DNA of 64,000 bases. Origin: Nonlabens arenilitoris. GTDB taxonomy: Bacteria > Bacteroidota > Bacteroidia > Flavobacteriales > Flavobacteriaceae. Under the pieces are notes generated by a model. That model had not been told where the DNA came from and searched no databases. It was given only the letters and a program-made list of their open reading frames with translations. This document shows, piece by piece, positions 1 to 64,000 of the stretch (the first letter of the stretch is position 1; every line of letters begins with the position of its first letter). The stretch spans positions 2,617,501 through 2,681,500 of the forward strand of contig NZ_MTPW01000001.1 in the NCBI RefSeq assembly GCF_002954765.1, given 5' to 3'. A program made the position numbers and the translations under genes.

Positions 1-3000
1 ACACCTATACTCATGGTGTCTGGTCTGGCGAAAAAGTTTTTCAATGCGGTATTTGCTTTCTCATTATAAAGGAAAGCACCAGCCCAACCTTTGGCACTTC
101 CCAATACATCACTGTTTGAGAATCCACCTACTGCGGCTATAAACTGTACATCCTCTAATGTCTCACGTCCAGCAATTAAGTCGGTCATGTGCACATCGAT
201 TACTTCAAATCCTGCGAGGTACATGGCGCGTGCCATTTCTCTTTCAGAATTACTTCCTTTTTCACGTATTACCGCTGCTTTGATGCGTTTTTGCGGCAAT
301 TCAGGCAGTTTTCCTGTAAAATGCGCTGGAAAGTTGAATTCTAGTGGTTGCTCTACATAATTCACCGCACGCTCATCGGCCATGCCGTTAAACGATTGTT
401 GTTGATCTAGTAGTCGTGAGGTTTCATACCACACATCACGCATGTCATCTACATCAATGATATGATCGTTAATGTCTAGTACAGCCTCATCGATCGCGTG
501 ACCTATTTTATAGAAAGGTACTTCGGCTTTTAAGAGCTCACTTTCCACACTTTCATCGGTTACTTGTAATACGATCCCTGCGTTTTCTGCAAAAAGGACT
601 TTTACCATATCATGGCCTACACCGCTCAGGTCTAGATCCATTCCTACACCTAGTGATGGGAAACACATCTCTAGTAATGTGGTGATCAATCCACCACTAG
701 CAACATCGTGTCCTGCGAGTACTTTGCCTTGTTTTATTAAATTTTGTATTGCGGTAAACGCTTTCGCGAAAGCGTCACTATTCACAATCGTAGGGCATTC
801 ATCACCTATCCTGTTGCGCGTTTGTGCAAAACTAGATCCACCCAATTTATGGTCATCACCACTCATGTTGATGTAGTAAATAGGTGCGTTATCATCTCGC
901 TGTAGTACAGGCTCAACAACTTTAGAAATATCATCACAAGACCCAACGGTACTGATAATCACCGTTCCTGGAGCAAGCACATCCATATCTGGATATTTTT
1001 GCTTCATAGAAAGGCTGTCTTTACCAGTAGGAATGTTGATTCCTAATTCAATGGCAAAATCACTAACGGCTTTTACAGCGCTGTATAATCGGGCATCTTC
1101 ACCAGGATTGTTACAAGGCCACATCCAGTTAGCACTTAGACTCACGCCTTTAAGGCCTTTTTCTAATGGTGCAAATACCAGATTAGTAAGCGACTCTGCA
1201 ATAGCATTGCGAGAACCAGCAGCTGGATCGATTAATGCGGCAACTGGTGCGTGACCTATCGTCGTCGCCACTCCATTTTTACCATTATAATCCATCGCCA
1301 TCACACCGACGTTATTTAATGGTAGTTGTAGTTCTCCACAAGTTTGTTGTTTGGCCACACGACCAGTTACACAGCGATCTACTTTATTAGTCAACCAGTC
1401 TTTACAGGCAACCGCTTCTAGTTGTAATACCTGATAGAGGTAAAGGTTAAAATCTTTTCCATCATATGTTACTGGTGCATAGGTACGATGAATGGTTTTA
1501 TCATCCATAATGGTTTTAGGACTAGAGCCAAACATGTCTTCTAGTGCCAGATCCATAGGACTGCGACCATCTTTTTCACTAAAGGTGAATTTATTATCTC
1601 CCGTAACTTTACCTACTTTATATAATGGTGCACGCTCACGAGCAGCAATTTCTTCTAGTATAGGCGTGTCTTTTGTATCCATCACTAATCCCATACGTTC
1701 TTGAGACTCGTTACCGATTAACTCTTTGCGAGAAAGTGTAGGATCACCGACCGGTAAGGCATCTACATCGATCACACCACCAGTTTCTTCTACCAGTTCT
1801 GACAGACAGTTTAAGTGTCCACCAGCTCCATGATCGTGAATCGATTTAATAGGATTGTTATCACTTTCTACCAGTCCACGTATGGCATTTGCAGCACGTT
1901 TTTGCATCTCTGGATTAGAGCGTTGTACGGCGTTTAATTCTAGACCAGAATCTAGCGCGCCAGTATCTGCACTACTTACGGCAGCGCCACCCATTCCTAT
2001 TCTATAATTATCTCCACCCATAACGATGATATCATCGCCTGCGTCTGGAGTTTTCTTTAAGGCTTGAACTTTCTTTCCATAACCTATTCCGCCAGCTTGC
2101 ATGATGACTTTATCAAAGCCTAAATAACGAGGAGTTTGAGATTTTTTCTTTTGTTTTTTATCTTCAGATGTCACAGTGAGCTTGTCGAACTGGTTGTCGG
2201 CTTCGACAGGCTCAGTCTGACAATCTGTATGTTCATTATGCTCAAAAGTTAATACAGAACCTGTGATTAACGGTTGACCAAATTTGTTACCAAAATCACT
2301 CGCACCGTTTGATGCTTTAATTAAGATATCCATAGGTGTTTGATACAACCACTTACGTGCTTCAAAACCGTTTTCCCATGGTCGTTCTTCATTTAATCTC
2401 GAGTAGCTGGTCATGTAAACCGCTGTTCCTGCAAGCGGTAAAGAACCTTGTCCACCAGCAAGTCTATCGCGTATTTCTCCACCAGAACCGGTAGCAGCAC
2501 CATTAAATGGCTCTACTGTAGTTGGGAAGTTGTGCGTTTCTGCTTTTAATGATATTACCGAATCAAAAAGACTGGTTTGATAAACGTCTGGCTTGTTTGC
2601 TGTTTTAGGCGCAAACTGCTCGGCTTGTGGACCTTCTACAAAAGCTACATTATCGCTGTAAGCACTTACGATACCATTAGGCCAGCGTTTTGAGGTTTCT
2701 TTAATCAATTTGAATAGGGAAGTAGGCATCTCTTCACCATCGATAATAAAAGTACCGTTGAATATTTTATGACGACAGTGTTCACTATTTACTTGTGAAA
2801 AGCCGAAAACCTCACTGTCGGTAAGTTTGCGGTCTAGTTTTTCTGAAAGAGTGATTAAATAATCAATTTCATCATCGCTTAAAGAAAGACCTTCTTGCAT
2901 GTTATATGCAGCGATATCGTCTATTTCTAAAACACCAGCTGCAGTTACATTGATATCAAATTGTGACTGATCAAGACCGTCAAATTTTTGCAACAGCATT

Positions 3001-3275
3001 TTATCATAGTGTGAATTCTCTTCACATGCGTGGAATTCTTCTATTCTTTGAATTCCTTTAATTTCCATGTTTTGGGTGATTTCTACAGCATTTGTAGACC
3101 ATGGAGTAATAGTCGTTGCACGTGGTCCCGTAAAGAATCCCGATAAAGCATCGGCTTCTAGTTTTGGAGCATCGGCAAAAAGCCATTGTAGTTTTTGATC
3201 ATCCTCTGCAGAGATCGGTGCTTGGGTTTGTACTGCGTAAACTGACTTGGACGGATTTCCGTAAAAATGAATCAT
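1..3275 (-). CDS. purL: phosphoribosylformylglycinamidine synthase, large single-chain form (3' end outside window)
   Basis: This enzyme converts FGAR to FGAM with glutamine and ATP in purine synthesis. The window holds about 1,091 codons of a protein family of about 1,220-1,300 residues. The start reads MIHFYGNPSKSVYAVQT. A glycine-rich IHDHGAGGHLNCLSELVEE stretch lies near residue 478. The last residues, NFFARPDTMSIGV, lead into the glutaminase domain, so its nucleophile cysteine lies just beyond position 1. The ATG at 3273-3275 is preceded by a TATCTTTG -7 box on this strand. Two oddities are seen: an inverted-repeat insertion read through in frame at 2169-2222, and the backbone palindrome at 759-774, also read in frame as AFAKA. 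Identification is sure from the sequence; completeness cannot be judged. Confidence 0.96.
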   Translation of the reverse strand, partial: MIHFYGNPSKSVYAVQTQAPISAEDDQKLQWLFADAPKLEADALSGFFTGPRATTITPWSTNAVEITQNMEIKGIQRIEEFHACEENSHYDKMLLQKFDGLDQSQFDINVTAAGVLEIDDIAAYNMQEGLSLSDDEIDYLITLSEKLDRKLTDSEVFGFSQVNSEHCRHKIFNGTFIIDGEEMPTSLFKLIKETSKRWPNGIVSAYSDNVAFVEGPQAEQFAPKTANKPDVYQTSLFDSVISLKAETHNFPTTVEPFNGAATGSGGEIRDRLAGGQGSLPLAGTAVYMTSYSRLNEERPWENGFEARKWLYQTPMDILIKASNGASDFGNKFGQPLITGSVLTFEHNEHTDCQTEPVEADNQFDKLTVTSEDKKQKKKSQTPRYLGFDKVIMQAGGIGYGKKVQALKKTPDAGDDIIVMGGDNYRIGMGGAAVSSADTGALDSGLELNAVQRSNPEMQKRAANAIRGLVESDNNPIKSIHDHGAGGHLNCLSELVEETGGVIDVDALPVGDPTLSRKELIGNESQERMGLVMDTKDTPILEEIAARERAPLYKVGKVTGDNKFTFSEKDGRSPMDLALEDMFGSSPKTIMDDKTIHRTYAPVTYDGKDFNLYLYQVLQLEAVACKDWLTNKVDRCVTGRVAKQQTCGELQLPLNNVGVMAMDYNGKNGVATTIGHAPVAALIDPAAGSRNAIAESLTNLVFAPLEKGLKGVSLSANWMWPCNNPGEDARLYSAVKAVSDFAIELGINIPTGKDSLSMKQKYPDMDVLAPGTVIISTVGSCDDISKVVEPVLQRDDNAPIYYINMSGDDHKLGGSSFAQTRNRIGDECPTIVNSDAFAKAFTAIQNLIKQGKVLAGHDVASGGLITTLLEMCFPSLGVGMDLDLSGVGHDMVKVLFAENAGIVLQVTDESVESELLKAEVPFYKIGHAIDEAVLDINDHIIDVDDMRDVWYETSRLLDQQQSFNGMADERAVNYVEQPLEFNFPAHFTGKLPELPQKRIKAAVIREKGSNSEREMARAMYLAGFEVIDVHMTDLIAGRETLEDVQFIAAVGGFSNSDVLGSAKGWAGAFLYNEKANTALKNFFARPDTMSIG
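759..774. repeat. backbone palindrome CGCTTTCGCGAAAGCG, copy 1
   Basis: Perfect 16-bp palindrome inside purL, translated in that frame as DAFAKAF. Confidence 0.9.
2169..2222. repeat. REP-like inverted repeat inside purL
   Basis: TGAGCTTGTCGAA (2177-2189) faces TTCGACAGGCTCA (2202-2214), with outer TGTCA/TGACA arms. It is read in frame and adds roughly 30 hydrophilic residues (TDCQTEPVEADNQFDKLTVT and a lysine-rich tail) between ITGSVLTFEH and RYLGFDKVIMQAGG of PurL. Confidence 0.8.
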
Positions 3276-3299
3276 TGTGAGCGCTTTTATGGGCTATTG

Positions 3300-3307
3300 C
3301 AAAGATA
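3300..3307 (-). promoter_or_regulatory. -7 box of the purL promoter
   Basis: The minus strand reads TATCTTTG, matching the Bacteroidota TAnnTTTG box, about 25 bases upstream of the purL ATG. Confidence 0.7.
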
Positions 3308-3336
3308 CTTTTTTAGGACTTTATTTTTAGGGTTTC

Positions 3337-3352
3337 CGCTTTCGCGAAAGCG
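3337..3352. repeat. backbone palindrome, copy 2
   Basis: Perfect CGCTTTCGCGAAAGCG, extended to TTCCGC...GCGGAA (3334-3355), in the intergenic space between two divergent promoters. Confidence 0.9.
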
Positions 3353-3399
3353 GAATTATTAACGACTTGTTTACAATGCTATGATCTGTTTTATTTAAA

Positions 3400-3407
3400 T
3401 ATCTTTG
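3400..3407 (+). promoter_or_regulatory. -7 box for the 3414 lipoprotein gene
   Basis: TATCTTTG ends six bases before the ATG at 3414. The transcript would therefore have almost no leader. Confidence 0.6.
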
Positions 3408-3413
3408 ACCGCT

Positions 3414-4421
3414 ATGAGGCTACTGAAACTGTACAATGTTTTCTGTTTATTATTGACCATTTCCCTATTAACCAGTTGTGGTTATAGCACTACAGAAGAT
3501 GATAAATATCCCGATATGGCAGAGTTTCCTGAGCTGGATAGCACAGGAATTGAATTAGAGAAATATCATATTGATTTTAATGAAGTATACATCATCGGTG
3601 ATGAACTATTGGGAATTTCATTTAATGAAAAAGAGATTTATGCCGTACGAATGGATCAGTCATTTGACAAACTGGATTCTGTAAAAATCAGCGAGTATTA
3701 CTATGTGTCACCAGATGGGTTTGTTTATTTTAAAAAACAGGATGATAGAATTGCTAAAGTGCACTATCTAGAAAAAAGGTATCAAGATCTAGAAGTACAT
3801 CCTTTTTTTAATGAAAGGTTTTATGAGTCAAAGCTTGCAGAACTAGCGCCTCAATACGATTTTGATGTGATTGAAAGAGCTACTGAAAAAGGTAAAGATT
3901 CTATTAGAGATATCGCTGCCCAGCACCATTATGACCAGATTAAAAATCGAGTGATTCCAGATATTACTAGCTATCACACATTGGATAATGATGCTTACTT
4001 AAGTAACGGCTATGTAAAACTAGGAGGCTTAATTATTCAAACGCAGGACGGTGATTTTTATATTCCTAAAGATATCAAAGCGCATCGCTGGCATCAAGAG
4101 TTTAGATCAAGAATAGACTGGTTTAGATTACTTGAAGATATTGATCAATTACCAACGGTTGAAAAATTCAGCACTTTTAACCACACATCTGAAGATTATT
4201 TAACGCTGTTTGATCAAGCGGTGATAGAAAATAGAGGTTCTGGTAATCACTATGTTTTTGGGTTTTATCCGGTGACCTATGATTATTATACTCTTGAGTT
4301 CAACGGCAAAACGGCAAAGTTTAAATCCTATGATAGTGTGATGAGTGCATTACATAGTCCAGATGGTCGCACGGTGATAATATATGATAAACAAAAAGGC
4401 TGGTATCGTGTAAGATCGTAA
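3414..4421 (+). CDS. predicted lipoprotein of unknown function
   Basis: The product is about 335 residues. It starts MRLLKLYNVFCLLLTISLL and has the lipobox LLTSC, so it is probably lipidated at that cysteine and placed in the cell envelope. No catalytic motif is recognised; the body is acidic and tyrosine-rich. I chose the ATG at 3414 over an in-frame TTG at 3405 because the TTG lies in the -7 promoter box. The gene is followed by a bidirectional terminator at 4466-4500. Confidence 0.75.
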   Translation: MRLLKLYNVFCLLLTISLLTSCGYSTTEDDKYPDMAEFPELDSTGIELEKYHIDFNEVYIIGDELLGISFNEKEIYAVRMDQSFDKLDSVKISEYYYVSPDGFVYFKKQDDRIAKVHYLEKRYQDLEVHPFFNERFYESKLAELAPQYDFDVIERATEKGKDSIRDIAAQHHYDQIKNRVIPDITSYHTLDNDAYLSNGYVKLGGLIIQTQDGDFYIPKDIKAHRWHQEFRSRIDWFRLLEDIDQLPTVEKFSTFNHTSEDYLTLFDQAVIENRGSGNHYVFGFYPVTYDYYTLEFNGKTAKFKSYDSVMSALHSPDGRTVIIYDKQKGWYRVRS

Positions 4422-4465
4422 TATCCATGATGATTTAAGACGTGTACATCGATTAGTTTTTCCAT

Positions 4466-4500
4466 AAAAAAAGAGCTTCAATATTATTGAAGCTCTTTTT
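4466..4500. terminator. bidirectional terminator
   Basis: AAAGAGCTTCAAT and ATTGAAGCTCTTT form a near-perfect stem with an A run on one side and a T run on the other, between two convergent genes. Confidence 0.9.
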
Positions 4501-4521
4501 TATTAAGTATATAAAGTGGTA

Positions 4522-6539
4522 TTACCTTACGATAACTTTAAAGGTTTTGCTTTGTCCTTGAGAGATCACGTTCACAAAATAGATACCTGTATGATTGATA
4601 ATTAAACCATCATTATCGGAATAGTTGCTTTTAATTCTTCTTCCTGAAACGTCATAAACGGTTACATCTTCTATCAACTCATCATTATTAAAATGAAAGA
4701 CACCAGAAGATGGATTAGGATAGATGCTTAAATTAATGAATGCATTGTCCACTATACTAGCGGTACTTCCATAGGTGTGAGTACCTAAATCGCTAGAAGT
4801 ATCTTGTGTGAAAACATCCCATTCGCCTACTTTATCAAAAATAGTATTAGGACCAGTCACACTAGCTTTGCGCACTAGAGTTTGATCTTTTTCAGAGTCG
4901 GCACTGCTATTAGGATCGCCTACTACATCTAGTAATGCACCAGCTCTAAATAATCCAACAGCATCGTTACCATTGAAGTTCATGGGAGCGTTACTTGTAT
5001 TATCATCTGCTTGAACTACAGGTACACTCAACATTGCTCCACTGTTTATAATCAAATAAACATCCTGATCAGCCAGTGTACCGATCAACGTTCTAGGACT
5101 AGCCCAGCTACCACTACCATTAGTGCTTATTTGCAAGGTGTAATTAGATAAATCTACAGGTGCACCGGTAAAGTTTGCAATTTCAATAGCTTTATTGTTA
5201 CCACTACCTTCTATATATTCTGATATAAATAAATCACCAGCAACACCAGAACCACCATTAGGGTAAGTCACGATGGTGAAATCATCTGGTAGATTATCAC
5301 CATCAGAATCGTTATTAGTAAAGTTATTAGGATCATCACTAGCTACATTTAAGGAACCGTTAGTTCCTGCGGCATTAAAATCTGCAGCAAGCAATAATTG
5401 ATTAGTGATGCAACCACAGCTATTGGTAGCATCTGCAGCAGTTAATACATAAGTAAAAGTACCGAAAGGATCATTTAAAGTCTGTCCAGCAGCAAGACTA
5501 GCCACTTGATTACCAGGATTAAATGTTCCTAGTGGCGAGGTAGCTCTTAAATTATAAAGTGTGGTGGTTCCTATGTTTGCTATAGTATAGGAATAGTGTA
5601 TTTCATCACCAGCGTCTGCAATAGAGTTTGTATTGACATCTACATAAGTACCCGTTAGTGTAGGGAATAAAGTCCCGTTTCCAGTACTGCTACCGTTACT
5701 CCATATCATCGCAACATATTGTGGATTATCTATATATGGATTTCTATTACCTTGAAAGTTATAAATCTCATTATTGCGTTCTATCTCACGTGGACTAACA
5801 GGATCTTGTGCGTGCCAGATTAACATTTGATCAATGAACCATTGCTCATACCAGCGATTTTGAGATCCATCTCTAGGATCATAATTAGACGCATTAGGAT
5901 TATCCCAAGAAGAATCATTATAATGATCTTCATAACGAGTGGCAAAGTATAACATCATGCGAGCCACATCACCTTTAAATTCATCAATAGGTTCAAAAAC
6001 TCGATCTGTATATCCAGGAGATATTGAATTTCCCCATTTACTACCATTTGCATAAGTAGCTTGAGCAGTTCCTACTTCTCCAAACGGATAATTAGAACGC
6101 CCATTATTTACAAATCCATCTGTAGGAATCACATGATGCGCATCGTGACGTGGAGTAGGATTTGCAGAGCTATTAAAAAATCCTTGCGGGAAAATATGCT
6201 CTCTATTGTAACAAAGTCCTTCTTGTGTAATGCTAACGCCGCTACAGTCCTGAGTTAATCCAAAGTTATATGAGTCTGCACCAGTAGGGTTTCTGAATAA
6301 ATATCAAGTATCGTATTGGTTTGCGTACCATTATCATAATAATCATCGTTATCTGATGTTGCATATAGAGTATATAGTGCATCATAACTTTGCGGATTAT
6401 GGCCTGCAGTAATAATATTTTTTAATTCTGTCTTAAGAGGATATCCTGTTAAACCGTTAGCTGTGTTGTAGTATCCAGCAGGGATTTGTCCTGTCGCACT
6501 AAGGCATATTAAAAAAAATAAAAGAAATAGATTCTTCAT
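4522..6539 (-). pseudogene. T9SS-exported endonuclease I family protein, frameshifted
   Basis: Read on the minus strand, the first 94 codons give a signal peptide (MKNLFLLFFLICLSATGQ) and the start of the nuclease domain, then stop at 6255. The other frame carries on from 6290 with NPTGADSYNFGLTQDCSGV, NREHIFPQGFF, and DAHHVIPTDGFVNNGRSNYP, the usual endonuclease I core. The domains that follow are a DUF11-like repeat (VDVNTNSIADAGDEIHYSYT), a lamin-tail domain (LFISEYIEGSGNNKAIEIAN) and a C-terminal T9SS type A sorting domain (LSIYPNPSSGVFHF to the end). A single missing A in the AAA run (TTT at 6290-6292 on the plus strand) restores one reading frame of about 672 codons. It may be a true pseudogene or a base-calling error. 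Confidence 0.85.
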
Positions 6540-6593
6540 AGTTTGTTTTATTTCACTTTTAAAAAAGCGTGATGTGTATTATAGTCGTAAAAA

Positions 6594-7802
6594 CTATTTT
6601 TTCTTCATTAAAGCCATGTAAAAACCATCAAAACCATCTCTATGAGCTAGTAATGACTGCTCTTCAACAAGCTCAAAAGTAGCACCAGCCTCAGATTTTA
6701 AAAATTCTTGTACTTGATTTTCATTTTCTGATGCAAGAATAGAACAAGTAGCATATACCATCATACCATCGGGTTTAACTACTGTACTGTAACGTTGCAA
6801 GATGTCTTGTTGCGTGGCTCTTATCTCATCTATAAACTCTGGTTGAAGTTTCCATTTTGCATCCGGATTGCGACGTAAAACACCGAGACCACTACATGGT
6901 GCGTCTATAAGCAAACGATCCATTTTACCGGCTAATTTCTTAATGACTTTAGTAGAATCTATTAAACGTGTTTCTATATTATGAGCGCCTGCACGGCGAG
7001 CACGGCGTTTTAATTCGTTTAATTTACTTTGGTAAATATCGGTCGCTATAATCTGACCTTTATTTTCCATTAATGCCGCTAGCTGTAAAGCTTTACCACC
7101 AGCACCAGCACAAGCATCCATGACACGCATTCCAGGTTCTACTTGTACAAATGGAGCGATAAGTTGTGAACCAGCATCCTGTACTTCAAAGAGTCCATCT
7201 TTAAAGGCCTGCGTCATAAAAACATTTGCTCTTTCTTTAAGAATCAACGCATCTGGAAACCGTTCATGTTGACTTACCGCGATTTCTTCAGACTGCAGTT
7301 TTTCCTTAAGTTCTGCAGGTGTAGTCTTTAAACTATTAGCTCTCAAAACAACATCAGCCTGTTTATTTAATGCACTAGCTTCTTTTTCCCAGATACCACC
7401 CAATTCTTTAAGAGCTAGTTGATCCATCCAGTCTGGTAAGGACTCTCTGTAAACACGATTTTTACTTAATTCATCAAAACGACCTTTGATACGTCGCTCT
7501 GGTGTGTTATAATACTCTTCCCATGCAGGTACAGCGTGTCCTTTAAGAACAATCCATACCGCAGTCATGCGCCATAGGTCTGCCGGTTTAAAAGGTTCGT
7601 GTACATTGGCAATCTCTGCATATAACCTTTTATATCTTACGATATCATAGGTGGTTTCTGCAATAAAACCTCTGTCACGAGAACCCCAACGAGTATCTCG
7701 TTTTAATATTTTTTGAATTGCTTGATCTGCATATTTACCATCATTAAAGATGTTATGCAATGCGTCTACGGTAGCCTGAACTAAATTATGATGAAATCTC
7801 AT
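6594..7802 (-). CDS. RsmB/NOP2/Sun-family RNA cytosine-C5 methyltransferase
   Basis: The product is 402 residues. It has an N-terminal NusB/RsmB-like helical part and a class I SAM methyltransferase domain: the SAM loop DACAGAGGK at 229-237, the motif IV cysteine in DAPCSG (Cys303) and the motif VI cysteine in YATCS (Cys353). Two cysteines are the hallmark of m5C RNA methyltransferases of this family. The target is probably rRNA, but the substrate cannot be read from the sequence. A TATTTTTG box lies at 7807-7814 just upstream of the ATG. Confidence 0.92.
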   Translation of the reverse strand: MRFHHNLVQATVDALHNIFNDGKYADQAIQKILKRDTRWGSRDRGFIAETTYDIVRYKRLYAEIANVHEPFKPADLWRMTAVWIVLKGHAVPAWEEYYNTPERRIKGRFDELSKNRVYRESLPDWMDQLALKELGGIWEKEASALNKQADVVLRANSLKTTPAELKEKLQSEEIAVSQHERFPDALILKERANVFMTQAFKDGLFEVQDAGSQLIAPFVQVEPGMRVMDACAGAGGKALQLAALMENKGQIIATDIYQSKLNELKRRARRAGAHNIETRLIDSTKVIKKLAGKMDRLLIDAPCSGLGVLRRNPDAKWKLQPEFIDEIRATQQDILQRYSTVVKPDGMMVYATCSILASENENQVQEFLKSEAGATFELVEEQSLLAHRDGFDGFYMALMKKK

Positions 7803-7806
7803 TTTG

Positions 7807-7814
7807 CAAAAATA
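7807..7814 (-). promoter_or_regulatory. -7 box for the RNA methyltransferase gene
   Basis: The minus strand reads TATTTTTG, five bases before the start codon. Confidence 0.6.
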
Positions 7815-7881
7815 CGTTTATTGCAGCTCATCTGTAAAAAATGAAGCGTCCTTTTTTATTTGAAAACATTGTTGTGAATTA

Positions 7882-7897
7882 CGCTTTCGCGAAAGCG
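7882..7897. repeat. backbone palindrome, copy 3
   Basis: Perfect CGCTTTCGCGAAAGCG between divergent genes. Confidence 0.9.
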
Positions 7898-7930
7898 TAA
7901 CATTTATATCTAAAACATTAAAAAGGTCAT

Positions 7931-7938
7931 TATTTTTG
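7931..7938 (+). promoter_or_regulatory. -7 box for the 7943 lipoprotein gene
   Basis: TATTTTTG ends five bases before the ATG at 7943. Confidence 0.6.
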
Positions 7939-7942
7939 TAAC

Positions 7943-9019
7943 ATGAAAAAACTAATTTATATTCTTGCTGCTATAGCAGTGTTGTCGTGTAAAGAGTCTG
8001 AAAATAAGACTCTTGAAAAAGAGATTGATACATCAATAGCTACTGATGCTACCATTGAGATCACTCCAGTTTTAACCGATTCTATAAGTGTGAGAGCGCT
8101 AGATTATGGTAATGGAAGTTACTGGTATGCAGGAAGTAAAGGTAGTTATGGAAGTATAGATGCTGCCACTGGATCGCCTACACGTGGAGTCATTAAACTT
8201 AATGAAGATGATGATGTTGAGTTTAGATCTATCGCTACTACCGCTAACTACACTTATATTTTAACGGCAGGTAATCCTGCTTTAATTTATAAAATTGCTC
8301 ATAAGGATGGTGCTGTAGAACACGTATATACTGAGGTAGAAGAACGAGTGTTTTACGATTCTATGAAGTTTTGGAATGATGATGAAGGAATTGCTATGGG
8401 AGATCCTATGGGTGGATGTTTTTCTATCATTAAGACTTATGATGGTGGTAAAACATGGGGAAAACTACAATGTACTGAATTACCTGATTTTGTACCTGGT
8501 GAGGCTGCGTTTGCAGCAAGTAATTCAAATATTAAAATATTAGGTGATCAAGTATGGTTAGTTACAGGTGGTGCAATGGCACGCGTTATTTATAGTAATA
8601 ATAGAGGATCTAACTGGCAAATTTATAATACACCTATCATTGCTGGTGGTGAAATGACTGGAATATATGCTGTAGATTTTTATGATAAAGATTTAGGTGT
8701 GATCATAGGTGGAGACTGGAATAAAAAAGAAGGTCAAAAATATAATAAGGCAATAACACATAATGGTGGTAAATCATGGAATTTACTAGCTAATGGAACT
8801 GGTCCAGGATATAGTAGCGATATCATCTTTATACCAGATACTAATGGACAGGAGTTACTAGCGGTAGGTTCACCAGGTATATGGTGGAGTGGTAATCAAG
8901 GTAAGGACTGGAAACAACTATCTGATAAAGGATTTTATACGGTAAAAATGATAGATTCGATAAACGGCTATCTAGCCGGTAATAATCGTGTCTCTAGCTT
9001 TAAAATAAGCAGAAATTAA
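7943..9019 (+). CDS. lipoprotein with BNR/YCF48-type beta-propeller repeats
   Basis: The product is 358 residues, with a short signal sequence and lipobox (AIAVLSC). Several blades carry the Asp-box pattern: YDGGKTWGKL, SNNRGSNWQIY, HNGGKSWNLL and SGNQGKDWKQL. Similar proteins are annotated as oxidoreductases, sialidase-like or photosystem II stability factor-like, but no catalytic residues are evident. I infer an envelope-anchored propeller that binds or scaffolds something unknown. Confidence 0.8.
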   Translation: MKKLIYILAAIAVLSCKESENKTLEKEIDTSIATDATIEITPVLTDSISVRALDYGNGSYWYAGSKGSYGSIDAATGSPTRGVIKLNEDDDVEFRSIATTANYTYILTAGNPALIYKIAHKDGAVEHVYTEVEERVFYDSMKFWNDDEGIAMGDPMGGCFSIIKTYDGGKTWGKLQCTELPDFVPGEAAFAASNSNIKILGDQVWLVTGGAMARVIYSNNRGSNWQIYNTPIIAGGEMTGIYAVDFYDKDLGVIIGGDWNKKEGQKYNKAITHNGGKSWNLLANGTGPGYSSDIIFIPDTNGQELLAVGSPGIWWSGNQGKDWKQLSDKGFYTVKMIDSINGYLAGNNRVSSFKISRN

Positions 9020-9179
9020 GGATTAAAAGTCGTTAATCTATGTTAAAGTGTAAAATCATTATCGACGAAATGCATATTTATAATTTTATCAATAATTTGT
9101 TAATCAGTAGGTTAGCTTTTTATCGATATTTAATTCGTTAAAAAACACTGATAAAATGCTTTAAACTTAAACACTGCTG

Positions 9180-9187
9180 TATATTTG
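9180..9187 (+). promoter_or_regulatory. -7 box of a candidate small RNA
   Basis: TATATTTG matches TAnnTTTG. No coding sequence follows on this strand before the terminator at 9268-9294. Confidence 0.5.
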
Positions 9188-9191
9188 ACAC

Positions 9192-9294
9192 GGTTTAAGT
9201 AAATAAGCAAAGTCTTTGAAATACAAACGTTGTTTATTAAAATAAAGCGGTGGAGATCGCTTAGAAAGAGAGGAGAAGTCCTCTCTTTTTTTTT
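9192..9294 (+). ncRNA. candidate small RNA of about 100 nt
   Basis: The span between the -7 box and a strong terminator has no open frame and folds into three consecutive hairpins. The first is AATAAGCAA (9202-9210) with TTGTTTATT (9230-9238), enclosing TTTG/CAAA. The second is AAGCG/CGCTT at 9244-9263. The third is the terminator stem GAGAGGA/TCCTCTC. It does not match any RNA family I recognise. The transcript is inferred, not shown. Confidence 0.5.
9268..9294 (+). terminator. rho-independent terminator
   Basis: GAGAGGA, loop GAAG, TCCTCTC, then nine T. It ends transcription of the candidate small RNA and possibly of the lipoprotein gene before it. Confidence 0.85.
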
Positions 9295-9297
9295 GCT

Positions 9298-10731
9298 CTA
9301 AATTCTAGGATGTGTTCGTTCCCAGTTTCTGGCTACTTGAGATTCTCTCTTTAGATATTTAATATATTGCGCTACAATAATACCTGAAATCTTTTTTGGG
9401 TCGTGAAAATTGCGTTCATTAAAGTAGGTTTTTAGTCTAGACCCATCAATAATACCCCAGTTAGTTCTTATCCATATACCTAGTCCACCTGCGTCAGAGT
9501 TGTATTTATCTGGTTGATTTTCTAAGGATACCAGAATTTTACGTTCTTTTTCTGGCATAATCTTATCTAATTGGACAAAAGATTCTTCAAGCGATCTAGG
9601 GATATAAAATCCATTGATAGTATCTAGTCGTTCTCTTCTGAGTTGTTCTTCTTTAACAGCTTTATTAAATGCTATTTTTTCATCTCTCGCAACGTTGTCA
9701 TTAGGATTGCGATAAGACATAGCATAGTAGTTGAAATATTGCTTAGGTAATTCATGATCTATAGTTGCTGGATCAAATCTCAAGTCGTCTATATACTTGA
9801 TAAGATCTTCCTTATCAAATCTAGGATCTACATCTAAAGAAGTCAATTCTAAGAACCCAAAACGTGTCATATAGCCAGTCATAGAAATATGATATAATTG
9901 AAACTCGCTAGCAGCTTTTTTATCATTCCTAGAGACCGACTTTAAATTATATCGTTTCTCTAAAAGACGATTTAATGTCTCACCTGATTTTTTTTCAATA
10001 AATTGATCGATGGTCATTCTGGTCTTAGGAACATTAAGAATCGTAGTCTTGGGACTAGGGAAGTCCTTGATAAATGGATAAAGCTTCTCAAAATCGACAT
10101 TCTTTTCTAAAACTAAATCATCGGTATGAAATACACTTATCTTTTTCTGACCGCTTACTGTATAAATTATATTATCCTTTACGACAAGCATTTTATGATG
10201 CAACCATTCTTCATCTTCATCCATACTGCGCAGCACCTTTTCATAGTCTGCTTTTCCATAGTCACTTCTCTTATAGTCAATCACAGCATCATAGTTATTA
10301 TATAATACAGTACAATTATTTTCCTTACTACTACAATCAGCATATTGATCTGTGGTAAAGCTGCCAAAGAGTAGTCCTTCTTTATAAACCACTACATTAT
10401 CATATTCCTTTTCTGGTCTATATTTTTTGTTTTGATAATAAACAACTATTCTACCATCATTTGAAAGTACAACGCGAGTACTGTTATCTAATAACATGTC
10501 AAAAGATCGTGGTATCTGATACATCAATTGATCGCCATCATAGACATATGATACACCATCTAGGTTTCCTGGTGTGTTATTAAATGCAATAGATTTTATT
10601 TTAAAAGATCCGTTTTCTGAAAAAGTTTCAGAAACAGGTATGCTATTGAGTCCGTCTTGTGCGGCAGCTATTGATATCCCTAATATCAACAGCATAAGTA
10701 CGATGTACTTCATATAATATGCTCTTTTCAT
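9298..10731 (-). CDS. secreted protein of unknown function
   Basis: The product is 477 residues, with a signal peptide ending near IAAAQDG. The middle has short beta-rich repeats (VLSNDGRIVVYYQNKKYRP) and the C-terminal half is charged and helical. No known motif is seen. It may start at the ATG at 10731 or, six codons later, at MKYIVLMLL; the second looks like a more typical signal peptide. It is probably periplasmic or surface-located. Confidence 0.7.
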   Translation of the reverse strand: MKRAYYMKYIVLMLLILGISIAAAQDGLNSIPVSETFSENGSFKIKSIAFNNTPGNLDGVSYVYDGDQLMYQIPRSFDMLLDNSTRVVLSNDGRIVVYYQNKKYRPEKEYDNVVVYKEGLLFGSFTTDQYADCSSKENNCTVLYNNYDAVIDYKRSDYGKADYEKVLRSMDEDEEWLHHKMLVVKDNIIYTVSGQKKISVFHTDDLVLEKNVDFEKLYPFIKDFPSPKTTILNVPKTRMTIDQFIEKKSGETLNRLLEKRYNLKSVSRNDKKAASEFQLYHISMTGYMTRFGFLELTSLDVDPRFDKEDLIKYIDDLRFDPATIDHELPKQYFNYYAMSYRNPNDNVARDEKIAFNKAVKEEQLRRERLDTINGFYIPRSLEESFVQLDKIMPEKERKILVSLENQPDKYNSDAGGLGIWIRTNWGIIDGSRLKTYFNERNFHDPKKISGIIVAQYIKYLKRESQVARNWERTHPRI

Positions 10732-10801
10732 AGCTACAAAGTAAGCATAAAACTACTTTGATGTCAATATTTTATAGGGGCAAAACTTTTAAGTGAGTGT
10801 T

Positions 10802-12997
10802 TTATAAGATTAAAAACCCATGAGCCTTAAGTTCTTCCATAGGTTCTGAAAACCAGAAAGCATCAAATTGTTCCCATTGCGATTCATAACTTTTCTTCAT
10901 GGCACCATAGGTCATTATGGGGCTAACTGTAGGTACAGACTGTTCTAATTGATCTATCAACCAGTCTGCTTTTGATTCTTCCAGCTCTATTTCAAACCAA
11001 TCAGTGGCTTGGTGAAATTGAAGTTTTAAAGTGTTGATTTCTTTGCTTTTTTTTAATATCGTAGACGCACCTATTAATGGTGAATTCCCTAACCATACCA
11101 ATTTGTGATTAGACTTAGGTGCTCGATAAGCATTGTGATTTAAACAATCCTCGATATAATGTGGATTAATTTGACTTTGAGGAATGTCAAATTCAAACCA
11201 TTCTTGTAAATCAAGTTCAAATCCTATACCGTGCATGTAGTTGAACAATGATTTTTTTAAACCATAACTAAACTTTGCGTGATTAACTCCAGTAGAATCT
11301 TCAAATTGCACATCATTATTAGCAAATGATATAGGTTTCAATTTTGGTGTAATACTATATCGCTCAGGATTCATACCTACTGGGCTATGTGCTGTAAGTG
11401 CAAACTGATGCCAAAATCCTGACTGTATGATACCTAATTCAAATAGCTGTCGTACCATTTCTAGACTGTCTACTGTCTCTTGCATTGTTTGTGTAGGATA
11501 TCCATACATTAAGTAAGCATGTACCATGATACCAGATTCTGTTAAGTTTCTAGTCACTTGTGCTACTTGAGCAACGGTTACACCTTTGTCTATCAATTTT
11601 AATAAGCGGTCAGACGCTACTTCTAATCCACCAGAAACGGCTATACAACCACTAGCTTTTAGTAAATGACATAGATCTTGAGTGAAGTTCTTTTCAAACC
11701 TGATATTTGTCCACCAGGTAACTGATAGTTTTCTCTTAATAATCTCTAGTGCTAATGCTCGCATTAATGCTGGCGGTGCTGCTTCATCAACAAAGTGAAA
11801 ACCACTTTCACCAGTTTGAGTTATCAATTGCTCCATGCGATCTACTAATATGCCAGCAGCAACGGGCTCATAAAGTTTAATATAATCTAGGGAAACATCA
11901 CAAAATGTACATTTTCCCCAGTAACAACCATGTGCCATGGTCAGTTTATTCCAGCGACCATCACTCCATAAACTGTGCATAGGATTTGCAATTTCTATGA
12001 CTGATATATACTCATCCAGTAGTAAATCACTATAATCAGGTGTTCCTACTTGACTTTGTTTATAATCACTTTGGGTACTATTGATTTTATATACAACCTC
12101 ATTATTTTCTAAAATAAAAGTGCGTTTAAAAACGTGTTGTTGATGCTGATCTAAAACATCTTTTACAATCAATTCTAGCGGTAACTCACCATCATCTAAT
12201 GAGATATAATCAATAAATTCAAACACGCGTACATCAGTCACAGAGCGTAATTCAGTATTAGCAAATCCACCACCGAAAGCGATTTTAATATGAGGATAAT
12301 GCTTCTTAATATACTGACCACATCTCAAAGAACTATATAAATTTCCAGGAAATGGAACAGACAGACAAACCAGTTGAGGTTGCACTTCTTTAATTCTTTT
12401 CTCTAAAATGTTCAGTGTGATATCATCAATAGCAGTGAGGTCACTTTCTAAATGGTCATAGATTTCATCAAAGCTGTTAGCACTCATTCCTAAACGCTCT
12501 GCATAACGACTGAACCCAAAGTTTTCATCGACACATTCCTTAATAAAGTCTGATAAATCTTCTAAATACAATGTAGCCAGATGTTTTGCTTTATCCTGCA
12601 TTCCCATATTACCAAAAGCCCATTCCATATCATCTAACTGCTCAAATCTAGACGCTCTAGGTAAATAATTATGAGTACAAATTTGTCTAGCCAGTGTATC
12701 GTTATGGCCTTGTAAAAAGGAAATTACAGGTTCCAGTACTTGTAAATATTGATCTTGTAAGGCGTAAATGCGCTGGCTATTTTGAGATGTAATACTTTGA
12801 TTATCAAAAGCCAGATCGAACATTGATTCCATTCCATCTTTTGAAAATAAAGCAAGAATCACTTCTATTCCTAAATCCATCTGGAATGAACTCACATCTT
12901 TGGTATTCAAGAAACCTTTGATGTAAGCTGTCGCCGGATACGGTGTGTTCAGTTGGGTGAACGGTGGCGTAATTAGTAATAAATCTCTTTGTTCCAT
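10802..12997 (-). CDS. radical SAM protein with B12-binding-like N-terminal half
   Basis: The product is 731 residues. The N-terminal half resembles the cobalamin-binding layout (LITPPF at the start, FGGGFANTEL near 241-250). The iron-sulfur cluster site is HGCYWGKCTFCDV with cysteines 358, 363 and 366, a CX4CX2C spacing instead of the usual CX3CX2C. SGGLEVAS and MYGYPTQTMQET follow the expected radical SAM barrel. Substrate and reaction are unknown. It stands alone with its own TACCTTTG promoter box at 13009-13016. Confidence 0.85.
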   Translation of the reverse strand: MEQRDLLLITPPFTQLNTPYPATAYIKGFLNTKDVSSFQMDLGIEVILALFSKDGMESMFDLAFDNQSITSQNSQRIYALQDQYLQVLEPVISFLQGHNDTLARQICTHNYLPRASRFEQLDDMEWAFGNMGMQDKAKHLATLYLEDLSDFIKECVDENFGFSRYAERLGMSANSFDEIYDHLESDLTAIDDITLNILEKRIKEVQPQLVCLSVPFPGNLYSSLRCGQYIKKHYPHIKIAFGGGFANTELRSVTDVRVFEFIDYISLDDGELPLELIVKDVLDQHQQHVFKRTFILENNEVVYKINSTQSDYKQSQVGTPDYSDLLLDEYISVIEIANPMHSLWSDGRWNKLTMAHGCYWGKCTFCDVSLDYIKLYEPVAAGILVDRMEQLITQTGESGFHFVDEAAPPALMRALALEIIKRKLSVTWWTNIRFEKNFTQDLCHLLKASGCIAVSGGLEVASDRLLKLIDKGVTVAQVAQVTRNLTESGIMVHAYLMYGYPTQTMQETVDSLEMVRQLFELGIIQSGFWHQFALTAHSPVGMNPERYSITPKLKPISFANNDVQFEDSTGVNHAKFSYGLKKSLFNYMHGIGFELDLQEWFEFDIPQSQINPHYIEDCLNHNAYRAPKSNHKLVWLGNSPLIGASTILKKSKEINTLKLQFHQATDWFEIELEESKADWLIDQLEQSVPTVSPIMTYGAMKKSYESQWEQFDAFWFSEPMEELKAHGFLIL

Positions 12998-13008
12998 AAA
13001 GTAAGTGA

Positions 13009-13016
13009 CAAAGGTA
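13009..13016 (-). promoter_or_regulatory. -7 box for the radical SAM gene
   Basis: The minus strand reads TACCTTTG, twelve bases before the start codon. Confidence 0.6.
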
Positions 13017-13060
13017 AGTGATTGACACTATAGAAATTTTCTGTTTTAGTAGATGCTACT

Positions 13061-13633
13061 TTAACCAAGTATGCATTTTATTTCATTTTTAAGTTCCGGA
13101 AGAACTAATCTTTTGAACCACTCATTTTTAGCTTGCCAAATATTATTTCTGGGTGATGGATGTGGTAATACAAAATATTTAGGTAAATATTCTTGATAGT
13201 TCTTAACCGTTTCAGTTAAAGTCTTTCTGCTAGATTCTTTGAGGTAATAATCTTGTGCATATTTACCTATAAGTAGAATGAGTTCCACTTCTGTTAAATG
13301 ACTTAATAACTGATTGTGCCACAAAGGAGCACACTCTTTTCTAGGTGGTAAATCACCTGTTTTACCTTTTCCTGGATAGCAGAATCCCATAGGAATAATA
13401 GCAAATTTTTCCACATCATAGAAGTCCTCTCGTGATATGTTAAGCCATTGTCTTAAATTCTCACCACTTTTATCATTCCACGGTATACCCGTTTTGTGTA
13501 CCACAGTTCCTGGTGCTTGTCCTATTATGACTATTTTACTTTTTTTGTGTGCTGTAACGATGGGTCTAGGACCTAACGATAAATGTTCTTTGCAAACCGT
13601 ACATTGTGATATGGTCTTAATTAATTCTTTCAT
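13061..13633 (-). CDS. uracil-DNA glycosylase family protein
   Basis: The product is 190 residues. The family's first motif appears as IIGQAPG (38-42) and the second as LPHPSPRN near residues 157-163. The N-terminal pair CTVCKEHL may help bind metal. It is thought to excise uracil or related bases from DNA. Its ATG overlaps the stop of the upstream Dus gene by one base (TAATG), so the two are translationally coupled. Confidence 0.85.
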   Translation of the reverse strand: MKELIKTISQCTVCKEHLSLGPRPIVTAHKKSKIVIIGQAPGTVVHKTGIPWNDKSGENLRQWLNISREDFYDVEKFAIIPMGFCYPGKGKTGDLPPRKECAPLWHNQLLSHLTEVELILLIGKYAQDYYLKESSRKTLTETVKNYQEYLPKYFVLPHPSPRNNIWQAKNEWFKRLVLPELKNEIKCILG

Positions 13634-14583
13634 TAATTGATAACCGTCTTCAAATTATCATTAACAGCCTGCTTATAAGCTCGTGGATTATTTGCTTTTT
13701 TAATCGCTTTAAAAGCCTTTTGCGGATTAGGAAACGTTTGTGACCAGTATTCCCAAAAACCTTGCATTTTCATCTTGATAGGCGTTGGTCCTTGTAGAAA
13801 ATCATCATACTCTTGATAAATCGTATCGTGAAATTCACGGAAAATTTCCCAGCGATTTTCTGGATAAACTTCGGTATCTGACTTGATCATGCTCGGTAGA
13901 AAAGGATCTGCGATAAGTCCACGACCGATCATCCAGTGGTCGATGGTTGGGAATTGTTCCTGCATTTTTCTAAAACCAGCAACTGTAGTTATGTCACCAT
14001 TATAATAAAGTTTAGTTTTAGTAGTATCTAGACAGCGCTGGAATGATGCTAGATCCACGCCACCTTTGTATAGTTGCTTGCCTATACGTGCGTGAATGGC
14101 TATATTTTTAATAGGATATTTTTCTAGAATAGGAAAGGTGTCCAGTATCTCTGTAGGTTCTAGATATCCCATTCTCATTTTCATAGAAACAATCACATCG
14201 GTCTCTGTATGAACGCGATCCAGTATGGCATCTATTTTAGAAGGATCACAAATCAAACCACTTCCCATACCTTTTTTAGTCACCATAGGGTAAGGACATC
14301 CTAGGTTCCAATTCAATTCTTTATAACCTAAAGACCTGATGTATTTTACAGCTGTGATGAACTCATCGGCACTGTTAGTCATTACCTGCGGAATCAAATC
14401 AGGTACATGATTATTTTCTAGTTGTAAATCGCGCTGGTATTTTGCACTGATTTCTGGCTTATTATTAAACCTGATATAAGGTGCATAAAAGGTGTCTATA
14501 CCACCAAAGTACTTATGTAGCGCATTCCTAAAACGGAACTCTGTAAAACCTTGTAATGGTGATGATAGAAGAGTAAATGACAT
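13633..14583 (-). CDS. tRNA-dihydrouridine synthase
   Basis: The product is 316 residues. It is an FMN-dependent enzyme that reduces uridines in the tRNA D loop or elsewhere. NWNLGCPYP carries the catalytic Cys96, MKMRMGY the substrate-binding strand and IGRGLIADP the FMN-phosphate site. The start (LLSSPLQGFTEFRFR) resembles DusC-like proteins, but the subclass is not certain. It is the middle gene of an operon with a pseudouridine synthase upstream and a uracil-DNA glycosylase downstream. Confidence 0.9.
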   Translation of the reverse strand: MSFTLLSSPLQGFTEFRFRNALHKYFGGIDTFYAPYIRFNNKPEISAKYQRDLQLENNHVPDLIPQVMTNSADEFITAVKYIRSLGYKELNWNLGCPYPMVTKKGMGSGLICDPSKIDAILDRVHTETDVIVSMKMRMGYLEPTEILDTFPILEKYPIKNIAIHARIGKQLYKGGVDLASFQRCLDTTKTKLYYNGDITTVAGFRKMQEQFPTIDHWMIGRGLIADPFLPSMIKSDTEVYPENRWEIFREFHDTIYQEYDDFLQGPTPIKMKMQGFWEYWSQTFPNPQKAFKAIKKANNPRAYKQAVNDNLKTVIN

Positions 14584-14585
14584 AT

Positions 14586-16271
14586 TTAAAAAGGTACAGG
14601 TGCTTTAAAGGAAACTGATTTACCAGTCACAGGATGAATAAATTTTATAAACTCAGCATGTAAATGTAAACGATTTGTTGCTGTACCATATAGATCATCT
14701 CCTACAATCGGTGCATTCAATCCACTGGCATGTGCTGCGTGAACTCTTAACTGATGTGTGCGACCGGTAATAGGATAGAAGTGAACTAAGGTGTGTGCAT
14801 CACGACGCTCAATCACTTGATATTTAGTGCGCGCTTCTTTACCGTAGTCATAGCATACTAATTGTGTAGGTCTGTTATCTAAATCAACACGCAATGGAAG
14901 TTCAATCATACCATTTTCGTTCTCTAAAACACCATCGAGCAATGCTACATAACGTTTAGTGATAGTACGACTCACAAATTGCTCTTGAATAAAATGATAA
15001 TATTCTAAGTTTTTTGTGGCTACTAAAATCCCAGATGTTGACATATCTAATCTGTGTACTAAAATAGGTCCCGTAGCTTCTGGATATAACTCTTTCAGTC
15101 TACTATATACACTGTCTTTTATAGTTTTACCAGGCACAGATAAAAACTCCTCGGGTTTATTTACAATAATAATGGCCTCATCTTCATAGATCACATCCAT
15201 CGTTTTTCCTACGGCAGGATTTACGAGCAGTGGATTGTCTTCAACGTCTAATCCTTGCAGCATATGGCCTAATATAGGTTCACACTTACTGCGACAAGCT
15301 GGATAAAATTGCTTGTGTTTTCTGATTTGTGATTTAGACGATTTTCCCCACCAAAATTCTGCAAGGGCTATGGGTTTTAACGCTTTCGCGAAAGCGTATT
15401 GCAACAATTTAGGTGCGGCACAATCTCCTGTAGATGCTGGTGGAGCGCCTAATTGAAGTTCATTAAAGATTTCTAATACATTTTTGCGTTCACCACGAGC
15501 ATTGAGTAATGCATACTGCTTAAAAATCCAATCCTGTAATTCTAATGATTGCTGTCTACGTTGCTGGGTTAGCATTTCCATTTGCTGTTGATATTGATCA
15601 ACGATAACTTGAAATGGTTGCTGCTTTTCTAATAGGTAAATCTCATATTCTCGATAGAGAAACTTCTGATTGAGATGTTGTTGGTGTTGTAAAGCTTTAA
15701 GCTTTTGAAATTCTTGCTCGTCTAGAGTTTTAGAGCTTTGTCTAAGTTGTGCTTTAAGTTCTCGAGACTGAAGTTTATGTTTTTTGCGCTGTGCCTCAAG
15801 TAAAAGGGATGCCTTTTCTTTTAAATAGTTAAGATTATTTAAAGCGGTAGTGTACTCCTTAGTTTGTTCTAACGCTGCTACCTGATTACTTAACTTTGTA
15901 AATTCTTTAAACTGCCCATCACAATAACTTTTATCAAAATCCTCAACATAAGCAGCTGGTACAAAGGGATCAATATCCATAGTTCCATCTATCTGGCCGC
16001 TAAAAGCAGATAGATATCCTAGTTCTCCTTCTTCTTTTTGTACGACCAGTACACCAAACATTTTTCCTGCGGCTTCTCCAGCACCTGTCTTTTCATTCCA
16101 AAAGTTGTGTTGCCAGTCTTGTGGTTGTTCTAAATATTCTTGTAATTCACGAGTCGCTATTAAGGACAACTCATGTGGCTCATAGAAAATAGGAAACGTA
16201 AACTTCTTAGGAATAGAGATTCCTGTTATGTCCGTTTTAAAAAGAGTAAAGCAATTTTCTAATGAAGGCAT
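14586..16271 (-). CDS. RluA-type pseudouridine synthase with long coiled-coil N-terminus
   Basis: The product is 561 residues. The C-terminal 210 residues are a complete RluA/RsuA catalytic domain, with HRLDMSTSG holding the catalytic aspartate and GRTHQLRVH near the end. The N-terminal 350 residues include a Gln/Lys-rich coiled coil (roughly 140-260) and a cysteine pair (FYPACRSKCEP). The backbone palindrome at 15381-15396 is read in frame as YAFAKAL. It lies two bases upstream of the Dus gene, so it is co-transcribed with it. Confidence 0.9.
   Translation of the reverse strand: MPSLENCFTLFKTDITGISIPKKFTFPIFYEPHELSLIATRELQEYLEQPQDWQHNFWNEKTGAGEAAGKMFGVLVVQKEEGELGYLSAFSGQIDGTMDIDPFVPAAYVEDFDKSYCDGQFKEFTKLSNQVAALEQTKEYTTALNNLNYLKEKASLLLEAQRKKHKLQSRELKAQLRQSSKTLDEQEFQKLKALQHQQHLNQKFLYREYEIYLLEKQQPFQVIVDQYQQQMEMLTQQRRQQSLELQDWIFKQYALLNARGERKNVLEIFNELQLGAPPASTGDCAAPKLLQYAFAKALKPIALAEFWWGKSSKSQIRKHKQFYPACRSKCEPILGHMLQGLDVEDNPLLVNPAVGKTMDVIYEDEAIIIVNKPEEFLSVPGKTIKDSVYSRLKELYPEATGPILVHRLDMSTSGILVATKNLEYYHFIQEQFVSRTITKRYVALLDGVLENENGMIELPLRVDLDNRPTQLVCYDYGKEARTKYQVIERRDAHTLVHFYPITGRTHQLRVHAAHASGLNAPIVGDDLYGTATNRLHLHAEFIKFIHPVTGKSVSFKAPVPF
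15381..15396. repeat. backbone palindrome, copy 4
   Basis: Perfect CGCTTTCGCGAAAGCG inside the pseudouridine synthase gene, read as AFAKA. Confidence 0.9.
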
Positions 16272-16287
16272 TAAAGCTAGTTATTAT

Positions 16288-16322
16288 TTAAAAACCTCAC
16301 TGGTTTTCCATACCGGTGAGGT
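16288..16322 (-). terminator. terminator of the ABC transporter operon
   Basis: ACCTCAC (16294-16300) pairs with GTGAGGT (16316-16322), and the minus strand continues into a U-rich tract, just after the ABC transporter stop. Confidence 0.7.
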
Positions 16323-16358
16323 CATATTTTTATTATTTAATATTAATATTCTAAAATG

Positions 16359-18179
16359 TTACAAACTCTGCATTCCTACCAGACCATTATATAAGCCTTT
16401 CATTTCAATCAACTCGGCATGCGTTCCTTGTTCTGCAATTTCACCTTTATTCATGACGACTATGTTGTCCGCATTTTGAATGGTAGAAAGTCGGTGAGCA
16501 ATAACTATAGACGTTCTATTTTTCATCACTTTCTCAAGTGCATCTTGAACCAGTCTTTCACTTTCTGTATCCAGTGCACTGGTTGCTTCATCGAGAACTA
16601 GTATAGGAGCGTTTTTAAGAACCGCACGTGCAATAGAAAGACGCTGTTTTTGTCCACCACTTAGTTTTCCACCACTATCACCTATGTTGGTATGAATTCC
16701 TTCAGGAAGATCTTTTACAAATTCCCACGCGTTTGCAATTTTAAGAGCGTTGATAACCTCTTCATCACTCGCATTTTTATTTGCTAAAGCAACGTTGACA
16801 GCAATCGTATCATTAAATAAGATTGAGTCTTGAGTTACTAGTGCCATTTGGTCTCGTAAACTTTTAAGGGTCACATCTTTAATATCATGTCCATCAATGG
16901 AAATAGTTCCTTCTTGAACATCATAGAATCGAGTAAGTAGATTTGCAATAGTACTTTTACCAGAACCACTTTGACCTACTAAGGCGACACTTTTTCCTTT
17001 AGGAATATGAAGAGAGAAATTTTTAAGTACTGGTTCGTCCTCATAGGCAAATGTGACATTATTAATGTCTATACCTTGTTTAAACCCATCAATATGAACT
17101 GCACGAGGCTGATCGACTATAGAGTTCTCGGTATGTAATATTTGAAGTACACGCTCAGCAGCGGCATTTCCTTTTTTAACACCATAACTAGCTTTAGAAA
17201 GTGCCTTTGCAGGTGTGAGAATGGCATAAGCTAATCCCATAAAGGTAATAAAGGTAGAACCGGCAATGGTGCCATCTACTAAAACCATGCGTCCACCAAA
17301 CCATAGTAGAACTCCTATCACTGCAATACCTAAAACTTCACTTACTGGGCTGGCAAAACTTTTACGTTTATCAAGACTGTTTGTAAATCTACGGAATCTG
17401 CTAGTGGTTTTCTCAAAGCTATCCTGCATGCGTTCTTCTGCGTTAAAACCTTTAATGACTTTAAGTCCACCTAGTGTTTCTTCTAGTTGAGAAAGAACAG
17501 CGCCTTGTTCTTTTTGTACCCGTTCTGATTTACTTTTTAAACGTTTACCTATAAGCGATATGATGTAACCACTAATTGGTATAAATACTAAAACAAACAA
17601 GGTTAGTTTAACGCTAAACATTAACATCGCGGCCAGCGCAAATATGATATTGAGAGGTTCTTTTACAATCAATTCTAGTATGGATAAAAAACTACTTTGA
17701 ATTTCTATCACGTCTGTCGTGGCACGAGAAATGACATCTCCTTTACGTTTCTCAGAAAAATAAGAAACAGGAAGATTCACAATTTTCTTGTACAAATCAT
17801 CGCGTAGATCTTTCATAATTCCAGTCCTGAAAAAGGTCAAGAAATACATTCCTAAATATCCAAATACATTCTTTAGAAAGAAAAGACTTATCACTAGAAC
17901 GATCATTAAAATTAACGCTTGTTCTTGGTCGTTTTTTGCAACTTCAGATACGTAGTAATTCACATATCCTTCCACAAACTCTTTTGTTTTAGTAAAATCA
18001 GTCCAGATAGGTTTTTTATAAACGACCTCAGTTTCTTGAAATAATACCTGTAGTACAGGCATTAAAGAAACAAATGATAACGTACTAAAAAATGCAAAGA
18101 GTACATTACTTATTATATTGAGTACAGCCCATTTTCTGTATGGTTTTGCATACCCAAGAATCTCTTTGAAATAATTCAT
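16359..18179 (-). CDS. ABC exporter, fused membrane and ATPase domains (MsbA-like)
   Basis: The product is 606 residues. Six membrane helices come first (about 15-320), then an ATPase domain with Walker A GQSGSGKST, signature LSGGQKQRLSIAR, Walker B ILVLDEATSALD and the switch histidine in IVIAHRLS. It works as a homodimer in the inner membrane. The family exports lipids, lipid A or drugs; the substrate is not readable here. It is the second gene of an operon, three bases after the phosphosugar mutase. Confidence 0.92.
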   Translation of the reverse strand: MNYFKEILGYAKPYRKWAVLNIISNVLFAFFSTLSFVSLMPVLQVLFQETEVVYKKPIWTDFTKTKEFVEGYVNYYVSEVAKNDQEQALILMIVLVISLFFLKNVFGYLGMYFLTFFRTGIMKDLRDDLYKKIVNLPVSYFSEKRKGDVISRATTDVIEIQSSFLSILELIVKEPLNIIFALAAMLMFSVKLTLFVLVFIPISGYIISLIGKRLKSKSERVQKEQGAVLSQLEETLGGLKVIKGFNAEERMQDSFEKTTSRFRRFTNSLDKRKSFASPVSEVLGIAVIGVLLWFGGRMVLVDGTIAGSTFITFMGLAYAILTPAKALSKASYGVKKGNAAAERVLQILHTENSIVDQPRAVHIDGFKQGIDINNVTFAYEDEPVLKNFSLHIPKGKSVALVGQSGSGKSTIANLLTRFYDVQEGTISIDGHDIKDVTLKSLRDQMALVTQDSILFNDTIAVNVALANKNASDEEVINALKIANAWEFVKDLPEGIHTNIGDSGGKLSGGQKQRLSIARAVLKNAPILVLDEATSALDTESERLVQDALEKVMKNRTSIVIAHRLSTIQNADNIVVMNKGEIAEQGTHAELIEMKGLYNGLVGMQSL

Positions 18180-18182
18180 TAA

Positions 18183-19895
18183 TTAAATATCAAAATCGGC
18201 TAGAATGCCGTTAATTTTATTATTAAGTTGGTCTTGTACCGCTGGATAATTAGATACCTTATCTAGTGGTGCTTTAACACTAATGTAGAACTTTATTTTA
18301 GGTTCAGTTCCGCTAGGTCTTGCTGCAATCTTTGAGCCATCTGCTAGATAGAATATTAAAACGTTAGATTTTGGAACTTCTAGCGTTTCAATTTTATTTA
18401 ATTGCTTGTTTTCTCTAGTGCTGGCGGCATAGTCTTCTACAATAATGACATCTTGTCCTGCTATTTGTTTTGGTGTGTTTTCACGCAGGTCGATCATCAT
18501 TTGTTTGATTTCTTGAGCACCAGAGATTCCTTTTTTGACTAGGGACACGAGTCTTTCTTGATAACAGCCGTGTTTTAAGTACAGTTTTAATAATTCTTGA
18601 TAGGTTGTGGATGAGTTCGCTTTCGCGTAAGCGTACATCTCACAGGCTAACAATGCTGCAGTAACCGCATCCTTATCACGTACAAAGTCACCAACCATGT
18701 AGCCAAAGCTTTCCTCGCCACCACCGATAAAGTCCTGTTGTGGATGGTCTTTAATCATCTTTGCGATCCACTTAAATCCGGTCAATCCTTCTTTGCATTC
18801 CACCTGATAATCCATCGCTAGATCATGCATCATAGGTGTGGACACAATAGTAGACCCTATGAATGGTTGCGTCGCGTTTTTTAAATCTGATTGTTGTAAA
18901 AGAAAGTCTGTCATGGCTATCATGGTTTGATTACCATTAAGCAATACCATTTTACCATCATTATCACGTACAGCTACACCTAGTCGATCACTGTCTGGAT
19001 CTGTTCCTATAACGATGTCAGCATGAATCTTATTGGCCAGATCAACGGCCATTTTAAGAGCCTCAGGTTCTTCTGGGTTAGGAGAGTCTACGGTAGGGAA
19101 ATCGCCATCTGGAATCGCTTGTTCTTTAACAACGTGTAGATCTGTAAAACCAGCTCTTTTTAAGGTCTCTGGAATTAAAGTGATACTGGTACCATGTAAA
19201 CTCGTAAAAACAATTTTTAATCGAGAACGGTCTATATCACCAGCAATTTTACCAGCTTTTATACTGTCCACAATAAAAGCATTATCATCTGCTGGAGTAA
19301 GTAATTCAATTAATTCTGGATTGCCATTAAAATTAATGTCCTTAAAGTTTAAAGAAGCAATAAGGTCTAATATTTCTTTATCTTGAGGTGGTACTAACTG
19401 TCCACCATCTTGCCAGTACACTTTATAACCATTATACTCTGGCGGATTGTGACTTGCGGTAAGGACAATACCGGCATGGCAACCTTTTGCTTTTACTGTA
19501 TAAGATAATAATGGAGTAGGGCGCAAGTCTTCAAATAGATATACATGTATACCGTTTGCACTAAAAACGTTTGCCACTACTTGTGCTAGTTCTTTAGAAT
19601 TATGACGACAATCAAATGCGATGGCTACTTTTATTTGCTCATCTTTAAAGGTCTCTTTTAAATATTGTGAAAGACCTTGAGTGTTTTTACCTAGTGTATA
19701 TTTATTAATACGGTTAGTACCTACACCCATAATACCACGCATACCACCAGTGCCAAATTCTAAATCCTTATAGAAAGATTCTTGAAAATCTGCATTATTT
19801 GCGCTTATTAAAGCTAGTGTTTTTGTAATTGTATCAGTATCAAATGGCGCTTGCGTCCATGATTGAGCATTTTTAAGAATAGCTTCTTTATCCAT
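18183..19895 (-). CDS. phosphoglucomutase/phosphomannomutase family enzyme
   Basis: The product is 570 residues, the length of the PGM2-like class. TASHNP holds the phosphoserine (Ser148), GTDPDSDRLG binds the magnesium, GGGEESFGY the sugar and RPSGTEPKIKFY the phosphate. It interconverts sugar 1- and 6-phosphates. A degenerate backbone palindrome (18619-18634) is read as AYAKAN. A TATCTTTG box lies upstream at 19919-19926. Confidence 0.92.
   Translation of the reverse strand: MDKEAILKNAQSWTQAPFDTDTITKTLALISANNADFQESFYKDLEFGTGGMRGIMGVGTNRINKYTLGKNTQGLSQYLKETFKDEQIKVAIAFDCRHNSKELAQVVANVFSANGIHVYLFEDLRPTPLLSYTVKAKGCHAGIVLTASHNPPEYNGYKVYWQDGGQLVPPQDKEILDLIASLNFKDINFNGNPELIELLTPADDNAFIVDSIKAGKIAGDIDRSRLKIVFTSLHGTSITLIPETLKRAGFTDLHVVKEQAIPDGDFPTVDSPNPEEPEALKMAVDLANKIHADIVIGTDPDSDRLGVAVRDNDGKMVLLNGNQTMIAMTDFLLQQSDLKNATQPFIGSTIVSTPMMHDLAMDYQVECKEGLTGFKWIAKMIKDHPQQDFIGGGEESFGYMVGDFVRDKDAVTAALLACEMYAYAKANSSTTYQELLKLYLKHGCYQERLVSLVKKGISGAQEIKQMMIDLRENTPKQIAGQDVIIVEDYAASTRENKQLNKIETLEVPKSNVLIFYLADGSKIAARPSGTEPKIKFYISVKAPLDKVSNYPAVQDQLNNKINGILADFDI
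18619..18634. repeat. backbone palindrome, copy 5 (one mismatch)
   Basis: CGCTTTCGCGTAAGCG inside the phosphosugar mutase gene, read as AYAKA. Confidence 0.75.
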
Positions 19896-19918
19896 TATTA
19901 TGACGTATGAATGAAATA

Positions 19919-19926
19919 CAAAGATA
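19919..19926 (-). promoter_or_regulatory. -7 box of the mutase/ABC operon
   Basis: The minus strand reads TATCTTTG. Confidence 0.65.
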
Positions 19927-20039
19927 ACAGAAAATAGTAGGTAGCAGGCTGTTAGATTTATGTCGCTAGCACTGGTGCATATCGATGTAAGTCTGGTAAT
20001 GACAACAGCTATTTATATACTATAGCTGCTTTAACTTAT

Positions 20040-20990
20040 TTATACTTCCTTTTCAATACAGTAGCGATTCACTTGATTACCATTTCTAAGGATTAATTCT
20101 CCTAGAAAACCAGCAATAAAGAACAAAACACCCAGCAGCATGGTGGTGAGTGCAATAAAAAACCATGGATTATCAGTTACAAGACCATAAGGAATATTAT
20201 TTGCCATTTTATAAAGTTTTGAAAACCCTACATAACCAGCGGTAATAAAACCTAGCATAAACATAATGACACCTAGCGCGCCGAAAAGGTGCATAGGTCG
20301 TTTACCATATTTTGATATAAAGGCAATGGTAATTAAGTCTAAAAAGCCGTTTATAAAACGTTCATAACCAAATTTAGTCGTTCCATATTTTCTAGCTTGG
20401 TGGATGACCTCTTTTTGAGCGATATTACTAAAACCAGCGTTTTTGGCCAGTACAGGTATATAGCGGTGCATCTCGCCATGGACATCTATATTTTTAATAA
20501 CAGCAGCTTTGTATGCCTTGAGTCCACAATTAAAATCATTTAATTGAACACCGCTTGTTTTACGTGCGGCCCAATTAAAAAGTTTACTAGGTAAGTTTTT
20601 TGCAATAACACTATCATATCTTTTTTTCTTCCAGCCGCTTACCAGATCGTGGTCTTGCACAGTGATCATGCGATATAATTCTGGAATCTCATCTGGACTA
20701 TCTTGCAAGTCTGCATCCATCGTAATTACGACCTCACCTTGTGCTTTATGAAAACCGGCATGTAGCGCTTGTGATTTTCCATAATTACTTAAAAACTTTA
20801 TGGTATGTGTGCTGTCATGCTTACGCGAAAGCGTCTCCAAAACATCCCAACTGCCATCTGTACTACCATCGTCTATAAAAATGATCTCATAGCTGATTTC
20901 CATGGTTTGCATGACGCGTAAGATCCAAGCGTGTAATTCTGGAAGAGATTCTTCCTCATTTAACAACGGTATGACTATGGATAAATTCAT
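20040..20990 (-). CDS. GT2 glycosyltransferase with two C-terminal membrane helices
   Basis: The product is 316 residues. SIVIPLLNEEESL, FIDDGSTDGS and MDADLQD are the nucleotide- and metal-binding motifs of DPM1/ArnC/GtrB-type enzymes, which load a sugar on a polyprenyl phosphate at the inner membrane. Two hydrophobic helices near residues 235-260 and 278-300 anchor it. It lies 29 bases after the DUF4199 gene in the same direction, so they are probably one operon. Confidence 0.9.
   Translation of the reverse strand: MNLSIVIPLLNEEESLPELHAWILRVMQTMEISYEIIFIDDGSTDGSWDVLETLSRKHDSTHTIKFLSNYGKSQALHAGFHKAQGEVVITMDADLQDSPDEIPELYRMITVQDHDLVSGWKKKRYDSVIAKNLPSKLFNWAARKTSGVQLNDFNCGLKAYKAAVIKNIDVHGEMHRYIPVLAKNAGFSNIAQKEVIHQARKYGTTKFGYERFINGFLDLITIAFISKYGKRPMHLFGALGVIMFMLGFITAGYVGFSKLYKMANNIPYGLVTDNPWFFIALTTMLLGVLFFIAGFLGELILRNGNQVNRYCIEKEV
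20819..20833. repeat. backbone palindrome, copy 6 (degenerate)
   Basis: GCTTACGCGAAAGCG in the GT2 gene, in a frame different from the AFAKA frame. Confidence 0.6.
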
Positions 20991-21019
20991 GCAAGAGATT
21001 CTGTTATGGGATATGATAA

Positions 21020-21559
21020 TTAAGCCTGTTGTGGCGTTTCTTTTCTAAAGATCAAAGATGATAAGATTCCAAAAATGGTATAAAACAATAATTTAGATAT
21101 AAAACCGGTGAAGTAGCTGCCTAAACTATATACAGGTTTCTTAAATACATCTTGGTTTGCAAGAGCATTTTCATTTTTTTGAGCAAACTCTTCAGTTGCT
21201 TTTTCGGCTATGGCTTGTGCACCTGGATCTATTTGTACATAAATAAGGTAGTTTGCAATAAAATCTACTAGAAAAATTACGAGCATACATAAGAAAAAAG
21301 CGAGGACACCTTGTTTTAATGATAGATAACCATTGAGACTAGACTTGCTCCACCATTGTGCTGCAATTCCAAAAGGAATAGGTAATATCATCATTGCAAT
21401 ACCTAAGCCGACACTGCTAAATGCTTGAATTTGCCATATATAGATGACTAAAGCTAGATTTGCCACCGCACCGATAAGGCCTATTATGAAAGCGTTTTTT
21501 TTTACTATTTGATCCAAAGCGTTCTTTTTTTTAAGAAATACAAATATAATGGTTTGCAT
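21020..21559 (-). CDS. DUF4199 family membrane protein
   Basis: The product is 179 residues with four predicted membrane helices (about 22-43, 45-66, 80-105 and 150-170). The segment layout matches the DUF4199 family of Bacteroidota, whose function is unknown. It is next to a GT2 glycosyltransferase, so a link to envelope glycan synthesis is possible but unproven. Confidence 0.75.
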   Translation of the reverse strand: MQTIIFVFLKKKNALDQIVKKNAFIIGLIGAVANLALVIYIWQIQAFSSVGLGIAMMILPIPFGIAAQWWSKSSLNGYLSLKQGVLAFFLCMLVIFLVDFIANYLIYVQIDPGAQAIAEKATEEFAQKNENALANQDVFKKPVYSLGSYFTGFISKLLFYTIFGILSSLIFRKETPQQA

Positions 21560-21627
21560 TACGCCCGAAAGCTATAAATTGCACAGATATATTTAAGCAA
21601 TCTATTTGTAGATTTAATAATAATGAT

Positions 21628-21635
21628 TAAATTTG
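21628..21635 (+). promoter_or_regulatory. -7 box for rpmE2
   Basis: TAAATTTG, about 28 bases upstream of the ATG at 21663. Confidence 0.65.
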
Positions 21636-21662
21636 CAGCCGCAAAAGAATAAGATTAAGATC

Positions 21663-21914
21663 ATGCAAAAAGGAATTCACCCAGAAGATTATAGACTAGT
21701 AGCTTTTAAAGACATGTCTAATGACCAAATATTTTTAACTAAATCGACTGCTCCTACTAAGGAAACGATTGAGTTTGAAGGTAACGAGTATCCACTTATT
21801 AAATTAGAGATCTCTCGTACTTCTCATCCTTTTTATACTGGTGAGACTAAACTTTTAGATACGGCTGGTCGTATTGATAAGTTCAAAACTAAATATGCAA
21901 AATTCAAGAAGTAA
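21663..21914 (+). CDS. rpmE2: 50S ribosomal protein L31, type B
   Basis: The product is 83 residues, starting [18 protein letters not shown]. It lacks the zinc-binding cysteines of the C+ form, which makes it type B. The conserved [20 protein letters not shown] is intact. I chose the ATG at 21663; an upstream in-frame TTG at 21633 lies within the -7 box. A terminator follows. Confidence 0.95.
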
Positions 21915-21937
21915 TCTTCTTAGAATTTTAATGATAT

Positions 21938-21969
21938 TAAAAAGCTTCGCCTTGTGCGAGGCTTTTTTT
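21938..21969 (+). terminator. terminator of rpmE2
   Basis: AAAAAGCTTCGC pairs with GCGAGGCTTTTT, followed by more T. Confidence 0.85.
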
Positions 21970-22175
21970 GTTTTTTAAAAAGTACCTTTACTTTATAATT
22001 ATTTATTCATTGTTACTATCTCTGTACCATGCCATTTACGGTCACGATAGTCAAATGAACTCTAGCAAACACTTAATGCCTGATTGCTGGTAAGTAACTA
22101 TACTTACAGTGTTATATAATCACGCGCTTTGCTCTTCTCATTAATTTGCAACTCGTTTCTTCACAACGCAAATTG

Positions 22176-23252
22176 ATGAATACAGCAATTAATGCCCATA
22201 AGCCTGCACCATTTGTAACAGGTAAACGACTAGAGGTTTTTAACCTTTCTACAGAAATTAAGAAAACCATTCAAGCGCTAGAAGCTGGTAAGCCAGTTCT
22301 TATTGCAGATTTTTATAGCAATGGAGTTTTACTACTTAAAGAACTACAGCAGTATCTTAAAGGTAAGATGCCTCATCAAACTTTTCAAGAGCAACGCGAG
22401 TATCGAGCTGCTTATCATAAGCTTTCTAATCTCATACTTCTAGAAATCATCAATTATAAAATCGATGTAAAAAAAGCACCTGCTATAGGCTGGCTTGAAA
22501 AACTGTATACTGGTAATACTAACTTTTTACTCACTTTTCCACAAGTGCAAGGATTAAATAGTTCCTGGCAGTGGTATCAAAATGGTATATCAGTTCCTAC
22601 TTTAAGAAATAAAATACATCCTTATTATGGGGTTTATTTCCCAACTAGATTTGACCATTTAACCGTTTTTGACAACTGGTTAAAGCGCTATAAAGGTCCT
22701 AAGAAAACAGCTGTTGATGTAGGTGTAGGTAGTGGTGCGCTTTCTTTTCAATTAGTAGGTCACGGTTTTCAAAAAGTATATGGGACAGATATCAATCCTA
22801 ATGCTATCATAGGTCTAACAGAGTTTATGGGCGATACAAAGCTATCTAGAAAGATAGAGCTGGATCATGCTCCATTATTTGGTAAATGGGATAAACAAAC
22901 AGAATTAATTGTATTTAATCCACCGTGGTTGCCCATTTCTTCAGAAAACGATAGGACTGATAAGGCGATGTATTATCCAGAAGAGTTATTCTCAGATTTT
23001 TTTGCTGCTGCAAAGGAAAGACTGACTGTAGATGGAAAACTACTAATCTTATTTTCTAACCTTGCACAAATAACTGATGTCACTAATGATCATCCTATTG
23101 AAAATGAGATTGCACATCACGATAGATTTCAATTAGAACGATGTTATAAAAAAAGAGTCAAGTCTGCTTCAGATAAAACTACTAGAGATCAAAACTGGCG
23201 TTCTAGTGAGGAAATAGAATTATGGGTTTTAGTTCATAAAAACCGTGATTAA
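22176..23252 (+). CDS. class I SAM-dependent methyltransferase (PrmC/HemK-like fold)
   Basis: The product is about 358 residues. DVGVGSGALSFQL is the SAM loop, GTDINPNA the ribose-binding strand and FNPPWLP the NPP[YFW] motif found in N-methyltransferases acting on glutamine or adenine. The target is unknown. The start is set at the ATG at 22176; an in-frame TTG at 22146 would add ten residues but overlaps the presumed promoter. Confidence 0.8.
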   Translation: MNTAINAHKPAPFVTGKRLEVFNLSTEIKKTIQALEAGKPVLIADFYSNGVLLLKELQQYLKGKMPHQTFQEQREYRAAYHKLSNLILLEIINYKIDVKKAPAIGWLEKLYTGNTNFLLTFPQVQGLNSSWQWYQNGISVPTLRNKIHPYYGVYFPTRFDHLTVFDNWLKRYKGPKKTAVDVGVGSGALSFQLVGHGFQKVYGTDINPNAIIGLTEFMGDTKLSRKIELDHAPLFGKWDKQTELIVFNPPWLPISSENDRTDKAMYYPEELFSDFFAAAKERLTVDGKLLILFSNLAQITDVTNDHPIENEIAHHDRFQLERCYKKRVKSASDKTTRDQNWRSSEEIELWVLVHKNRD

Positions 23253-23340
23253 TATTTATAGAAAACCTACCTATTGAGTAACTCTATTTATGTTTTTGCT
23301 GTCTAAAATGTGACAAGTTAGCAATGGTGTTTTTTAATGA

Positions 23341-23356
23341 CGCTTTCGCGAAAGCG
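23341..23356. repeat. backbone palindrome, copy 7
   Basis: Perfect CGCTTTCGCGAAAGCG between convergent genes. It is the last copy before the cassette array; the next is at 47293. Confidence 0.9.
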
Positions 23357-23387
23357 TAATATTTATCATCATATAGAACACCATACA

Positions 23388-24482
23388 CTATTGTGATGAC
23401 CACCCAAAGGCCTCATTAATCTCTTTATATACAACCTTACCAGAAATAATATTTAGTCCTTTTTCTAGGCTTGGATTCTGGCTGCAAGCCTTTTCCCAAC
23501 CATGACGAGCTAGTTGAAGCGCATATGGTAAGGTCACATTAGTAAGTGCCACGGTAGAGGTATAGGGAACCGCACCAGGCATATTTGCAACGGTATAATG
23601 CACAACGTCGTCGATGATGTAAATAGGATCTTCATGTGTGGTAGGTCTCGTGGTTTCTACACAACCACCTTGATCAACGGCAACATCTACTATAACGGTA
23701 CCTGGACGCATTTCTTTAAGCATATCGCGTGTGATTAGGTTAGGAGCTTTGGCACCTTTTAAAAGTACGCCACCTATAATCAGGTCGTGCGTCTTGATGT
23801 GTTTCCTGATGTTGAATTCGTTAGAGAATTCTGTCACGACGTGCGGTGGCATCACATCATTTACATAGCGCAATCGTTTCATATTAATATCCATGATGGT
23901 AACGTGTGCACCAAGACCTGCGGCCATTTTTGCGGCCTGAATTCCTACCACGCCAGCACCTAGAACTAAAACCTTACCAGGTGCAACACCAGGAACACCG
24001 CCTAAAAGAACGCCTCTTCCTTTTACAGGTTTTTCTAAGTATTTTGCACCTTGTTGTATGGCTAGTCTACCTGCAACCTCAGACATAGGTGTCAGTAATG
24101 GTAAGGTGCCATCTTGATCTTCTACGGTTTCATAGGCGATGCATATGGCTTTGGCTTTAATCATTGCGTTAGTTAGAGGTTTGCTAGAAGCAAAGTGGAA
24201 ATAGGTAAACAGTACCTGTCCTTCTCTCACTAGGTCATATTCTAGCTCGATAGGTTCTTTTACTTTTACGATTAATTCTGCGATAGCATAAACTTCTTCA
24301 ATGGTGTTGACTATGATGGCACCGGCTTTTTTATAGTCGTTGTCAAAAAAGCCACTTCCTTCACCAGCAGTAGATTGTACATAGACGGTATGGTTGTTTT
24401 TTATCATTTCATAAACTCCAGCAGGTGTCATACTTACTCTACTTTCGTTATTCTTAATCTCTTTTGGAATCCCTACAATCAT
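23388..24482 (-). CDS. ald: alanine dehydrogenase
   Basis: The product is 364 residues. It oxidises alanine to pyruvate and ammonia with NAD. MIVGIPKEIKNNESRVSMTP holds the substrate-binding arginine and VLVLGAGVVGIQAAKMA the NAD Rossmann loop, and VDVAVDQGGCVETTRPTTH is the family signature. Length and motifs fit the family. A more divergent paralogue lies at 54342. Confidence 0.93.
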   Translation of the reverse strand: MIVGIPKEIKNNESRVSMTPAGVYEMIKNNHTVYVQSTAGEGSGFFDNDYKKAGAIIVNTIEEVYAIAELIVKVKEPIELEYDLVREGQVLFTYFHFASSKPLTNAMIKAKAICIAYETVEDQDGTLPLLTPMSEVAGRLAIQQGAKYLEKPVKGRGVLLGGVPGVAPGKVLVLGAGVVGIQAAKMAAGLGAHVTIMDINMKRLRYVNDVMPPHVVTEFSNEFNIRKHIKTHDLIIGGVLLKGAKAPNLITRDMLKEMRPGTVIVDVAVDQGGCVETTRPTTHEDPIYIIDDVVHYTVANMPGAVPYTSTVALTNVTLPYALQLARHGWEKACSQNPSLEKGLNIISGKVVYKEINEAFGWSSQ

Positions 24483-24762
24483 TTTTAAGCCATTTATATT
24501 AAAAACCGAAGTTGTTACTTTTTATTGGTTTATAAAAGTATTAGCTATTAATATTACAGGGTGCTTTTCTTTAAAAGTATGTTTTAAATGGTTTAAACCC
24601 TAATTTTTATAGGGTGTGTAGATTTTGATAAAAATTAAGTTTAAAGTGAATTATTCGTTTTTAGTTAGTTTCTGATATCATGTATTGCTAATGCAAAACT
24701 GGATAGCTCATATGACGAAACACAGGTTTTCATCTGGCCTCGATGAATTATAAAAAAGTGCA
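24483..24762. other. intergenic space at the left edge of the cassette array
   Basis: No gene, RNA or clear promoter seen. It separates backbone ald from the first array-type element at 24763. Confidence 0.5.
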
Positions 24763-24803
24763 TAAAAAAAGGCTCTAGAATCAATTGATTGATTCTATGA
24801 GCC
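24763..24803 (-). terminator. hairpin repeat/terminator after the DoxX gene
   Basis: GGCTCTAGAATCAA pairs with TTGATTCTATGAGCC, and the minus strand runs into U. Related stems recur at 25951-25985 and 27312-27350, so it is also a repeat family. Confidence 0.75.
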
Positions 24804-24818
24804 CAGAATAATAGTGTC

Positions 24819-24874
24819 TCAAATTAACGAAGAAAAGTGTTTTTTTGTACTCAGTTCTTTGTTTTAAAGCAGTG
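24819..24874. repeat. short hairpin repeat, family B, copy 1
   Basis: AACGAAGAAAAGTG ... AGTTCTTTGTTT, with the arms AACGAAGAA and TTCTTTGTT. Related copies are at 26003-26043, 27363-27413 and 29566-29624, always just left of a cassette gene. Confidence 0.6.
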
Positions 24875-24922
24875 TTTTACTGACTTACGGCTTATGGATG
24901 AGAAAATTTTTTATATTTTATG

Positions 24923-25303
24923 TTATTCACCTTTTATAATAGGTTGGTATTTATTCCAATTGGTAACAATTACCCAGATATTAATTGCGAATAGTATTAG
25001 TGCGATTCCAATTCCTGATAAGTCGTGTACCAAATGATGAACAAATATACCTACCATAACTGGAAGAATTACTAATGCTCCCAATGCTCTTGTTTTAGGG
25101 ATAGCTATTAAAGCGCCTCCAATAATTTCAATAATTGCTACAAGCGGAAAAATCCATTTAATTGCTATAAATCCACCCATTATTTGCATCATTTCTTCAG
25201 ACATCTCGGGCATAGGTATATAGTTGAAGAATTTGTTAAGACCTGAATTAATCATCATTAATCCGAATAGGATACATAAAACTGTAAAAATTATTTTTTT
25301 CAT
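24923..25303 (-). CDS. DoxX family membrane protein
   Basis: The product is 126 residues with four predicted membrane helices, and the early MMINSGLNKFF stretch typical of DoxX proteins. Family members act in redox or quinone-linked processes at the membrane, but the function is loosely defined. It is divergent from an HxlR-type regulator at 25417, with three palindromes between them, so this pair is probably a regulator and its target. Confidence 0.8.
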   Translation of the reverse strand: MKKIIFTVLCILFGLMMINSGLNKFFNYIPMPEMSEEMMQIMGGFIAIKWIFPLVAIIEIIGGALIAIPKTRALGALVILPVMVGIFVHHLVHDLSGIGIALILFAINIWVIVTNWNKYQPIIKGE

Positions 25304-25348
25304 TTTTCAATTGTTGTTGTTAATAGTAGGGCAAATTTAACTATTATT

Positions 25349-25401
25349 GATTACTATTTGTAATCAGCTACCTATAGGTAATCAGTTACTTTAAGGTAAT
25401 C
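25349..25401. promoter_or_regulatory. three phased palindromes, candidate HxlR operators
   Basis: GATTAC-5-GTAATC (25349-25365), TACCTATAGGTA (25369-25380) and TTACTTTAAGGTAA (25387-25400) have centres about 18 bp apart. They sit in the divergent promoter region of DoxX and HxlR genes and share the half-site GGTAATC. Confidence 0.6.
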
Positions 25402-25403
25402 AA

Positions 25404-25411
25404 TAAATTTG
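25404..25411 (+). promoter_or_regulatory. -7 box for the HxlR-type regulator gene
   Basis: TAAATTTG directly abuts the third operator palindrome, so a bound regulator would block it. Confidence 0.6.
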
Positions 25412-25416
25412 TAGAT

Positions 25417-25788
25417 ATGAGGAAAAAGGAACATAAAGAGTGCACGTCTGCTTTATTACCTGTAAGGGACACTTTAGATATTATAGGTGGAAAATGGAAA
25501 CTTTTAATTTTAATTTCAATTTGGGAAGGAAATAAGCACTTTAGGGAAATTGAGCGTAGTATTCCGAAGTTAAGCACCAAAGTTTTGTCAAAGGAATTAA
25601 AAGATTTAGAAGAGAATCAATTGATTACAAGAACTGTTATAAATGGTTTTCCTGTTAGAACAAAATATATGCCCACAGAGCATTCCAAAACGTTGGAAAA
25701 AGTCATTTTTGAACTGCATAATTGGGGTGTTCACCACAGGAAAAAAATATTTGGTAATAAGTCCTCAAATAGTTCAGTAAGTGTATAG
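25417..25788 (+). CDS. HxlR-type winged-helix transcriptional regulator
   Basis: The product is 123 residues. CTSALLPVRDTLDIIGGKWK with the following LLILISIWEG is the HxlR signature, and an N-terminal cysteine (Cys9) is where redox- or electrophile-sensing members react. RFREIER-type helix-turn-helix residues appear as KHFREIERSIPKLSTKVLSK. It probably represses itself and the DoxX gene. It is one of only two array-region genes read on the plus strand. Confidence 0.88.
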   Translation: MRKKEHKECTSALLPVRDTLDIIGGKWKLLILISIWEGNKHFREIERSIPKLSTKVLSKELKDLEENQLITRTVINGFPVRTKYMPTEHSKTLEKVIFELHNWGVHHRKKIFGNKSSNSSVSV

Positions 25789-25814
25789 TGTAATTTAAAT
25801 TACATATTTGTAAA

Positions 25815-25935
25815 TAGCATAGGTATAAGGCGAGTGAGGCGTTTTAGCCAGTACGCGTTGACTTTTTGGTTGTTGGTTATTAAATTACAGTTTATTAAGT
25901 AACTAGAAGTAGTGATTAATTTCAGACTAGTGAAG
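25815..25935. repeat. partial copy of the long array module
   Basis: AGGTATAAGGCGAGTGAGGC and TTTAGCC..GTACGCGTTGAC match the first part of the 388-414 bp modules; the sequence then diverges. Confidence 0.7.
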
Positions 25936-25950
25936 ATTGATAATAAAACA

Positions 25951-26043
25951 GGCTCTAGAATCAAACAAATGACTCTATGATCTTGTAATAATAAGATTTT
26001 AAGTTAATAAAGATATGTGTTGTTTTTTACTTCCGTTCTTTGA
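25951..26043. repeat. degenerate terminator-like hairpin plus family B repeat, copy 2
   Basis: GGCTCTAGAATCAA ... TGACTCTATGATC is followed by the AGTTAATAAAG ... GTTCTTTG element. It lies after the DUF6090 gene on the minus strand. Confidence 0.5.
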
Positions 26044-26075
26044 TAGTCTTTCGTTATTAATTTCTTATAATTAGT

Positions 26076-27146
26076 TTAAAGTTTATTTAAGTGAACTCTT
26101 GTTCCGTATTTAAAAATAACTAAAGAAGTAATTTCATTCAAGCTATCTCTTACAAACTCTCCTTTGAAGTAAATGTCAGTTTGGCCAAATATCTTATCAG
26201 CAGTTTCAAAATAGAATAAATCTATATCTTCAAGATCTCCATTCATAACGCCTATTAAGTTATCGTCTTTTATTTGAATATTATAGTTCATATCAGGAAA
26301 TTGACCATCAAAACCTTCTACCTCTACAATCTTATAAGTACCCACATATTCTTTTAGTTGTGCCGTTGTTAAATGAACTAAATTATGTGGTATAAAATCG
26401 GGCAGCGGTTCATTACTTTCAATAAGTGTGTTAATTTGTTTGTATGTATTAATTGCGTTTTCTCTAAATTGCATAACATGATAACTTGCCAAATTTTCAC
26501 AGCCAGCGTTTTGGTATAGATTTACAACATTTTTATAATAAGGGTCATTAAGGAAAAAATCAATCATTTCATCTTCTAATTGAGGTCGTTCTAATCTATA
26601 ATACCAATCTTTACTTTTGGCTAAATCGTCAATCACTCTATCTGTAATAACATCCAAGCGATTATCGAATTTGTCTATTTCGTATTTATTATAAATATAG
26701 ATTTCGTTTAATGGCTCAATAACTGCTTTTAGCTTTTCTGAAACATTATCAACATTTTCTGTGAGGTTTGTATATCCATTTTTATGAATCTTCATATGAA
26801 AAGCGTTCATAATAGCGTATCTTAAAATATGTCTATTATCATTTTTATAATCATCATAGGTTAGTTGATTAGATTGTACTAAGTTGAAGATGGAATCTTT
26901 TGTTTTGTAATAGGCAATTAGCTCGTCCGACTTTTGAATATCTAGTCCTAAATCATGTTGTACTTCTTTTAAAATAGAAACAATCTTATTTTCGGTTTTT
27001 CGCTGTTCATTTTTATTATTTATTTGAAGCGCGATGAGAATACCAATAATTACAAGTACAATCTCTCCTAAAGCGTAAAGTATGTATTTGCTAAATTTAT
27101 TTTCTGAGAGTAGGTTTTTGCGAATTTTCCGAAAGAATTTTATCAT
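26076..27146 (-). CDS. DUF6090 family membrane-anchored protein
   Basis: The product is 356 residues. It starts MIKFFRKIRKNLLSENKFSK, followed by one membrane helix (ALGEIVLVIIGILIALQIN) and a coiled-coil NKNEQRKTENKIVSILKEV, the standard N-terminus of DUF6090 proteins of Flavobacteriia. The rest is a helical extracytoplasmic part with a short beta C-terminus. Function unknown. Confidence 0.8.
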   Translation of the reverse strand: MIKFFRKIRKNLLSENKFSKYILYALGEIVLVIIGILIALQINNKNEQRKTENKIVSILKEVQHDLGLDIQKSDELIAYYKTKDSIFNLVQSNQLTYDDYKNDNRHILRYAIMNAFHMKIHKNGYTNLTENVDNVSEKLKAVIEPLNEIYIYNKYEIDKFDNRLDVITDRVIDDLAKSKDWYYRLERPQLEDEMIDFFLNDPYYKNVVNLYQNAGCENLASYHVMQFRENAINTYKQINTLIESNEPLPDFIPHNLVHLTTAQLKEYVGTYKIVEVEGFDGQFPDMNYNIQIKDDNLIGVMNGDLEDIDLFYFETADKIFGQTDIYFKGEFVRDSLNEITSLVIFKYGTRVHLNKL

Positions 27147-27164
27147 TGGTTAGCGATTTCTGTT

Positions 27165-27290
27165 ACATAAGCACAATGGCAATAGTATTAGGCGAGTAAA
27201 GCGTTTTGCCGGTATGTCTGTATCATTTGATGTTGATTAGTGGTTGTTAAGTTACAGTTTCTTAAGTAAATAGAGGTAGTTTTTAATCTA
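27165..27290. repeat. degenerate copy of the long array module
   Basis: AAGCACAATGGCAATAG and TTAGGCGAGTAAAGCGTTTT resemble the start of the modules at 32594 and elsewhere. The left partner of its 7-mer is not found beside this gene. Confidence 0.55.
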
Positions 27291-27311
27291 AGACTAGTGA
27301 AGATAGAAAAT

Positions 27312-27413
27312 AAAAAAGACTCCAGAATCAACTGTTCGATTCTATGAGCCCAGATTAATAATGTCTCAAATTAACAAAGTAATGTGTTGTTTTTCACCTC
27401 AGTTCTTTGTGGT
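27312..27413. repeat. terminator-like hairpin plus family B repeat, copy 3
   Basis: GACTCCAGAATC pairs with GATTCTATGAGCC; then AACAAAG ... CTTTGT arms follow. The stem also fits a terminator for the MepB gene. Confidence 0.6.
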
Positions 27414-27433
27414 AAGTAATACTTTGCACAAAG

Positions 27434-27943
27434 CTATTCAGTTGTATATAATTTCACTACTTTCTTTAAGTTGATGGCATCGTTTATTATATAGAAATAT
27501 TCTAATTGCCATTTTTGAGTTCTTTCCGCCTGTTTATTCTTTGCAATGTCCCAATTTGGATAAACCCGAAACGCTCTTTTTCCTTCTTTTTTGGTTGTGG
27601 ATATGATCCCTTTTTTAATCAACACGGATTTAGGAAAAACAAATTGACCAAAGTCATTTTCGGTTCGCACGTTTACAGTATAAAAATCAATTGGATCGTT
27701 TTCTTCAAAAGGTTCTATGGGGCCTTTTTCGTTCCGCTTCCAAAATGTAACAAACTGTCCAACTTTTTTAGGCGTTATTTTTGAATTTCGGCTTATTATT
27801 TTCTGTCCATTCAAGTCAAATCGGCACGCATTATATTCCTTACTTTCGTGCTCAATTTGAAAGTCGGAAATTTTTAGTCCGCATTTTGTATACACTTCGT
27901 TATTTATTTTATTTAAATTATCATCCATTTTTTTATTCAGCAT
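27434..27943 (-). CDS. MepB family protein
   Basis: The product is 169 residues. YNACRFDLNGQKIISRNSKI, KVGQFVTFWKRNEKGPI and GKRAFRVYPNW are conserved stretches of MepB, a family named from the Staphylococcus mepRAB locus and of unknown function. The cassette's ends still share TAAGTAA (left 27412-27421, right around 27977-27985), so its borders can be traced. Confidence 0.85.
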   Translation of the reverse strand: MLNKKMDDNLNKINNEVYTKCGLKISDFQIEHESKEYNACRFDLNGQKIISRNSKITPKKVGQFVTFWKRNEKGPIEPFEENDPIDFYTVNVRTENDFGQFVFPKSVLIKKGIISTTKKEGKRAFRVYPNWDIAKNKQAERTQKWQLEYFYIINDAINLKKVVKLYTTE

Positions 27944-27984
27944 GAATTTAAATTTAGAACAAAATTTTGTTCAATGTTACTTAT

Positions 27985-28107
27985 AACGATCTAAATTACA
28001 AGTATTTGTGTGGTTGAGTTTTTAAATTTGTAAATACACATTAAACTGAAAATACGCGAGGATATACAGAAGTAGGTGAGTACAAGCAATTACTAATAAC
28101 TATAGTT
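27985..28107. repeat. attC-like hairpin site 1 (degenerate)
   Basis: Runs from AACGATC to CTATAGTTG. The inner stem GAAAATACGCGAGGATATAC is a decayed version of GAAAATCCGCGAGGATTTTC. Confidence 0.65.
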
Positions 28108-28118
28108 GTGCTCTGGTT

Positions 28119-29432
28119 TTAATTACTTGTATATTTATTTTCTTCTTCACTTGCCCAAATTTGTTGATATACGGCACTACGAAAAGAATCGTTTAACTCA
28201 TATCCTGGTTTGCGAACTGCGTTATTCTGGGACATAATGATACCTACAAAATTTCTTTTTGGATCTGCCCAGAAATAGGTGCATTCATATCCACCACCTA
28301 TCCAAAGTCCTGCTTCTCCTTGTTTTTTGGTCTCCATAGACTCACCGCTGATCCACAAATTATAACCATTATAACCATAAGGGCTGTCTTTTTGAGTATG
28401 TGGGGCATAAATATCTTCTACGGTTTCCTTATCTAGAAATCTATAATTATTTAATTCGCCTCTTTTTAAAAGCATTCGAACAAAATCGGCATATCCATCT
28501 GCCGTAGCGACCATTCCTTCTCCACCTAAATATAAGGGATGATTAACATCATAGTCAGGTACATCAGGACCAAGAATATCTAGCTCACCTTTACGAGCAA
28601 CTCTTAATACAGAATCTCTTCCTGTAAAACGAGGAAGCAAATCAATGTTTTCAGGTAATCTATACCGTAAACCTTCAATATGCATAGGGTCGGTGATGCG
28701 TTCTTTTACCAGTTCATTTAAATTTTTACCGGTTGCTCTTTCAGCGACAAGTCCTAATACTGTGGTGTTTGTACCATAAAAATAATCTGTACCCGAATGT
28801 TGAATTAATGGTAACTCGGACATCTTTTTAATTAATTCATCAGAGTTCTTAGCCTTGGGTAAGTTTTGTTTTGCGATAAGAGAATCAATACAAGAAAAAC
28901 CAGTTGTGGCATAATAAAAACCAGCCTGATGATTTATTAAATGACGCACAGTCATTACAGAGTCATTAGAAACCAACTTTATAGGACATGCGTTTTCTTT
29001 ATTCTGCCATTCAGAGTCTAACAGACTCGATCCATTATCGGAAACAGCAACTTTGAGATTTTTAAATTCTGGGATATAATTAGTTACTGGATCATCTAGT
29101 TGTAAGGCACCATCTTCAATTAAATCTAATACGGTAGAAATAGTTACAATTTTACTCATGGACCATATACGTACCCAAGTATCGCCATTCACTTCAGTAT
29201 TAGGAAGCAGTGTTTTGTTTACAGCACTATGTTCGTAAATCATATTACCATCGAGATCTTCTATTCTCGCATATACAAAAGGATAAAAATCTTCATCTAC
29301 ATAATGATCTATTACATCATCAATTTTTGTTGTATCGGCAAATTTTAATTGATTCTTGTTCTCTTGTGTACAAGACTGAAGCGCAAATAAGGTAATAAGT
29401 GTAATTAGTGTGAAAGGTGTAAGTTTTTGCAT
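28119..29432 (-). CDS. serine hydrolase lipoprotein, class C beta-lactamase/esterase family
   Basis: The product is about 437 residues. SMSK is the SxxK catalytic motif, YGTNTTVLG provides the tyrosine motif (YxN) and GLWIGGGYE the third motif region. MQKLTPFTLITLITLFALQSC is a lipoprotein signal, which is why I start at the ATG at 29432 and not the one at 29492. It probably cleaves esters or peptides in the envelope; beta-lactam hydrolysis cannot be claimed. Confidence 0.85.
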   Translation of the reverse strand: MQKLTPFTLITLITLFALQSCTQENKNQLKFADTTKIDDVIDHYVDEDFYPFVYARIEDLDGNMIYEHSAVNKTLLPNTEVNGDTWVRIWSMSKIVTISTVLDLIEDGALQLDDPVTNYIPEFKNLKVAVSDNGSSLLDSEWQNKENACPIKLVSNDSVMTVRHLINHQAGFYYATTGFSCIDSLIAKQNLPKAKNSDELIKKMSELPLIQHSGTDYFYGTNTTVLGLVAERATGKNLNELVKERITDPMHIEGLRYRLPENIDLLPRFTGRDSVLRVARKGELDILGPDVPDYDVNHPLYLGGEGMVATADGYADFVRMLLKRGELNNYRFLDKETVEDIYAPHTQKDSPYGYNGYNLWISGESMETKKQGEAGLWIGGGYECTYFWADPKRNFVGIIMSQNNAVRKPGYELNDSFRSAVYQQIWASEEENKYTSN

Positions 29433-29565
29433 TGCTGTAGTGACGAATAAATATTTTAGAAAGTGATTATGAATTGAATCATGAAACACCATTTTAGAGC
29501 CTCTAAATTAAGCAATAAAAGAAGTAGTGATTATATTTTTTACTATAACGATATAGTTCAGCAGT

Positions 29566-29624
29566 AATAACAACTCAACTGAACGAAGAAGAGTGTTGGT
29601 TTTTACGTTAGTTCTTTGTTGTAA
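29566..29624. repeat. short hairpin repeat, family B, copy 4
   Basis: AACGAAGAAG ... AGTTCTTTGTT, followed by GTAACAC-GTTTTTTATTC. It thus ends in the same GTT-N7-GTT form as the long sites. Confidence 0.6.
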
Positions 29625-29632
29625 CACGTTTT

Positions 29633-30118
29633 TTATTCATTTAGATTATCAATTATGTGTTCAGTCAGATAATCATTTTTTTTATCCAGAAATATGATTG
29701 TCGGTCCGTATACATTGTTAATTGCAAGAAGTCCATATTTCTCACTAAATAAAATCGGTCCAGTTGCGTCATCTGCATAATCTAATGTATCATAATAGTC
29801 AAACTCCAACCCTTGAAGTTCATCATTTGTGAAAGGCTTTTTGCTAGTTTTCACAAACTTGTCAAATCCGAATAGAAGAGAGTCAGATTGAATAATCTTT
29901 TTAATAAAAATAGTTTTTGATGTGTCTATTTGATTGACATATTTATAATTCAGAGAATTTTTCGTTTTGTTGAAAGTCAAATTGAACTTTTCATTTTTCG
30001 ATTCTGAACCAAAGAATATCGTTGCATTCATTTCAGATTTCCATTCCGTATTTTTTTCAGAACATCCGAAACAAAAAGTAAATATCAATATGTATTTTAA
30101 TAGGTTAGAACAAACCAT
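29633..30118 (-). CDS. small predicted lipoprotein, unknown
   Basis: The product is 161 residues. MVCSNLLKYILIFTFCFGCSE is a lipoprotein signal with the lipobox FCFGC. The rest is beta-rich with no known motif. Its right border keeps only the last 17 bases of a long hairpin, so a deletion has probably fused it to the next cassette. Confidence 0.65.
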   Translation of the reverse strand: MVCSNLLKYILIFTFCFGCSEKNTEWKSEMNATIFFGSESKNEKFNLTFNKTKNSLNYKYVNQIDTSKTIFIKKIIQSDSLLFGFDKFVKTSKKPFTNDELQGLEFDYYDTLDYADDATGPILFSEKYGLLAINNVYGPTIIFLDKKNDYLTEHIIDNLNE

Positions 30119-30134
30119 TAATTTTATACGGTGC
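30118..30134. repeat. remnant of an attC-like site
   Basis: TTAATTTTATACGGTGCTG is the right end of a standard site; the left 100 bases are missing. Confidence 0.6.
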
Positions 30135-30148
30135 TGTGCGTTCGTTTT

Positions 30149-30787
30149 TTAATTCAATTCATATTCAGTTAATTCCTCTTTTAGCTCTTTCGATGTCAAA
30201 AGAGGTTTCCTTTCCAAGTGAGCAAATCCATATCCATTTCCTTGAACAAAAGCAGGTAAATAATTTTTTCCAATTTCTAAAATTATTCCAACATCTATTA
30301 AGTTTGAAAATTCTCCGTTTACTTTTTTAGCTTCATCTGAATTCGGCTTGCATAATATTTGGTCGTGATAACTACTTGTAGTTCCATCGAGTAATTTTTC
30401 GATTTCACTTTTTCTTATTCTAGCTATTTTACTTAAAATTCTGTTCCATTTAGAGTCGATTTTTTCGACTTTAGCTGGTTCTGTTATAGAATCAGTAAAA
30501 TACAGAAAAGTCCGTACTCTTTTTATATCCTTTATTTGTTCGTTTTTAGTGATTATTTTTGCATTTTCAGTAGGATTGTATTTATTTTCAATTTCGAGAA
30601 TTTTGACCGTCATCGCTTCATCACCTTTATTTTGCGAACTAGCAATTTCAGGCACACATTCTAGTTCAATATAATAATTATCAAACTCAAATATGACTTT
30701 TACGAATTCAGTCCATATTCGTTTTGGTTCAGATTTTTTTAGTTTCTGAATTATCTTTTTTTCTATGATGTTAAATGTATATTCCAC
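30149..30787 (-). CDS. cassette protein of unknown function
   Basis: The product is 212 residues, starting at a GTG codon (MEYTFNIIEKKIIQKLKKSE). It is a mixed alpha/beta protein rich in lysine and glutamate, without signal peptide or membrane helix. No family is recognised. The cassette ends pair: GTGCGTT on the left at about 30132 and GACGCAC on the right at 30800. Confidence 0.65.
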   Translation of the reverse strand: MEYTFNIIEKKIIQKLKKSEPKRIWTEFVKVIFEFDNYYIELECVPEIASSQNKGDEAMTVKILEIENKYNPTENAKIITKNEQIKDIKRVRTFLYFTDSITEPAKVEKIDSKWNRILSKIARIRKSEIEKLLDGTTSSYHDQILCKPNSDEAKKVNGEFSNLIDVGIILEIGKNYLPAFVQGNGYGFAHLERKPLLTSKELKEELTEYELN

Positions 30788-30822
30788 TTTTTCTTAAATG
30801 ACGCACAACGGCAATGGACTAG

Positions 30823-30946
30823 AACGTGTTTGTGTATCGTTAGTAGCGTGGTTAAGCATCTAAATTAGCAAATAAAAACTGAATAGAAAATCCGCGAGGA
30901 TTTTCGTAAGCAGGCTAGAACCTAGCAATAAATTATATACATTGTT
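30823..30946. repeat. attC-like hairpin site 2
   Basis: AACG...GTT, 124 bp. The inner stem is GAAAATCCGCGAGGATTTTC and the outer arms are GTGTAT and ATATAC. It is preceded by GGCAATGGACTAG, the right end of the gene-less module, and followed by GTTAGGC, which equals the classical integron core. Confidence 0.8.
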
Positions 30947-31481
30947 AGGCGTTGTTATTTATTTTTCCAATGACTTTATCAATTGTGTCATTAGCTATTT
31001 TCATATCCAATCTAAAAAATTCTCGCCTTGGGTCAACTCTATAGGAATCTAAAATTTCGTGAATTTCTTTTTCCGCTATCTTACAATCTTTAACTGCCCA
31101 TTCTCGCATGACCGCAAATTTATCGGGAACACTTGTTTTTGATAGTTGTTTAGCTCTTTCTTCTGTTTTTTTTGTGGTTAAGCCTATTTTATATATATCT
31201 TTTTCGAATGTTGCATTTCTCATCACATAAATAAATCCAGCATTCTCTCCTTGAAACTCTTGTTGTTCTTGGTTATTAGAAATTATTAAATCGTTTGTAT
31301 TTGCTTGAAAAAAACTTTCTGTTTTATTTACCCAAGTTTTTCCTGTCACTTGTCTTCCTTTTTTGTCTGTACCGAATTCTTCTGGAGAAAGATTTTTCCA
31401 ATATCCACCATTTTCAATCTTAAAGTTTTCGTCTCTCAGAACGATTCTGTCTGCAGAAAATCTGTTTTCTCTATTTAACAT
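30945..31481 (-). CDS. GIY-YIG-like T5orf172 nuclease domain, C-terminal part of a split gene
   Basis: The product is 178 residues. GFIYVMRN, DIYKIGLTTKKTEERAKQL and RREFFRLD are the core of T5orf172/MUG113 domains, relatives of GIY-YIG nucleases. Upstream of the ATG the frame stays open back to about 31573 and reads INSPIKKRKYKTVESKYK and IRNRSLWM, continuing the protein encoded by the overlapping upstream frame. I read the two as one gene of about 550 codons broken at a run of seven A (31559-31565). The shown start is therefore only nominal. Confidence 0.75.
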   Translation of the reverse strand: MLNRENRFSADRIVLRDENFKIENGGYWKNLSPEEFGTDKKGRQVTGKTWVNKTESFFQANTNDLIISNNQEQQEFQGENAGFIYVMRNATFEKDIYKIGLTTKKTEERAKQLSKTSVPDKFAVMREWAVKDCKIAEKEIHEILDSYRVDPRREFFRLDMKIANDTIDKVIGKINNNA

Positions 31482-31555
31482 CCATAAAGAACGATTTCTA
31501 ATCTTATATTTTGATTCTACAGTTTTATATTTTCTTTTTTTAATAGGACTGTTGA

Positions 31556-32572
31556 TTATTTTTTTAATAATGTTTCATGTTCTTCTTCCTCAATATCATC
31601 TTCGAAAGTGTTAAAATAATATGGCAGATATAAAACTGCTTTTGCAAGTTCAAAAATTGAACTATAACCTTCAACTTCCGAAAGCATATTTTGAAAGGCT
31701 TCTTGAAAATCCTTTGATGTCCATTCTCCGTTTTTTACAAAACCAGTTATGTCATCGGTCAAAATTGAAAAAGAATTCCCTTCATCTTTTGCTACATATC
31801 TTGCGTCTAAAGTTTCAGTTTCTAAGTCAAGCCTACAAGCTATTAATACTTTCCATAAATTTTGATTGTCATTTAATCGAACAGCCTCTCTTTTTCTCTC
31901 TTCTGCTGGCTTTATGTTTTCTTTTCCAGGTATTCTACTTTTAGGTAATGGAACTAATTCTTTGGTTTTTTGTTCAGTATCAATTATTTCTCCTGTTAAA
32001 AAAAGCATTGTTACTTCATCTCCTCTCCTAAGTATTGAAACTCCTGCGATTACAAATTCACTACCTTCTTCTGTCTTAAATGTGATTTCGTTAATTTCTG
32101 AACCTACATTGTAATTATAAATCAGGTCCTCTTCAAAATTTCCTTTAATAAAATTAATGTTGAACTCAAAATCTCTTGAAGTATAGAAGTCTAAAAAATC
32201 ATAAAAAGAAATTAAGTAATCTTCTTCTTCAAGTAATTTCCATGAATTTACAGTTTTATCGAGGTCAAAAAATGCTTCCATTACATTGAACATAATTGGC
32301 ATTTTTCGATGTCCATATGTCCAAGACCGATGATTAAATTCTTTTAGAAAATGTCTTATTTCAAAATCCATATTCAGACCAACTCCATTTGAATCTTGAA
32401 GTTCTAGTGTATTGACTGCCTTTTTTAAATTATCACGCAATTTTTTTTTGAGAGCTGGATTTTCTCTCATATGTTGTTCGTGACGAGCTTTGACTTTTTT
32501 GAATTCTTCAGTCGATTCGTCCGGAACAGCATCTTTTGAATATTCTATTCTTCTTTTTATGTGCTCTTTCAT
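31556..32572 (-). CDS. N-terminal part of the split T5orf172 protein, unknown domain
   Basis: The product is 338 residues: an N-terminal coiled coil (to about 55), then an alpha/beta body ending in an acidic tail FEDDIEEEEHETLLKK. The stop follows AAAAAA TAA directly. A +1 shift in the A run would join it to the nuclease-domain frame downstream. No motif identifies the body alone. Confidence 0.7.
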   Translation of the reverse strand: MKEHIKRRIEYSKDAVPDESTEEFKKVKARHEQHMRENPALKKKLRDNLKKAVNTLELQDSNGVGLNMDFEIRHFLKEFNHRSWTYGHRKMPIMFNVMEAFFDLDKTVNSWKLLEEEDYLISFYDFLDFYTSRDFEFNINFIKGNFEEDLIYNYNVGSEINEITFKTEEGSEFVIAGVSILRRGDEVTMLFLTGEIIDTEQKTKELVPLPKSRIPGKENIKPAEERKREAVRLNDNQNLWKVLIACRLDLETETLDARYVAKDEGNSFSILTDDITGFVKNGEWTSKDFQEAFQNMLSEVEGYSSIFELAKAVLYLPYYFNTFEDDIEEEEHETLLKK

Positions 32573-32593
32573 ATGAGTGCTCTAATAACGCCT

Positions 32594-33007
32594 AATGGCA
32601 AAGGTATAAGGCGAGTGAGGCGTTTTAGCCGGTACGCGTTGACCTTTTGGTTGTTGATTAGTGGTTGTGAAGTTACAGATTTTTGGAATAATCACAGCCT
32701 CGCTATAAGCCTTTAAAACGTCTCAATCGCCATTATACAACGTTCTTGTTTGTTTCCTAGCGGCTGACGTGAATTGGGTAAGTACAAGCTGACTATTGCT
32801 CAAGAGGTTTTACAGCTTTGCCATTATTGTCTCCGACGAGCACAGCGAGAGGAAGACAGTTGAGTAGGTTGGGAGACTTGTGATTTATAATTACTATGGC
32901 AGGTTGATCTTTTGCAGCGTTATTGCAGTTCTATAGTTTCTAATCCCAAGTGAGTAATTATAAATTACAAAAGCGAAAACCTACGGCCGCAGGCAATGGA
33001 CTAGAAC
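32594..33007. repeat. long array module, copy 1 (414 bp)
   Basis: Starts AATGGCAAAGGTATAAGGCG and ends GGCAATGGACTAGAAC. Within it, AATGGCAAAG pairs with CTTTGCCATT about 240 bp later, and GTATAAGGCGA pairs with TCGCCATTATAC inside that. The second half is a separate hairpin built on TTGTGATTTATAATTACT and AGTAATTATAAATTACAA. No open frame. This copy and copy 2 have GTCTCCGACGAGCACAGCGA-type filler where others have CTAGTCC. Confidence 0.85.
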
Positions 33008-33128
33008 GGTTTTGTATAAGATTAGTTGCGTTGTTTAAGCAACTAATTTAGCAAATACAAGCCGAATAGAAAATCCGCGAGGATTTTCGTAAGTAGGCTT
33101 GCACTAGCAATTAATTTTATACGGTGTT
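33005..33128. repeat. attC-like hairpin site 3
   Basis: 124 bp. The outer arms GTATAAGATT/AATTTTATAC differ from other sites but still pair. The inner stem is GAAAATCCGCGAGGATTTTC. Confidence 0.8.
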
Positions 33129-33776
33129 GTGTACCGTTTTTATTCTTCTTTTATATTCCAATTTTCGTTTAACTGATGCAAATAATAAAATTCCGTTGCA
33201 TATAAAAAATGCCAGAATTATTATGTGAAATCCACTATTCCAGATAGTATTAATTATTAAAAATATTAAAAGTGAAGAAAGTAAATAAACATTGAAATTC
33301 ACATTCGAAAGATTGGATTTTGCTTGTTCTAAATCAACCTCTTTCTTTTTGTTCTGATTTAACTTTAATTCAGAAGTCAGTTTTTCAAAGTTCTCAAATT
33401 CCAAATCGGTAATTTCCATCGTTCCACTAAAGTCTGTAATCTTAATCTTTCTGTATACAGTTCCTTTAAAGGCAAAGAAGTTTTCTAATTTCAGTTTTTT
33501 AATTTTAGCCAAGTCGATTTTTTCTTTTTTTAATAAAAACGGATAGATGGAAACGATACTATTATTGTCAATAACTAATATTCTAAATTTATATAGAGTA
33601 TAAAAAAAGAATCCGATAAAAAGTAAAATCATAAATCCCATTATGATTTTTCCAACTATAAATAAGTCGCCAGCAAATACATTTTTATTTAATGATAAGA
33701 ATGTCAAAGTTCCACTACATAGAAGCATTATGAAAAACCAAAATGATGTAAATATGTTATTAATTCCGATTTTCAT
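33117..33776 (-). CDS. four-helix membrane protein, possible PH-like domain
   Basis: The product is 219 residues. Two membrane helices lie at about 8-28 and 42-64, a beta-rich cytosolic part follows (VSIYPFLLKKEKIDLAKIKK and onward to about 135), then two more helices at 160-180 and 183-200. The layout resembles bacterial PH-domain membrane proteins. Function unknown. Its final codons come from the site upstream on the plus strand. Confidence 0.65.
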   Translation of the reverse strand: MKIGINNIFTSFWFFIMLLCSGTLTFLSLNKNVFAGDLFIVGKIIMGFMILLFIGFFFYTLYKFRILVIDNNSIVSIYPFLLKKEKIDLAKIKKLKLENFFAFKGTVYRKIKITDFSGTMEITDLEFENFEKLTSELKLNQNKKKEVDLEQAKSNLSNVNFNVYLLSSLLIFLIINTIWNSGFHIIILAFFICNGILLFASVKRKLEYKRRIKTVHNTV

Positions 33777-33807
33777 TTAGTTTCGAGGTTTTTCTCAAAT
33801 TGCGTAC

Positions 33808-34221
33808 AATGGCAAAGGTATAAGGCGAGTGAGGCGTTTTAGCCGGTACGCGTAGACCTTTTGGTTGTTGGTTAATGGTTGTGAAGTTACAGAATTTTGG
33901 AATAATCACAGCCTCGCTATAAGCCTTTAAAACGTCTCAATCGCCATTATACAACGTTTTTGTTTGTTTCCTAGCGGCTGGCGTGAATTGGGTAAGTACA
34001 AGCTGACTATTGCTCAAGAGGTTTTACAGCTTTGCCATTATTGTCTCCGACGAGCACAGCGAGAGGAAGACAGTTGAGTAGGTTGGGAGACTTGTGATTT
34101 ATAATTACTAAAGCTGGTTGATCTTTTGCAGAGTTATTACAGTGCTATAGTTTCTAATCCCAAGAGCGTAATTATAAATTACAAAAGCGAAAACCTACGG
34201 CCGCAGGCAATGGACTAGAAC
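33808..34221. repeat. long array module, copy 2 (414 bp)
   Basis: Nearly identical to copy 1, including the GTCTCCGACG filler. It begins at AAT after GCGTAC. Confidence 0.85.
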
Positions 34222-34341
34222 GGTCTCGGCTATGAGTAGTTGCGTGGTTTAGCACTTAGCTTTGCAAGTACACACCAAACTGAAAATCCGCGAGGATTTT
34301 CAGAAGTAGGCGAGAACAAGCAATTACTTATAGCCATTGTT
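34219..34341. repeat. attC-like hairpin site 4
   Basis: 123 bp. Outer arms GGCTATGAG/CTTATAGCC, inner stem CTGAAAATCC/GGATTTTCAG. Followed by GTT-GTGCTTA. Confidence 0.8.
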
Positions 34342-34353
34342 GTGCTTAGTGAT

Positions 34354-35364
34354 TTATTTTTTTCTTTCAACTTCTTTTTTTATTCCATCTAAGTCTGGTT
34401 GAATTGTCATCCAGTTAATGTTTAATATTTCAAGTCTTTTTAAAACTTGCCAAGCAACTCTATGTGATAGAGTAAATAAACTTGGTTTTCCAATTTTTTC
34501 ATTTATTAATCGCTCGTTATCAGCACTCTTTTTACAATCAAATAAATAATTATCTAATGATTTTATTTTACCTTCTTTGTTAAAAAGATTTTCGTCAATT
34601 GAACGACCTTTAAAATAATTAATAAACAGTCCTTGTTGTGCTACCATATTATTATTCTGAAATCCTTCAACGAATATTCTTTTTAAATAAAAGTCTTCTT
34701 GACATATTTCAATTAATCTTTCTGGAATTGCCCAAATTCCAATTTTAGAATTATCCTCTTTTTTTGGATGTTTTATATTCTCAGTAGCAAAAAATATTGC
34801 CTTGTTTGGATTAAAAGTAAAATCTAATAATCTCGTATGAACACCATAATGTTGAGCTAAAGCTAATTCTTTTAATTGTTCTGGTTTTGGAAAATCTTCT
34901 ATTAAGTCAAATGCTTTAAACTTATCATCAATTAAAGTTGAGTTAATTAGTTTAAAGGAATCATCTTCAATTTTATATCCTAAACTATTTAAACCTCTAA
35001 TGAAATTTATAAAATCCGTTAATTCAGGCAAAAAATGACCATTTCCTGATTTTAGCACATTTAAACTATTGTTTTCTTTGTTGGAATTTAAATCTCGAAA
35101 TGCAGTTGGGATTAATTTCCAGTTAAAGTCTCGATGTCCTCTAAATATGTATTTTGCACCAATATTGGCATAGCTTGTCTCATAAAATTCAGAGAAAGGG
35201 TCGTTAAAACATTCAAAAAAACCATCACAATTTTCTTCGAAGTCATAAACCCAATGAGTAATTTCATCAATCGGTTTTACACCTCGAATTATTTTTCCAA
35301 AGGGATTTATTTCAGGTTCGTGTTGAAGCCTTAATTCTATGGGTAATTCTTTTAATTGATTCAT
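34354..35364 (-). CDS. FRG domain protein
   Basis: The product is about 336 residues from the ATG at 35362-35364. YIFRGHRDFNWKLIPTAFR and LAQHYGVHTRLLDFTFNPNKA are the two conserved blocks of the FRG domain, a family found in accessory and defence-linked regions. A longer frame to 35484 is open, but those 40 residues are encoded by the repeat module, so I reject it. Cassette ends GTGCTTA and TAAGCAC pair. Confidence 0.88.
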   Translation of the reverse strand: MNQLKELPIELRLQHEPEINPFGKIIRGVKPIDEITHWVYDFEENCDGFFECFNDPFSEFYETSYANIGAKYIFRGHRDFNWKLIPTAFRDLNSNKENNSLNVLKSGNGHFLPELTDFINFIRGLNSLGYKIEDDSFKLINSTLIDDKFKAFDLIEDFPKPEQLKELALAQHYGVHTRLLDFTFNPNKAIFFATENIKHPKKEDNSKIGIWAIPERLIEICQEDFYLKRIFVEGFQNNNMVAQQGLFINYFKGRSIDENLFNKEGKIKSLDNYLFDCKKSADNERLINEKIGKPSLFTLSHRVAWQVLKRLEILNINWMTIQPDLDGIKKEVERKK

Positions 35365-35382
35365 TTTTTCCTCATTAAGCAC

Positions 35383-35770
35383 AATGGCAAAGGTATAAGG
35401 CGAGTGAGGCGTTTTAGCCGGTACGCGTAGACCTTTTGGTTGTTGGTTAATGGATGTGAAGTTACAGAATTTTGGAACAATCACAGCCTCGCTATAAGCC
35501 TTTAAAACGTCTCAATCGCCATTATACAACGTTCTTGTTTGTTTCCTAGCGGCTGGCGTGAATTGGGTAAGTACAAGAATACATTTGGTCAAGAGGTTTT
35601 ACAGCTTTGCCATTCTAGTCCATTGAGTAGGTTGGGAGACTTGTGATTTATAATTACTAAAGCTGGTTGATCTTTTGCAGCGTTATTGCAGTGCTATAGT
35701 TTCTAATCCCAAGAGTGTAATTATAAATTACAAAAGCGAAAACCTACGGCCGCAGGCAATGGACTAGAAC
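35383..35770. repeat. long array module, copy 3 (388 bp)
   Basis: Starts AATGGCAAAGGTATAAGGCG. The second half is bounded by ATT-CTAGTCC-ATT and AAT-GGACTAG-AAC, so it has the form of a gene-less cassette with its own paired 7-mer. Confidence 0.88.
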
Positions 35771-35891
35771 GGGTTTGTGTATGGTTTTGTTGCGTGTTTA
35801 GGTACTAAAGTTAGCAAATGAATCACAAATAGAAAGTCCGCAAGGACTTTCGTAAGTAGGCTATAACTAGCAATGAATTATACACGGTGTT
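35768..35891. repeat. attC-like hairpin site 5
   Basis: 124 bp. Arms GTGTATGGTT and AATTATACAC; inner GAAAGTCCGCAAGGACTTTC. Followed by GTT-ACCCAAC. Confidence 0.85.
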
Positions 35892-35902
35892 ACCCAACGT
35901 TT

Positions 35903-37201
35903 TTATTCCGCAAATCTTATTAATTTATTTCTTTCAAGCCATAAATATGGTTTAGAAATGTTTTTAATTTCTTTTCCTTTATTGTTGATTATAAATGACA
36001 TTCCATCTTTTTTTACAATTGCTTTTTTTTCTTTAAATGGTAATGCACTATCGTATATAATTGGAATTATGATTTCATTTTTATTATTGATGTAGCCATA
36101 TTTATTGTTTTTTCGAACACAAGCTAAACCATTATTGAAGTCTCCCAAAAAATTGAATTTATATTGAGGTTCAATTATTATTTCGTTTTCTTTATTAATA
36201 TATCCTGCTTTTCCATCTAATATAACCAAAGCTAGACCTTCATTAAAATAACGGATTTTATTATACTCAAATGGAATAACGACTTGCTCCTTAATATCAA
36301 TCATTCCCCATTTATTAGATTTTTTTGCTAAAAACAATCCGTCTTTTAAATCACTAATATCATCGTATTCAATTGGAATTATAATTTTCCCTTGCTCATC
36401 AATTACACCTGTTTTTCCATTATTTCTTACTCTCATAAATCCATTTTGAAAGTAACCTGAAATTTCATCATAAATAGGATTTATAATAACATTTCCATTA
36501 ATATTAATTAAGCCTTCTTTAAGTTGAATATGACCTGTTTTATTTAAAAACTCTACAAAAGTTCTACTACCATTTTCAGTAATCATTGATTTGTTCTTTT
36601 CAACAGCTTTACTTTCTATCATAAAAATGGCATTATTATCAATTATTGGTCTATAACTAAAAGTTAGACTATCTGGAAATATTTTCTTTCCATTTTTATC
36701 GACATAATTCCATTTGTCGTTTGTTTTTACAGAGGCATATCCTTCATAAAATGGAAACGCATCTTCATAATTTAAAGCAATAATAATTTTACCATTTTCA
36801 TCAATGAAACCATATTTTTTGTCTTTTATAGCAATCCCTAAATTATCTTTATACCAATATGTTGCACTATATTCGGGAAATATTTTTTCATTACCATTTT
36901 CAAGTATAATTCCCGGTATTGAATCTTTTATAATATTTGATTTTCCATTAAAAAAGTCAGATGCATAAGTGTATTTAGAATTTATAACTTCTTTACCTTT
37001 TGAGTTTATAAATCCATAGTTTAATGAATCTTTTTTTGAAAACATTGACCTTTCTACTATATCAGAATAATAATCATTCGAACTTCCTTCAAGATTTACC
37101 ATTATTCTTAAAAACTCCATTTTAAAAATATCGTTTCCGACTTTTTTTTGTCCGAAAACATTAGTGGATATTATTAAAATCAAAAAGAGTGTTTTTTTCA
37201 T
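35903..37201 (-). CDS. secreted WG-repeat protein
   Basis: The product is 432 residues with a signal peptide (MKKTLFLILIISTNVFGQ). About eight WG-type repeats follow, for example KYGFIDENGKIIIALNYEDA and KWGMIDIKEQVVIPFEYNKI. Such repeats form beta-rich rods or propellers; the role is unknown, probably binding outside the cell or in the periplasm. Cassette ends ACCCAAC and GTTGGGT pair exactly. Confidence 0.88.
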   Translation of the reverse strand: MKKTLFLILIISTNVFGQKKVGNDIFKMEFLRIMVNLEGSSNDYYSDIVERSMFSKKDSLNYGFINSKGKEVINSKYTYASDFFNGKSNIIKDSIPGIILENGNEKIFPEYSATYWYKDNLGIAIKDKKYGFIDENGKIIIALNYEDAFPFYEGYASVKTNDKWNYVDKNGKKIFPDSLTFSYRPIIDNNAIFMIESKAVEKNKSMITENGSRTFVEFLNKTGHIQLKEGLININGNVIINPIYDEISGYFQNGFMRVRNNGKTGVIDEQGKIIIPIEYDDISDLKDGLFLAKKSNKWGMIDIKEQVVIPFEYNKIRYFNEGLALVILDGKAGYINKENEIIIEPQYKFNFLGDFNNGLACVRKNNKYGYINNKNEIIIPIIYDSALPFKEKKAIVKKDGMSFIINNKGKEIKNISKPYLWLERNKLIRFAE

Positions 37202-37227
37202 AAGTAGCTTTTTTTCAAATGTTGGGT

Positions 37228-37414
37228 AACGTCTCCGTATATGAAACGTAGCGTGTAAAAAGACGCTATAGTTTCGGATTATACACTAGCCGAATTTTTT
37301 AATTTCTTTTTAACTTATTTTTTCAAAAAGCCAAATTAAAAAATTTGGCGGTCTTCGCAAATAAATACCAACCTCTCGAAAATCCTGTAATAGCTATGTT
37401 TTATATACATTGTT
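37228..37414. repeat. attC-like hairpin site 6, AT-rich variant
   Basis: 187 bp. It has the same end logic (AACG...ATACATTGTT) but a different body, with the inner arms GAATTTTTTAATTT and AAATTAAAAAATTT. Confidence 0.7.
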
Positions 37415-37425
37415 GGCGGTAGTTT

Positions 37426-37860
37426 TTATTGTTCGTCAGTTTCTTTATTGTTCCTAATCATACTAATTATTATAAGTATCGCGAATGGGAAAATGGTATA
37501 AAATAAGAATTCCGTAATATCGTATTGAGCAATTTCATCAAATTCGGCATATTTCCCAAATGGCCAAAAGTCCTTTGAGCCATCCATATTTTTTCCATCA
37601 AAAGGTCCATCCGAAAGCGCAAGTAAAAAGAATAGATGAAGCATTATCCAAGCGAGATACCAACCCATTGCTTTTTTTAAAAATTGGTAGTCAAGACTTT
37701 GTTTATGTTCTTTTACAACTTGTCTCACTATTTCGTTTTCAATAATTTTTTCCGCAACTTGTTCTTTAATAGATGGTTCAACTTCGCTTTGAGATTTGCC
37801 ACAATGCGAGCAAAACTTTGAATTTTCTGGAATTTGTGCTCCACACTCAATACAATACAT
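37426..37860 (-). CDS. zinc-ribbon membrane protein
   Basis: The product is 144 residues. CIECGAQIPENSKFCSHCG is a four-cysteine zinc ribbon at residues 3-21. A linker with EKIIENEIVRQVVKEHKQS follows, then two membrane helices (about 68-85 and 118-135). It shares one cassette with the gene at 37866, five bases away, so the two are probably made together. Confidence 0.75.
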   Translation of the reverse strand: MYCIECGAQIPENSKFCSHCGKSQSEVEPSIKEQVAEKIIENEIVRQVVKEHKQSLDYQFLKKAMGWYLAWIMLHLFFLLALSDGPFDGKNMDGSKDFWPFGKYAEFDEIAQYDITEFLFYTIFPFAILIIISMIRNNKETDEQ

Positions 37861-37865
37861 ATTTA

Positions 37866-38726
37866 TTACTTTATTAGCTCAGAAGCATCACTTTTATACT
37901 TTTCTAATGTATTTTTTAATGTTTCTGAAATTTGTTTTAATTCTTCTTTATGGTTGTTGTTTTGTAATTGGATTTCTCGAAATAGAACAGATGTATCTCT
38001 GAATTTTGGTAAATGACTAAGAACTGTTTGATTACTTGTATATTTTATTAGTACATTTTCAAGAACTTTTCTGATATATTCATAGAAGTAATTCAAATCC
38101 GATTCGTCTTTCATATTTTCATAGAACTCCTTTATATAAGAGTTTAGTTGGTCAATATCACTATCACTCAATAACTCTGGTTGTTTAGTAAACCAAGCAG
38201 TTAAATTCATTAATTCACTTACCTGTTCTTTGAATCTCTTTTTTCTTTCGTAGTCAAAATTTTGAGATTTTTCAACCATTGTCCAAAGTTGGTCTATCTG
38301 CATATTAAAATAATCTACTTCTGATGAAAGGTTATTAAAAGTTTTAATTTTACTTTCTCCGAAATTATTTACATAGGAAAGGAAATAGTTTTCATTTTTT
38401 AATAGCTTTTCTAAACGATTAAAACTTTTGTTTGGCGAAAATCTCAATAATTGAAAATCAAGATTATTTTTTTCATATTCTGAAACCATTTTATCTAAAT
38501 TCGATGCGACTGTTTCCACGTGACCAATAGATGATTTGACTAAATTAGAGAAGTGTCTAACTCGATTATTGTCATCATCTTTACTCTTCTTTTTTTCCTT
38601 TTTTCTGTCCCAAAGTATTGTAAGATAGAATACCAAAAGCGCAGTTCCTGTTCCAATTAATGCACTAATTATATCTTTCAAAAAATCTTGGTCAAAAAAT
38701 TCTTTTGCTGTTTCTATTTCTGACAT
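37866..38726 (-). CDS. membrane-anchored coiled-coil protein, unknown
   Basis: The product is 286 residues. One N-terminal membrane helix (ISALIGTGTALLVFYLTIL) is followed by a basic KKEKKKSKDDD stretch and long helices, ending in a coiled coil. No motif is recognised. It is in a two-gene cassette with the zinc-ribbon protein, and the outer ends GGCGGTA and TACCGCC pair. Confidence 0.7.
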   Translation of the reverse strand: MSEIETAKEFFDQDFLKDIISALIGTGTALLVFYLTILWDRKKEKKKSKDDDNNRVRHFSNLVKSSIGHVETVASNLDKMVSEYEKNNLDFQLLRFSPNKSFNRLEKLLKNENYFLSYVNNFGESKIKTFNNLSSEVDYFNMQIDQLWTMVEKSQNFDYERKKRFKEQVSELMNLTAWFTKQPELLSDSDIDQLNSYIKEFYENMKDESDLNYFYEYIRKVLENVLIKYTSNQTVLSHLPKFRDTSVLFREIQLQNNNHKEELKQISETLKNTLEKYKSDASELIK

Positions 38727-38764
38727 TTTATTGTGTTCAATGTTGTTTGTCTTAAATTACCGCC

Positions 38765-39152
38765 AATGGCAAAGGTATAAGGCGAGTGAGGCGTTTTAGC
38801 CGGTACGCGTAGACCTTTTGGTTGTTGGTTAATGGATGTGAAGTTACAGAATTTTGGAACAATCACAGCCTCGCTATAAGCCTTTAAAACGTCTCAATCG
38901 CCATTATACAACGTTCTTGTTTGTTTCCTAGCGGCTGGCGTGAATTGAGTAAGTACAAGAATACATTTGCTCAAGAGGTTTTACAGCTTTGCCATTCTAG
39001 TCCATTGAGTAGGTTGGGAGACTTGTGATTTATAATTACTATAGCTGGTTGGTCTTTTGCAGCGTTATTGCAGTGCTATAGTTTCTAATCCCAATAGAGT
39101 AATTATAAATTACAAAAGCGAAGACCTACGGCCGCAGGCAATGGACTAGAAC
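38765..39152. repeat. long array module, copy 4 (388 bp)
   Basis: Nearly identical to copies 3 and 5, with ATT-CTAGTCC-ATT and AAT-GGACTAG-AAC bounding its gene-less half. Confidence 0.88.
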
Positions 39153-39273
39153 GTTATTGTATATGGTTTGTTGCGTGGTTTAAGCACTAAATTTAGTAAA
39201 TAAAAACCGAATAGAAAATCCGCGAGGATTTTCGTAAGTAGACTAGAACTAGCAATAAATTATATACGGTGTT
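39150..39273. repeat. attC-like hairpin site 7
   Basis: 124 bp. Arms GTATATGGTTT and AAATTATATAC; inner GAAAATCCGCGAGGATTTTC. Followed by GTT-GCCCACA. Confidence 0.85.
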
Positions 39274-39281
39274 GCCCACAG

Positions 39282-40124
39282 TTATTTCTTGTTTTTCTTT
39301 ATTATTCTTAAAAGAGCGTGAATTGTCGCTAAATAATGATAAAACATCCAACTGTGCCAAATAGCAACATCGTATTTGCTTTTCTGCTTTTCATTATGAT
39401 GCCTTATTCCGTAATTATTTGCGATATTAAATAAATCCGATTCGTCTTTTGATTCTAAAAATTCTTTTGCTTTTGGTCTTAAATATTCTAGAACATCAAC
39501 TAATTCTCGTATTGAATCTTGTCTCTCGTCCATTGTTGACTTATATCTCCGAAATTTTAAAACTGCATTATTTATTTTAGTTTCAATATTTTCTTTGTCT
39601 GAAGTAGGAACATCGGCATCAAAGAGATGTGATAATCCTGAATCTGCTAATTGCAGAATTTCTCCATTTTTGGAAAGTTCAAAACCATTTGCGTAATCTT
39701 TTAAAATCGGATTAATTTGTTCTCTAAAATACAGTTGACCTTCTTTATCATTAAATTCCTCCCAATGATAACCGCAACCATTATGTTGATGATAAAAACC
39801 ATCTATTCCTTTAGAGCAGTAATCGTGTAGAAATTCTAAAACGTCAAATAAATCGTCTTCTGAGTAATTTTCTATTTGACTTGTTATTGGGAAAAGATTT
39901 TCCTTTTTTAAATGGATAAACATTACATCATCCAAGTCGTATCCTAATTCTCCCGCAACTTCTTCTTGGTCTTCGCAATAAAAACCGAAATATTTTTGAA
40001 AATATCCATCAGTTTCAATTTTCTTGTAAATTATTAGGAATAATTTTTTCAGCACTTTTAAGTCAATTACTTTATTCGGTATAATTTTACCTGTTCGTAC
40101 CGAAAAATAATCTCTCTTATTCAT
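39282..40124 (-). CDS. cytosolic cassette protein, unknown (HEPN-like helices possible)
   Basis: The product is 280 residues without signal or membrane helix. The C-terminal part (ERQDSIRELVDVLEYLRPKA, then IRHHNEKQ and HSWMFYHYLATIHALLRI) is all-helical, like C-terminal domains of abortive-infection proteins, but a clear RX4-6H HEPN motif is not seen. Cassette ends GCCCACA and TGTGGGC pair exactly. Confidence 0.65.
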   Translation of the reverse strand: MNKRDYFSVRTGKIIPNKVIDLKVLKKLFLIIYKKIETDGYFQKYFGFYCEDQEEVAGELGYDLDDVMFIHLKKENLFPITSQIENYSEDDLFDVLEFLHDYCSKGIDGFYHQHNGCGYHWEEFNDKEGQLYFREQINPILKDYANGFELSKNGEILQLADSGLSHLFDADVPTSDKENIETKINNAVLKFRRYKSTMDERQDSIRELVDVLEYLRPKAKEFLESKDESDLFNIANNYGIRHHNEKQKSKYDVAIWHSWMFYHYLATIHALLRIIKKNKK

Positions 40125-40145
40125 ACTGTTTTTTTAATTGTGGGC

Positions 40146-40269
40146 AACGTTGTTGTATAAGATTAGTTGCGTGTTTTAAGCACTAAAGTTAGCAAATAAA
40201 TCACAGATAGAAAGTCCGCGAGGACTTTCGTAAGTAGGCTAGAACTAGCAATGAATTATACACATTGTT
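40146..40269. repeat. attC-like hairpin site 8
   Basis: 124 bp. AACGTTGTTGTATAAGATT to AATTATACACATTGTT; inner GAAAGTCCGCGAGGACTTTC. Followed by GTT-ACCACAC. Confidence 0.85.
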
Positions 40270-40296
40270 ACCACACGTTTTTATTCCGTTGTTGTT

Positions 40297-40821
40297 TTAA
40301 TTCAGTTTTTTATTTTCTAAAATGTCAAATCCAAAAAGTCCATTCCGAGTTTCCAATTCAACGGTTTTATATTGATTCATTTTTTCAAAGTATTGGTGAT
40401 TAAAAACCAACTCTTTCTTAATTCCTTTGTAATTTACTGTAAATACAGGTTGTTGTTCTCCAATTCTGTATTTTGTTCCGCCACCTATAAAAGTCCGTTC
40501 AACAATTTTATAGGATTCCTTTTTGCTTTTTTTGTCAGCAAAGTGATAATTCATAAACATAAAAACAGAACACGCTATAAATCCAAATCCGATGAAATAG
40601 TTTATTAAAGCATATAGTTTTATGGTTTTGTAATGAAAGTATGTGTTTTTAAAATTCCGAAAATCAATTCCGTATGCTATGATTCCGAATACAATGATTA
40701 TTAACGCTGGAATAAACCAATTAATGATTGTATTCCGAAAAATCTGTATTTGAAAGTACATTGAAAATATTCCAATAAAGAAAATTGTAGGATAGAATAT
40801 TTGTCTTTGTTTTTGCGTCAT
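40297..40821 (-). CDS. small membrane protein, unknown
   Basis: The product is 174 residues with three membrane helices (about 8-27, 32-50 and 66-88), then a beta-rich soluble part with GGGTKYRIGEQQPVFTVNYK. The shape is like DUF3592-type proteins. An in-frame TTG lies two codons upstream; I prefer the ATG. Cassette ends ACCACAC and GTGTGGT pair. Confidence 0.65.
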   Translation of the reverse strand: MTQKQRQIFYPTIFFIGIFSMYFQIQIFRNTIINWFIPALIIIVFGIIAYGIDFRNFKNTYFHYKTIKLYALINYFIGFGFIACSVFMFMNYHFADKKSKKESYKIVERTFIGGGTKYRIGEQQPVFTVNYKGIKKELVFNHQYFEKMNQYKTVELETRNGLFGFDILENKKLN

Positions 40822-40836
40822 TCTCAAATGTGTGGT

Positions 40837-40960
40837 AACGGTCTAGTGTATGATTTCGTTGCGTGTTTAAGCACTAAAGTTAGCAAATAAATCACAGATA
40901 GAAAGTCCGAGAGGACTTTCGTAAGTAAGCTATAACTAGCAATGAATTATACACATTGTT
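40837..40960. repeat. attC-like hairpin site 9
   Basis: 124 bp. Arms GTGTATGATT and AATTATACAC; inner GAAAGTCCGAGAGGACTTTC. Followed by GTT-GCCATTA. Confidence 0.85.
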
Positions 40961-40972
40961 GCCATTAGTTTT

Positions 40973-41737
40973 TTATTCGTAATCATCATTATACCAACCT
41001 TTCCATTCTCCAGTTTCAGGATAAGTCAATTCGTAAATTCTCTTTTCAGAAGGACTTAAACTGTCCAAATATTTACTCAATTCCATTATATGAGTTTCTC
41101 CATAACCCATTCTCCAACCAATACTATATTTGTCAATTTCTGGATAAGCTAACCAAGGTGGTAAAATCGGATTTTTGAGAGTTTTAAATTCTCCAACTTC
41201 ATTTAGAATGTCTCTTGTTTCCATTAAAGCGTATCCGAGTAAATTCAGTCCATTCCAAAAGTATGGATTTTTAGCGTCTTCATTATTTTGAGCGAGTCCA
41301 ATTCCCCAAATATTGTCGACTGGACTTGCCTCAACTAAAATTCTGTCATTCGTATTTCTTAAAAATTCCGATAGCTTTGGGTTTTGACTAAACTTGTGAA
41401 AATTACCTCTTACAACTATTTCAAATCTATTTTCTTCCCAAATTCGTTGGTTAAAGTTCTTTACTTGTCTGCCAAGTTCTTTTACTTTTCCAGCTTTTGA
41501 GCTTTTGATTATTTGTTCATAAATGTCTTTGTCATTAAACAACAAAGCTTTTTCAGCCATCATATAATGTTCGGCTGTCAAGAATTTAATTCCGTTAACT
41601 TCAAATTCAGATTCATACCATTGACTGAAACAAGATTTCGTAATTCGGTCAGACTTTTGATGTCCCCAAAATAGAAGGTATTTCAGGTTTTCACCTGATT
41701 CAATTCGTTCAATTATTTTCTCGTTCGCGTAGTTCAT
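40973..41737 (-). CDS. NADAR family protein
   Basis: The product is 254 residues. LLFWGH, CFSQWYESEFEVNGIKFLTA, EHYMMAEKALLF and SPVDNIWGIGLA are the NADAR (YbiA-like) landmarks. Members are reported to hydrolyse glycosidic bonds, including removal of ADP-ribose from guanine in nucleic acids, and are paired with DarT-like toxins in some genomes. No DarT is seen here. The C-terminal 70 residues are an extra domain. Cassette ends GCCATTA and TAATGGC pair exactly. Confidence 0.9.
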   Translation of the reverse strand: MNYANEKIIERIESGENLKYLLFWGHQKSDRITKSCFSQWYESEFEVNGIKFLTAEHYMMAEKALLFNDKDIYEQIIKSSKAGKVKELGRQVKNFNQRIWEENRFEIVVRGNFHKFSQNPKLSEFLRNTNDRILVEASPVDNIWGIGLAQNNEDAKNPYFWNGLNLLGYALMETRDILNEVGEFKTLKNPILPPWLAYPEIDKYSIGWRMGYGETHIMELSKYLDSLSPSEKRIYELTYPETGEWKGWYNDDYE

Positions 41738-41750
41738 TCAAATTAATGGC

Positions 41751-41945
41751 AACGTGTACGTATATGATTTGTGGCGTTTTGGCGGCTAGCAATGGGGAGC
41801 GAATTGGCAGCAGCTTGCAAAGCTGCGTGAGAATCAGAAGCCGCGGTGAGCCGCACGACGTATTTTTCCGTCAAGCCAAGTTAATCTTTTTTGTAACAAT
41901 TGCAATTGACTTAACCAACTGAGCCATGAATTATATACGTTGTTG
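41751..41945. repeat. attC-like hairpin site 10, GC-rich variant
   Basis: 195 bp. Ends AACGTGTACGTATATGATT and AATTATATACGTTGTT pair well; the body differs (GGCAGCAGCTTGC AAAGCTGC stem, GCCGCGGTGAGCCGCACG). Confidence 0.75.
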
Positions 41946-41960
41946 GGTGTAGTGCCCGCT

Positions 41961-42419
41961 CTAATCGTAGATTTTTTTTCTTCCGCTAATTTTTGGAACT
42001 CTTCCTCCAGAAAATAGAATCCTCTTTCCGATGTCGATCCACTTATTATCATAATATTCACATTTGAAACTTGTGGCGAACCATTTTTTTCTTTGGGTAA
42101 TTCTTATTGGCCTCTTGATAAAAATATCAAGCGCTCTAATTATTTCTAGTTTTGTTTCATCTATCCATTCATCATCAACATCATTTGAAGAAGGATTAAA
42201 CATAATTTCATCATACCAAAAATAGGAGTCAGGTTCAGAATCCAATATTGCCAATAAGTTAGTAGTTGTCCAAAGCGATTCTACCCAAATTCTAAACTTA
42301 AATGATTTACAGTATAATGTTCGAAATTCTAAACATATCTCGTCGTTAGACTCAATCTCCTTAAATTCAATTTCGGGAAACTTTAGTTTTATCAGTCTAA
42401 TGAATTCAATATTCTTCAA
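41961..42419 (-). CDS. cassette protein of unknown function
   Basis: The product is 152 residues, acidic and tryptophan-rich in the middle, without signal or membrane helix. It starts MKNIEFIRLIKLKFPEIEF. No family recognised. Cassette ends GGGTGTA and TACACCC pair exactly, and the pairing continues for a few bases (GTTGGGTGTAGTGCC against GGCATTACACCCAAC). Confidence 0.65.
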   Translation of the reverse strand: MKNIEFIRLIKLKFPEIEFKEIESNDEICLEFRTLYCKSFKFRIWVESLWTTTNLLAILDSEPDSYFWYDEIMFNPSSNDVDDEWIDETKLEIIRALDIFIKRPIRITQRKKWFATSFKCEYYDNKWIDIGKRILFSGGRVPKISGRKKIYD

Positions 42420-42449
42420 GTAATAAATTTTGTTTCAGGCATTACACCC

Positions 42450-42574
42450 AACGTGTTTGTGTATGATTAGTTGCGTGTTTTAAGCACTAAAGTTAGCAAA
42501 TAAATCACAGATAAAAAGTCCGCGAGGACTTTCGTAAGTAGGCGAGAACCAAGCAATTAATTATACACGGTGTT
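42450..42574. repeat. attC-like hairpin site 11
   Basis: 125 bp. AACGTGTTTGTGTATGATT to AATTATACACGGTGTT; inner AAAAGTCCGCGAGGACTTTC. Followed by GTT-GTAACCA. Confidence 0.85.
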
Positions 42575-42583
42575 GTAACCAGT

Positions 42584-43180
42584 TTATTTTATAAAGTTCA
42601 AATTCAAAGCTAAAGAAAAATAAGAATTTTTCAAACTGTTGACTATTTCTTTATTTATGGCGTTAGTTATTCCAAAATTTCTGTACAACCTAACAGAAAA
42701 CGTTTGATTAAAATTATATCCAAGACCAATTATTACTCCAAAATCAAATTTTTTTACATTTCCAAGTAGCTCCTTTATAGTATTATCTTCATAAGCCCAA
42801 TCATAACCAACAACATTTAATCTGTAATTTAAATCTAAACCAGTTTTTAAATAAAACTTTTTTGTCAAATAATAATTAATTTTTAAAGGAATATTAATTA
42901 CTTGAGATTCAAAATCAAATCCATCTATTATATTATTATTTTTATCTCTAAACTTATTAAAATCTTTATTCCTCCAAGCATAGGTTTGTTTTATAAGAAA
43001 AAATATTTCTGGAGATATTGATAGTTTATCATTAATTTTTATTTCTGATGTTATTCCAAAAGAAACTCCTCCTTGATACTTGTCAAAATCATTCGCTGTT
43101 CCTTTTACTCCTAATCCAAAGTTTGATTGAGAAAAGACAGATAAACTTGATAATGTTAATATTAAAAATATTTGCTTCAT
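42584..43180 (-). CDS. outer-membrane beta-barrel family protein
   Basis: The product is 198 residues: signal peptide (MKQIFLILTLSSLSVFSQ), then alternating amphipathic strands ending YFSLALNLNFIK, a C-terminal strand fit for the outer membrane. It resembles PorT/OmpW-size barrels of about eight strands. Cassette ends GTAACCA and TGGTTAC pair. Confidence 0.8.
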   Translation of the reverse strand: MKQIFLILTLSSLSVFSQSNFGLGVKGTANDFDKYQGGVSFGITSEIKINDKLSISPEIFFLIKQTYAWRNKDFNKFRDKNNNIIDGFDFESQVINIPLKINYYLTKKFYLKTGLDLNYRLNVVGYDWAYEDNTIKELLGNVKKFDFGVIIGLGYNFNQTFSVRLYRNFGITNAINKEIVNSLKNSYFSLALNLNFIK

Positions 43181-43206
43181 TAAATTTTCATTTTTTAATT
43201 GGTTAC

Positions 43207-43433
43207 AACGCCACCTGTGTATGTCGTGTGAGGTTCATTTGCAAGTAAATAGCAACTATTCGGTATTTCCGAACAGTTCAAAGTAAACAACTAATTGAGG
43301 ATTAAGCCACCTCACAGGTAGACATAAATGAGCCTTATACGATATACATCGTGTTATGGATAGTTTAACTGCTCATCAACTGAAAAAACAAACACACAAC
43401 GCCCACTGAATAGGCTTATTTACAGGTGGCGTT
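43207..43433. repeat. attC-like hairpin site 12, long variant
   Basis: 227 bp. AACGCCACCTGT at the left pairs perfectly with ACAGGTGGCGTT at the right; inside are GTGAGG/CCTCAC and CTATTCGG/CCGAACAG stems. Followed by GTT-ACAGGAT. Confidence 0.75.
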
Positions 43434-43481
43434 ACAGGATAATTTAAGACTATGGGAGTCTTTAAAAACAATTACTAAATT

Positions 43482-43658
43482 ATGAGAAGTCAACAAGAAG
43501 TATTAGATGAAATAAGATGGCGTAAAACTGAGAAAAAAGGACTAGAGAAGTCTTTACAAAACCCAAGTGAGAATATAGATATAGACTATGTCAAAGGTCG
43601 CTTGCTTAATCTCAGTTTTGCTATAGCATGGTGTGAATGGTTTTTAAAAGCGGAATAG
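43482..43658 (+). CDS. 58-residue cassette protein read against the array
   Basis: ATG at 43482 to TAG at 43656-43658: MRSQQEVLDEIRWRKTEKKG, a lysine-rich middle with NPSENIDIDYVKGR, and a C-terminus NLSFAIAWCEWFLKAE. It is the only gene in the well-preserved part read on the plus strand. The cassette ends are exact: GTTACAGGATAATTTA on the left and TAAATTATCCTGTAAT on the right. No family recognised. Confidence 0.6.
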   Translation: MRSQQEVLDEIRWRKTEKKGLEKSLQNPSENIDIDYVKGRLLNLSFAIAWCEWFLKAE

Positions 43659-43684
43659 TCTGTGCCGCAGGTAAATTATCCTGT

Positions 43685-44072
43685 AATGGCAAAGGTATAA
43701 GGCGAGTGAGGCGTTTTAGCCGGTACGCGTAGACCTTTTGGTTGTTGGTTAATGGATGTGAAGTTACAGAATTTTGGAACAATCACAGCCTCGCTATAAG
43801 CCTTTAAAACGTCTCAATCGCCATTATACAACGTTCTTGTTTGTTTCCTAGCGGCTGGCGTGAATTGGGTAAGTACAAGAATACATTTGGTCAAGAGGTT
43901 TTACAGCTTTGCCATTCTAGTCCATTGAGTAGGTTGGGAGACTTGTGATTTATAATTACTAAAGCTGGTTGATCTTTTGCAGCGTTATTGCAGTGCTATA
44001 GTTTCTAATCCCAAGAGTGTAATTATAAATTACAAAAGCGAAAACCTACGGCCGCAGGCAATGGACTAGAAC
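43685..44072. repeat. long array module, copy 5 (388 bp)
   Basis: Almost identical to copies 3 and 4, with ATT-CTAGTCC-ATT and AAT-GGACTAG-AAC bounding its gene-less half. Confidence 0.88.
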
Positions 44073-44194
44073 GTTGTTGTGTATGATTGGTTGCGTGTTT
44101 CAAGCACTAAAATTAGCAAATAAATACTTAATAGAAAGTCCGCGAGGACTTTCGTAAATTGGCTAAAACCAAGCAATTAATTATACACGGTGTT
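44070..44194. repeat. attC-like hairpin site 13
   Basis: 125 bp. Arms GTGTATGATT and AATTATACAC; inner GAAAGTCCGCGAGGACTTTC. Followed by GTT-GTAAGCA. Confidence 0.85.
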
Positions 44195-44205
44195 GTAAGC
44201 AGTAT

Positions 44206-44913
44206 TTATTTCATTTCAAATGTTTTCCAAGTATCAATTATGTTATCTGTATTTTCAGATGTTATTTCTCTCATTCGGAATTTATTTCTCTCAATTTTTT
44301 CAATTCTCTGTTCTTTTTCAGGTTCTTCGTAGAAAACATCAAAAGTTACTCGACCTTTAATTTTCCATTTTTCTTGACTTAAACTAATTAATTCTAAACT
44401 TTTGAAACGACTTGAACAAGACGTATAATATTTTCCTAATTCAGTATTTCCATCATTATTAATGTCATCTACAGGGAAAAAATAATCAGTTTCCAAACAA
44501 GGTACATCAACTCTTATACGAGGAATTTTTTTATCAGTAAATATTGCAGAAGAACCATTTTCATAACTATTCTCTTTAGTGATAAATAGTTCTGGGATTA
44601 TTATAATTGAATCATTTATTCCGTCTTTATTTATGTCTCCTAACGATTTGATAATAGAATATCTTTCTAGGTTTTCTATTAATGTTGATGTTAAAACAAC
44701 AATTGTGGTATCATTTAAAGATTCTTTAATTCGTTCGTGAATTTTCGAATTAGAAAGTAATTGTGTTTTTTGTTTTGGATTTTCCCAATGGTCTCTCCAA
44801 CTATTAAATTCAGGAAATTCTGTTTTGGTTATACTTTCACTATCCAACTTGTTCTTACACGATAATATAATCATCAGAAGAAGTAAGATTGAGATAGAGA
44901 ATGTTTTTTTCAT
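44206..44913 (-). CDS. lipoprotein with calcium-type acidic repeats
   Basis: The product is 235 residues. MKKTFSISILLLLMIILSC is a lipoprotein signal. GDINKDGINDSII and DDINNDGNTELGKY look like FG-GAP/dockerin-style calcium loops. Function unknown. Cassette ends GTAAGCA and TGCTTAC pair. Confidence 0.7.
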   Translation of the reverse strand: MKKTFSISILLLLMIILSCKNKLDSESITKTEFPEFNSWRDHWENPKQKTQLLSNSKIHERIKESLNDTTIVVLTSTLIENLERYSIIKSLGDINKDGINDSIIIIPELFITKENSYENGSSAIFTDKKIPRIRVDVPCLETDYFFPVDDINNDGNTELGKYYTSCSSRFKSLELISLSQEKWKIKGRVTFDVFYEEPEKEQRIEKIERNKFRMREITSENTDNIIDTWKTFEMK

Positions 44914-44932
44914 ATTGCTTACAACGGTCTCG

Positions 44933-45045
44933 GCTATGAGTAGTTGCGTGGATTAGTACTTAACTTTACAAGTACACACCAAGTTGGAAATTCCGCAGGA
45001 ATTTCCAAAGTAGGCGAGGACAAGCAATTACTTATAGCCAATGTT
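44933..45045. repeat. attC-like hairpin site 14
   Basis: 113 bp. Arms GGCTATGAG and CTTATAGCC; inner GGAAATTCCGCAGGAATTTCC, which differs from other sites on both sides of the stem. It carries the stop codon of the next gene. Confidence 0.82.
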
Positions 45046-46362
45046 GGGCATAGTTATTTTTTTCGGCTCAATTTCTTTGCATATATATCCTTGGTTTTCG
45101 ACAAAACTTTCGGGTAAATTCATTAAATAATTCCCTCTCAATTGCCATAAAATCAAAGTTCCATCTTTTAGGAAAATCCACCTTGAAAAGCTCCTTTTAG
45201 AATTTCGATACTCTGTCAATTCGTAGAATATTGCATCTCCATACTTTCCTTTGTATTTATTTTTGTCAATTCCATTATCAGCTAAATCCTCCTTAAAACT
45301 CTTTTCCGCTTCTTTACTCAAAGATTGAGATTTAACCCAATGTATTTCTCCCAAGCAACTTTCACAACTCAAAGTGTATTTGTAGACAGGATTTTCTTCT
45401 AATAATTCTATTAATTTATCTTTTTTGTAAATGATGTTTTTAGGCGAGTTCAAAAGTTTGTTTGTTCCGAAAATTGTATAAAACTCTATGTTCTTTGAAA
45501 TAGTAGAGTCCTTTAAAGACATTTCAAGACAAGGTCTGCCCCAATTTCCTCCCCATTCAATTGAGGACATATCAGTAATCTCTGCTTTTTTAATTTCAAA
45601 TTCCTTCTCTAATAATTTAAATGTACTTGAGTATTTATTTCTGGTTTCTATGTAGTTCTCTTTATCCTCAATATATGCTCTGTAAATTTTCTTTATAAAA
45701 TGATGATTAAAGTTATTTCCACTTAATCTTTGTTTATTGCTTTGTACTATGTCAGGTAGTAAATCGGAAATTATTTCTGATACTCTATGATTATAGACTT
45801 TCTGCCCTTTAAAATTCCAAGGAAGCATATAAGGATATTGTCCATTTGTTGATAATGATAATGTATCATTTTCTTTGATTAAATGAACATAAACTACGGG
45901 ATAGTCATCAGTCCAATGTGAACCTTGAATTGTCCAAGCTACTCGATTAGCTTTTTTAATATCTTTAATTGTATTTATTGCGATTGAATATATCTCTTTT
46001 GTAGCCTTTCTATCATTTTTATATTCAATCCAAAGTTGTTCTGCATTTTGGTTAAGCCACAATGAATCCTTGCCAAAGAAACTCAAAGGATTATCTCTTG
46101 AATCTGAAGGATTGTTTAGTAAATTGATAAGTTCAGAGATTAATTTAGAATCAACTTTTTTAAATATCGAATCAGGTTTATTAATAGCTGTGAGCAATAA
46201 ATCATCTTTTTTGACTTGATATTTATTGTCAAAATGTGACCATCCACCATATGCATCTCCTATCACTATTTTGTCCCAATCATTAATTTCATTCTTTTCC
46301 TGTCCAATTGCCATTTGGATTCCAAAAAGAAAGGTTAATATGATTGAAATTGGTTTGTTCAT
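45028..46362 (-). CDS. secreted protein of unknown function
   Basis: The product is about 444 residues. MNKPISIILTFLFGIQMAIGQ is a signal peptide; I start at this ATG, not the TTG four codons upstream. The body is alpha/beta with two cysteines (CESCLG) and no known motif. The last codons (MPNIGYK and the stop) are encoded by the GTT-N7 core and the right arm of the recombination-type site. Ends GGGCATA and TATGCCC pair. Confidence 0.68.
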   Translation of the reverse strand: MNKPISIILTFLFGIQMAIGQEKNEINDWDKIVIGDAYGGWSHFDNKYQVKKDDLLLTAINKPDSIFKKVDSKLISELINLLNNPSDSRDNPLSFFGKDSLWLNQNAEQLWIEYKNDRKATKEIYSIAINTIKDIKKANRVAWTIQGSHWTDDYPVVYVHLIKENDTLSLSTNGQYPYMLPWNFKGQKVYNHRVSEIISDLLPDIVQSNKQRLSGNNFNHHFIKKIYRAYIEDKENYIETRNKYSSTFKLLEKEFEIKKAEITDMSSIEWGGNWGRPCLEMSLKDSTISKNIEFYTIFGTNKLLNSPKNIIYKKDKLIELLEENPVYKYTLSCESCLGEIHWVKSQSLSKEAEKSFKEDLADNGIDKNKYKGKYGDAIFYELTEYRNSKRSFSRWIFLKDGTLILWQLRGNYLMNLPESFVENQGYICKEIEPKKITMPNIGYK

Positions 46363-46372
46363 AATTATGCCC

Positions 46373-46495
46373 AACGGTTTTGTGTATGATTAGTGGCGTG
46401 TTTAAGCACCTAATTTAGCAAATACAAACCGAATAGAAAATCCGCGAGGATTTTCGTAAGTAGGAGATTACTAGCCATTAATTATACACGTTGTT
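46373..46495. repeat. attC-like hairpin site 15
   Basis: 123 bp. Arms GTGTATGATT and AATTATACAC; inner GAAAATCCGCGAGGATTTTC. Followed by GTT-GCCACAC. Confidence 0.85.
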
Positions 46496-47039
46496 GCCAC
46501 ACGTTTTTATTTATTTCGTAACAAATACATTTTTCGTATTCGGGATATTCTTTCAATTTCGGATGTTTAAATTCTCCGATTTTTTCCATTCCGATTTTTT
46601 TCATCACGTTTTCCGATTTAGAATTTTTCTCTGTACACGTGGAAATGATTTTATCTAAATTCAGTTCATTAAATGCAAATTCAAGACATTTTTTTGCGCC
46701 TTCGGTTGCATATCCTTTTCCCCAAGCACTTTTTTTTAATCGCCAACCAATGTCAACAGCAGGTGTAAAGTCAGTTTTATATTCTTGAAATGCCAAACCA
46801 ATAAATCCGATTAATTCTCCACTTTCTAAAATTTCCGTTGCGAAGTAATTGAATCCATTTTTTGTATAGTGATTTTTAAGTCGGTCGATAAATTCCGCTG
46901 TTTCCTTTTCTGTTAATGGTTTTGGGAAATGTTCCATCACTTCCAAATCCGCATTTATTATCGCAAATTCGGTCAAATCAGTTTCGTCCCAATTGCGAAA
47001 TCCAAGTCTTTCAGATTTAAAAATGTATTCTTTTTTCAA
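46482..47039 (-). CDS. GNAT N-acetyltransferase (RimJ/RimL-like)
   Basis: The product is 185 residues. ERLGFRNWDETD at the start, GWRLKKSAWGKGYATEGAKK as the acetyl-CoA loop and ENVMKKIGM near the end are typical. The acceptor is unknown; the family modifies ribosomal proteins or small amines. It starts at TTG because no in-frame ATG lies near. The last residues VWQQRV and the stop come from the neighbouring hairpin site, so recombination would change its C-terminus. It is the first gene of the array as transcribed. Confidence 0.85.
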   Translation of the reverse strand: MKKEYIFKSERLGFRNWDETDLTEFAIINADLEVMEHFPKPLTEKETAEFIDRLKNHYTKNGFNYFATEILESGELIGFIGLAFQEYKTDFTPAVDIGWRLKKSAWGKGYATEGAKKCLEFAFNELNLDKIISTCTEKNSKSENVMKKIGMEKIGEFKHPKLKEYPEYEKCICYEINKNVWQQRV

Positions 47040-47082
47040 TTTCAGCGTAATTTTCTCAAATGTGTGGCAACGTTAGTAAATA

Positions 47083-47090
47083 CAAACCTA
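47083..47090 (-). promoter_or_regulatory. possible promoter -7 box driving the array
   Basis: The minus strand reads TAGGTTTG, matching TAnnTTTG, about 45 bases upstream of the first array gene and outside the last cassette core. No good -33 TTG is seen at the usual distance, so this is weak. Confidence 0.35.
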
Positions 47091-47292
47091 AGCAAAATCT
47101 TACAACATTACGTTACTGTATGTGACTTAAAGCAAACCTTTTAGCAGTATCGATCATAACTCAAAAAAGGTAGTATATGCAAACCTTTTCGTTTTAAACG
47201 TTTCATGTCGGCTTTATCAGCATCTTTAAGTTAGACCATTCGTTTTGGTATAAAGTCATAAGTTTATTAGTGCAATAGGATGATGCTTGTTA

Positions 47293-47309
47293 CACTTTCG
47301 CGCAAGCGG
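47293..47309. repeat. backbone palindrome, copy 8 (degenerate)
   Basis: CACTTTCGCGCAAGCG. It is the first copy after the array. Confidence 0.6.
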
Positions 47310-47384
47310 TATTAAAAAAAGGATAGTATAATGAGATGCTGCTGTGTGTGCATAGATTGAGTTTCTATAGCTCAATTTCATCGC

Positions 47385-47420
47385 ATAAAAAAAGCCCAAC
47401 CTTGCGGTTGGACTTCTTTA
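47385..47420 (-). terminator. terminator of lysA
   Basis: AAGCCCAACC, loop TTGC, GGTTGGACTT, with a U run on the minus strand. Confidence 0.85.
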
Positions 47421-47451
47421 TGATGTAACTGCTATGGCAGTATTCCCGATT

Positions 47452-48675
47452 TTAAACCAGTTCTTCTAGTGCTAGCTCTACAGGTACTTGATGTTTTAAA
47501 ATATCCTCCATGGTCTCGCGTTCTCTTATTAAATGCGCCTCGCCGTTGTACCACAGCACCTCTGCCGGACGGTATCTAGAGTTATAGTTACTAGTCATAG
47601 AGTAGCAGTAGGCACCAGCGTTTGCAAATGCGAGAATGTCACCTTCTGTGATCTCGCTGATCTGGCGGTTTTGTGCAAAGGTGTCGGTCTCACAGATGTA
47701 ACCTACCACGCTGTAAAAACGATTGCGGCCATTCTCGTTAGAGATATTTTTAATACCGTGGTACGATCCATATAACATAGGACGTATCAGGTGATTAAAT
47801 CCACTATCGATACCTGCAAAAACGGTAGACGTGGTTTGTTTTACGACATTCACTTTGGCAAGAAAATATCCTGCCTCGCTTACTAGAAACTTTCCAGGTT
47901 CAAAGGCTAGTGTGATATCGCGTCCATAATCTTTACAAAATTTATTGAAACGCTCGCTTAATTGCTCACCTAGATCTTCAATATCTGTTGCGACGTCGCC
48001 TTCTTTATAAGGTACTTTAAATCCACTACCAAAATCGATAAACTCCAGGTCCTTAAACTTTGCTGCGGTCTCAAACAATATTTCTGTCGCATATAAAAAC
48101 ACGCCTATGTCTAGAATGTCACTACCAGTATGCATGTGCACACCGTTAACGGTCATTTTAGTATTTTCTACAATGCGCAGTAAATGCGGTATCTGGTGAA
48201 TAGAGATCCCAAATTTTGAATCTATGTGTCCTACAGATATGTTTGCATTACCACCAGCCATAACGTGTGGATTGATACGTACACATACCGGTATGGTAGG
48301 ATGCTTAGAGCCAAATTGTTCAAGGATCGATAAATTATCAATATTGATTTGCACGCCCATGGCAGCGACTTGTTCAATCTCTTCTAGCGACACACCATTA
48401 GGCGTGTAAATGATCTTGTGTGGCTCTACACCAGCAGCTAGACCCAACTGTACTTCTTGTAGACTCACGGTATCGAGTCCAGCGCCTAACTGTTTAAACA
48501 GCTTCAAGATAGATAAGTTTGATAATGCTTTAACGGCATAATGTATTCTCAGTGATTTCGCTTGCGCGAAAGCCGAGGTCAAACGTTCATACTGCGACAC
48601 GATACGATGCGCGTCGTACACATAGACAGGACTACCGTGTTCCTGTGCAATGTTCAATAAATCTTGTGATTGCAT
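47452..48675 (-). CDS. lysA: diaminopimelate decarboxylase
   Basis: The product is 407 residues. It makes lysine from meso-diaminopimelate with pyridoxal phosphate. HYAVKAL carries the PLP lysine (Lys49), GVHMHTGSDI and EPGKFLVSEAG line the cofactor site and ICETDTFA is the C-terminal active-site cysteine motif. A degenerate backbone palindrome is read in frame as SAFAQAKS. A TAATTTTG box lies upstream at 48695-48702. Confidence 0.95.
   Translation of the reverse strand: MQSQDLLNIAQEHGSPVYVYDAHRIVSQYERLTSAFAQAKSLRIHYAVKALSNLSILKLFKQLGAGLDTVSLQEVQLGLAAGVEPHKIIYTPNGVSLEEIEQVAAMGVQINIDNLSILEQFGSKHPTIPVCVRINPHVMAGGNANISVGHIDSKFGISIHQIPHLLRIVENTKMTVNGVHMHTGSDILDIGVFLYATEILFETAAKFKDLEFIDFGSGFKVPYKEGDVATDIEDLGEQLSERFNKFCKDYGRDITLAFEPGKFLVSEAGYFLAKVNVVKQTTSTVFAGIDSGFNHLIRPMLYGSYHGIKNISNENGRNRFYSVVGYICETDTFAQNRQISEITEGDILAFANAGAYCYSMTSNYNSRYRPAEVLWYNGEAHLIRERETMEDILKHQVPVELALEELV
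48558..48574. repeat. backbone palindrome, copy 9 (degenerate)
   Basis: TTCGCTTGCGCGAAAGC in lysA, read as AFAQA. Confidence 0.6.
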
Positions 48676-48694
48676 GCTTAAAAAATTAAGCCTA

Positions 48695-48702
48695 CAAAAT
48701 TA
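48695..48702 (-). promoter_or_regulatory. -7 box for lysA
   Basis: The minus strand reads TAATTTTG. Confidence 0.6.
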
Positions 48703-49038
48703 CTAGGTTAGGACTAATAATTATTAATAAAATGATAAATCTTTCTTATGAGCTGGTATAATGATGGCGCCATCGGTTTATGGATAGCTTCCAATTATAG
48801 AAATAGGGATATAAATTACCTTTATGTATCATAGATAAGGCATGCCTGTGGTGCAGCGTTAATTATCTGGCTATGGCTTTTAAACACAACGGTTGTTATA
48901 GAATGATGTTCATAAAATCAATTCTGATTCTGTATAAGTGGGAACTATAATTTCATCACTTAAAGTCTAATTTTTTGGCTTACTCATAACCTGTTCTTAA
49001 AAAATATATTTTTATTTCAAATTCAAGGTTCACTTTCT

Positions 49039-49046
49039 TATTTTTG
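49039..49046 (+). promoter_or_regulatory. -7 box for sucC
   Basis: TATTTTTG, 32 bases before the ATG. Confidence 0.65.
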
Positions 49047-49078
49047 CTGTACTTAAAATTGAACCTTAAAGAACATTT

Positions 49079-50272
49079 ATGAATCTTCACGAATATCAAG
49101 GAAAAGAAATATTAGCTAGTTATGGTGTAACTATACAGCGAGGTAAAGTAGCAACTACTGCTGCAGAAGCTGTAGCGGCTGCAAAAGAATTAACTGAAGA
49201 AACTGGTACTGGATGGCACGTTATAAAAGCCCAAGTACACGCCGGTGGACGTGGTAAAGGTGGTGGAGTAAAACTTGCCAAAAATCTTGAACAAGTTGAA
49301 GAAATAGCTGGACAGATCATAGGTATGGACCTAGTAACACCACAGACTAGTGCTGAGGGAAAACGTGTTCACCAAGTTCTAGTGGCTGAAGATGTATATG
49401 AGCCAGGTGAAGTAGAGGTAGAAGAATTCTACATGTCTGTACTTCTAGACCGTGCACAAGGAAAAAACATGATCATGTATTCTACAGAAGGTGGAATGGA
49501 TATCGAGACTGTTGCCGAGGAGACGCCGCATTTAATCTTTACAGAGACGATAGACGCATCACATGGTTTACAAGGTTTTCAAGCAAGACGTATTGCGTTT
49601 AACTTAGGTTTAAGCGGTAAGGCATTTAAAGAAATGACAAAGTTTGTTGCTGCTTTATACAATGCATATGTAGGATCAGATTCTGCTTTATTTGAAATCA
49701 ATCCAGTATTAAAAGCGAGTGATAACCGTATTATCGCAGTAGATTGTAAAATCACACTAGATGAAAACGCATTATTCCGTCACAAAGATCTTGCAGCAAT
49801 GAGAGATACACGTGAGGAAAACCCAACTGAGGTTGAAGCAAAAGCGGTAGGATTAAACTATGTAGATCTAGATGGTAATGTAGGTTGTATGGTAAACGGT
49901 GCAGGACTTGCTATGGCAACAATGGACCTTATCAAACAAGCTGGTGGAGAACCTGCAAACTTCCTAGATGTAGGTGGTACTGCAGATGCAAAGCGTGTTG
50001 AAGAAGCTTTCCGTATTATTCTTAAAGATGATAAGGTAGAGGCTATTCTTGTAAATATCTTTGGTGGTATTGTAAGATGTGACCGTGTGGCACAAGGTAT
50101 TGTAGATGCATACAAAAACATGGGTGACGCTATCAATGTGCCTATCATTGTAAGACTACAAGGTACTAATGCAGAAATCGCAAAAGAATTGATCGACAAC
50201 TCTGGTCTTGATGTACAAAGTGCTGTTGAATTCCAGGAAGCTGCAGATAAAGTACAAGCGGTAATCGCTTAA
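49079..50272 (+). CDS. sucC: succinyl-CoA ligase (ADP-forming) beta subunit
   Basis: The product is 397 residues. It forms succinate and ATP/GTP in the citric acid cycle with SucD. MNLHEYQGKEIL is the family start, the ATP-grasp domain spans residues 9-235 (QVHAGGRGKGGGVKLA) and NFLDVGGTADAKRV and GGIVRCDRVAQGI complete the CoA-ligase half. sucD is not adjacent; a terminator follows at 50311. Confidence 0.96.
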   Translation: MNLHEYQGKEILASYGVTIQRGKVATTAAEAVAAAKELTEETGTGWHVIKAQVHAGGRGKGGGVKLAKNLEQVEEIAGQIIGMDLVTPQTSAEGKRVHQVLVAEDVYEPGEVEVEEFYMSVLLDRAQGKNMIMYSTEGGMDIETVAEETPHLIFTETIDASHGLQGFQARRIAFNLGLSGKAFKEMTKFVAALYNAYVGSDSALFEINPVLKASDNRIIAVDCKITLDENALFRHKDLAAMRDTREENPTEVEAKAVGLNYVDLDGNVGCMVNGAGLAMATMDLIKQAGGEPANFLDVGGTADAKRVEEAFRIILKDDKVEAILVNIFGGIVRCDRVAQGIVDAYKNMGDAINVPIIVRLQGTNAEIAKELIDNSGLDVQSAVEFQEAADKVQAVIA

Positions 50273-50310
50273 TACTGATCTAGAGAATAAATTCTCGATT
50301 AAATATATAA

Positions 50311-50343
50311 AACCACGTTGAAGTTTATCAACGTGGTTTTTTT
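50311..50343 (+). terminator. terminator of sucC
   Basis: AACCACGTTGA pairs with TCAACGTGGTT, followed by T. Confidence 0.9.
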
Positions 50344-50377
50344 ATGTGATAAAGGTTTGTAAATCAAATCTGTTCTT

Positions 50378-50385
50378 TAAATTTG
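50378..50385 (+). promoter_or_regulatory. -7 box for the 50404 gene
   Basis: TAAATTTG, 18 bases before the ATG at 50404. Confidence 0.65.
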
Positions 50386-50403
50386 AGTATAAACCAGCAC
50401 ATT

Positions 50404-51180
50404 ATGAAACACTTATACTCTTTTTTAATTTTAGCCTTTTATACAATAACAGCCCAAGCTCAATATATCGAGTTTGATTTTGATAACGCGACCATTAATG
50501 GGAATACGGTAACACAAGACGTAACTGTTAATGGTATAGGGTACCGTTTAACAGCGGTACATGGTTCTAATAGTACGGCAGCATTATTTGATGATGGAAC
50601 AGGAGACCTATCTTTAAGAGGTACTGGTGGCTCTAGACCAGAACAAAATTGGACGATATCGTTAATTAAAGCAGGATCTGCAGAGAATTTTGATTTTGTA
50701 AGTGTCGACTATTTTAATAATAGTGGTTCAACACATACCTTTATAGTAGGTGATAGTAATAATAATGCCATATCTGCACAGACTAACATACCGCCCAGCG
50801 ATGCAGGAACGATACTAGTAGCAACACCTGCAAATGCGACTAACTTACCATCGTGTTTGATATTTGGTTTGACGTTTTTTGCAACTACAGATACTTATTT
50901 TGATAACTTACGCATCAAACCGGTATCGTTATTATCTAATGAAGATCAAACACTAGAAAGTGTACAGTACTTTCAAAATAGTAATCACAACTTAGTTTTA
51001 TCGCATTATAAGTTAGAAGGCGCGACTATAGAAGTTTTAAATTTAAATGGACAGCTATTATCTACAACAACAGCAAATGCGATTGATTATGAAGTTGATG
51101 TGACCAACTTATCGAGTGGATTGTATATCGCAAGGGTTACTTTAGATAATCAGGTAGAAACGATTAAGTTTATAAGATAG
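50404..51180 (+). CDS. secreted protein with T9SS sorting domain
   Basis: The product is 258 residues. A signal peptide (MKHLYSFLILAFYTITAQAQ) leads a beta-sandwich domain of about 150 residues, likely carbohydrate-binding-like (FDFVSVDYFNNSGSTHTFIV). The C-terminal 70 residues (FQNSNHNLVLSHYKLEGA, then LSSGLYIARVTLDNQVETIK) are a type A T9SS sorting signal. It should be exported across the outer membrane. An upstream in-frame TTG lies inside the promoter, so the ATG is used. Confidence 0.82.
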   Translation: MKHLYSFLILAFYTITAQAQYIEFDFDNATINGNTVTQDVTVNGIGYRLTAVHGSNSTAALFDDGTGDLSLRGTGGSRPEQNWTISLIKAGSAENFDFVSVDYFNNSGSTHTFIVGDSNNNAISAQTNIPPSDAGTILVATPANATNLPSCLIFGLTFFATTDTYFDNLRIKPVSLLSNEDQTLESVQYFQNSNHNLVLSHYKLEGATIEVLNLNGQLLSTTTANAIDYEVDVTNLSSGLYIARVTLDNQVETIKFIR

Positions 51181-51199
51181 CCCTTAATCATAATTATAA

Positions 51200-51232
51200 T
51201 AAAAAAGCCTCTTTTCATAAGAGGCTTTTTTA
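51200..51232. terminator. bidirectional terminator
   Basis: AAAAAAGCCTCTT pairs with AAGAGGCTTTTTT between convergent genes. Confidence 0.9.
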
Positions 51233-51245
51233 TTAGTTAAAAGGT

Positions 51246-51563
51246 CTAATCTTCTTTAGTTTCATCAGACTCTTCATCTTTAGGTTGTTCTAGATCCATG
51301 TCTGGTAATACATCTGGATCATTCATATCCTTATCATCATAATCATCTTCATCAAATGCTTCCATTTGCATGGATAATCGCTTAGATATCTTAACCAGGT
51401 ACTTTGTATCCTCAGTTTTAACCTCTACAGCTTCAATTAATTCGTTTTTATGGTTTTTAAATGATATGATATCATCATCGCCATAACCGTCTGGATATCG
51501 TTCTACAAGAAGCGATAATACATCTGGTGTTAGTTTCTTATAGTCTACAATTACATTTTTCAT
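51246..51563 (-). CDS. small acidic protein, unknown
   Basis: The product is 105 residues. The first 65 form an alpha/beta unit (VDYKKLTPDVLSLLVERYPD, YLVKISKRLSM) and the last 40 are almost all Asp/Glu-rich and disordered. I recall similar proteins in Flavobacteriia next to aroB or proline genes, with no known role. Confidence 0.7.
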   Translation of the reverse strand: MKNVIVDYKKLTPDVLSLLVERYPDGYGDDDIISFKNHKNELIEAVEVKTEDTKYLVKISKRLSMQMEAFDEDDYDDKDMNDPDVLPDMDLEQPKDEESDETKED

Positions 51564-51634
51564 AATAACATTTAGAGAGAAACTAAAGTATATAAAAATC
51601 TTAAATCACCCAATCTCTTTAGGTAAACTATTAA

Positions 51635-52702
51635 TTATTTTTTTAATTCATTAAATGCTTGTAAAATATCCTCAGTTGCAACAACTTGATTAGTGACAAA
51701 GGACCCTATACTTTCTAGCAGTACAAATTTAATCTCGCCATTAGTATTCTTTTTATCATATTTCATAAGTTCAATCATCTCCTGTACTTCTTGATCAGTA
51801 AATGAGAATGAAAAATTTAAAGAAGTATACCAGTCTTTAATTTCTTGATAAGCATCCATCGATAAGCTAGCATATTGAACACTTAAAAAAGATTCAACCA
51901 CTATCCCAGCAGCAATAGCCTCACCGTGTAGAACAGCTTCTCGTTCCTCATGTTCCATTAAAAACGATTCTATTGCGTGTCCTGCGGTATGACCATAGTT
52001 AAGGGCTTTACGTGGTCCTTTTTCAAATGGATCCATGGCAACAATATCACTTTTAATGATAGCGCTTTGATAGATTAGGGAATTAAAGGTCTCATTTAAA
52101 TAATCAGTTACATTGAGCATGTCTTTCCAGTACACGCGATCACTGATTAAACCGTGTTTAAACATTTCAATACTACCATTAACTAAATGTTGCTGTGGTA
52201 ATGTATTTAAAAATGCAGGATCAATAATGGTCATGATAGGTGGATTGATCACACCTATTTGATTTTTAAGATGGCCTAAGTCTACACCATTTTTACCACC
52301 TATGGAAGCATCTACCATACCCAATAAACTAGTAGGGATGTGTATAAATGGGATACCTCTTTTAATAGTGGACGCTATAAAACCTCCTAGGTCAGTAATC
52401 ACGCCGCCACCTAGATTAATCATTAAGCTGTTGCGGTCGCAACCTAGCTCAACTAGTGCACTCCATACACCAGCACAGGTGTCAATATTTTTGAATTCCT
52501 CGCCATGATCGATTTCTATCACCTCAATAATTGCCGTCGTTTCAATCTTAGGCATTAAGTAAGGATAGCAGTTTTCCATCGTCTTATCGTCAACAAGAAT
52601 AAAAATAGTAGATGGTTGGTTTTCTCTGATCCATTGATTGATTGCCTCAAATCCTTGGTTTTCAAAGTAAATGGTGAAGTCTTTTATAGTAATAGGGTTC
52701 AT
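51635..52702 (-). CDS. aroB: 3-dehydroquinate synthase
   Basis: The product is 355 residues. It makes 3-dehydroquinate from DAHP in the shikimate pathway, using NAD and a metal. LGGGVITDLGGFIAST and IPTSLLGMVDASIGGKNGV are the NAD and substrate loops; GHTAGHAIES and HGEAIAAG supply metal-binding histidines. Length fits. The backbone palindrome lies just upstream at 52712. Confidence 0.94.
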   Translation of the reverse strand: MNPITIKDFTIYFENQGFEAINQWIRENQPSTIFILVDDKTMENCYPYLMPKIETTAIIEVIEIDHGEEFKNIDTCAGVWSALVELGCDRNSLMINLGGGVITDLGGFIASTIKRGIPFIHIPTSLLGMVDASIGGKNGVDLGHLKNQIGVINPPIMTIIDPAFLNTLPQQHLVNGSIEMFKHGLISDRVYWKDMLNVTDYLNETFNSLIYQSAIIKSDIVAMDPFEKGPRKALNYGHTAGHAIESFLMEHEEREAVLHGEAIAAGIVVESFLSVQYASLSMDAYQEIKDWYTSLNFSFSFTDQEVQEMIELMKYDKKNTNGEIKFVLLESIGSFVTNQVVATEDILQAFNELKK

Positions 52703-52711
52703 GTTTTGTAT

Positions 52712-52727
52712 GCTTTCGCGAAAGCGT
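52712..52727. repeat. backbone palindrome, copy 10
   Basis: TGCTTTCGCGAAAGCG between divergent aroB and proline dehydrogenase genes. Confidence 0.85.
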
Positions 52728-52770
52728 TAAAAGTACAATCTATGTAGCTATTATTTAACTCCTTTGCTAC

Positions 52771-52778
52771 TATATTTG
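52771..52778 (+). promoter_or_regulatory. -7 box for proline dehydrogenase
   Basis: TATATTTG ends five bases before the ATG. Confidence 0.6.
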
Positions 52779-52782
52779 TCAC

Positions 52783-53955
52783 ATGAATATGGAAAATCCT
52801 TTTAACAACACAGAGATTGCTTTTTCATTAAAAAGTAATCGCGAGCTGCGCAAAGCTCATTTTCTATTTAAGATGATGGGTTATCCATCGTTAGTCAACT
52901 TTGGTTCTGCTGTGATGATGAAATCGCTACAGTGGAAGCTGCCCGTAAAAGGCCTTATTAAACATACGGTATTTGAACATTTTTGTGGTGGTACTACTGA
53001 AGAAGAATGTGAACCAGTGGTAGAAAAAATGTTTGTTAAAGGTGTGAGTAGTATCTTAGATTATAGTGTTGAAGGAAAGGAAGATGAGGCCGATTTTAAT
53101 GCTGTCGTTGATAAGAAATTGAAACTTATTAAACATGCTGCAAAATCTGATGCCTTACCATTTGAAGTAGTGAAACCTACTGGTATAGGTAGATTTTACA
53201 TCTGGCAAAAGGTCACTGAGAAAAAAGAACTCACTACTGCAGAGCAGGCAGAGTGGCAACGTATTAAAGATCGAGTATTATTACTATCGCAAACGGCATA
53301 TGATAATGATATCGCTTTACTTTTTGATGGTGAAGAAAGCTGGATGCAAGATGCTGCAGATGAGTTGATACGTGACATGATGTTACAGTTCAACAAAGAA
53401 AAAGCTATTATTTACAACACGCTACAATGCTATAGACATGATCGCTTAGATTATATAAAGTCACTGTATGAAGATGCCAAAGAAAACAACTTTATAGTAG
53501 GTGTTAAAATAGTGCGAGGTGCTTATATGGAAAAAGAGCGAGCACGTGCTCAAGAAATGGGATATGAATCACCCATCTGTGCTAATAAAATGGCGACAGA
53601 TGAGATGTTTAACAGTGCTATGTTTTTTATCCTTGATCATCTAGACGTTATTAAGTTGTGTATAGGAACGCACAATGAATCTAGTACCATGCAGGCTTTA
53701 GAGATTCTTGCAAAGAAAGGTGTTGCGCCACAGGATCATGACGTATGGTTTGGACAACTGTATGGTATGAGTGATAATCTGACTTTTAACCTTGCGCAAA
53801 TGAATTATAATACGTTCAAAATATTACCTTTCGGTCCTATACAAGATGTGATGCCATATTTAATACGTAGAGCGCAAGAGAACACATCAGTCGCTGGACA
53901 AACCGGTAGAGAGTTGATATTAATTAAGCAAGAAATGAAAAGACGTGGTCTTTAA
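52783..53955 (+). CDS. proline dehydrogenase
   Basis: The product is 390 residues. It is an FAD enzyme that oxidises proline to pyrroline-5-carboxylate. GVKIVRGAYMEKERARA, GTHNESS, and the C-terminal PFGPIQDVMPYLIRRAQENT with its conserved arginines are diagnostic. It is the single-domain form; no P5C dehydrogenase is fused or adjacent. Its stop overlaps the end of the convergent gene at 53952. Confidence 0.95.
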   Translation: MNMENPFNNTEIAFSLKSNRELRKAHFLFKMMGYPSLVNFGSAVMMKSLQWKLPVKGLIKHTVFEHFCGGTTEEECEPVVEKMFVKGVSSILDYSVEGKEDEADFNAVVDKKLKLIKHAAKSDALPFEVVKPTGIGRFYIWQKVTEKKELTTAEQAEWQRIKDRVLLLSQTAYDNDIALLFDGEESWMQDAADELIRDMMLQFNKEKAIIYNTLQCYRHDRLDYIKSLYEDAKENNFIVGVKIVRGAYMEKERARAQEMGYESPICANKMATDEMFNSAMFFILDHLDVIKLCIGTHNESSTMQALEILAKKGVAPQDHDVWFGQLYGMSDNLTFNLAQMNYNTFKILPFGPIQDVMPYLIRRAQENTSVAGQTGRELILIKQEMKRRGL

Positions 53956-54332
53956 TCATTATCGTTGTAGATAATTTTTTCAACGGTGGCATATCGCTCA
54001 CAATTCTTTACCCAAAGTGTGGTGTTAGAAAGTTCTTCTCGACCTGAAATATGGTAAAATTTACACGGACTAGCATCTGTATCTGATTTTGAAAAATTGA
54101 CATCACCATACTTAAGTATCAGTTGTATACTTAAAGTATCGATATCCTTTTGTACAAGGTTTTCTCTTAGTTCTGGTGATAGCCTTATAGATTTTTTCCC
54201 TATATCTGCAAGGACTCTAGATTCTGGAAACCAGGTACATTGTGTTCTTTTTCCGGTAAGGAAAAAAACTAAGAATATTAAACCTATGGAAACGCCACCT
54301 AGGTAAAAACTTAAACGTTGTATAAACTTCAT
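53952..54332 (-). CDS. small membrane-anchored protein (DUF4258-like)
   Basis: The product is 126 residues. One N-terminal membrane helix (YLGGVSIGLIFLVFFLTG) and then a soluble domain with three cysteines (QCTWFPESRVL, SPCKFYHIS, KNCERYATVEK). This resembles a conserved Flavobacteriia family that I recall as DUF4258. It is nine bases after an alanine-dehydrogenase-like gene in the same direction. Confidence 0.65.
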   Translation of the reverse strand: MKFIQRLSFYLGGVSIGLIFLVFFLTGKRTQCTWFPESRVLADIGKKSIRLSPELRENLVQKDIDTLSIQLILKYGDVNFSKSDTDASPCKFYHISGREELSNTTLWVKNCERYATVEKIIYNDND

Positions 54333-54341
54333 TGCAACTCT

Positions 54342-55541
54342 TTAAAAGATGAGCAAATTTACGTCGCTATACGGTAAGTTATACCATGATCCTACAGATT
54401 TGTTTGTGTTGATGCCGTGGTACATATAGATACCACATTTAAGGCCTTTATCCATTCTTATAGCATGTTCAATCCCACCATCTTCGGCGATATTAAGCAA
54501 GTAAGGTGTGAAAATATTACTTAATGAAATAGATGCGGTTTTTGAGTATCGTGAAGGTATATTAGGTACACAATAGTGTGTGACACCATATTTTTCAAAT
54601 GTAGGTTTATCGTGTGTAGTGACTTCACTAGTTTCAAAACAACCACCCATGTCTATACTTATATCCATGATCACAGATCCTTGCTTCATGTTTTCTACCA
54701 TAGTCTTAGTCACGACTACAGGAGCTCTATTGCTACCAGATAAAGCACCTACCACGACATCACATCTTCTCAAAGCCTTTAGTAGATATTTAGGTTGTAG
54801 GGTAGAGGTGTATAGCTGTTGACTTACTTTATCTTGAAGGTTACGCAACTTAGTAATAGAGTTATCAAATACTTTAACATTTGCACCTAGTCCCAATGCG
54901 GTGCGTGCCGCAAACTCTCCTACAACACCAGCACCCATAATGACCACGTCTACAGGTGGAACACCAGTAATATTACCAAAAAGCTGTCCTGTACGGTTTG
55001 CACCACTACTTAATAATTCACTAGCGATAAGTATGGAAGCTATTCCAGATATTTCACTTAAAGCACTTACCGCAGGATAATTACCACTGTCATCTTGAAT
55101 AAATTCAAAAGCTAGTGCGGTAACTTTTTTAGCAGCTAATTTTTCAAAATAGGTTTTGTTCCTAGTTTTAATCTGTAGAGCAGATATTAAAACGCTTTGT
55201 GGTTTTATGAGTTCAATTTCTTCTAAGGAAGGTGGAGCGACTTTTAATATGGTAGGGCAAGAAAAGACTTTATTCCTATCAGAAGTAAGTTCTGCGCCAG
55301 CTTCATTATATTGTGAGTCTGTAAAATTAGATCCATTTCCTGCACCTTTTTCCATTAAAATGCGATGACCATGAGCCGTGAGCGCTGCTACTGCATCTGG
55401 TGTAAGAACAATACGTTTTTCTTGATGTTGTGTTTCTTTAGGGATTCCTATAAGTAGTTCTTGCTTAGATCGTTGTATCTCTAGGCGTTCCTCTTGTGGT
55501 AAGAGTTGATCTTTAGTAAATGGAGATAGGTGTTGACTCAT
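54342..55541 (-). CDS. alanine dehydrogenase-like protein, second copy
   Basis: The product is 399 residues with a 30-residue N-terminal extension. GIPKETQHQEKRIVLTPDAV, VVIMGAGVVGEFAARTALGL and MDISIDMGGCFETSEVTTH are the same landmarks as in the first gene at 23388, but the sequence is much more divergent. It may use alanine or another substrate. Two such genes are common in Flavobacteriia. Confidence 0.88.
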   Translation of the reverse strand: MSQHLSPFTKDQLLPQEERLEIQRSKQELLIGIPKETQHQEKRIVLTPDAVAALTAHGHRILMEKGAGNGSNFTDSQYNEAGAELTSDRNKVFSCPTILKVAPPSLEEIELIKPQSVLISALQIKTRNKTYFEKLAAKKVTALAFEFIQDDSGNYPAVSALSEISGIASILIASELLSSGANRTGQLFGNITGVPPVDVVIMGAGVVGEFAARTALGLGANVKVFDNSITKLRNLQDKVSQQLYTSTLQPKYLLKALRRCDVVVGALSGSNRAPVVVTKTMVENMKQGSVIMDISIDMGGCFETSEVTTHDKPTFEKYGVTHYCVPNIPSRYSKTASISLSNIFTPYLLNIAEDGGIEHAIRMDKGLKCGIYMYHGINTNKSVGSWYNLPYSDVNLLIF

Positions 55542-55573
55542 AAGAACAATTATATTCCCTAAAATTAGTCAAT

Positions 55574-56050
55574 TTAACTGAAGAATCGATCACTAGGTTT
55601 TTTAATGCCATCCTCAATTTCAGAGATGTCTATTCCGTGAATTTTATCAAATACTTTAATACGAGCGAGATAGCTAGCAGAAAGCGACCCGATAACTACT
55701 GGAATAATAAAGTATATTTCATTATGATCTATGTATTCAACATCAGGTAGAAAAACTGATACCAGTTGAAAAAAGTACATGGAGAACGGTATGATGATAA
55801 CATGATACCACCAATGTTTACATGTTAAAAACCATAAAAAGAATAAAAGAGCTGGAAGTAGTTTTATCATTATTAACCAAGTAGTTACATAAGGATCTCC
55901 ACCAAAACTTTCATTAACAGATTTCAAAGCTTCTAGTTCCCATAGGCTTTCAGGAACAGCCTCATAACTATAAAATAAATAAGGTATAACAGCTAGGATG
56001 ACAGCAACTACGGTACCGTATATCAGTGAACTTGAACTATTATTTGGCAT
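55574..56050 (-). CDS. membrane protein of unknown function
   Basis: The product is 158 residues with four membrane helices (about 9-27, 58-75, 82-100 and 115-132) and a charged C-terminus. No family recognised. A hairpin follows at 56075-56106 upstream on the genome. Confidence 0.65.
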   Translation of the reverse strand: MPNNSSSSLIYGTVVAVILAVIPYLFYSYEAVPESLWELEALKSVNESFGGDPYVTTWLIMIKLLPALLFFLWFLTCKHWWYHVIIIPFSMYFFQLVSVFLPDVEYIDHNEIYFIIPVVIGSLSASYLARIKVFDKIHGIDISEIEDGIKKPSDRFFS

Positions 56051-56074
56051 TTATTTATTTAATCTAGTATGTAA

Positions 56075-56106
56075 CAAAAAAAATCTTCGTTTTCACGAAG
56101 ATTTTT
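56075..56106. terminator. hairpin terminator
   Basis: AAATCTTCGT pairs with ACGAAGATTT, with A and T runs on the two sides; it would stop the 55-residue peptide gene. Confidence 0.8.
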
Positions 56107-56127
56107 AAAGATAATAAAAACAATGGA

Positions 56128-56295
56128 TTAACCTAATAGTCCGTTTGCTTTTGCAACTGCTAATTTCTTAGCTAGTGTTTTTTTCTCAATTTTCTTCGAT
56201 GTTGGCGCTTGTGGCGCAAATTGTACTGCAGCTCCTGCTATCGATACACTGAATATCGCTAACAAAGCCATTGCTTTGAGGGACTTGTTGTTCAT
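56128..56295 (-). CDS. 55-residue small secreted or membrane peptide
   Basis: ATG (56293-56295) to TAA (56128-56130). MNNKSLKAMALLAIFSVSIA is a signal-peptide-like start, followed by GAAVQFAPQAPTSKK and a lysine/alanine-rich helix IEKKTLAKKLAVAKANGLLG. It is followed by a terminator, which supports a real short gene. Function unknown. Confidence 0.6.
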   Translation of the reverse strand: MNNKSLKAMALLAIFSVSIAGAAVQFAPQAPTSKKIEKKTLAKKLAVAKANGLLG

Positions 56296-56467
56296 AATAA
56301 ATTTGGTTTAAGTAAATAAGTGATACTAATGTATAGTGTTTATTACTGTAAACCAATAAAAAAATAAAGAAAAAGATTAACTAAATCGATAATCGGGCAA
56401 AACGTCGGTTATGTTAAAATAGAAATATATATTGTTAACCAGTGTTAAAAATTAATGGATTTGTCAA

Positions 56468-56869
56468 TTATGATAGTACGACTTTTCTTTGATTAGGACT
56501 TAGAATTTCTATATTTATTATCGTAAAGCTCTCTAAATAAGGTTCTAAGAGATCTGGCCATTCTACAAAAAGGTATGCATCAGAATCGATATAATCTTCG
56601 ACACCTATGTTCAATAACTCTTCAGTGTGCTCTAATCGGTATAAATCAAAGTGATAAACGGTAATTTTATCGGTTTTATACTCGTTCACTATAGAAAAAG
56701 TAGGAGAAGAGGTTACCTCATTTATTCCCAATTGTTTACACATTGCGTTTATAAGGGTTGTTTTGCCTGCTCCCATAGGTGCATTGAACAATATTGCCTT
56801 ATTTGTGGTATGAGCTAGAATTTGTCTTGCTACCTGGTCTATATCGTCTATATGATACGTGATATTCAT
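56468..56869 (-). CDS. tsaE: tRNA threonylcarbamoyladenosine ATPase TsaE
   Basis: The product is 133 residues. It is an ATPase needed with TsaB and TsaD for t6A37 synthesis in tRNA. APMGAGKTTL is the P-loop, SSPTFSIVNEY, YHFDLYRL and FVEWPDL are the family motifs. It directly follows porX on the minus strand with no gap, so they are co-transcribed. Confidence 0.95.
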   Translation of the reverse strand: MNITYHIDDIDQVARQILAHTTNKAILFNAPMGAGKTTLINAMCKQLGINEVTSSPTFSIVNEYKTDKITVYHFDLYRLEHTEELLNIGVEDYIDSDAYLFVEWPDLLEPYLESFTIINIEILSPNQRKVVLS

Positions 56870-58417
56870 CTATCTAGGATTAAAAACAGCAAATGGTATT
56901 AACATCTCTTCTAAAGAAACGCCACCATGTTGATAGGTGTTTCTATAATAACTAACGTAGTGGTTGTAGTTGTTAGGATAAGCAAAAAACAAATCTCCTT
57001 TTGCAAATATGTAACTACTACTCATATTTATTTTAGGAAGTTTAATAGTACTAGGATCTTTTGCTGCTAGAACATCTTTATCTTCATAACTCAAGCTACG
57101 ACCCGTTTTATATCTTAAATTAAGGCTAGTGTCTCTATCACCTATAACTTTACTAGGGTTAGTGACATTTATTGTTCCGTGATCTGTAGTAAGAATTAAT
57201 TTAAAACCTAAATCTTGTGCTCTTTGAATAATCTCTAATAATGGAGAGTTCTTAAACCAGCTTAATGTTAAGGATCTATATGATTTATCATTACTCGCCA
57301 GGTCTTTGATTACTTTCATTTCAGTTTTAGCATGAGAAAGCATATCTACAAAATTATAGACCACTACCGTTAAATCATTATCTTTTTGAGATTTAAAATT
57401 CTCAGCTAATTTTCTACCTTGTTGCTCACTAGTTATTTTGTGATACTGGTGTGAAAGTCCTAAACCTAATCTTTTTAATTGTGCAGTTAAGAATTCATCT
57501 TCATACATGTTTTTTCCACCTTCTTCGGTATCATTTAACCATAGGTCTGGATGTCTTTTTGCCATATCCTCAGGCATCAGTCCAGAGAATAGTGCGTTTC
57601 TAGCATACTGTGTTGCTGTAGGTAGTATAGAACAGTATGTTTCTTCAGTCTCTTTTTTGTAATGACCATTTATAATGGTTTCAAATACCTTAAACTGGTC
57701 ATATCTTAAATTATCTACTACTACTAGCAGGACAGGTTTATCTTTCTTTAAATGTGGAGCAATTCTTTTCTTAAATAAACTATGAGACATGACAGGCGCT
57801 TCATCATTATCTTCAAACCATTCTGGATAATGACGATCTATAAACTTGCAAAATTGATTATTAGCTTCATTTTTTTGCGTCGTAAGAATTTCTAACATCC
57901 CAGTATCATCTATGTCCTCTAGTTCTAATTCCCAATAAATTAACTTTTGATATAGCTGCACCCATTCTTCATAAGAATTAATCATAGAAAGATCCATAGA
58001 GATTTTTCTAAATTCTCTCTGGTAGTCAGAGGTTGTTTTATTAGATACCAATCTAGAGTGGTCTAAATTCTTCTTTAAAGAAAGTAATATTTGGTTAGGA
58101 TTCACCGGTTTAATTAAATAATCAGCTATTTTAGAACCTATAGCTTCTTCCATGATATACTCTTCTTCACTCTTAGTGATCATAATCACAGGTAATTGTG
58201 CCTGTTTTTCTTTAATTTCATGAAGAGTTTCAAGACCGGTAAGGCCAGGCATGTTTTCATCTAATAATACAATATCATAGTTTACCTCTTCAATGGCTTC
58301 TAGTGCTTCTGTACCACTTACTCGAGTATCGATACTGTACCCTTTATTCTCTAAAAATATAATGTGTGGTTTTAATAAATCCACTTCATCATCTACCCAA
58401 AGGATTTTTATGTCTGT
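56870..58417 (-). CDS. porX: PorX, response regulator with PglZ domain controlling T9SS
   Basis: The product is 515 residues. A receiver domain (1-120) has Asp10/Asp11, phosphoacceptor Asp54 in LLDENMPG, and Lys in YLIKPV. A helical linker leads to an alkaline-phosphatase-type PglZ domain with VVVDNLRYDQF, a catalytic-threonine-like ILPTATQYARNALFSG and TTDHGTINV. PorX is the T9SS regulator described in Porphyromonas gingivalis and is reported to cleave oligonucleotides. I start at MTDIKILWVDDE; the frame opens 15 codons earlier only through a TTG. It fits a genome using T9SS exports at 4.5 and 50.4 kb. Confidence 0.92.
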   Translation of the reverse strand, partial: TDIKILWVDDEVDLLKPHIIFLENKGYSIDTRVSGTEALEAIEEVNYDIVLLDENMPGLTGLETLHEIKEKQAQLPVIMITKSEEEYIMEEAIGSKIADYLIKPVNPNQILLSLKKNLDHSRLVSNKTTSDYQREFRKISMDLSMINSYEEWVQLYQKLIYWELELEDIDDTGMLEILTTQKNEANNQFCKFIDRHYPEWFEDNDEAPVMSHSLFKKRIAPHLKKDKPVLLVVVDNLRYDQFKVFETIINGHYKKETEETYCSILPTATQYARNALFSGLMPEDMAKRHPDLWLNDTEEGGKNMYEDEFLTAQLKRLGLGLSHQYHKITSEQQGRKLAENFKSQKDNDLTVVVYNFVDMLSHAKTEMKVIKDLASNDKSYRSLTLSWFKNSPLLEIIQRAQDLGFKLILTTDHGTINVTNPSKVIGDRDTSLNLRYKTGRSLSYEDKDVLAAKDPSTIKLPKINMSSSYIFAKGDLFFAYPNNYNHYVSYYRNTYQHGGVSLEEMLIPFAVFNPR

Positions 58418-58425
58418 CATATCAG

Positions 58426-58433
58426 TATCTTTG
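58426..58433 (+). promoter_or_regulatory. -7 box for the HD phosphohydrolase gene
   Basis: TATCTTTG between the divergent porX and HD genes. Confidence 0.6.
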
Positions 58434-58453
58434 TAATTAAATCGCTGTTCCTT

Positions 58454-59680
58454 TTGAATCAACAGAACAAACTTAAAATATTAAACGATCCCATTTATGG
58501 TTTTATTACCATTCCTAATGAGGACTTATTTACAATTATAGAACATCCTTTCTTTCAAAGGTTGCGTCGCATTACTCAAATGGGATTGAGTTATCTGGTC
58601 TATCCAGGTGCTCATCACACTCGATTCCATCACGCATTAGGTTGCTTGCATTTAATGCAAAAAGCAGTGCAAGTGCTTCGTTCTAAAGGTGTTAAAATAT
58701 CTAATAAAGAAGAAGATGCACTCTATAAAGCCATTTTATTACATGACATAGGGCATGGTCCATTCTCACATGCTATGGAACATAGCTTTGTAAATAACGT
58801 CAGTCACGAAGATATTTCTATCCTTTTTATGGAGGCTCTTAATAAAGAGTTTAACGGCAGTTTAACGCTTGCCATTAAAATATTTAAAGGAGAATACCAT
58901 CGTCCATTTATGATGCAGCTTATTTCTAGCCAGCTAGATATGGACAGGCTTGATTATTTAAAACGAGATAGCTTTTACACAGGTGTTGCTGAAGGTAATA
59001 TAAATAGTCAGCGTTTAATCGCTATGCTTAATGTAAAAGAGGATGAACTAGTCGTTGAGCAAAAGGGTATATACTCTGTAGAACATTTTTTAAGCAGTCG
59101 TAGACTGATGTACTGGCAGGTTTATCTTCACAAAACAGGCATAGGAGCTGAGCATTTATTACAATCAGTTTTTGTGCGTATAAAAGAATTGATTCAGTCA
59201 GGAGAAAAAATGGAAATCCCAGTAGATCTTAATTTCTTTCTGCAAAACGAGGTTTCTTTAAAAGATTTTGATCTAGAAACCTTGAATAGATTCTCTAGAT
59301 TAGATGATACAGACTTGATTACCACTTTAAAATTTGGTGCACAACATAAAGATTTTGTCCTTAAAGAATTATGTCAAATGATTCTTAACAGGCAATTACT
59401 TAAAATTAAGTTTACAAAGCAGCCAGTGAAAGACTCAAAACTGGATAAGAAAATTAAAACTTTGAAGACCGTTTATGACCTTTCTGACCATGAGGCACGT
59501 TATTTTGTTTTCTCAGGTGCTGTTCATAATCTCGCTTACGCGAAAGCGAAACCCATCAAAATTCTTTTCAAAAACGGGAAGTTAGTAGAGCTCATAAAGG
59601 CTGGGGAGGAAGCAAGTTTTAAAGCACTCACAAAACAAGTGACAAAATATTACTATTGCTATCCTAAGATTCAGGATTAA
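58454..59680 (+). CDS. HD-domain phosphohydrolase
   Basis: The product is 408 residues. HTRFHHALG and LLHDIGHGPFSHAMEH are the metal-binding histidines and aspartates (HD at 97-98), and QLDMDRLDYLKRDS is the third motif, as in dGTPase/SAMHD1-type proteins. The substrate is not known; it may be a nucleotide or cyclic nucleotide. It starts at TTG because no in-frame ATG follows the promoter box closely. The backbone palindrome at 59533 is read as LAYAKAK. Confidence 0.88.
   Translation: MNQQNKLKILNDPIYGFITIPNEDLFTIIEHPFFQRLRRITQMGLSYLVYPGAHHTRFHHALGCLHLMQKAVQVLRSKGVKISNKEEDALYKAILLHDIGHGPFSHAMEHSFVNNVSHEDISILFMEALNKEFNGSLTLAIKIFKGEYHRPFMMQLISSQLDMDRLDYLKRDSFYTGVAEGNINSQRLIAMLNVKEDELVVEQKGIYSVEHFLSSRRLMYWQVYLHKTGIGAEHLLQSVFVRIKELIQSGEKMEIPVDLNFFLQNEVSLKDFDLETLNRFSRLDDTDLITTLKFGAQHKDFVLKELCQMILNRQLLKIKFTKQPVKDSKLDKKIKTLKTVYDLSDHEARYFVFSGAVHNLAYAKAKPIKILFKNGKLVELIKAGEEASFKALTKQVTKYYYCYPKIQD
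59533..59548. repeat. backbone palindrome, copy 11 (one mismatch)
   Basis: CGCTTACGCGAAAGCG in the HD gene, read as AYAKA. Confidence 0.75.
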
Positions 59681-59690
59681 CTAAAATTAC

Positions 59691-59698
59691 TATTTTTG
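59691..59698 (+). promoter_or_regulatory. -7 box for lpxD
   Basis: TATTTTTG ends five bases before the ATG. Confidence 0.6.
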
Positions 59699-59703
59699 CG
59701 ATA

Positions 59704-60723
59704 ATGAAATTTACCGTACAACAGATTGCAGATATACTAGAAGGAACTATTGTAGGTGACTCTGAAATGCAAGTTTCTAAGCTATCTAAAATAGAAGAAG
59801 GCGAGGCTGGTAGTATCAGTTTTTTATCTAATGCTAAGTATACACCTTATATATATACAACAAACGCTAGTGCGGTTATTGTAAATGAAGACTTTGTTCC
59901 AGATCAGGACCTATCTACAACATTAATAAAGGTAGAAGATTCATATAGCGCGTTCACTAAATTACTTGAGTATTATCAATTAATCAAATTCAACAAAAGT
60001 GGTGTTGAGCAACCTAGTTTCTTGCATGAATCAGTTATCCATGGTGATGGATTATATCTAGCGGCGTTTGCCTACGTTTCTCAAAATGTCAAACTAGGTG
60101 AAAATGTAAAGATCTTTTCACAAGTACACATATCAGATAATGTAACTATAGGAGATAACTGTATCATCCACGCAGGTGCAAAAATTATGTCTGATACTAT
60201 AATAGGTAATAACGTTACCATACATGCAGGCGCTGTTGTAGGAGCTGATGGTTTTGGTTTCTCACCTAACGCAGACGGTACTTATAATAAAATACCTCAA
60301 ACAGGTATTGTCATTATAGAAGATAATGTTGATATAGGAGCGCTTACTACAATTGATAGAGCTACTCTAGGAGCCACTGTCATTAAAAAAGGAGCTAAGT
60401 TAGATAATCAAATACAGATAGGACATAATGTAGAGATTGGAGAAAATACGGTTATAGCGGCCCAAACCGGTGTTGCTGGTTCTACAAAGGTAGGTAAGAG
60501 CTGTCGTATAGGTGGTCAGGTAGGTATTTCAGGACATTTAACGATAGGTGATAATGTTGGGATACAAGCGCAAAGTGGTGTAGGCAGAAATATAAAAGAT
60601 AATAGTGTTATACAAGGTTCACCAGCATTTGATTATGGCGATTGGAACCGTTCTTATGTATATTTTAAAAATTTAAAAAAGCTAGACGGCAGGATTGCTG
60701 ATCTTGAGAAAAAGAATTCATAG
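59704..60723 (+). CDS. lpxD: UDP-3-O-acylglucosamine N-acyltransferase
   Basis: The product is 339 residues. It adds the amide-linked acyl chain in lipid A synthesis. The N-terminal uridine-binding domain (SISFLSNAKYTPYI) is followed by a left-handed beta-helix with hexapeptide repeats and the catalytic histidine region QIQIGHNVEIGENTVI. It opens the lipid A operon; the next ATG directly follows its stop. Confidence 0.95.
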   Translation: MKFTVQQIADILEGTIVGDSEMQVSKLSKIEEGEAGSISFLSNAKYTPYIYTTNASAVIVNEDFVPDQDLSTTLIKVEDSYSAFTKLLEYYQLIKFNKSGVEQPSFLHESVIHGDGLYLAAFAYVSQNVKLGENVKIFSQVHISDNVTIGDNCIIHAGAKIMSDTIIGNNVTIHAGAVVGADGFGFSPNADGTYNKIPQTGIVIIEDNVDIGALTTIDRATLGATVIKKGAKLDNQIQIGHNVEIGENTVIAAQTGVAGSTKVGKSCRIGGQVGISGHLTIGDNVGIQAQSGVGRNIKDNSVIQGSPAFDYGDWNRSYVYFKNLKKLDGRIADLEKKNS

Positions 60724-62124
60724 ATGACTACTACAGATTTTAAACAAACGACGATCTCTAAAGATGTTTCCTTAACAGGTGTAGGATTGCACACAGGGAA
60801 TGATGTAACTTTAGTTTTTAAACCAGCACCAGCAAATCACGGCTATAAATTTCAGCGAGTTGATTTAGAAGGTCAGCCTGTGATTGAAGCAGATGCAAAT
60901 TTTGTTACAGATACAAAGCGAGGAACAACATTAGATAAAAATGGAGTTCATATTAATACTTGTGAGCATGTCCTTGCAGCGCTGGTAGGTTTAGAAATAG
61001 ATAACTGTCTTATTGAGATCGATAACAGTGAACCGCCTATCATGGATGGGTCATCAAAATTCTTTATTGAGGCATTAGAAAAAGCAGGTATAGATTCATT
61101 AGATGAAAATCGCAAAGAATATGTTGTTAAAGATGTTATCTCTTATCGTGATGAAGAAACGGGTAGTGAGATCATATTGATGCCTTCAGACTCTTATCAG
61201 GTGACTACGATGGTAGATTTTGGCACTAAAGTTTTAGGTACCCAAAATGCTACCCTAGAAAAATTATCTGACTTTAAATCAGAAATCTCAGATTCTAGAA
61301 CGTTTAGTTTCTTGCACGAGATTGAGATGTTGCTAGAGCATGGTTTAATAAAAGGAGGAGATTTAAATAATGCCATCGTCTATGTAGATAAAGAACTTTC
61401 ATCTAAAACGATGGAGAATCTTAAAAAAGCCTTTAATAAAGATAATGTGTCTGTAAAGCCTAATGGGATTTTAGATAATTTAACCTTACATTATCCTAAT
61501 GAAGCTGCACGCCATAAACTTTTAGACGTAATAGGTGACCTTGCCCTTGTAGGAACCAGAATAAGAGGTAAAGTGATAGCTAACAAGCCTGGTCACTATG
61601 TAAATACACAATTTGCAAAAAAATTATCTAAGCTTATCAAGCTAGAAGCACGTAATAATGTTCCAAAAATTGATTTAAATCAAGAACCACTAATGGATGT
61701 GGTTAAAATTATGGAGGTATTACCGCATAGACCACCATTTTTATTAATAGATAAGATTTTTGAATTATCAGATAGTCACGTTATCGGTTGTAAAAACGTA
61801 ACGATGAATGAGCAATTCTTTAATGGCCATTTCCCAGGAGCACCAGTTATGCCTGGAGTGTTAATCGTTGAAGCCATGGCTCAAACAGGTGGTATTTTAG
61901 TGTTAAGTACCGTTCCAGATCCAGAAAACTATTTAACATTCTTCATGAAAATGGATAATGTGAAATTCAAGCGTAAAGTTTCTCCAGGAGACACGCTTAT
62001 ATTTAAATGTGATTTAATAACACCTATTAGAAGAGGTATATGTCACATGCAAGCTTATGCTTATGCAAACGGTGTACTATGTGCCGAGGCTGAGTTAATG
62101 GCACAAATCTCAAAAGTAAAATAA
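60724..62124 (+). CDS. lpxC: bifunctional LpxC deacetylase / FabZ dehydratase
   Basis: The product is 466 residues and a natural fusion, usual in Bacteroidota. Residues 1-310 are the zinc deacetylase of lipid A synthesis (CEHVLAAL with a zinc histidine near 82, PIMDGSS, and RHKLLDVIGD with the other ligands). Residues 320-466 are 3-hydroxyacyl-ACP dehydratase (LPHRPPFLLIDKI, GHFPGAPVMPGVLIVEAMAQ). Its stop overlaps the lpxA start by one base. Confidence 0.96.
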   Translation: MTTTDFKQTTISKDVSLTGVGLHTGNDVTLVFKPAPANHGYKFQRVDLEGQPVIEADANFVTDTKRGTTLDKNGVHINTCEHVLAALVGLEIDNCLIEIDNSEPPIMDGSSKFFIEALEKAGIDSLDENRKEYVVKDVISYRDEETGSEIILMPSDSYQVTTMVDFGTKVLGTQNATLEKLSDFKSEISDSRTFSFLHEIEMLLEHGLIKGGDLNNAIVYVDKELSSKTMENLKKAFNKDNVSVKPNGILDNLTLHYPNEAARHKLLDVIGDLALVGTRIRGKVIANKPGHYVNTQFAKKLSKLIKLEARNNVPKIDLNQEPLMDVVKIMEVLPHRPPFLLIDKIFELSDSHVIGCKNVTMNEQFFNGHFPGAPVMPGVLIVEAMAQTGGILVLSTVPDPENYLTFFMKMDNVKFKRKVSPGDTLIFKCDLITPIRRGICHMQAYAYANGVLCAEAELMAQISKVK

Positions 62125-62909
62125 TGAATCAACCATTAGCATACGTACATCCAGGTGCAAAAATTGCCAAGAATGTAGTTATAGAACCATTTACAACTAT
62201 TCATAATGACGTTATAATCGGTGAAGGGACATGGATAGGATCTAACGTTACCATTATGGAAGGTGCTCGCATCGGTAAAAACGTTAGTATATTTCCAGGT
62301 GCTGTCATAAGCGCGATTCCTCAAGATAAGAAATTTGAAGATGAGGATACTACCACTGTTATAGGTGATAATACGACAATTAGAGAATGTGTTACGATCA
62401 ATAGAGGAACCTCTGACCGCATGAAAACGGTGATAGGTAAAAACTGTTGGATCATGGCTTACTGCCATATCGCACATGACTGTATTGTAGGTGATAATTG
62501 TATATTCTCAAATAACAGTACACTAGCTGGACATATTACAGTAGGTGACCACGTCGTTCTTGCTGGAATGGCAGCCGTGCAACAGTTCTGTCAGATAGGT
62601 AGTCATGCATTTGTTACAGGTGGATCTTTAGTAAGAAAAGATGTTCCTCCTTTTGTAAAAGCAGGACGCGAACCATTAAGTTATGTTGGTATTAATTCTG
62701 TAGGATTAAGAAGAAGAGGCTTTGAATTAGAGAAAATCAGAGAAATTCAAGATATTTACCGCATTCTTTATCAGAAAAACTATAACGTTTCTCAAGCAGT
62801 ACAAATTATTGAAGCTGAAATGAGCGCGACTAATGAAAGAGATGAAATAATAGAATTTATAAAAAACTCAAAGCGAGGTATCATGAGAGGATACGTGGCT
62901 AGTAATTAA
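62124..62909 (+). CDS. lpxA: UDP-N-acetylglucosamine acyltransferase
   Basis: The product is 261 residues, the usual length. It performs the first acylation of lipid A. It is a hexapeptide beta-helix with the catalytic histidine in HIAHDCIVGDN, VTINRGT on the preceding coil, and the helical C-terminus YNVSQAVQIIEAEM. TAATG overlap with lpxC-fabZ. Confidence 0.96.
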   Translation: MNQPLAYVHPGAKIAKNVVIEPFTTIHNDVIIGEGTWIGSNVTIMEGARIGKNVSIFPGAVISAIPQDKKFEDEDTTTVIGDNTTIRECVTINRGTSDRMKTVIGKNCWIMAYCHIAHDCIVGDNCIFSNNSTLAGHITVGDHVVLAGMAAVQQFCQIGSHAFVTGGSLVRKDVPPFVKAGREPLSYVGINSVGLRRRGFELEKIREIQDIYRILYQKNYNVSQAVQIIEAEMSATNERDEIIEFIKNSKRGIMRGYVASN

Positions 62910-62915
62910 TAAGAT

Positions 62916-63482
62916 ATGGCAAGTACAAGCGACATTAGAAAAGGATTGTGTATTAGATACAATCACGATATTTATAAAATTGTAGAATTTTTACACGTTA
63001 AGCCTGGTAAAGGACCAGCATTTGTAAGAACAAAATTAAAAAGTGTAACTAACGGTAAAGTTATCGATAACACTTTCTCTGCTGGACATAAAATAGAAGA
63101 TATAAGAGTAGAGACTCAATCTTTCCAGTATTTATATCAAGACCCAGAAGGATACCATTTTATGAACACAGATACTTATGAGCAAATACGTTTACAAGAA
63201 TCTGTACTAGACGCACCAGGTCTATTAAAGGAAGGCGAAATCGTAAAGATCCAAATTAATACTGAAGATGATTCACCGCTATCAGTTGATATGCCTCAGT
63301 ATGTTGTATTAGAAGTAACGGCAACAGAGCCTGGTCTCAAAGGTAATACAGCTACAAACGCTACTAAACCAGCAACTGTTGAAACAGGTGCAGAGGTTAA
63401 CGTACCTCTTTTCATTAATGAAGGAGATAAAATACGTATCGATACAGAAAAAGGTGCTTATCACGAGCGCATGAAAGAGTAA
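62916..63482 (+). CDS. efp: elongation factor P
   Basis: The product is 188 residues. It rescues ribosomes stalled on polyproline. HVKPGKGPAFVRTKLKSV is the loop with the modifiable lysine and the last 60 residues (MPQYVVLEVTATEPGLKGNT) form the third domain. It sits between lpxA and a second lpxD-like gene, six and one bases apart, so it belongs to the same operon. Confidence 0.96.
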   Translation: MASTSDIRKGLCIRYNHDIYKIVEFLHVKPGKGPAFVRTKLKSVTNGKVIDNTFSAGHKIEDIRVETQSFQYLYQDPEGYHFMNTDTYEQIRLQESVLDAPGLLKEGEIVKIQINTEDDSPLSVDMPQYVVLEVTATEPGLKGNTATNATKPATVETGAEVNVPLFINEGDKIRIDTEKGAYHERMKE

Positions 63483-63483
63483 A

Positions 63484-64000
63484 TGAAGTTTTCTCAAACA
63501 CATCGTTTAAAAGATATTGCTGCGCTCATAGATTGTGAGTATGTAGGTGATGATCAGTTCCCGGTAACAGGTATGAACGAGATTCATGTTGTGACACCAG
63601 GCGACATTGTGTTTGTGGATCATCCTAAATATTATGATAAAGCATTACAAAGTGATGCCACCATCGTTTTGATTAATAAAAAAGTAGAAGCACCGGCAGG
63701 CAAAGCTCTTTTAATATCAGATGATCCTTTTAGAGATTTCAATAAATTAACACAGCACTTTGCTCCATTTCACGCTTTCGCGAAAGCGAATACTAATCCA
63801 CCTATAGTAGGTAAAGGTACTGTCATACAACCCAATGCTTTTTTAGGTAATGAGGTTGTAATAGGTGAAAACTGCATCATACATAGCAATGTGTCTATAA
63901 ATGATAGATGCGTTATAGGAAATAATGTAATTATTCACTCAGGTACAGTTTTAGGAGCAGATGCCTTCTATTATAAGCGTAGACCTGAAGGATATGATAA
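63484..64000 (+). CDS. second LpxD-like acyltransferase (cut by window end)
   Basis: The first 172 codons are present. MKFSQTHRLKDIAALIDCEY is followed by the uridine-binding-like VVTPGDIVFVDHPKYYDK and the start of a hexapeptide helix (NEVVIGENCIIHSNVSINDR). It is a distinct paralogue of lpxD 3.8 kb upstream. The palindrome at 63773 is read in frame as HAFAKAN. Its exact substrate is not clear. Confidence 0.85.
63773..63788. repeat. backbone palindrome, copy 12
   Basis: Perfect CGCTTTCGCGAAAGCG in the second lpxD-like gene, read as AFAKA. Confidence 0.9.

Follow-up and report, generated by a model that had tools for sequence, protein, structure and literature searches.

An integron-type cassette array in Nonlabens arenilitoris and an IntI-like integrase without the IntI-specific domain

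Introduction

A row of small genes separated by long hairpins, in a stretch of DNA that holds no integrase, raises the question of what kind of element it is and how its cassettes are moved. The window, the whole stretch of 64,000 nucleotides from Nonlabens arenilitoris analyzed here, had been read from its letters alone, and this sequence-only reading described an array of about 22 kb (24763..47071) with at least 15 consecutive cassettes, set apart by AAC/GTT hairpins, from 30.1 to 47.07 kb. We consider it very likely that the chromosome carries two integron-type arrays, one of them in the window, and that they are worked by an IntI-like recombinase that lacks the IntI-specific domain.

Results

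Composition of the array

On the − (gene) strand, 14 complete AAC...GTT sites run from 46495 down to 30823, beyond which lie one truncated site (near 30137-30106) and one decayed site (28107-27985). The sites delimit 15 gene cassettes, five complete copies of a non-coding unit of 385-411 bp (D1) and one cut D1 copy (Table 1). The array described earlier is confirmed from 30.1 kb on; the stretch from 24.8 to 30 kb is no clean array and contains the decayed site and another repeat family. Because the longest open frame of the D1 copy tested has only 46 residues, D1 is taken as non-coding. A role as promoter carrier was dropped, as one Bacteroidetes-type promoter pattern gave 1 match in the array versus 0.4 in shuffles. 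Cargo includes candidate phage-defence genes.

Table 1. Features of the array, listed from attI outwards.
Feature	Position	Strand	Basis or remark
Remnant of lost integrase gene, reads MQTFSF*	47177..47197	+	First 13 bases (MQTF) equal second-array gene (MQTFYDFKK), then stop
attI, block end ...GTTTGTATTTACTAACG/TT = insertion point of cassette 1	47071..47176	-	Sister-species conservation
Cassette 1, GNAT acetyltransferase (ORF 46482-47039), ends TTGCCACAC / GTGTGGCAA	46494..47070	-	End pairing, Pfam
attC-like site S1	46373..46495	-	
Cassette 2, 448 aa ORF, without Pfam match	45044..46374	-	
attC-like site S2	44923..45045	-	
Cassette 3, 235 aa ORF, without Pfam match	44193..44924	-	
attC-like site S3	44070..44194	-	
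Non-coding cassette D1 copy 1, ends CCA/TT	43687..44071	-	
Cassette 4, 15-nt complementary ends, sole ORF small and on opposite strand	43432..43686	-	Second copy in L006 (99.8%)
Site S4, 227 bp, other hairpin type	43207..43433	-	
Cassette 5, outer-membrane beta-barrel protein	42573..43208	-	Pfam
attC-like site S5	42450..42574	-	
Cassette 6, 152 aa ORF, without Pfam match	41943..42451	-	
attC-like site S6, long terminal structure	41751..41944	-	
Cassette 7, NADAR protein	40959..41752	-	Pfam; 2 more copies in L006, one 100% identical, neighbours differ
attC-like site S7	40837..40960	-	
Cassette 8, 176 aa ORF, without Pfam match	40268..40838	-	
attC-like site S8	40146..40269	-	
Cassette 9, 280 aa, PDC-S32-like	39272..40147	-	AbiJ_NTD4 match weak, below cut-off
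attC-like site S9	39150..39273	-	
Non-coding cassette D1 copy 2	38767..39151	-	
Cassette 10, ORFs of 286 and 144 aa, zinc ribbon in second	37413..38766	-	
attC-like site S10, long terminal structure	37228..37414	-	
Cassette 11, WG-repeat protein	35890..37229	-	Pfam
attC-like site S11	35768..35891	-	
Non-coding cassette D1 copy 3	35385..35769	-	
Cassette 12, FRG-domain protein (PDC-S15)	34340..35384	-	
attC-like site S12	34219..34341	-	
Non-coding cassette D1 copy 4, 411 bp variant	33810..34220	-	
Cassette 13, 219 aa ORF	33127..33809	-	Ends pair poorly (run 4), alone among 14 tested
attC-like site S13	33005..33128	-	
Non-coding cassette D1 copy 5, 411 bp variant	32596..33006	-	
Cassette 14, ORFs of 338 and 178 aa (latter T5orf172 domain, PDC-S57)	30945..32595	-	
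attC-like site S14	30823..30946	-	
Cassette 15, 212 aa ORF, behind cut D1 copy (30810-30824), ends GTTGTGCGT / ACGCACAGC	30137..30808	-	
Truncated site S15, fused to following gene	30106..30137	-	
Decayed site S16, degraded distal part	27985..28107	-	

A covariance model trained on 11 window sites, which match it by construction, found at least 25 sites across the genome of 3.3 Mb, of which 12 fall in the window, another 12 belong to a second array and one is solitary (150 of 2236 first-look candidates scored). Rfam gave no matches in the window at gathering scores. Hairpin sites of the AAC...GTT kind with paired arms, as in integrons, are present by the 14 complete sites, by covariation and by the covariance-model matches.

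Pairing and folding of the sites

The two ends of a cassette are complementary to each other. TT plus 7 nt pair exactly in 12 of 14 window cassettes, and the complementary run averages 9.1 for own ends versus 2.8 for non-own pairs; none of 100,000 permutations reached the complementarity of the 14 cassettes. The same holds in other genera, where 77 of 84 neighbouring site pairs have a run of 8 or 9 (84 of 90 pairs used, with 2 of wrong edges and 4 more than 3.5 kb apart omitted and the single site of L054 not entered). At position 10 an A stands opposite a G in all 47 nine-nt runs of these genera, a combination that gives a G.T wobble when the strand opposite the genes folds but not when the gene strand does. 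For comparison, the classical attC R box reads RYYYAAC/GTTRRRY.

Compensatory changes occur at seven helix pairs of the sites. In predicted stability, the strand opposite the genes is favored in 13 of 14 sites in the circle form and in 14 of 15 in the array form (35% of controls), where the mean is -2.8 kcal at sites versus +0.34 in 300 control windows. Site S4 is an exception, as its gene strand folds better.

Cassette exchange and the attI site

Shared cassettes allowed us to read breakpoints. Across both arrays of the genome there are three copies of the NADAR cassette and two of cassette 4, in differing contexts, and the identity of shared gene cassettes stops within a few bases of G/TT, or of A/TT behind D1. 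Sister species give a second view: the flank is shared with three of them and is ~95.5% conserved up to attI, its homology breaks off no more than a few bases from the attI G/TT, and different cassettes follow. The check named in the sequence-only reading, a comparison for single-cassette gain and loss with breakpoints at G/TT, was applied to the window array versus the second array and to the three sister species at attI, and these differ by whole cassettes with G/TT breakpoints. G/TT crossover and whole-cassette exchange, as in integrons, are read here from breakpoints within the genome and at attI.

These breakpoints bear on a very different account, in which the units form a transposon-like repeat family, each with inverted ends of its own, and owe their movement to a transposase or to homologous recombination between repeats, not to site-specific recombination. 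The repeats are long and similar, and with five complete D1 copies in one array, units could be lost or doubled through homologous recombination. However, breakpoints of the shared gene cassettes keep to a single base step regardless of what adjoins them, the inverted ends differ from cassette to cassette and are not the common terminal repeat of a transposon family, and the Pfam matches of the 20 window ORFs scanned include no transposase, an agent that the earlier reading had named as a possible refutation. That a tyrosine recombinase family is linked to the starts of arrays, almost always with one polarity (see below), also stands against this account, to which we give very little credence.

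The second array lies ~0.5 Mb from the window array, bears an integrase gene and has a similar attI. There (L006) the attI G/TT is 107 bp from the start of the integrase gene, which is divergent from the array. Beside the window attI a short remnant is all that is left of such a gene, and similar remnants occur in the sister loci L085, L086 and L087; the window array has apparently lost its own integrase, keeping attI and four codons. An attI beside the integrase gene was also sought at other loci. Scanning 39 of 47 site-bearing loci (8 with the nearest site more than ~3 kb away were omitted), we found the cassette start nearest the integrase, as predicted from its own site, in 36 of 39 loci, each time behind a G. 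It lies 48-400 bp from the integrase in 32 of these 36 (32 of 39 loci); the other 4 (774-1461 bp) resemble joints within an array, and 1 find rests on 7 matching bases.

With no intact integrase gene nearby, the window array has the make-up of a CALIN, an attC cluster lacking a neighbouring integrase, and it could be a dead one that recombines no more. Only four codons of its local integrase gene still match, and a stop follows; its distal part (24.8-30 kb) is decayed; and in two sister species (G205 and G217) arrays come without an integrase at E <= 1e-50. Against this, the near identity of cassettes between this array and the one with the integrase (100% over 921 bp and 99.8% over 485 bp) suggests recent exchange, and at the conserved attI N. 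arenilitoris and its three sisters have four different first cassettes. We regard a dead cluster as improbable.

The integrase

Pfam PF00589 has five matches in the genome and none inside the window. The statement of the sequence-only reading that no integrase is in sight therefore holds for the window and fails for the genome, as an IntI-like tyrosine recombinase of 276 aa is encoded beside the second array. Its catalytic residues, assigned by motif, are present. The IntI-specific insertion of ~42 residues is missing: landmark spacing is 41-42 residues in 31 of 31 such integrases, whereas all 12 true IntI compared from this phylum have 83. Alignment to PDB 2a3v leaves a gap at this insertion, and in a predicted model of the N. 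ulvanivorans integrase (pLDDT 88.5, pTM 0.65) residues 184-199 form a loop without a helix. By VIA-align the model scores highest against XerA 5hxy (Z 22.9, rmsd 14.0, 257 aligned), with XerH 5jjv (20.5; 4.8, 255) tied with IntI4 2a3v (20.3; 5.9, 270). XerC and XerD, which are separate genes in the same genomes, also lack the insertion.

An additional domain around patch III, the mark of IntI, is thus absent. PMC9668308 names this domain as characteristic of IntI and reports it as necessary in classical integrons, so its absence argues against simple integron membership. One alternative is an ordinary integron, with true IntI and ordinary attC sites, that differs only in annotation. Every part seen follows the same logic (attI, attC-like hairpins, G/TT, folding bias, mostly one cassette direction), among NCBIfam models the integrase matches TIGR02249 (integron integrase) best (190.7 bits; NF040815 XerA_Arch scores 188 bits), and a tree groups these integrases with IntI, apart from XerC/XerD, with support 100/99. 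Yet 190.7 bits is below the curated cut-off of 265, the insertion is missing, and IntI rows form a clade of their own (100/100). Among 199 sampled genomes of the family, TIGR02249 is found at E <= 1e-30 in 87 and above its curated cut-off in none. We therefore hold an ordinary integron to be unlikely.

Linkage and spread in Flavobacteriaceae

An attC-like site lies within 10 kb of 29 of 40 family integrases versus 4 of 40 other tyrosine recombinases (p = 1.4e-8), and of 1 of 20 XerC/XerD loci. The 40 loci were taken down the E-value list, skipping used loci and several near contig ends (few hundred bases) or lower-listed; the first 20 loci (sites at 18 of 20), partly picked after seeing sites, are excluded from the count. 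The 40 controls come from 15 genomes, and one of the control stretches (L174) additionally contains an integrase of similar type. Cassettes are oriented away from the integrase at 100 of 103 sites. Among the 11 integrases with no site within 10 kb, five are within ~900 bases of a contig end and the rest are not (L105, L106, L112, L131, L135, L141).

At least 166 of the 199 genomes have attC-like sites, with at most 17 candidates scored per genome, and 99 have an integrase at the cut-off used; a further genome scan with the covariance model scored at most 10 candidates per genome. Some arrays of the family are on plasmids. Sites of other classes beside true IntI (L197) were dropped as a line of evidence, since of 20 site loci outside the family 1 had a true IntI nearby, and a domain-less integrase was likewise close to just 1; L197 was also set aside as support because its site lacks AAC.

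Discussion

Proposed mechanism

The sites, end complementarity, folding bias, breakpoints, attI and the linkage of integrases to arrays are direct observations, and a working model can be built around them. A cassette would be a mobile unit, circular when free, with a circular single strand as the likely substrate. As the strand opposite the genes, the attC-like site would fold into a hairpin with a base of ~10 pairs (AAC/GTT plus 7 cassette-specific pairs, then the conserved G.T wobble), above which would come an asymmetric unpaired spacer and an arm of ~16 pairs. The 276-aa recombinase would cut between G and TT and join cassettes to attI or to one another, and the window array is probably served in trans by the integrase beside the attI of the second array. 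Points against this explanation are the 11 of 40 site-less integrases, the many array-bearing genomes without an integrase at the cut-off used (G205 and G217 among them), the 4 of 40 controls near a site, the unpaired ends of cassette 13, the gene-strand folding of S4, and a predicted fold equally near XerH and IntI4 with XerA first.

The sequence-only reading had left two options, and each is partly borne out. For an integron-type array with its recombinase elsewhere, we found the recombinase gene, adjoining a second array of the same kind, and action in trans is what the model proposes. For a different system of Bacteroidota that works along the same lines with hairpin-bounded cassettes, the missing IntI domain and the longer cassette-specific base pairing agree.

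A broader hypothesis has, in our estimate, about an even chance. Flavobacteriaceae may have an integron lineage of their own in most species, with integrases that never had or have lost the IntI domain and that carry out structure-guided recombination without it. The domain-less enzymes may be sister or ancestral to IntI, and the 7-nt ends would be a cassette-specific address that closes attC in the free circle. If true, a criterion based on the IntI domain fails to recognize the integrases of integrons that occur in most species of a large family, and both the purpose of the IntI-specific domain and the origin of integrons from Xer-type recombinases become testable.

Comparison with known systems

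The system appears to work like an integron, yet its integrase lacks the domain that defines IntI, and it is a variant of integrons for which we found no earlier report; judged by title, none of the papers listed from the open-access PMC literature (without preprints) deals with Flavobacteriaceae cassette arrays. A large survey searches for IntI and for attC sites via a published model, and gives a single complete integron for Bacteroidetes (Salinibacter), with only integrase-alone elements known earlier (PMC9024848). As the integrase lacks the IntI-defining part, a search for that part would overlook it and many relatives.

Like classical integrons (e.g. those of Vibrio chromosomes), the Nonlabens arrays have same-direction cassettes, attI beside a tyrosine recombinase, hairpins with an unpaired spacer, G/TT breakpoints, better folding of the opposite strand and hypervariable cargo, much of it without assigned function. 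Unlike them, they have an integrase without the additional domain and a site base of 7 cassette-specific pairs beyond AAC/GTT with a conserved wobble, in a family where the system is common and IntI exceeds its cut-off in 0 of 199 genomes. The window array resembles a CALIN in having no intact integrase gene, but retains attI and the integrase start and has an integrase-bearing twin in the same genome. In Treponema integrons intI is transcribed towards attI, an atypical layout reported in PMC3607928. Similarly, at 23 of 29 linkage-test loci the integrase runs in the cassette direction with attI behind its 3′ end, whereas the Nonlabens integrase runs against its array. Finally, XerA, XerH, XerC and XerD share a similar length and fold with the integrase, and XerC and XerD share the missing insertion, but these two are separate genes, branch away from it in the tree and seldom have a site nearby.

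Folding of the sites and pairing of cassette ends

The sites, attC-like AAC...GTT hairpins, of the array in the window (main-contig positions 2,617,501-2,681,500; genome size 3.32 Mb) are listed in the table together with the other features discussed here. Eleven of them share a terminal structure, aligned over 126 columns, whose consensus fold on the + strand has 28 pairs, with compensatory changes at 7 of these among the 11 aligned sites. At two consensus pairs G.U occurs on the + strand (in 10/11 and 11/11 sequences), which leaves A.C mismatches on the gene strand. DNA folding points to the same strand: the one opposite to the genes is more stable for all but one of the 14 sites folded in circle form (mean -4.1 kcal/mol) and all but one of 15 in array form (mean -2.8), a bias found in 35% of 300 control windows folded in array form (mean +0.34).

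Locations of features in the window and in fetched stretches (L numbers)
Feature	Location	Strand	Remarks
Complete sites (14)	window, 46.5 to 30.8 kb	-	123-227 bp; AAC at start, GTT at end
Truncated site (1)	window, 30.1 kb	-	
Decayed site (1)	window, 28.0 kb	-	distal part
Another repeat family	window 24765-24868, 25945-26048, 27312-27415, 29565-29624		CAAAGAACT...; terminator-like hairpin in three copies
D1 cassette	window 32596-44071; L006 (second array) starts 5084, 11707, 13028, 14149, 16068; also L085 (sister species)		non-coding, 385-411 bp
Cassette 4	window 43432-43686		small ORF alone
Fic-family gene (PF02661), then D1 remnant	L219 237-1190		sister species G205
Lone site of the same kind	L007 ~5366-5489 (G000:C1:2765365-2765488)		outside both arrays
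Site without AAC, and true IntI gene	L197 (G282) 10149-12250		outside the class
Chryseobacterium plasmid integrase locus	L223, NZ_CP041688.1, 11770-15015		two weak sites
Dihydrofolate-reductase-family cassette	L221, NZ_CP092416.1, 9899-10574		Flagellimonas marinaquae plasmid

If cassettes are circles joined at G/TT (the slash marking the breakpoint), the first bases of each are expected to pair with the bases that end before its own site. Counted from TT, 12 of the 14 window cassettes have an own-end match of precisely 9 nt, and the remaining two have matches of 15 and 4 nt, against a mean of 2.8 nt and a maximum of 6 between ends of different cassettes; none of 100,000 permutations reached the observed summed match. 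The seven variable end bases differ from one cassette to the next in most cases. The rule extends to other genera: 84 cassettes at integrase loci of other genomes have matches of 9 nt (47), 8 nt (30) or fewer (7), and 9 nt is reached by 0.8% of 6972 non-own end pairs. The position after the 9-nt run sets A against G in 47/47 cases, a G.T wobble solely on the strand opposite to the genes.

Breakpoints and exchange of cassettes

D1, the commonest unit, is present in five complete copies and a cut one in the window, five in the second array (about 0.5 Mb away in the same genome) and at least eight in G205, by the starts in L085. In the window it starts after G in 6/6 copies and ends in CCA/TT, the TT opening the cassette downstream of each copy. 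A promoter-pattern scan carried out with D1 in mind found nothing. The NADAR cassette (cassette 7) has one copy in the window and two in the second array, with different neighbours each time; the latter two are 100% (over 921 bp) and 98-99% identical to that of the window, identity stopping within a few bases of CG/TT. Cassette 4 is preceded by A in the window and by G in the second array, and is otherwise 99.8% identical over 485 bp; its ORF runs against the array direction, unlike other gene cassettes. The lone site in L007 lies directly behind a gene resembling one located distal to the second array.

The sequence-only reading had proposed a comparison of sister strains for cassette changes with breakpoints at G/TT; the comparison made here is between sister species. 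In three sister species (G205, G216 and G217) the flank gene is 97% identical, and homology of about 95.5% runs from it to window positions 47068, 47068 and 47065, respectively, ending a few bases beyond the attI G/TT (47071/47070). The first cassette at attI is different in every species compared. At this flank gene, 20 kb was retrieved from another 16 genomes of the genus, and none of these stretches contains a site.

Linkage of the integrase to sites

The second array adjoins an intact gene for a 276-aa integrase, which shares 98% identity with its N. ulvanivorans PLR counterpart. Relatives at E <= 1e-50 occur in 99 of 199 Flavobacteriaceae genomes and sites (covariance model, E <= 0.001) in 166; IntI above cut-off was found in 0/199. 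A site lies within ~10 kb of 29 of 40 further integrases, versus 4 of 40 control tyrosine recombinases (20 XerC/XerD and 20 others, from 15 of the genomes; Fisher p = 1.4e-8). Among the 11 integrases lacking a site, five have a contig end within ~900 bases and the other six do not. Cassettes are directed away from the integrase at 100/103 sites and 28/29 loci. The median distance to the nearest site is 1154 bp, and the integrase gene itself is co-directional with the cassettes at 23 loci and oppositely oriented at 6. The integrase-proximal cassette start, predicted from the cassette's own site, was found at 36 of 39 loci, preceded by G in 36/36 and, in 32, separated from the integrase by 48-400 bp. 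Read by eye, 14 of 24 same-direction loci with a start in this range show a terminal motif resembling TATAACAAG/TT and 10 have other endings. In the second array, G/TT and the start of the integrase are 107 bp apart; the four divergent short-integrase loci have a spacing of 96-118 bp.

Integrases appear to have been lost while arrays remain, given that in G205 and G217 no integrase was found at the cut-off used and flank homology at the second-array locus ends ~40 bases inside the integrase 3' end. The Fic-family gene of G205 stands at the integrase position. In the decayed distal part of the window array, the repeat family with CAAAGAACT may represent a cassette boundary of another type or of earlier origin.

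Cargo

A Pfam scan of 20 ORFs left 8 without a match. Named matches include a GNAT acetyltransferase, an outer-membrane barrel, NADAR, WG repeats, FRG and T5orf172, with a beta-lactamase-family protein (PF00144) and a MepB-like protein in the decayed part. Ten of these ORFs compared with PADLOC-DB gave four clear candidate defence matches (PDC-M42C, PDC-S32, PDC-S15 and PDC-S57) and a very weak one (LeoA).

Distribution beyond the family

At phylum level, sites (E <= 1e-4) occur in 49 of 345 genomes and IntI above cut-off in 93, only one of the latter in the window's class. Twenty site-bearing loci from outside the family had one IntI and one domain-less integrase (lacking the IntI-specific insertion of ~42 residues) nearby. 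The L197 site, of flavobacterial type, has a true IntI gene ~1 kb away and is perhaps the capture of a foreign cassette. Plasmid relatives of the integrase number 353 records at E <= 1e-30, all below 60% identity, and two of four plasmid stretches examined have sites. On the Chryseobacterium plasmid the attI-like TATAAACAAG/TT and the two weak sites come after the integrase, an arrangement that is possibly a mobile version of the system. The dihydrofolate-reductase-family gene in L221, with complementary cassette ends and a 124-bit site, lies close to erm(F) and to a recombinase whose annotation is integron integrase.

Proposed mechanism and comparison with integrons

At the level of sequence, these data demonstrate foldable sites, self-complementary ends, an attI, whole-cassette exchange at G/TT, and linkage of a recombinase family to the sites. 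A recombinase of this family would cut the folded strand opposite to the genes, with a 7-nt pairing closing the hairpin base in the circular cassette, and the window array would be served in trans. The open-journal literature searched, preprints excluded, yielded no paper describing this system. For Bacteroidetes, PMC9024848 names one complete integron, in Salinibacter, and before it integrase-alone elements only. PMC9668308 regards the additional domain as a hallmark of IntI that recombination needs, and IntI was chosen by it in PMC2426708. The system described here works like an integron, with the sites, breakpoint and attI of one, and with integrases that lack the IntI-specific domain.
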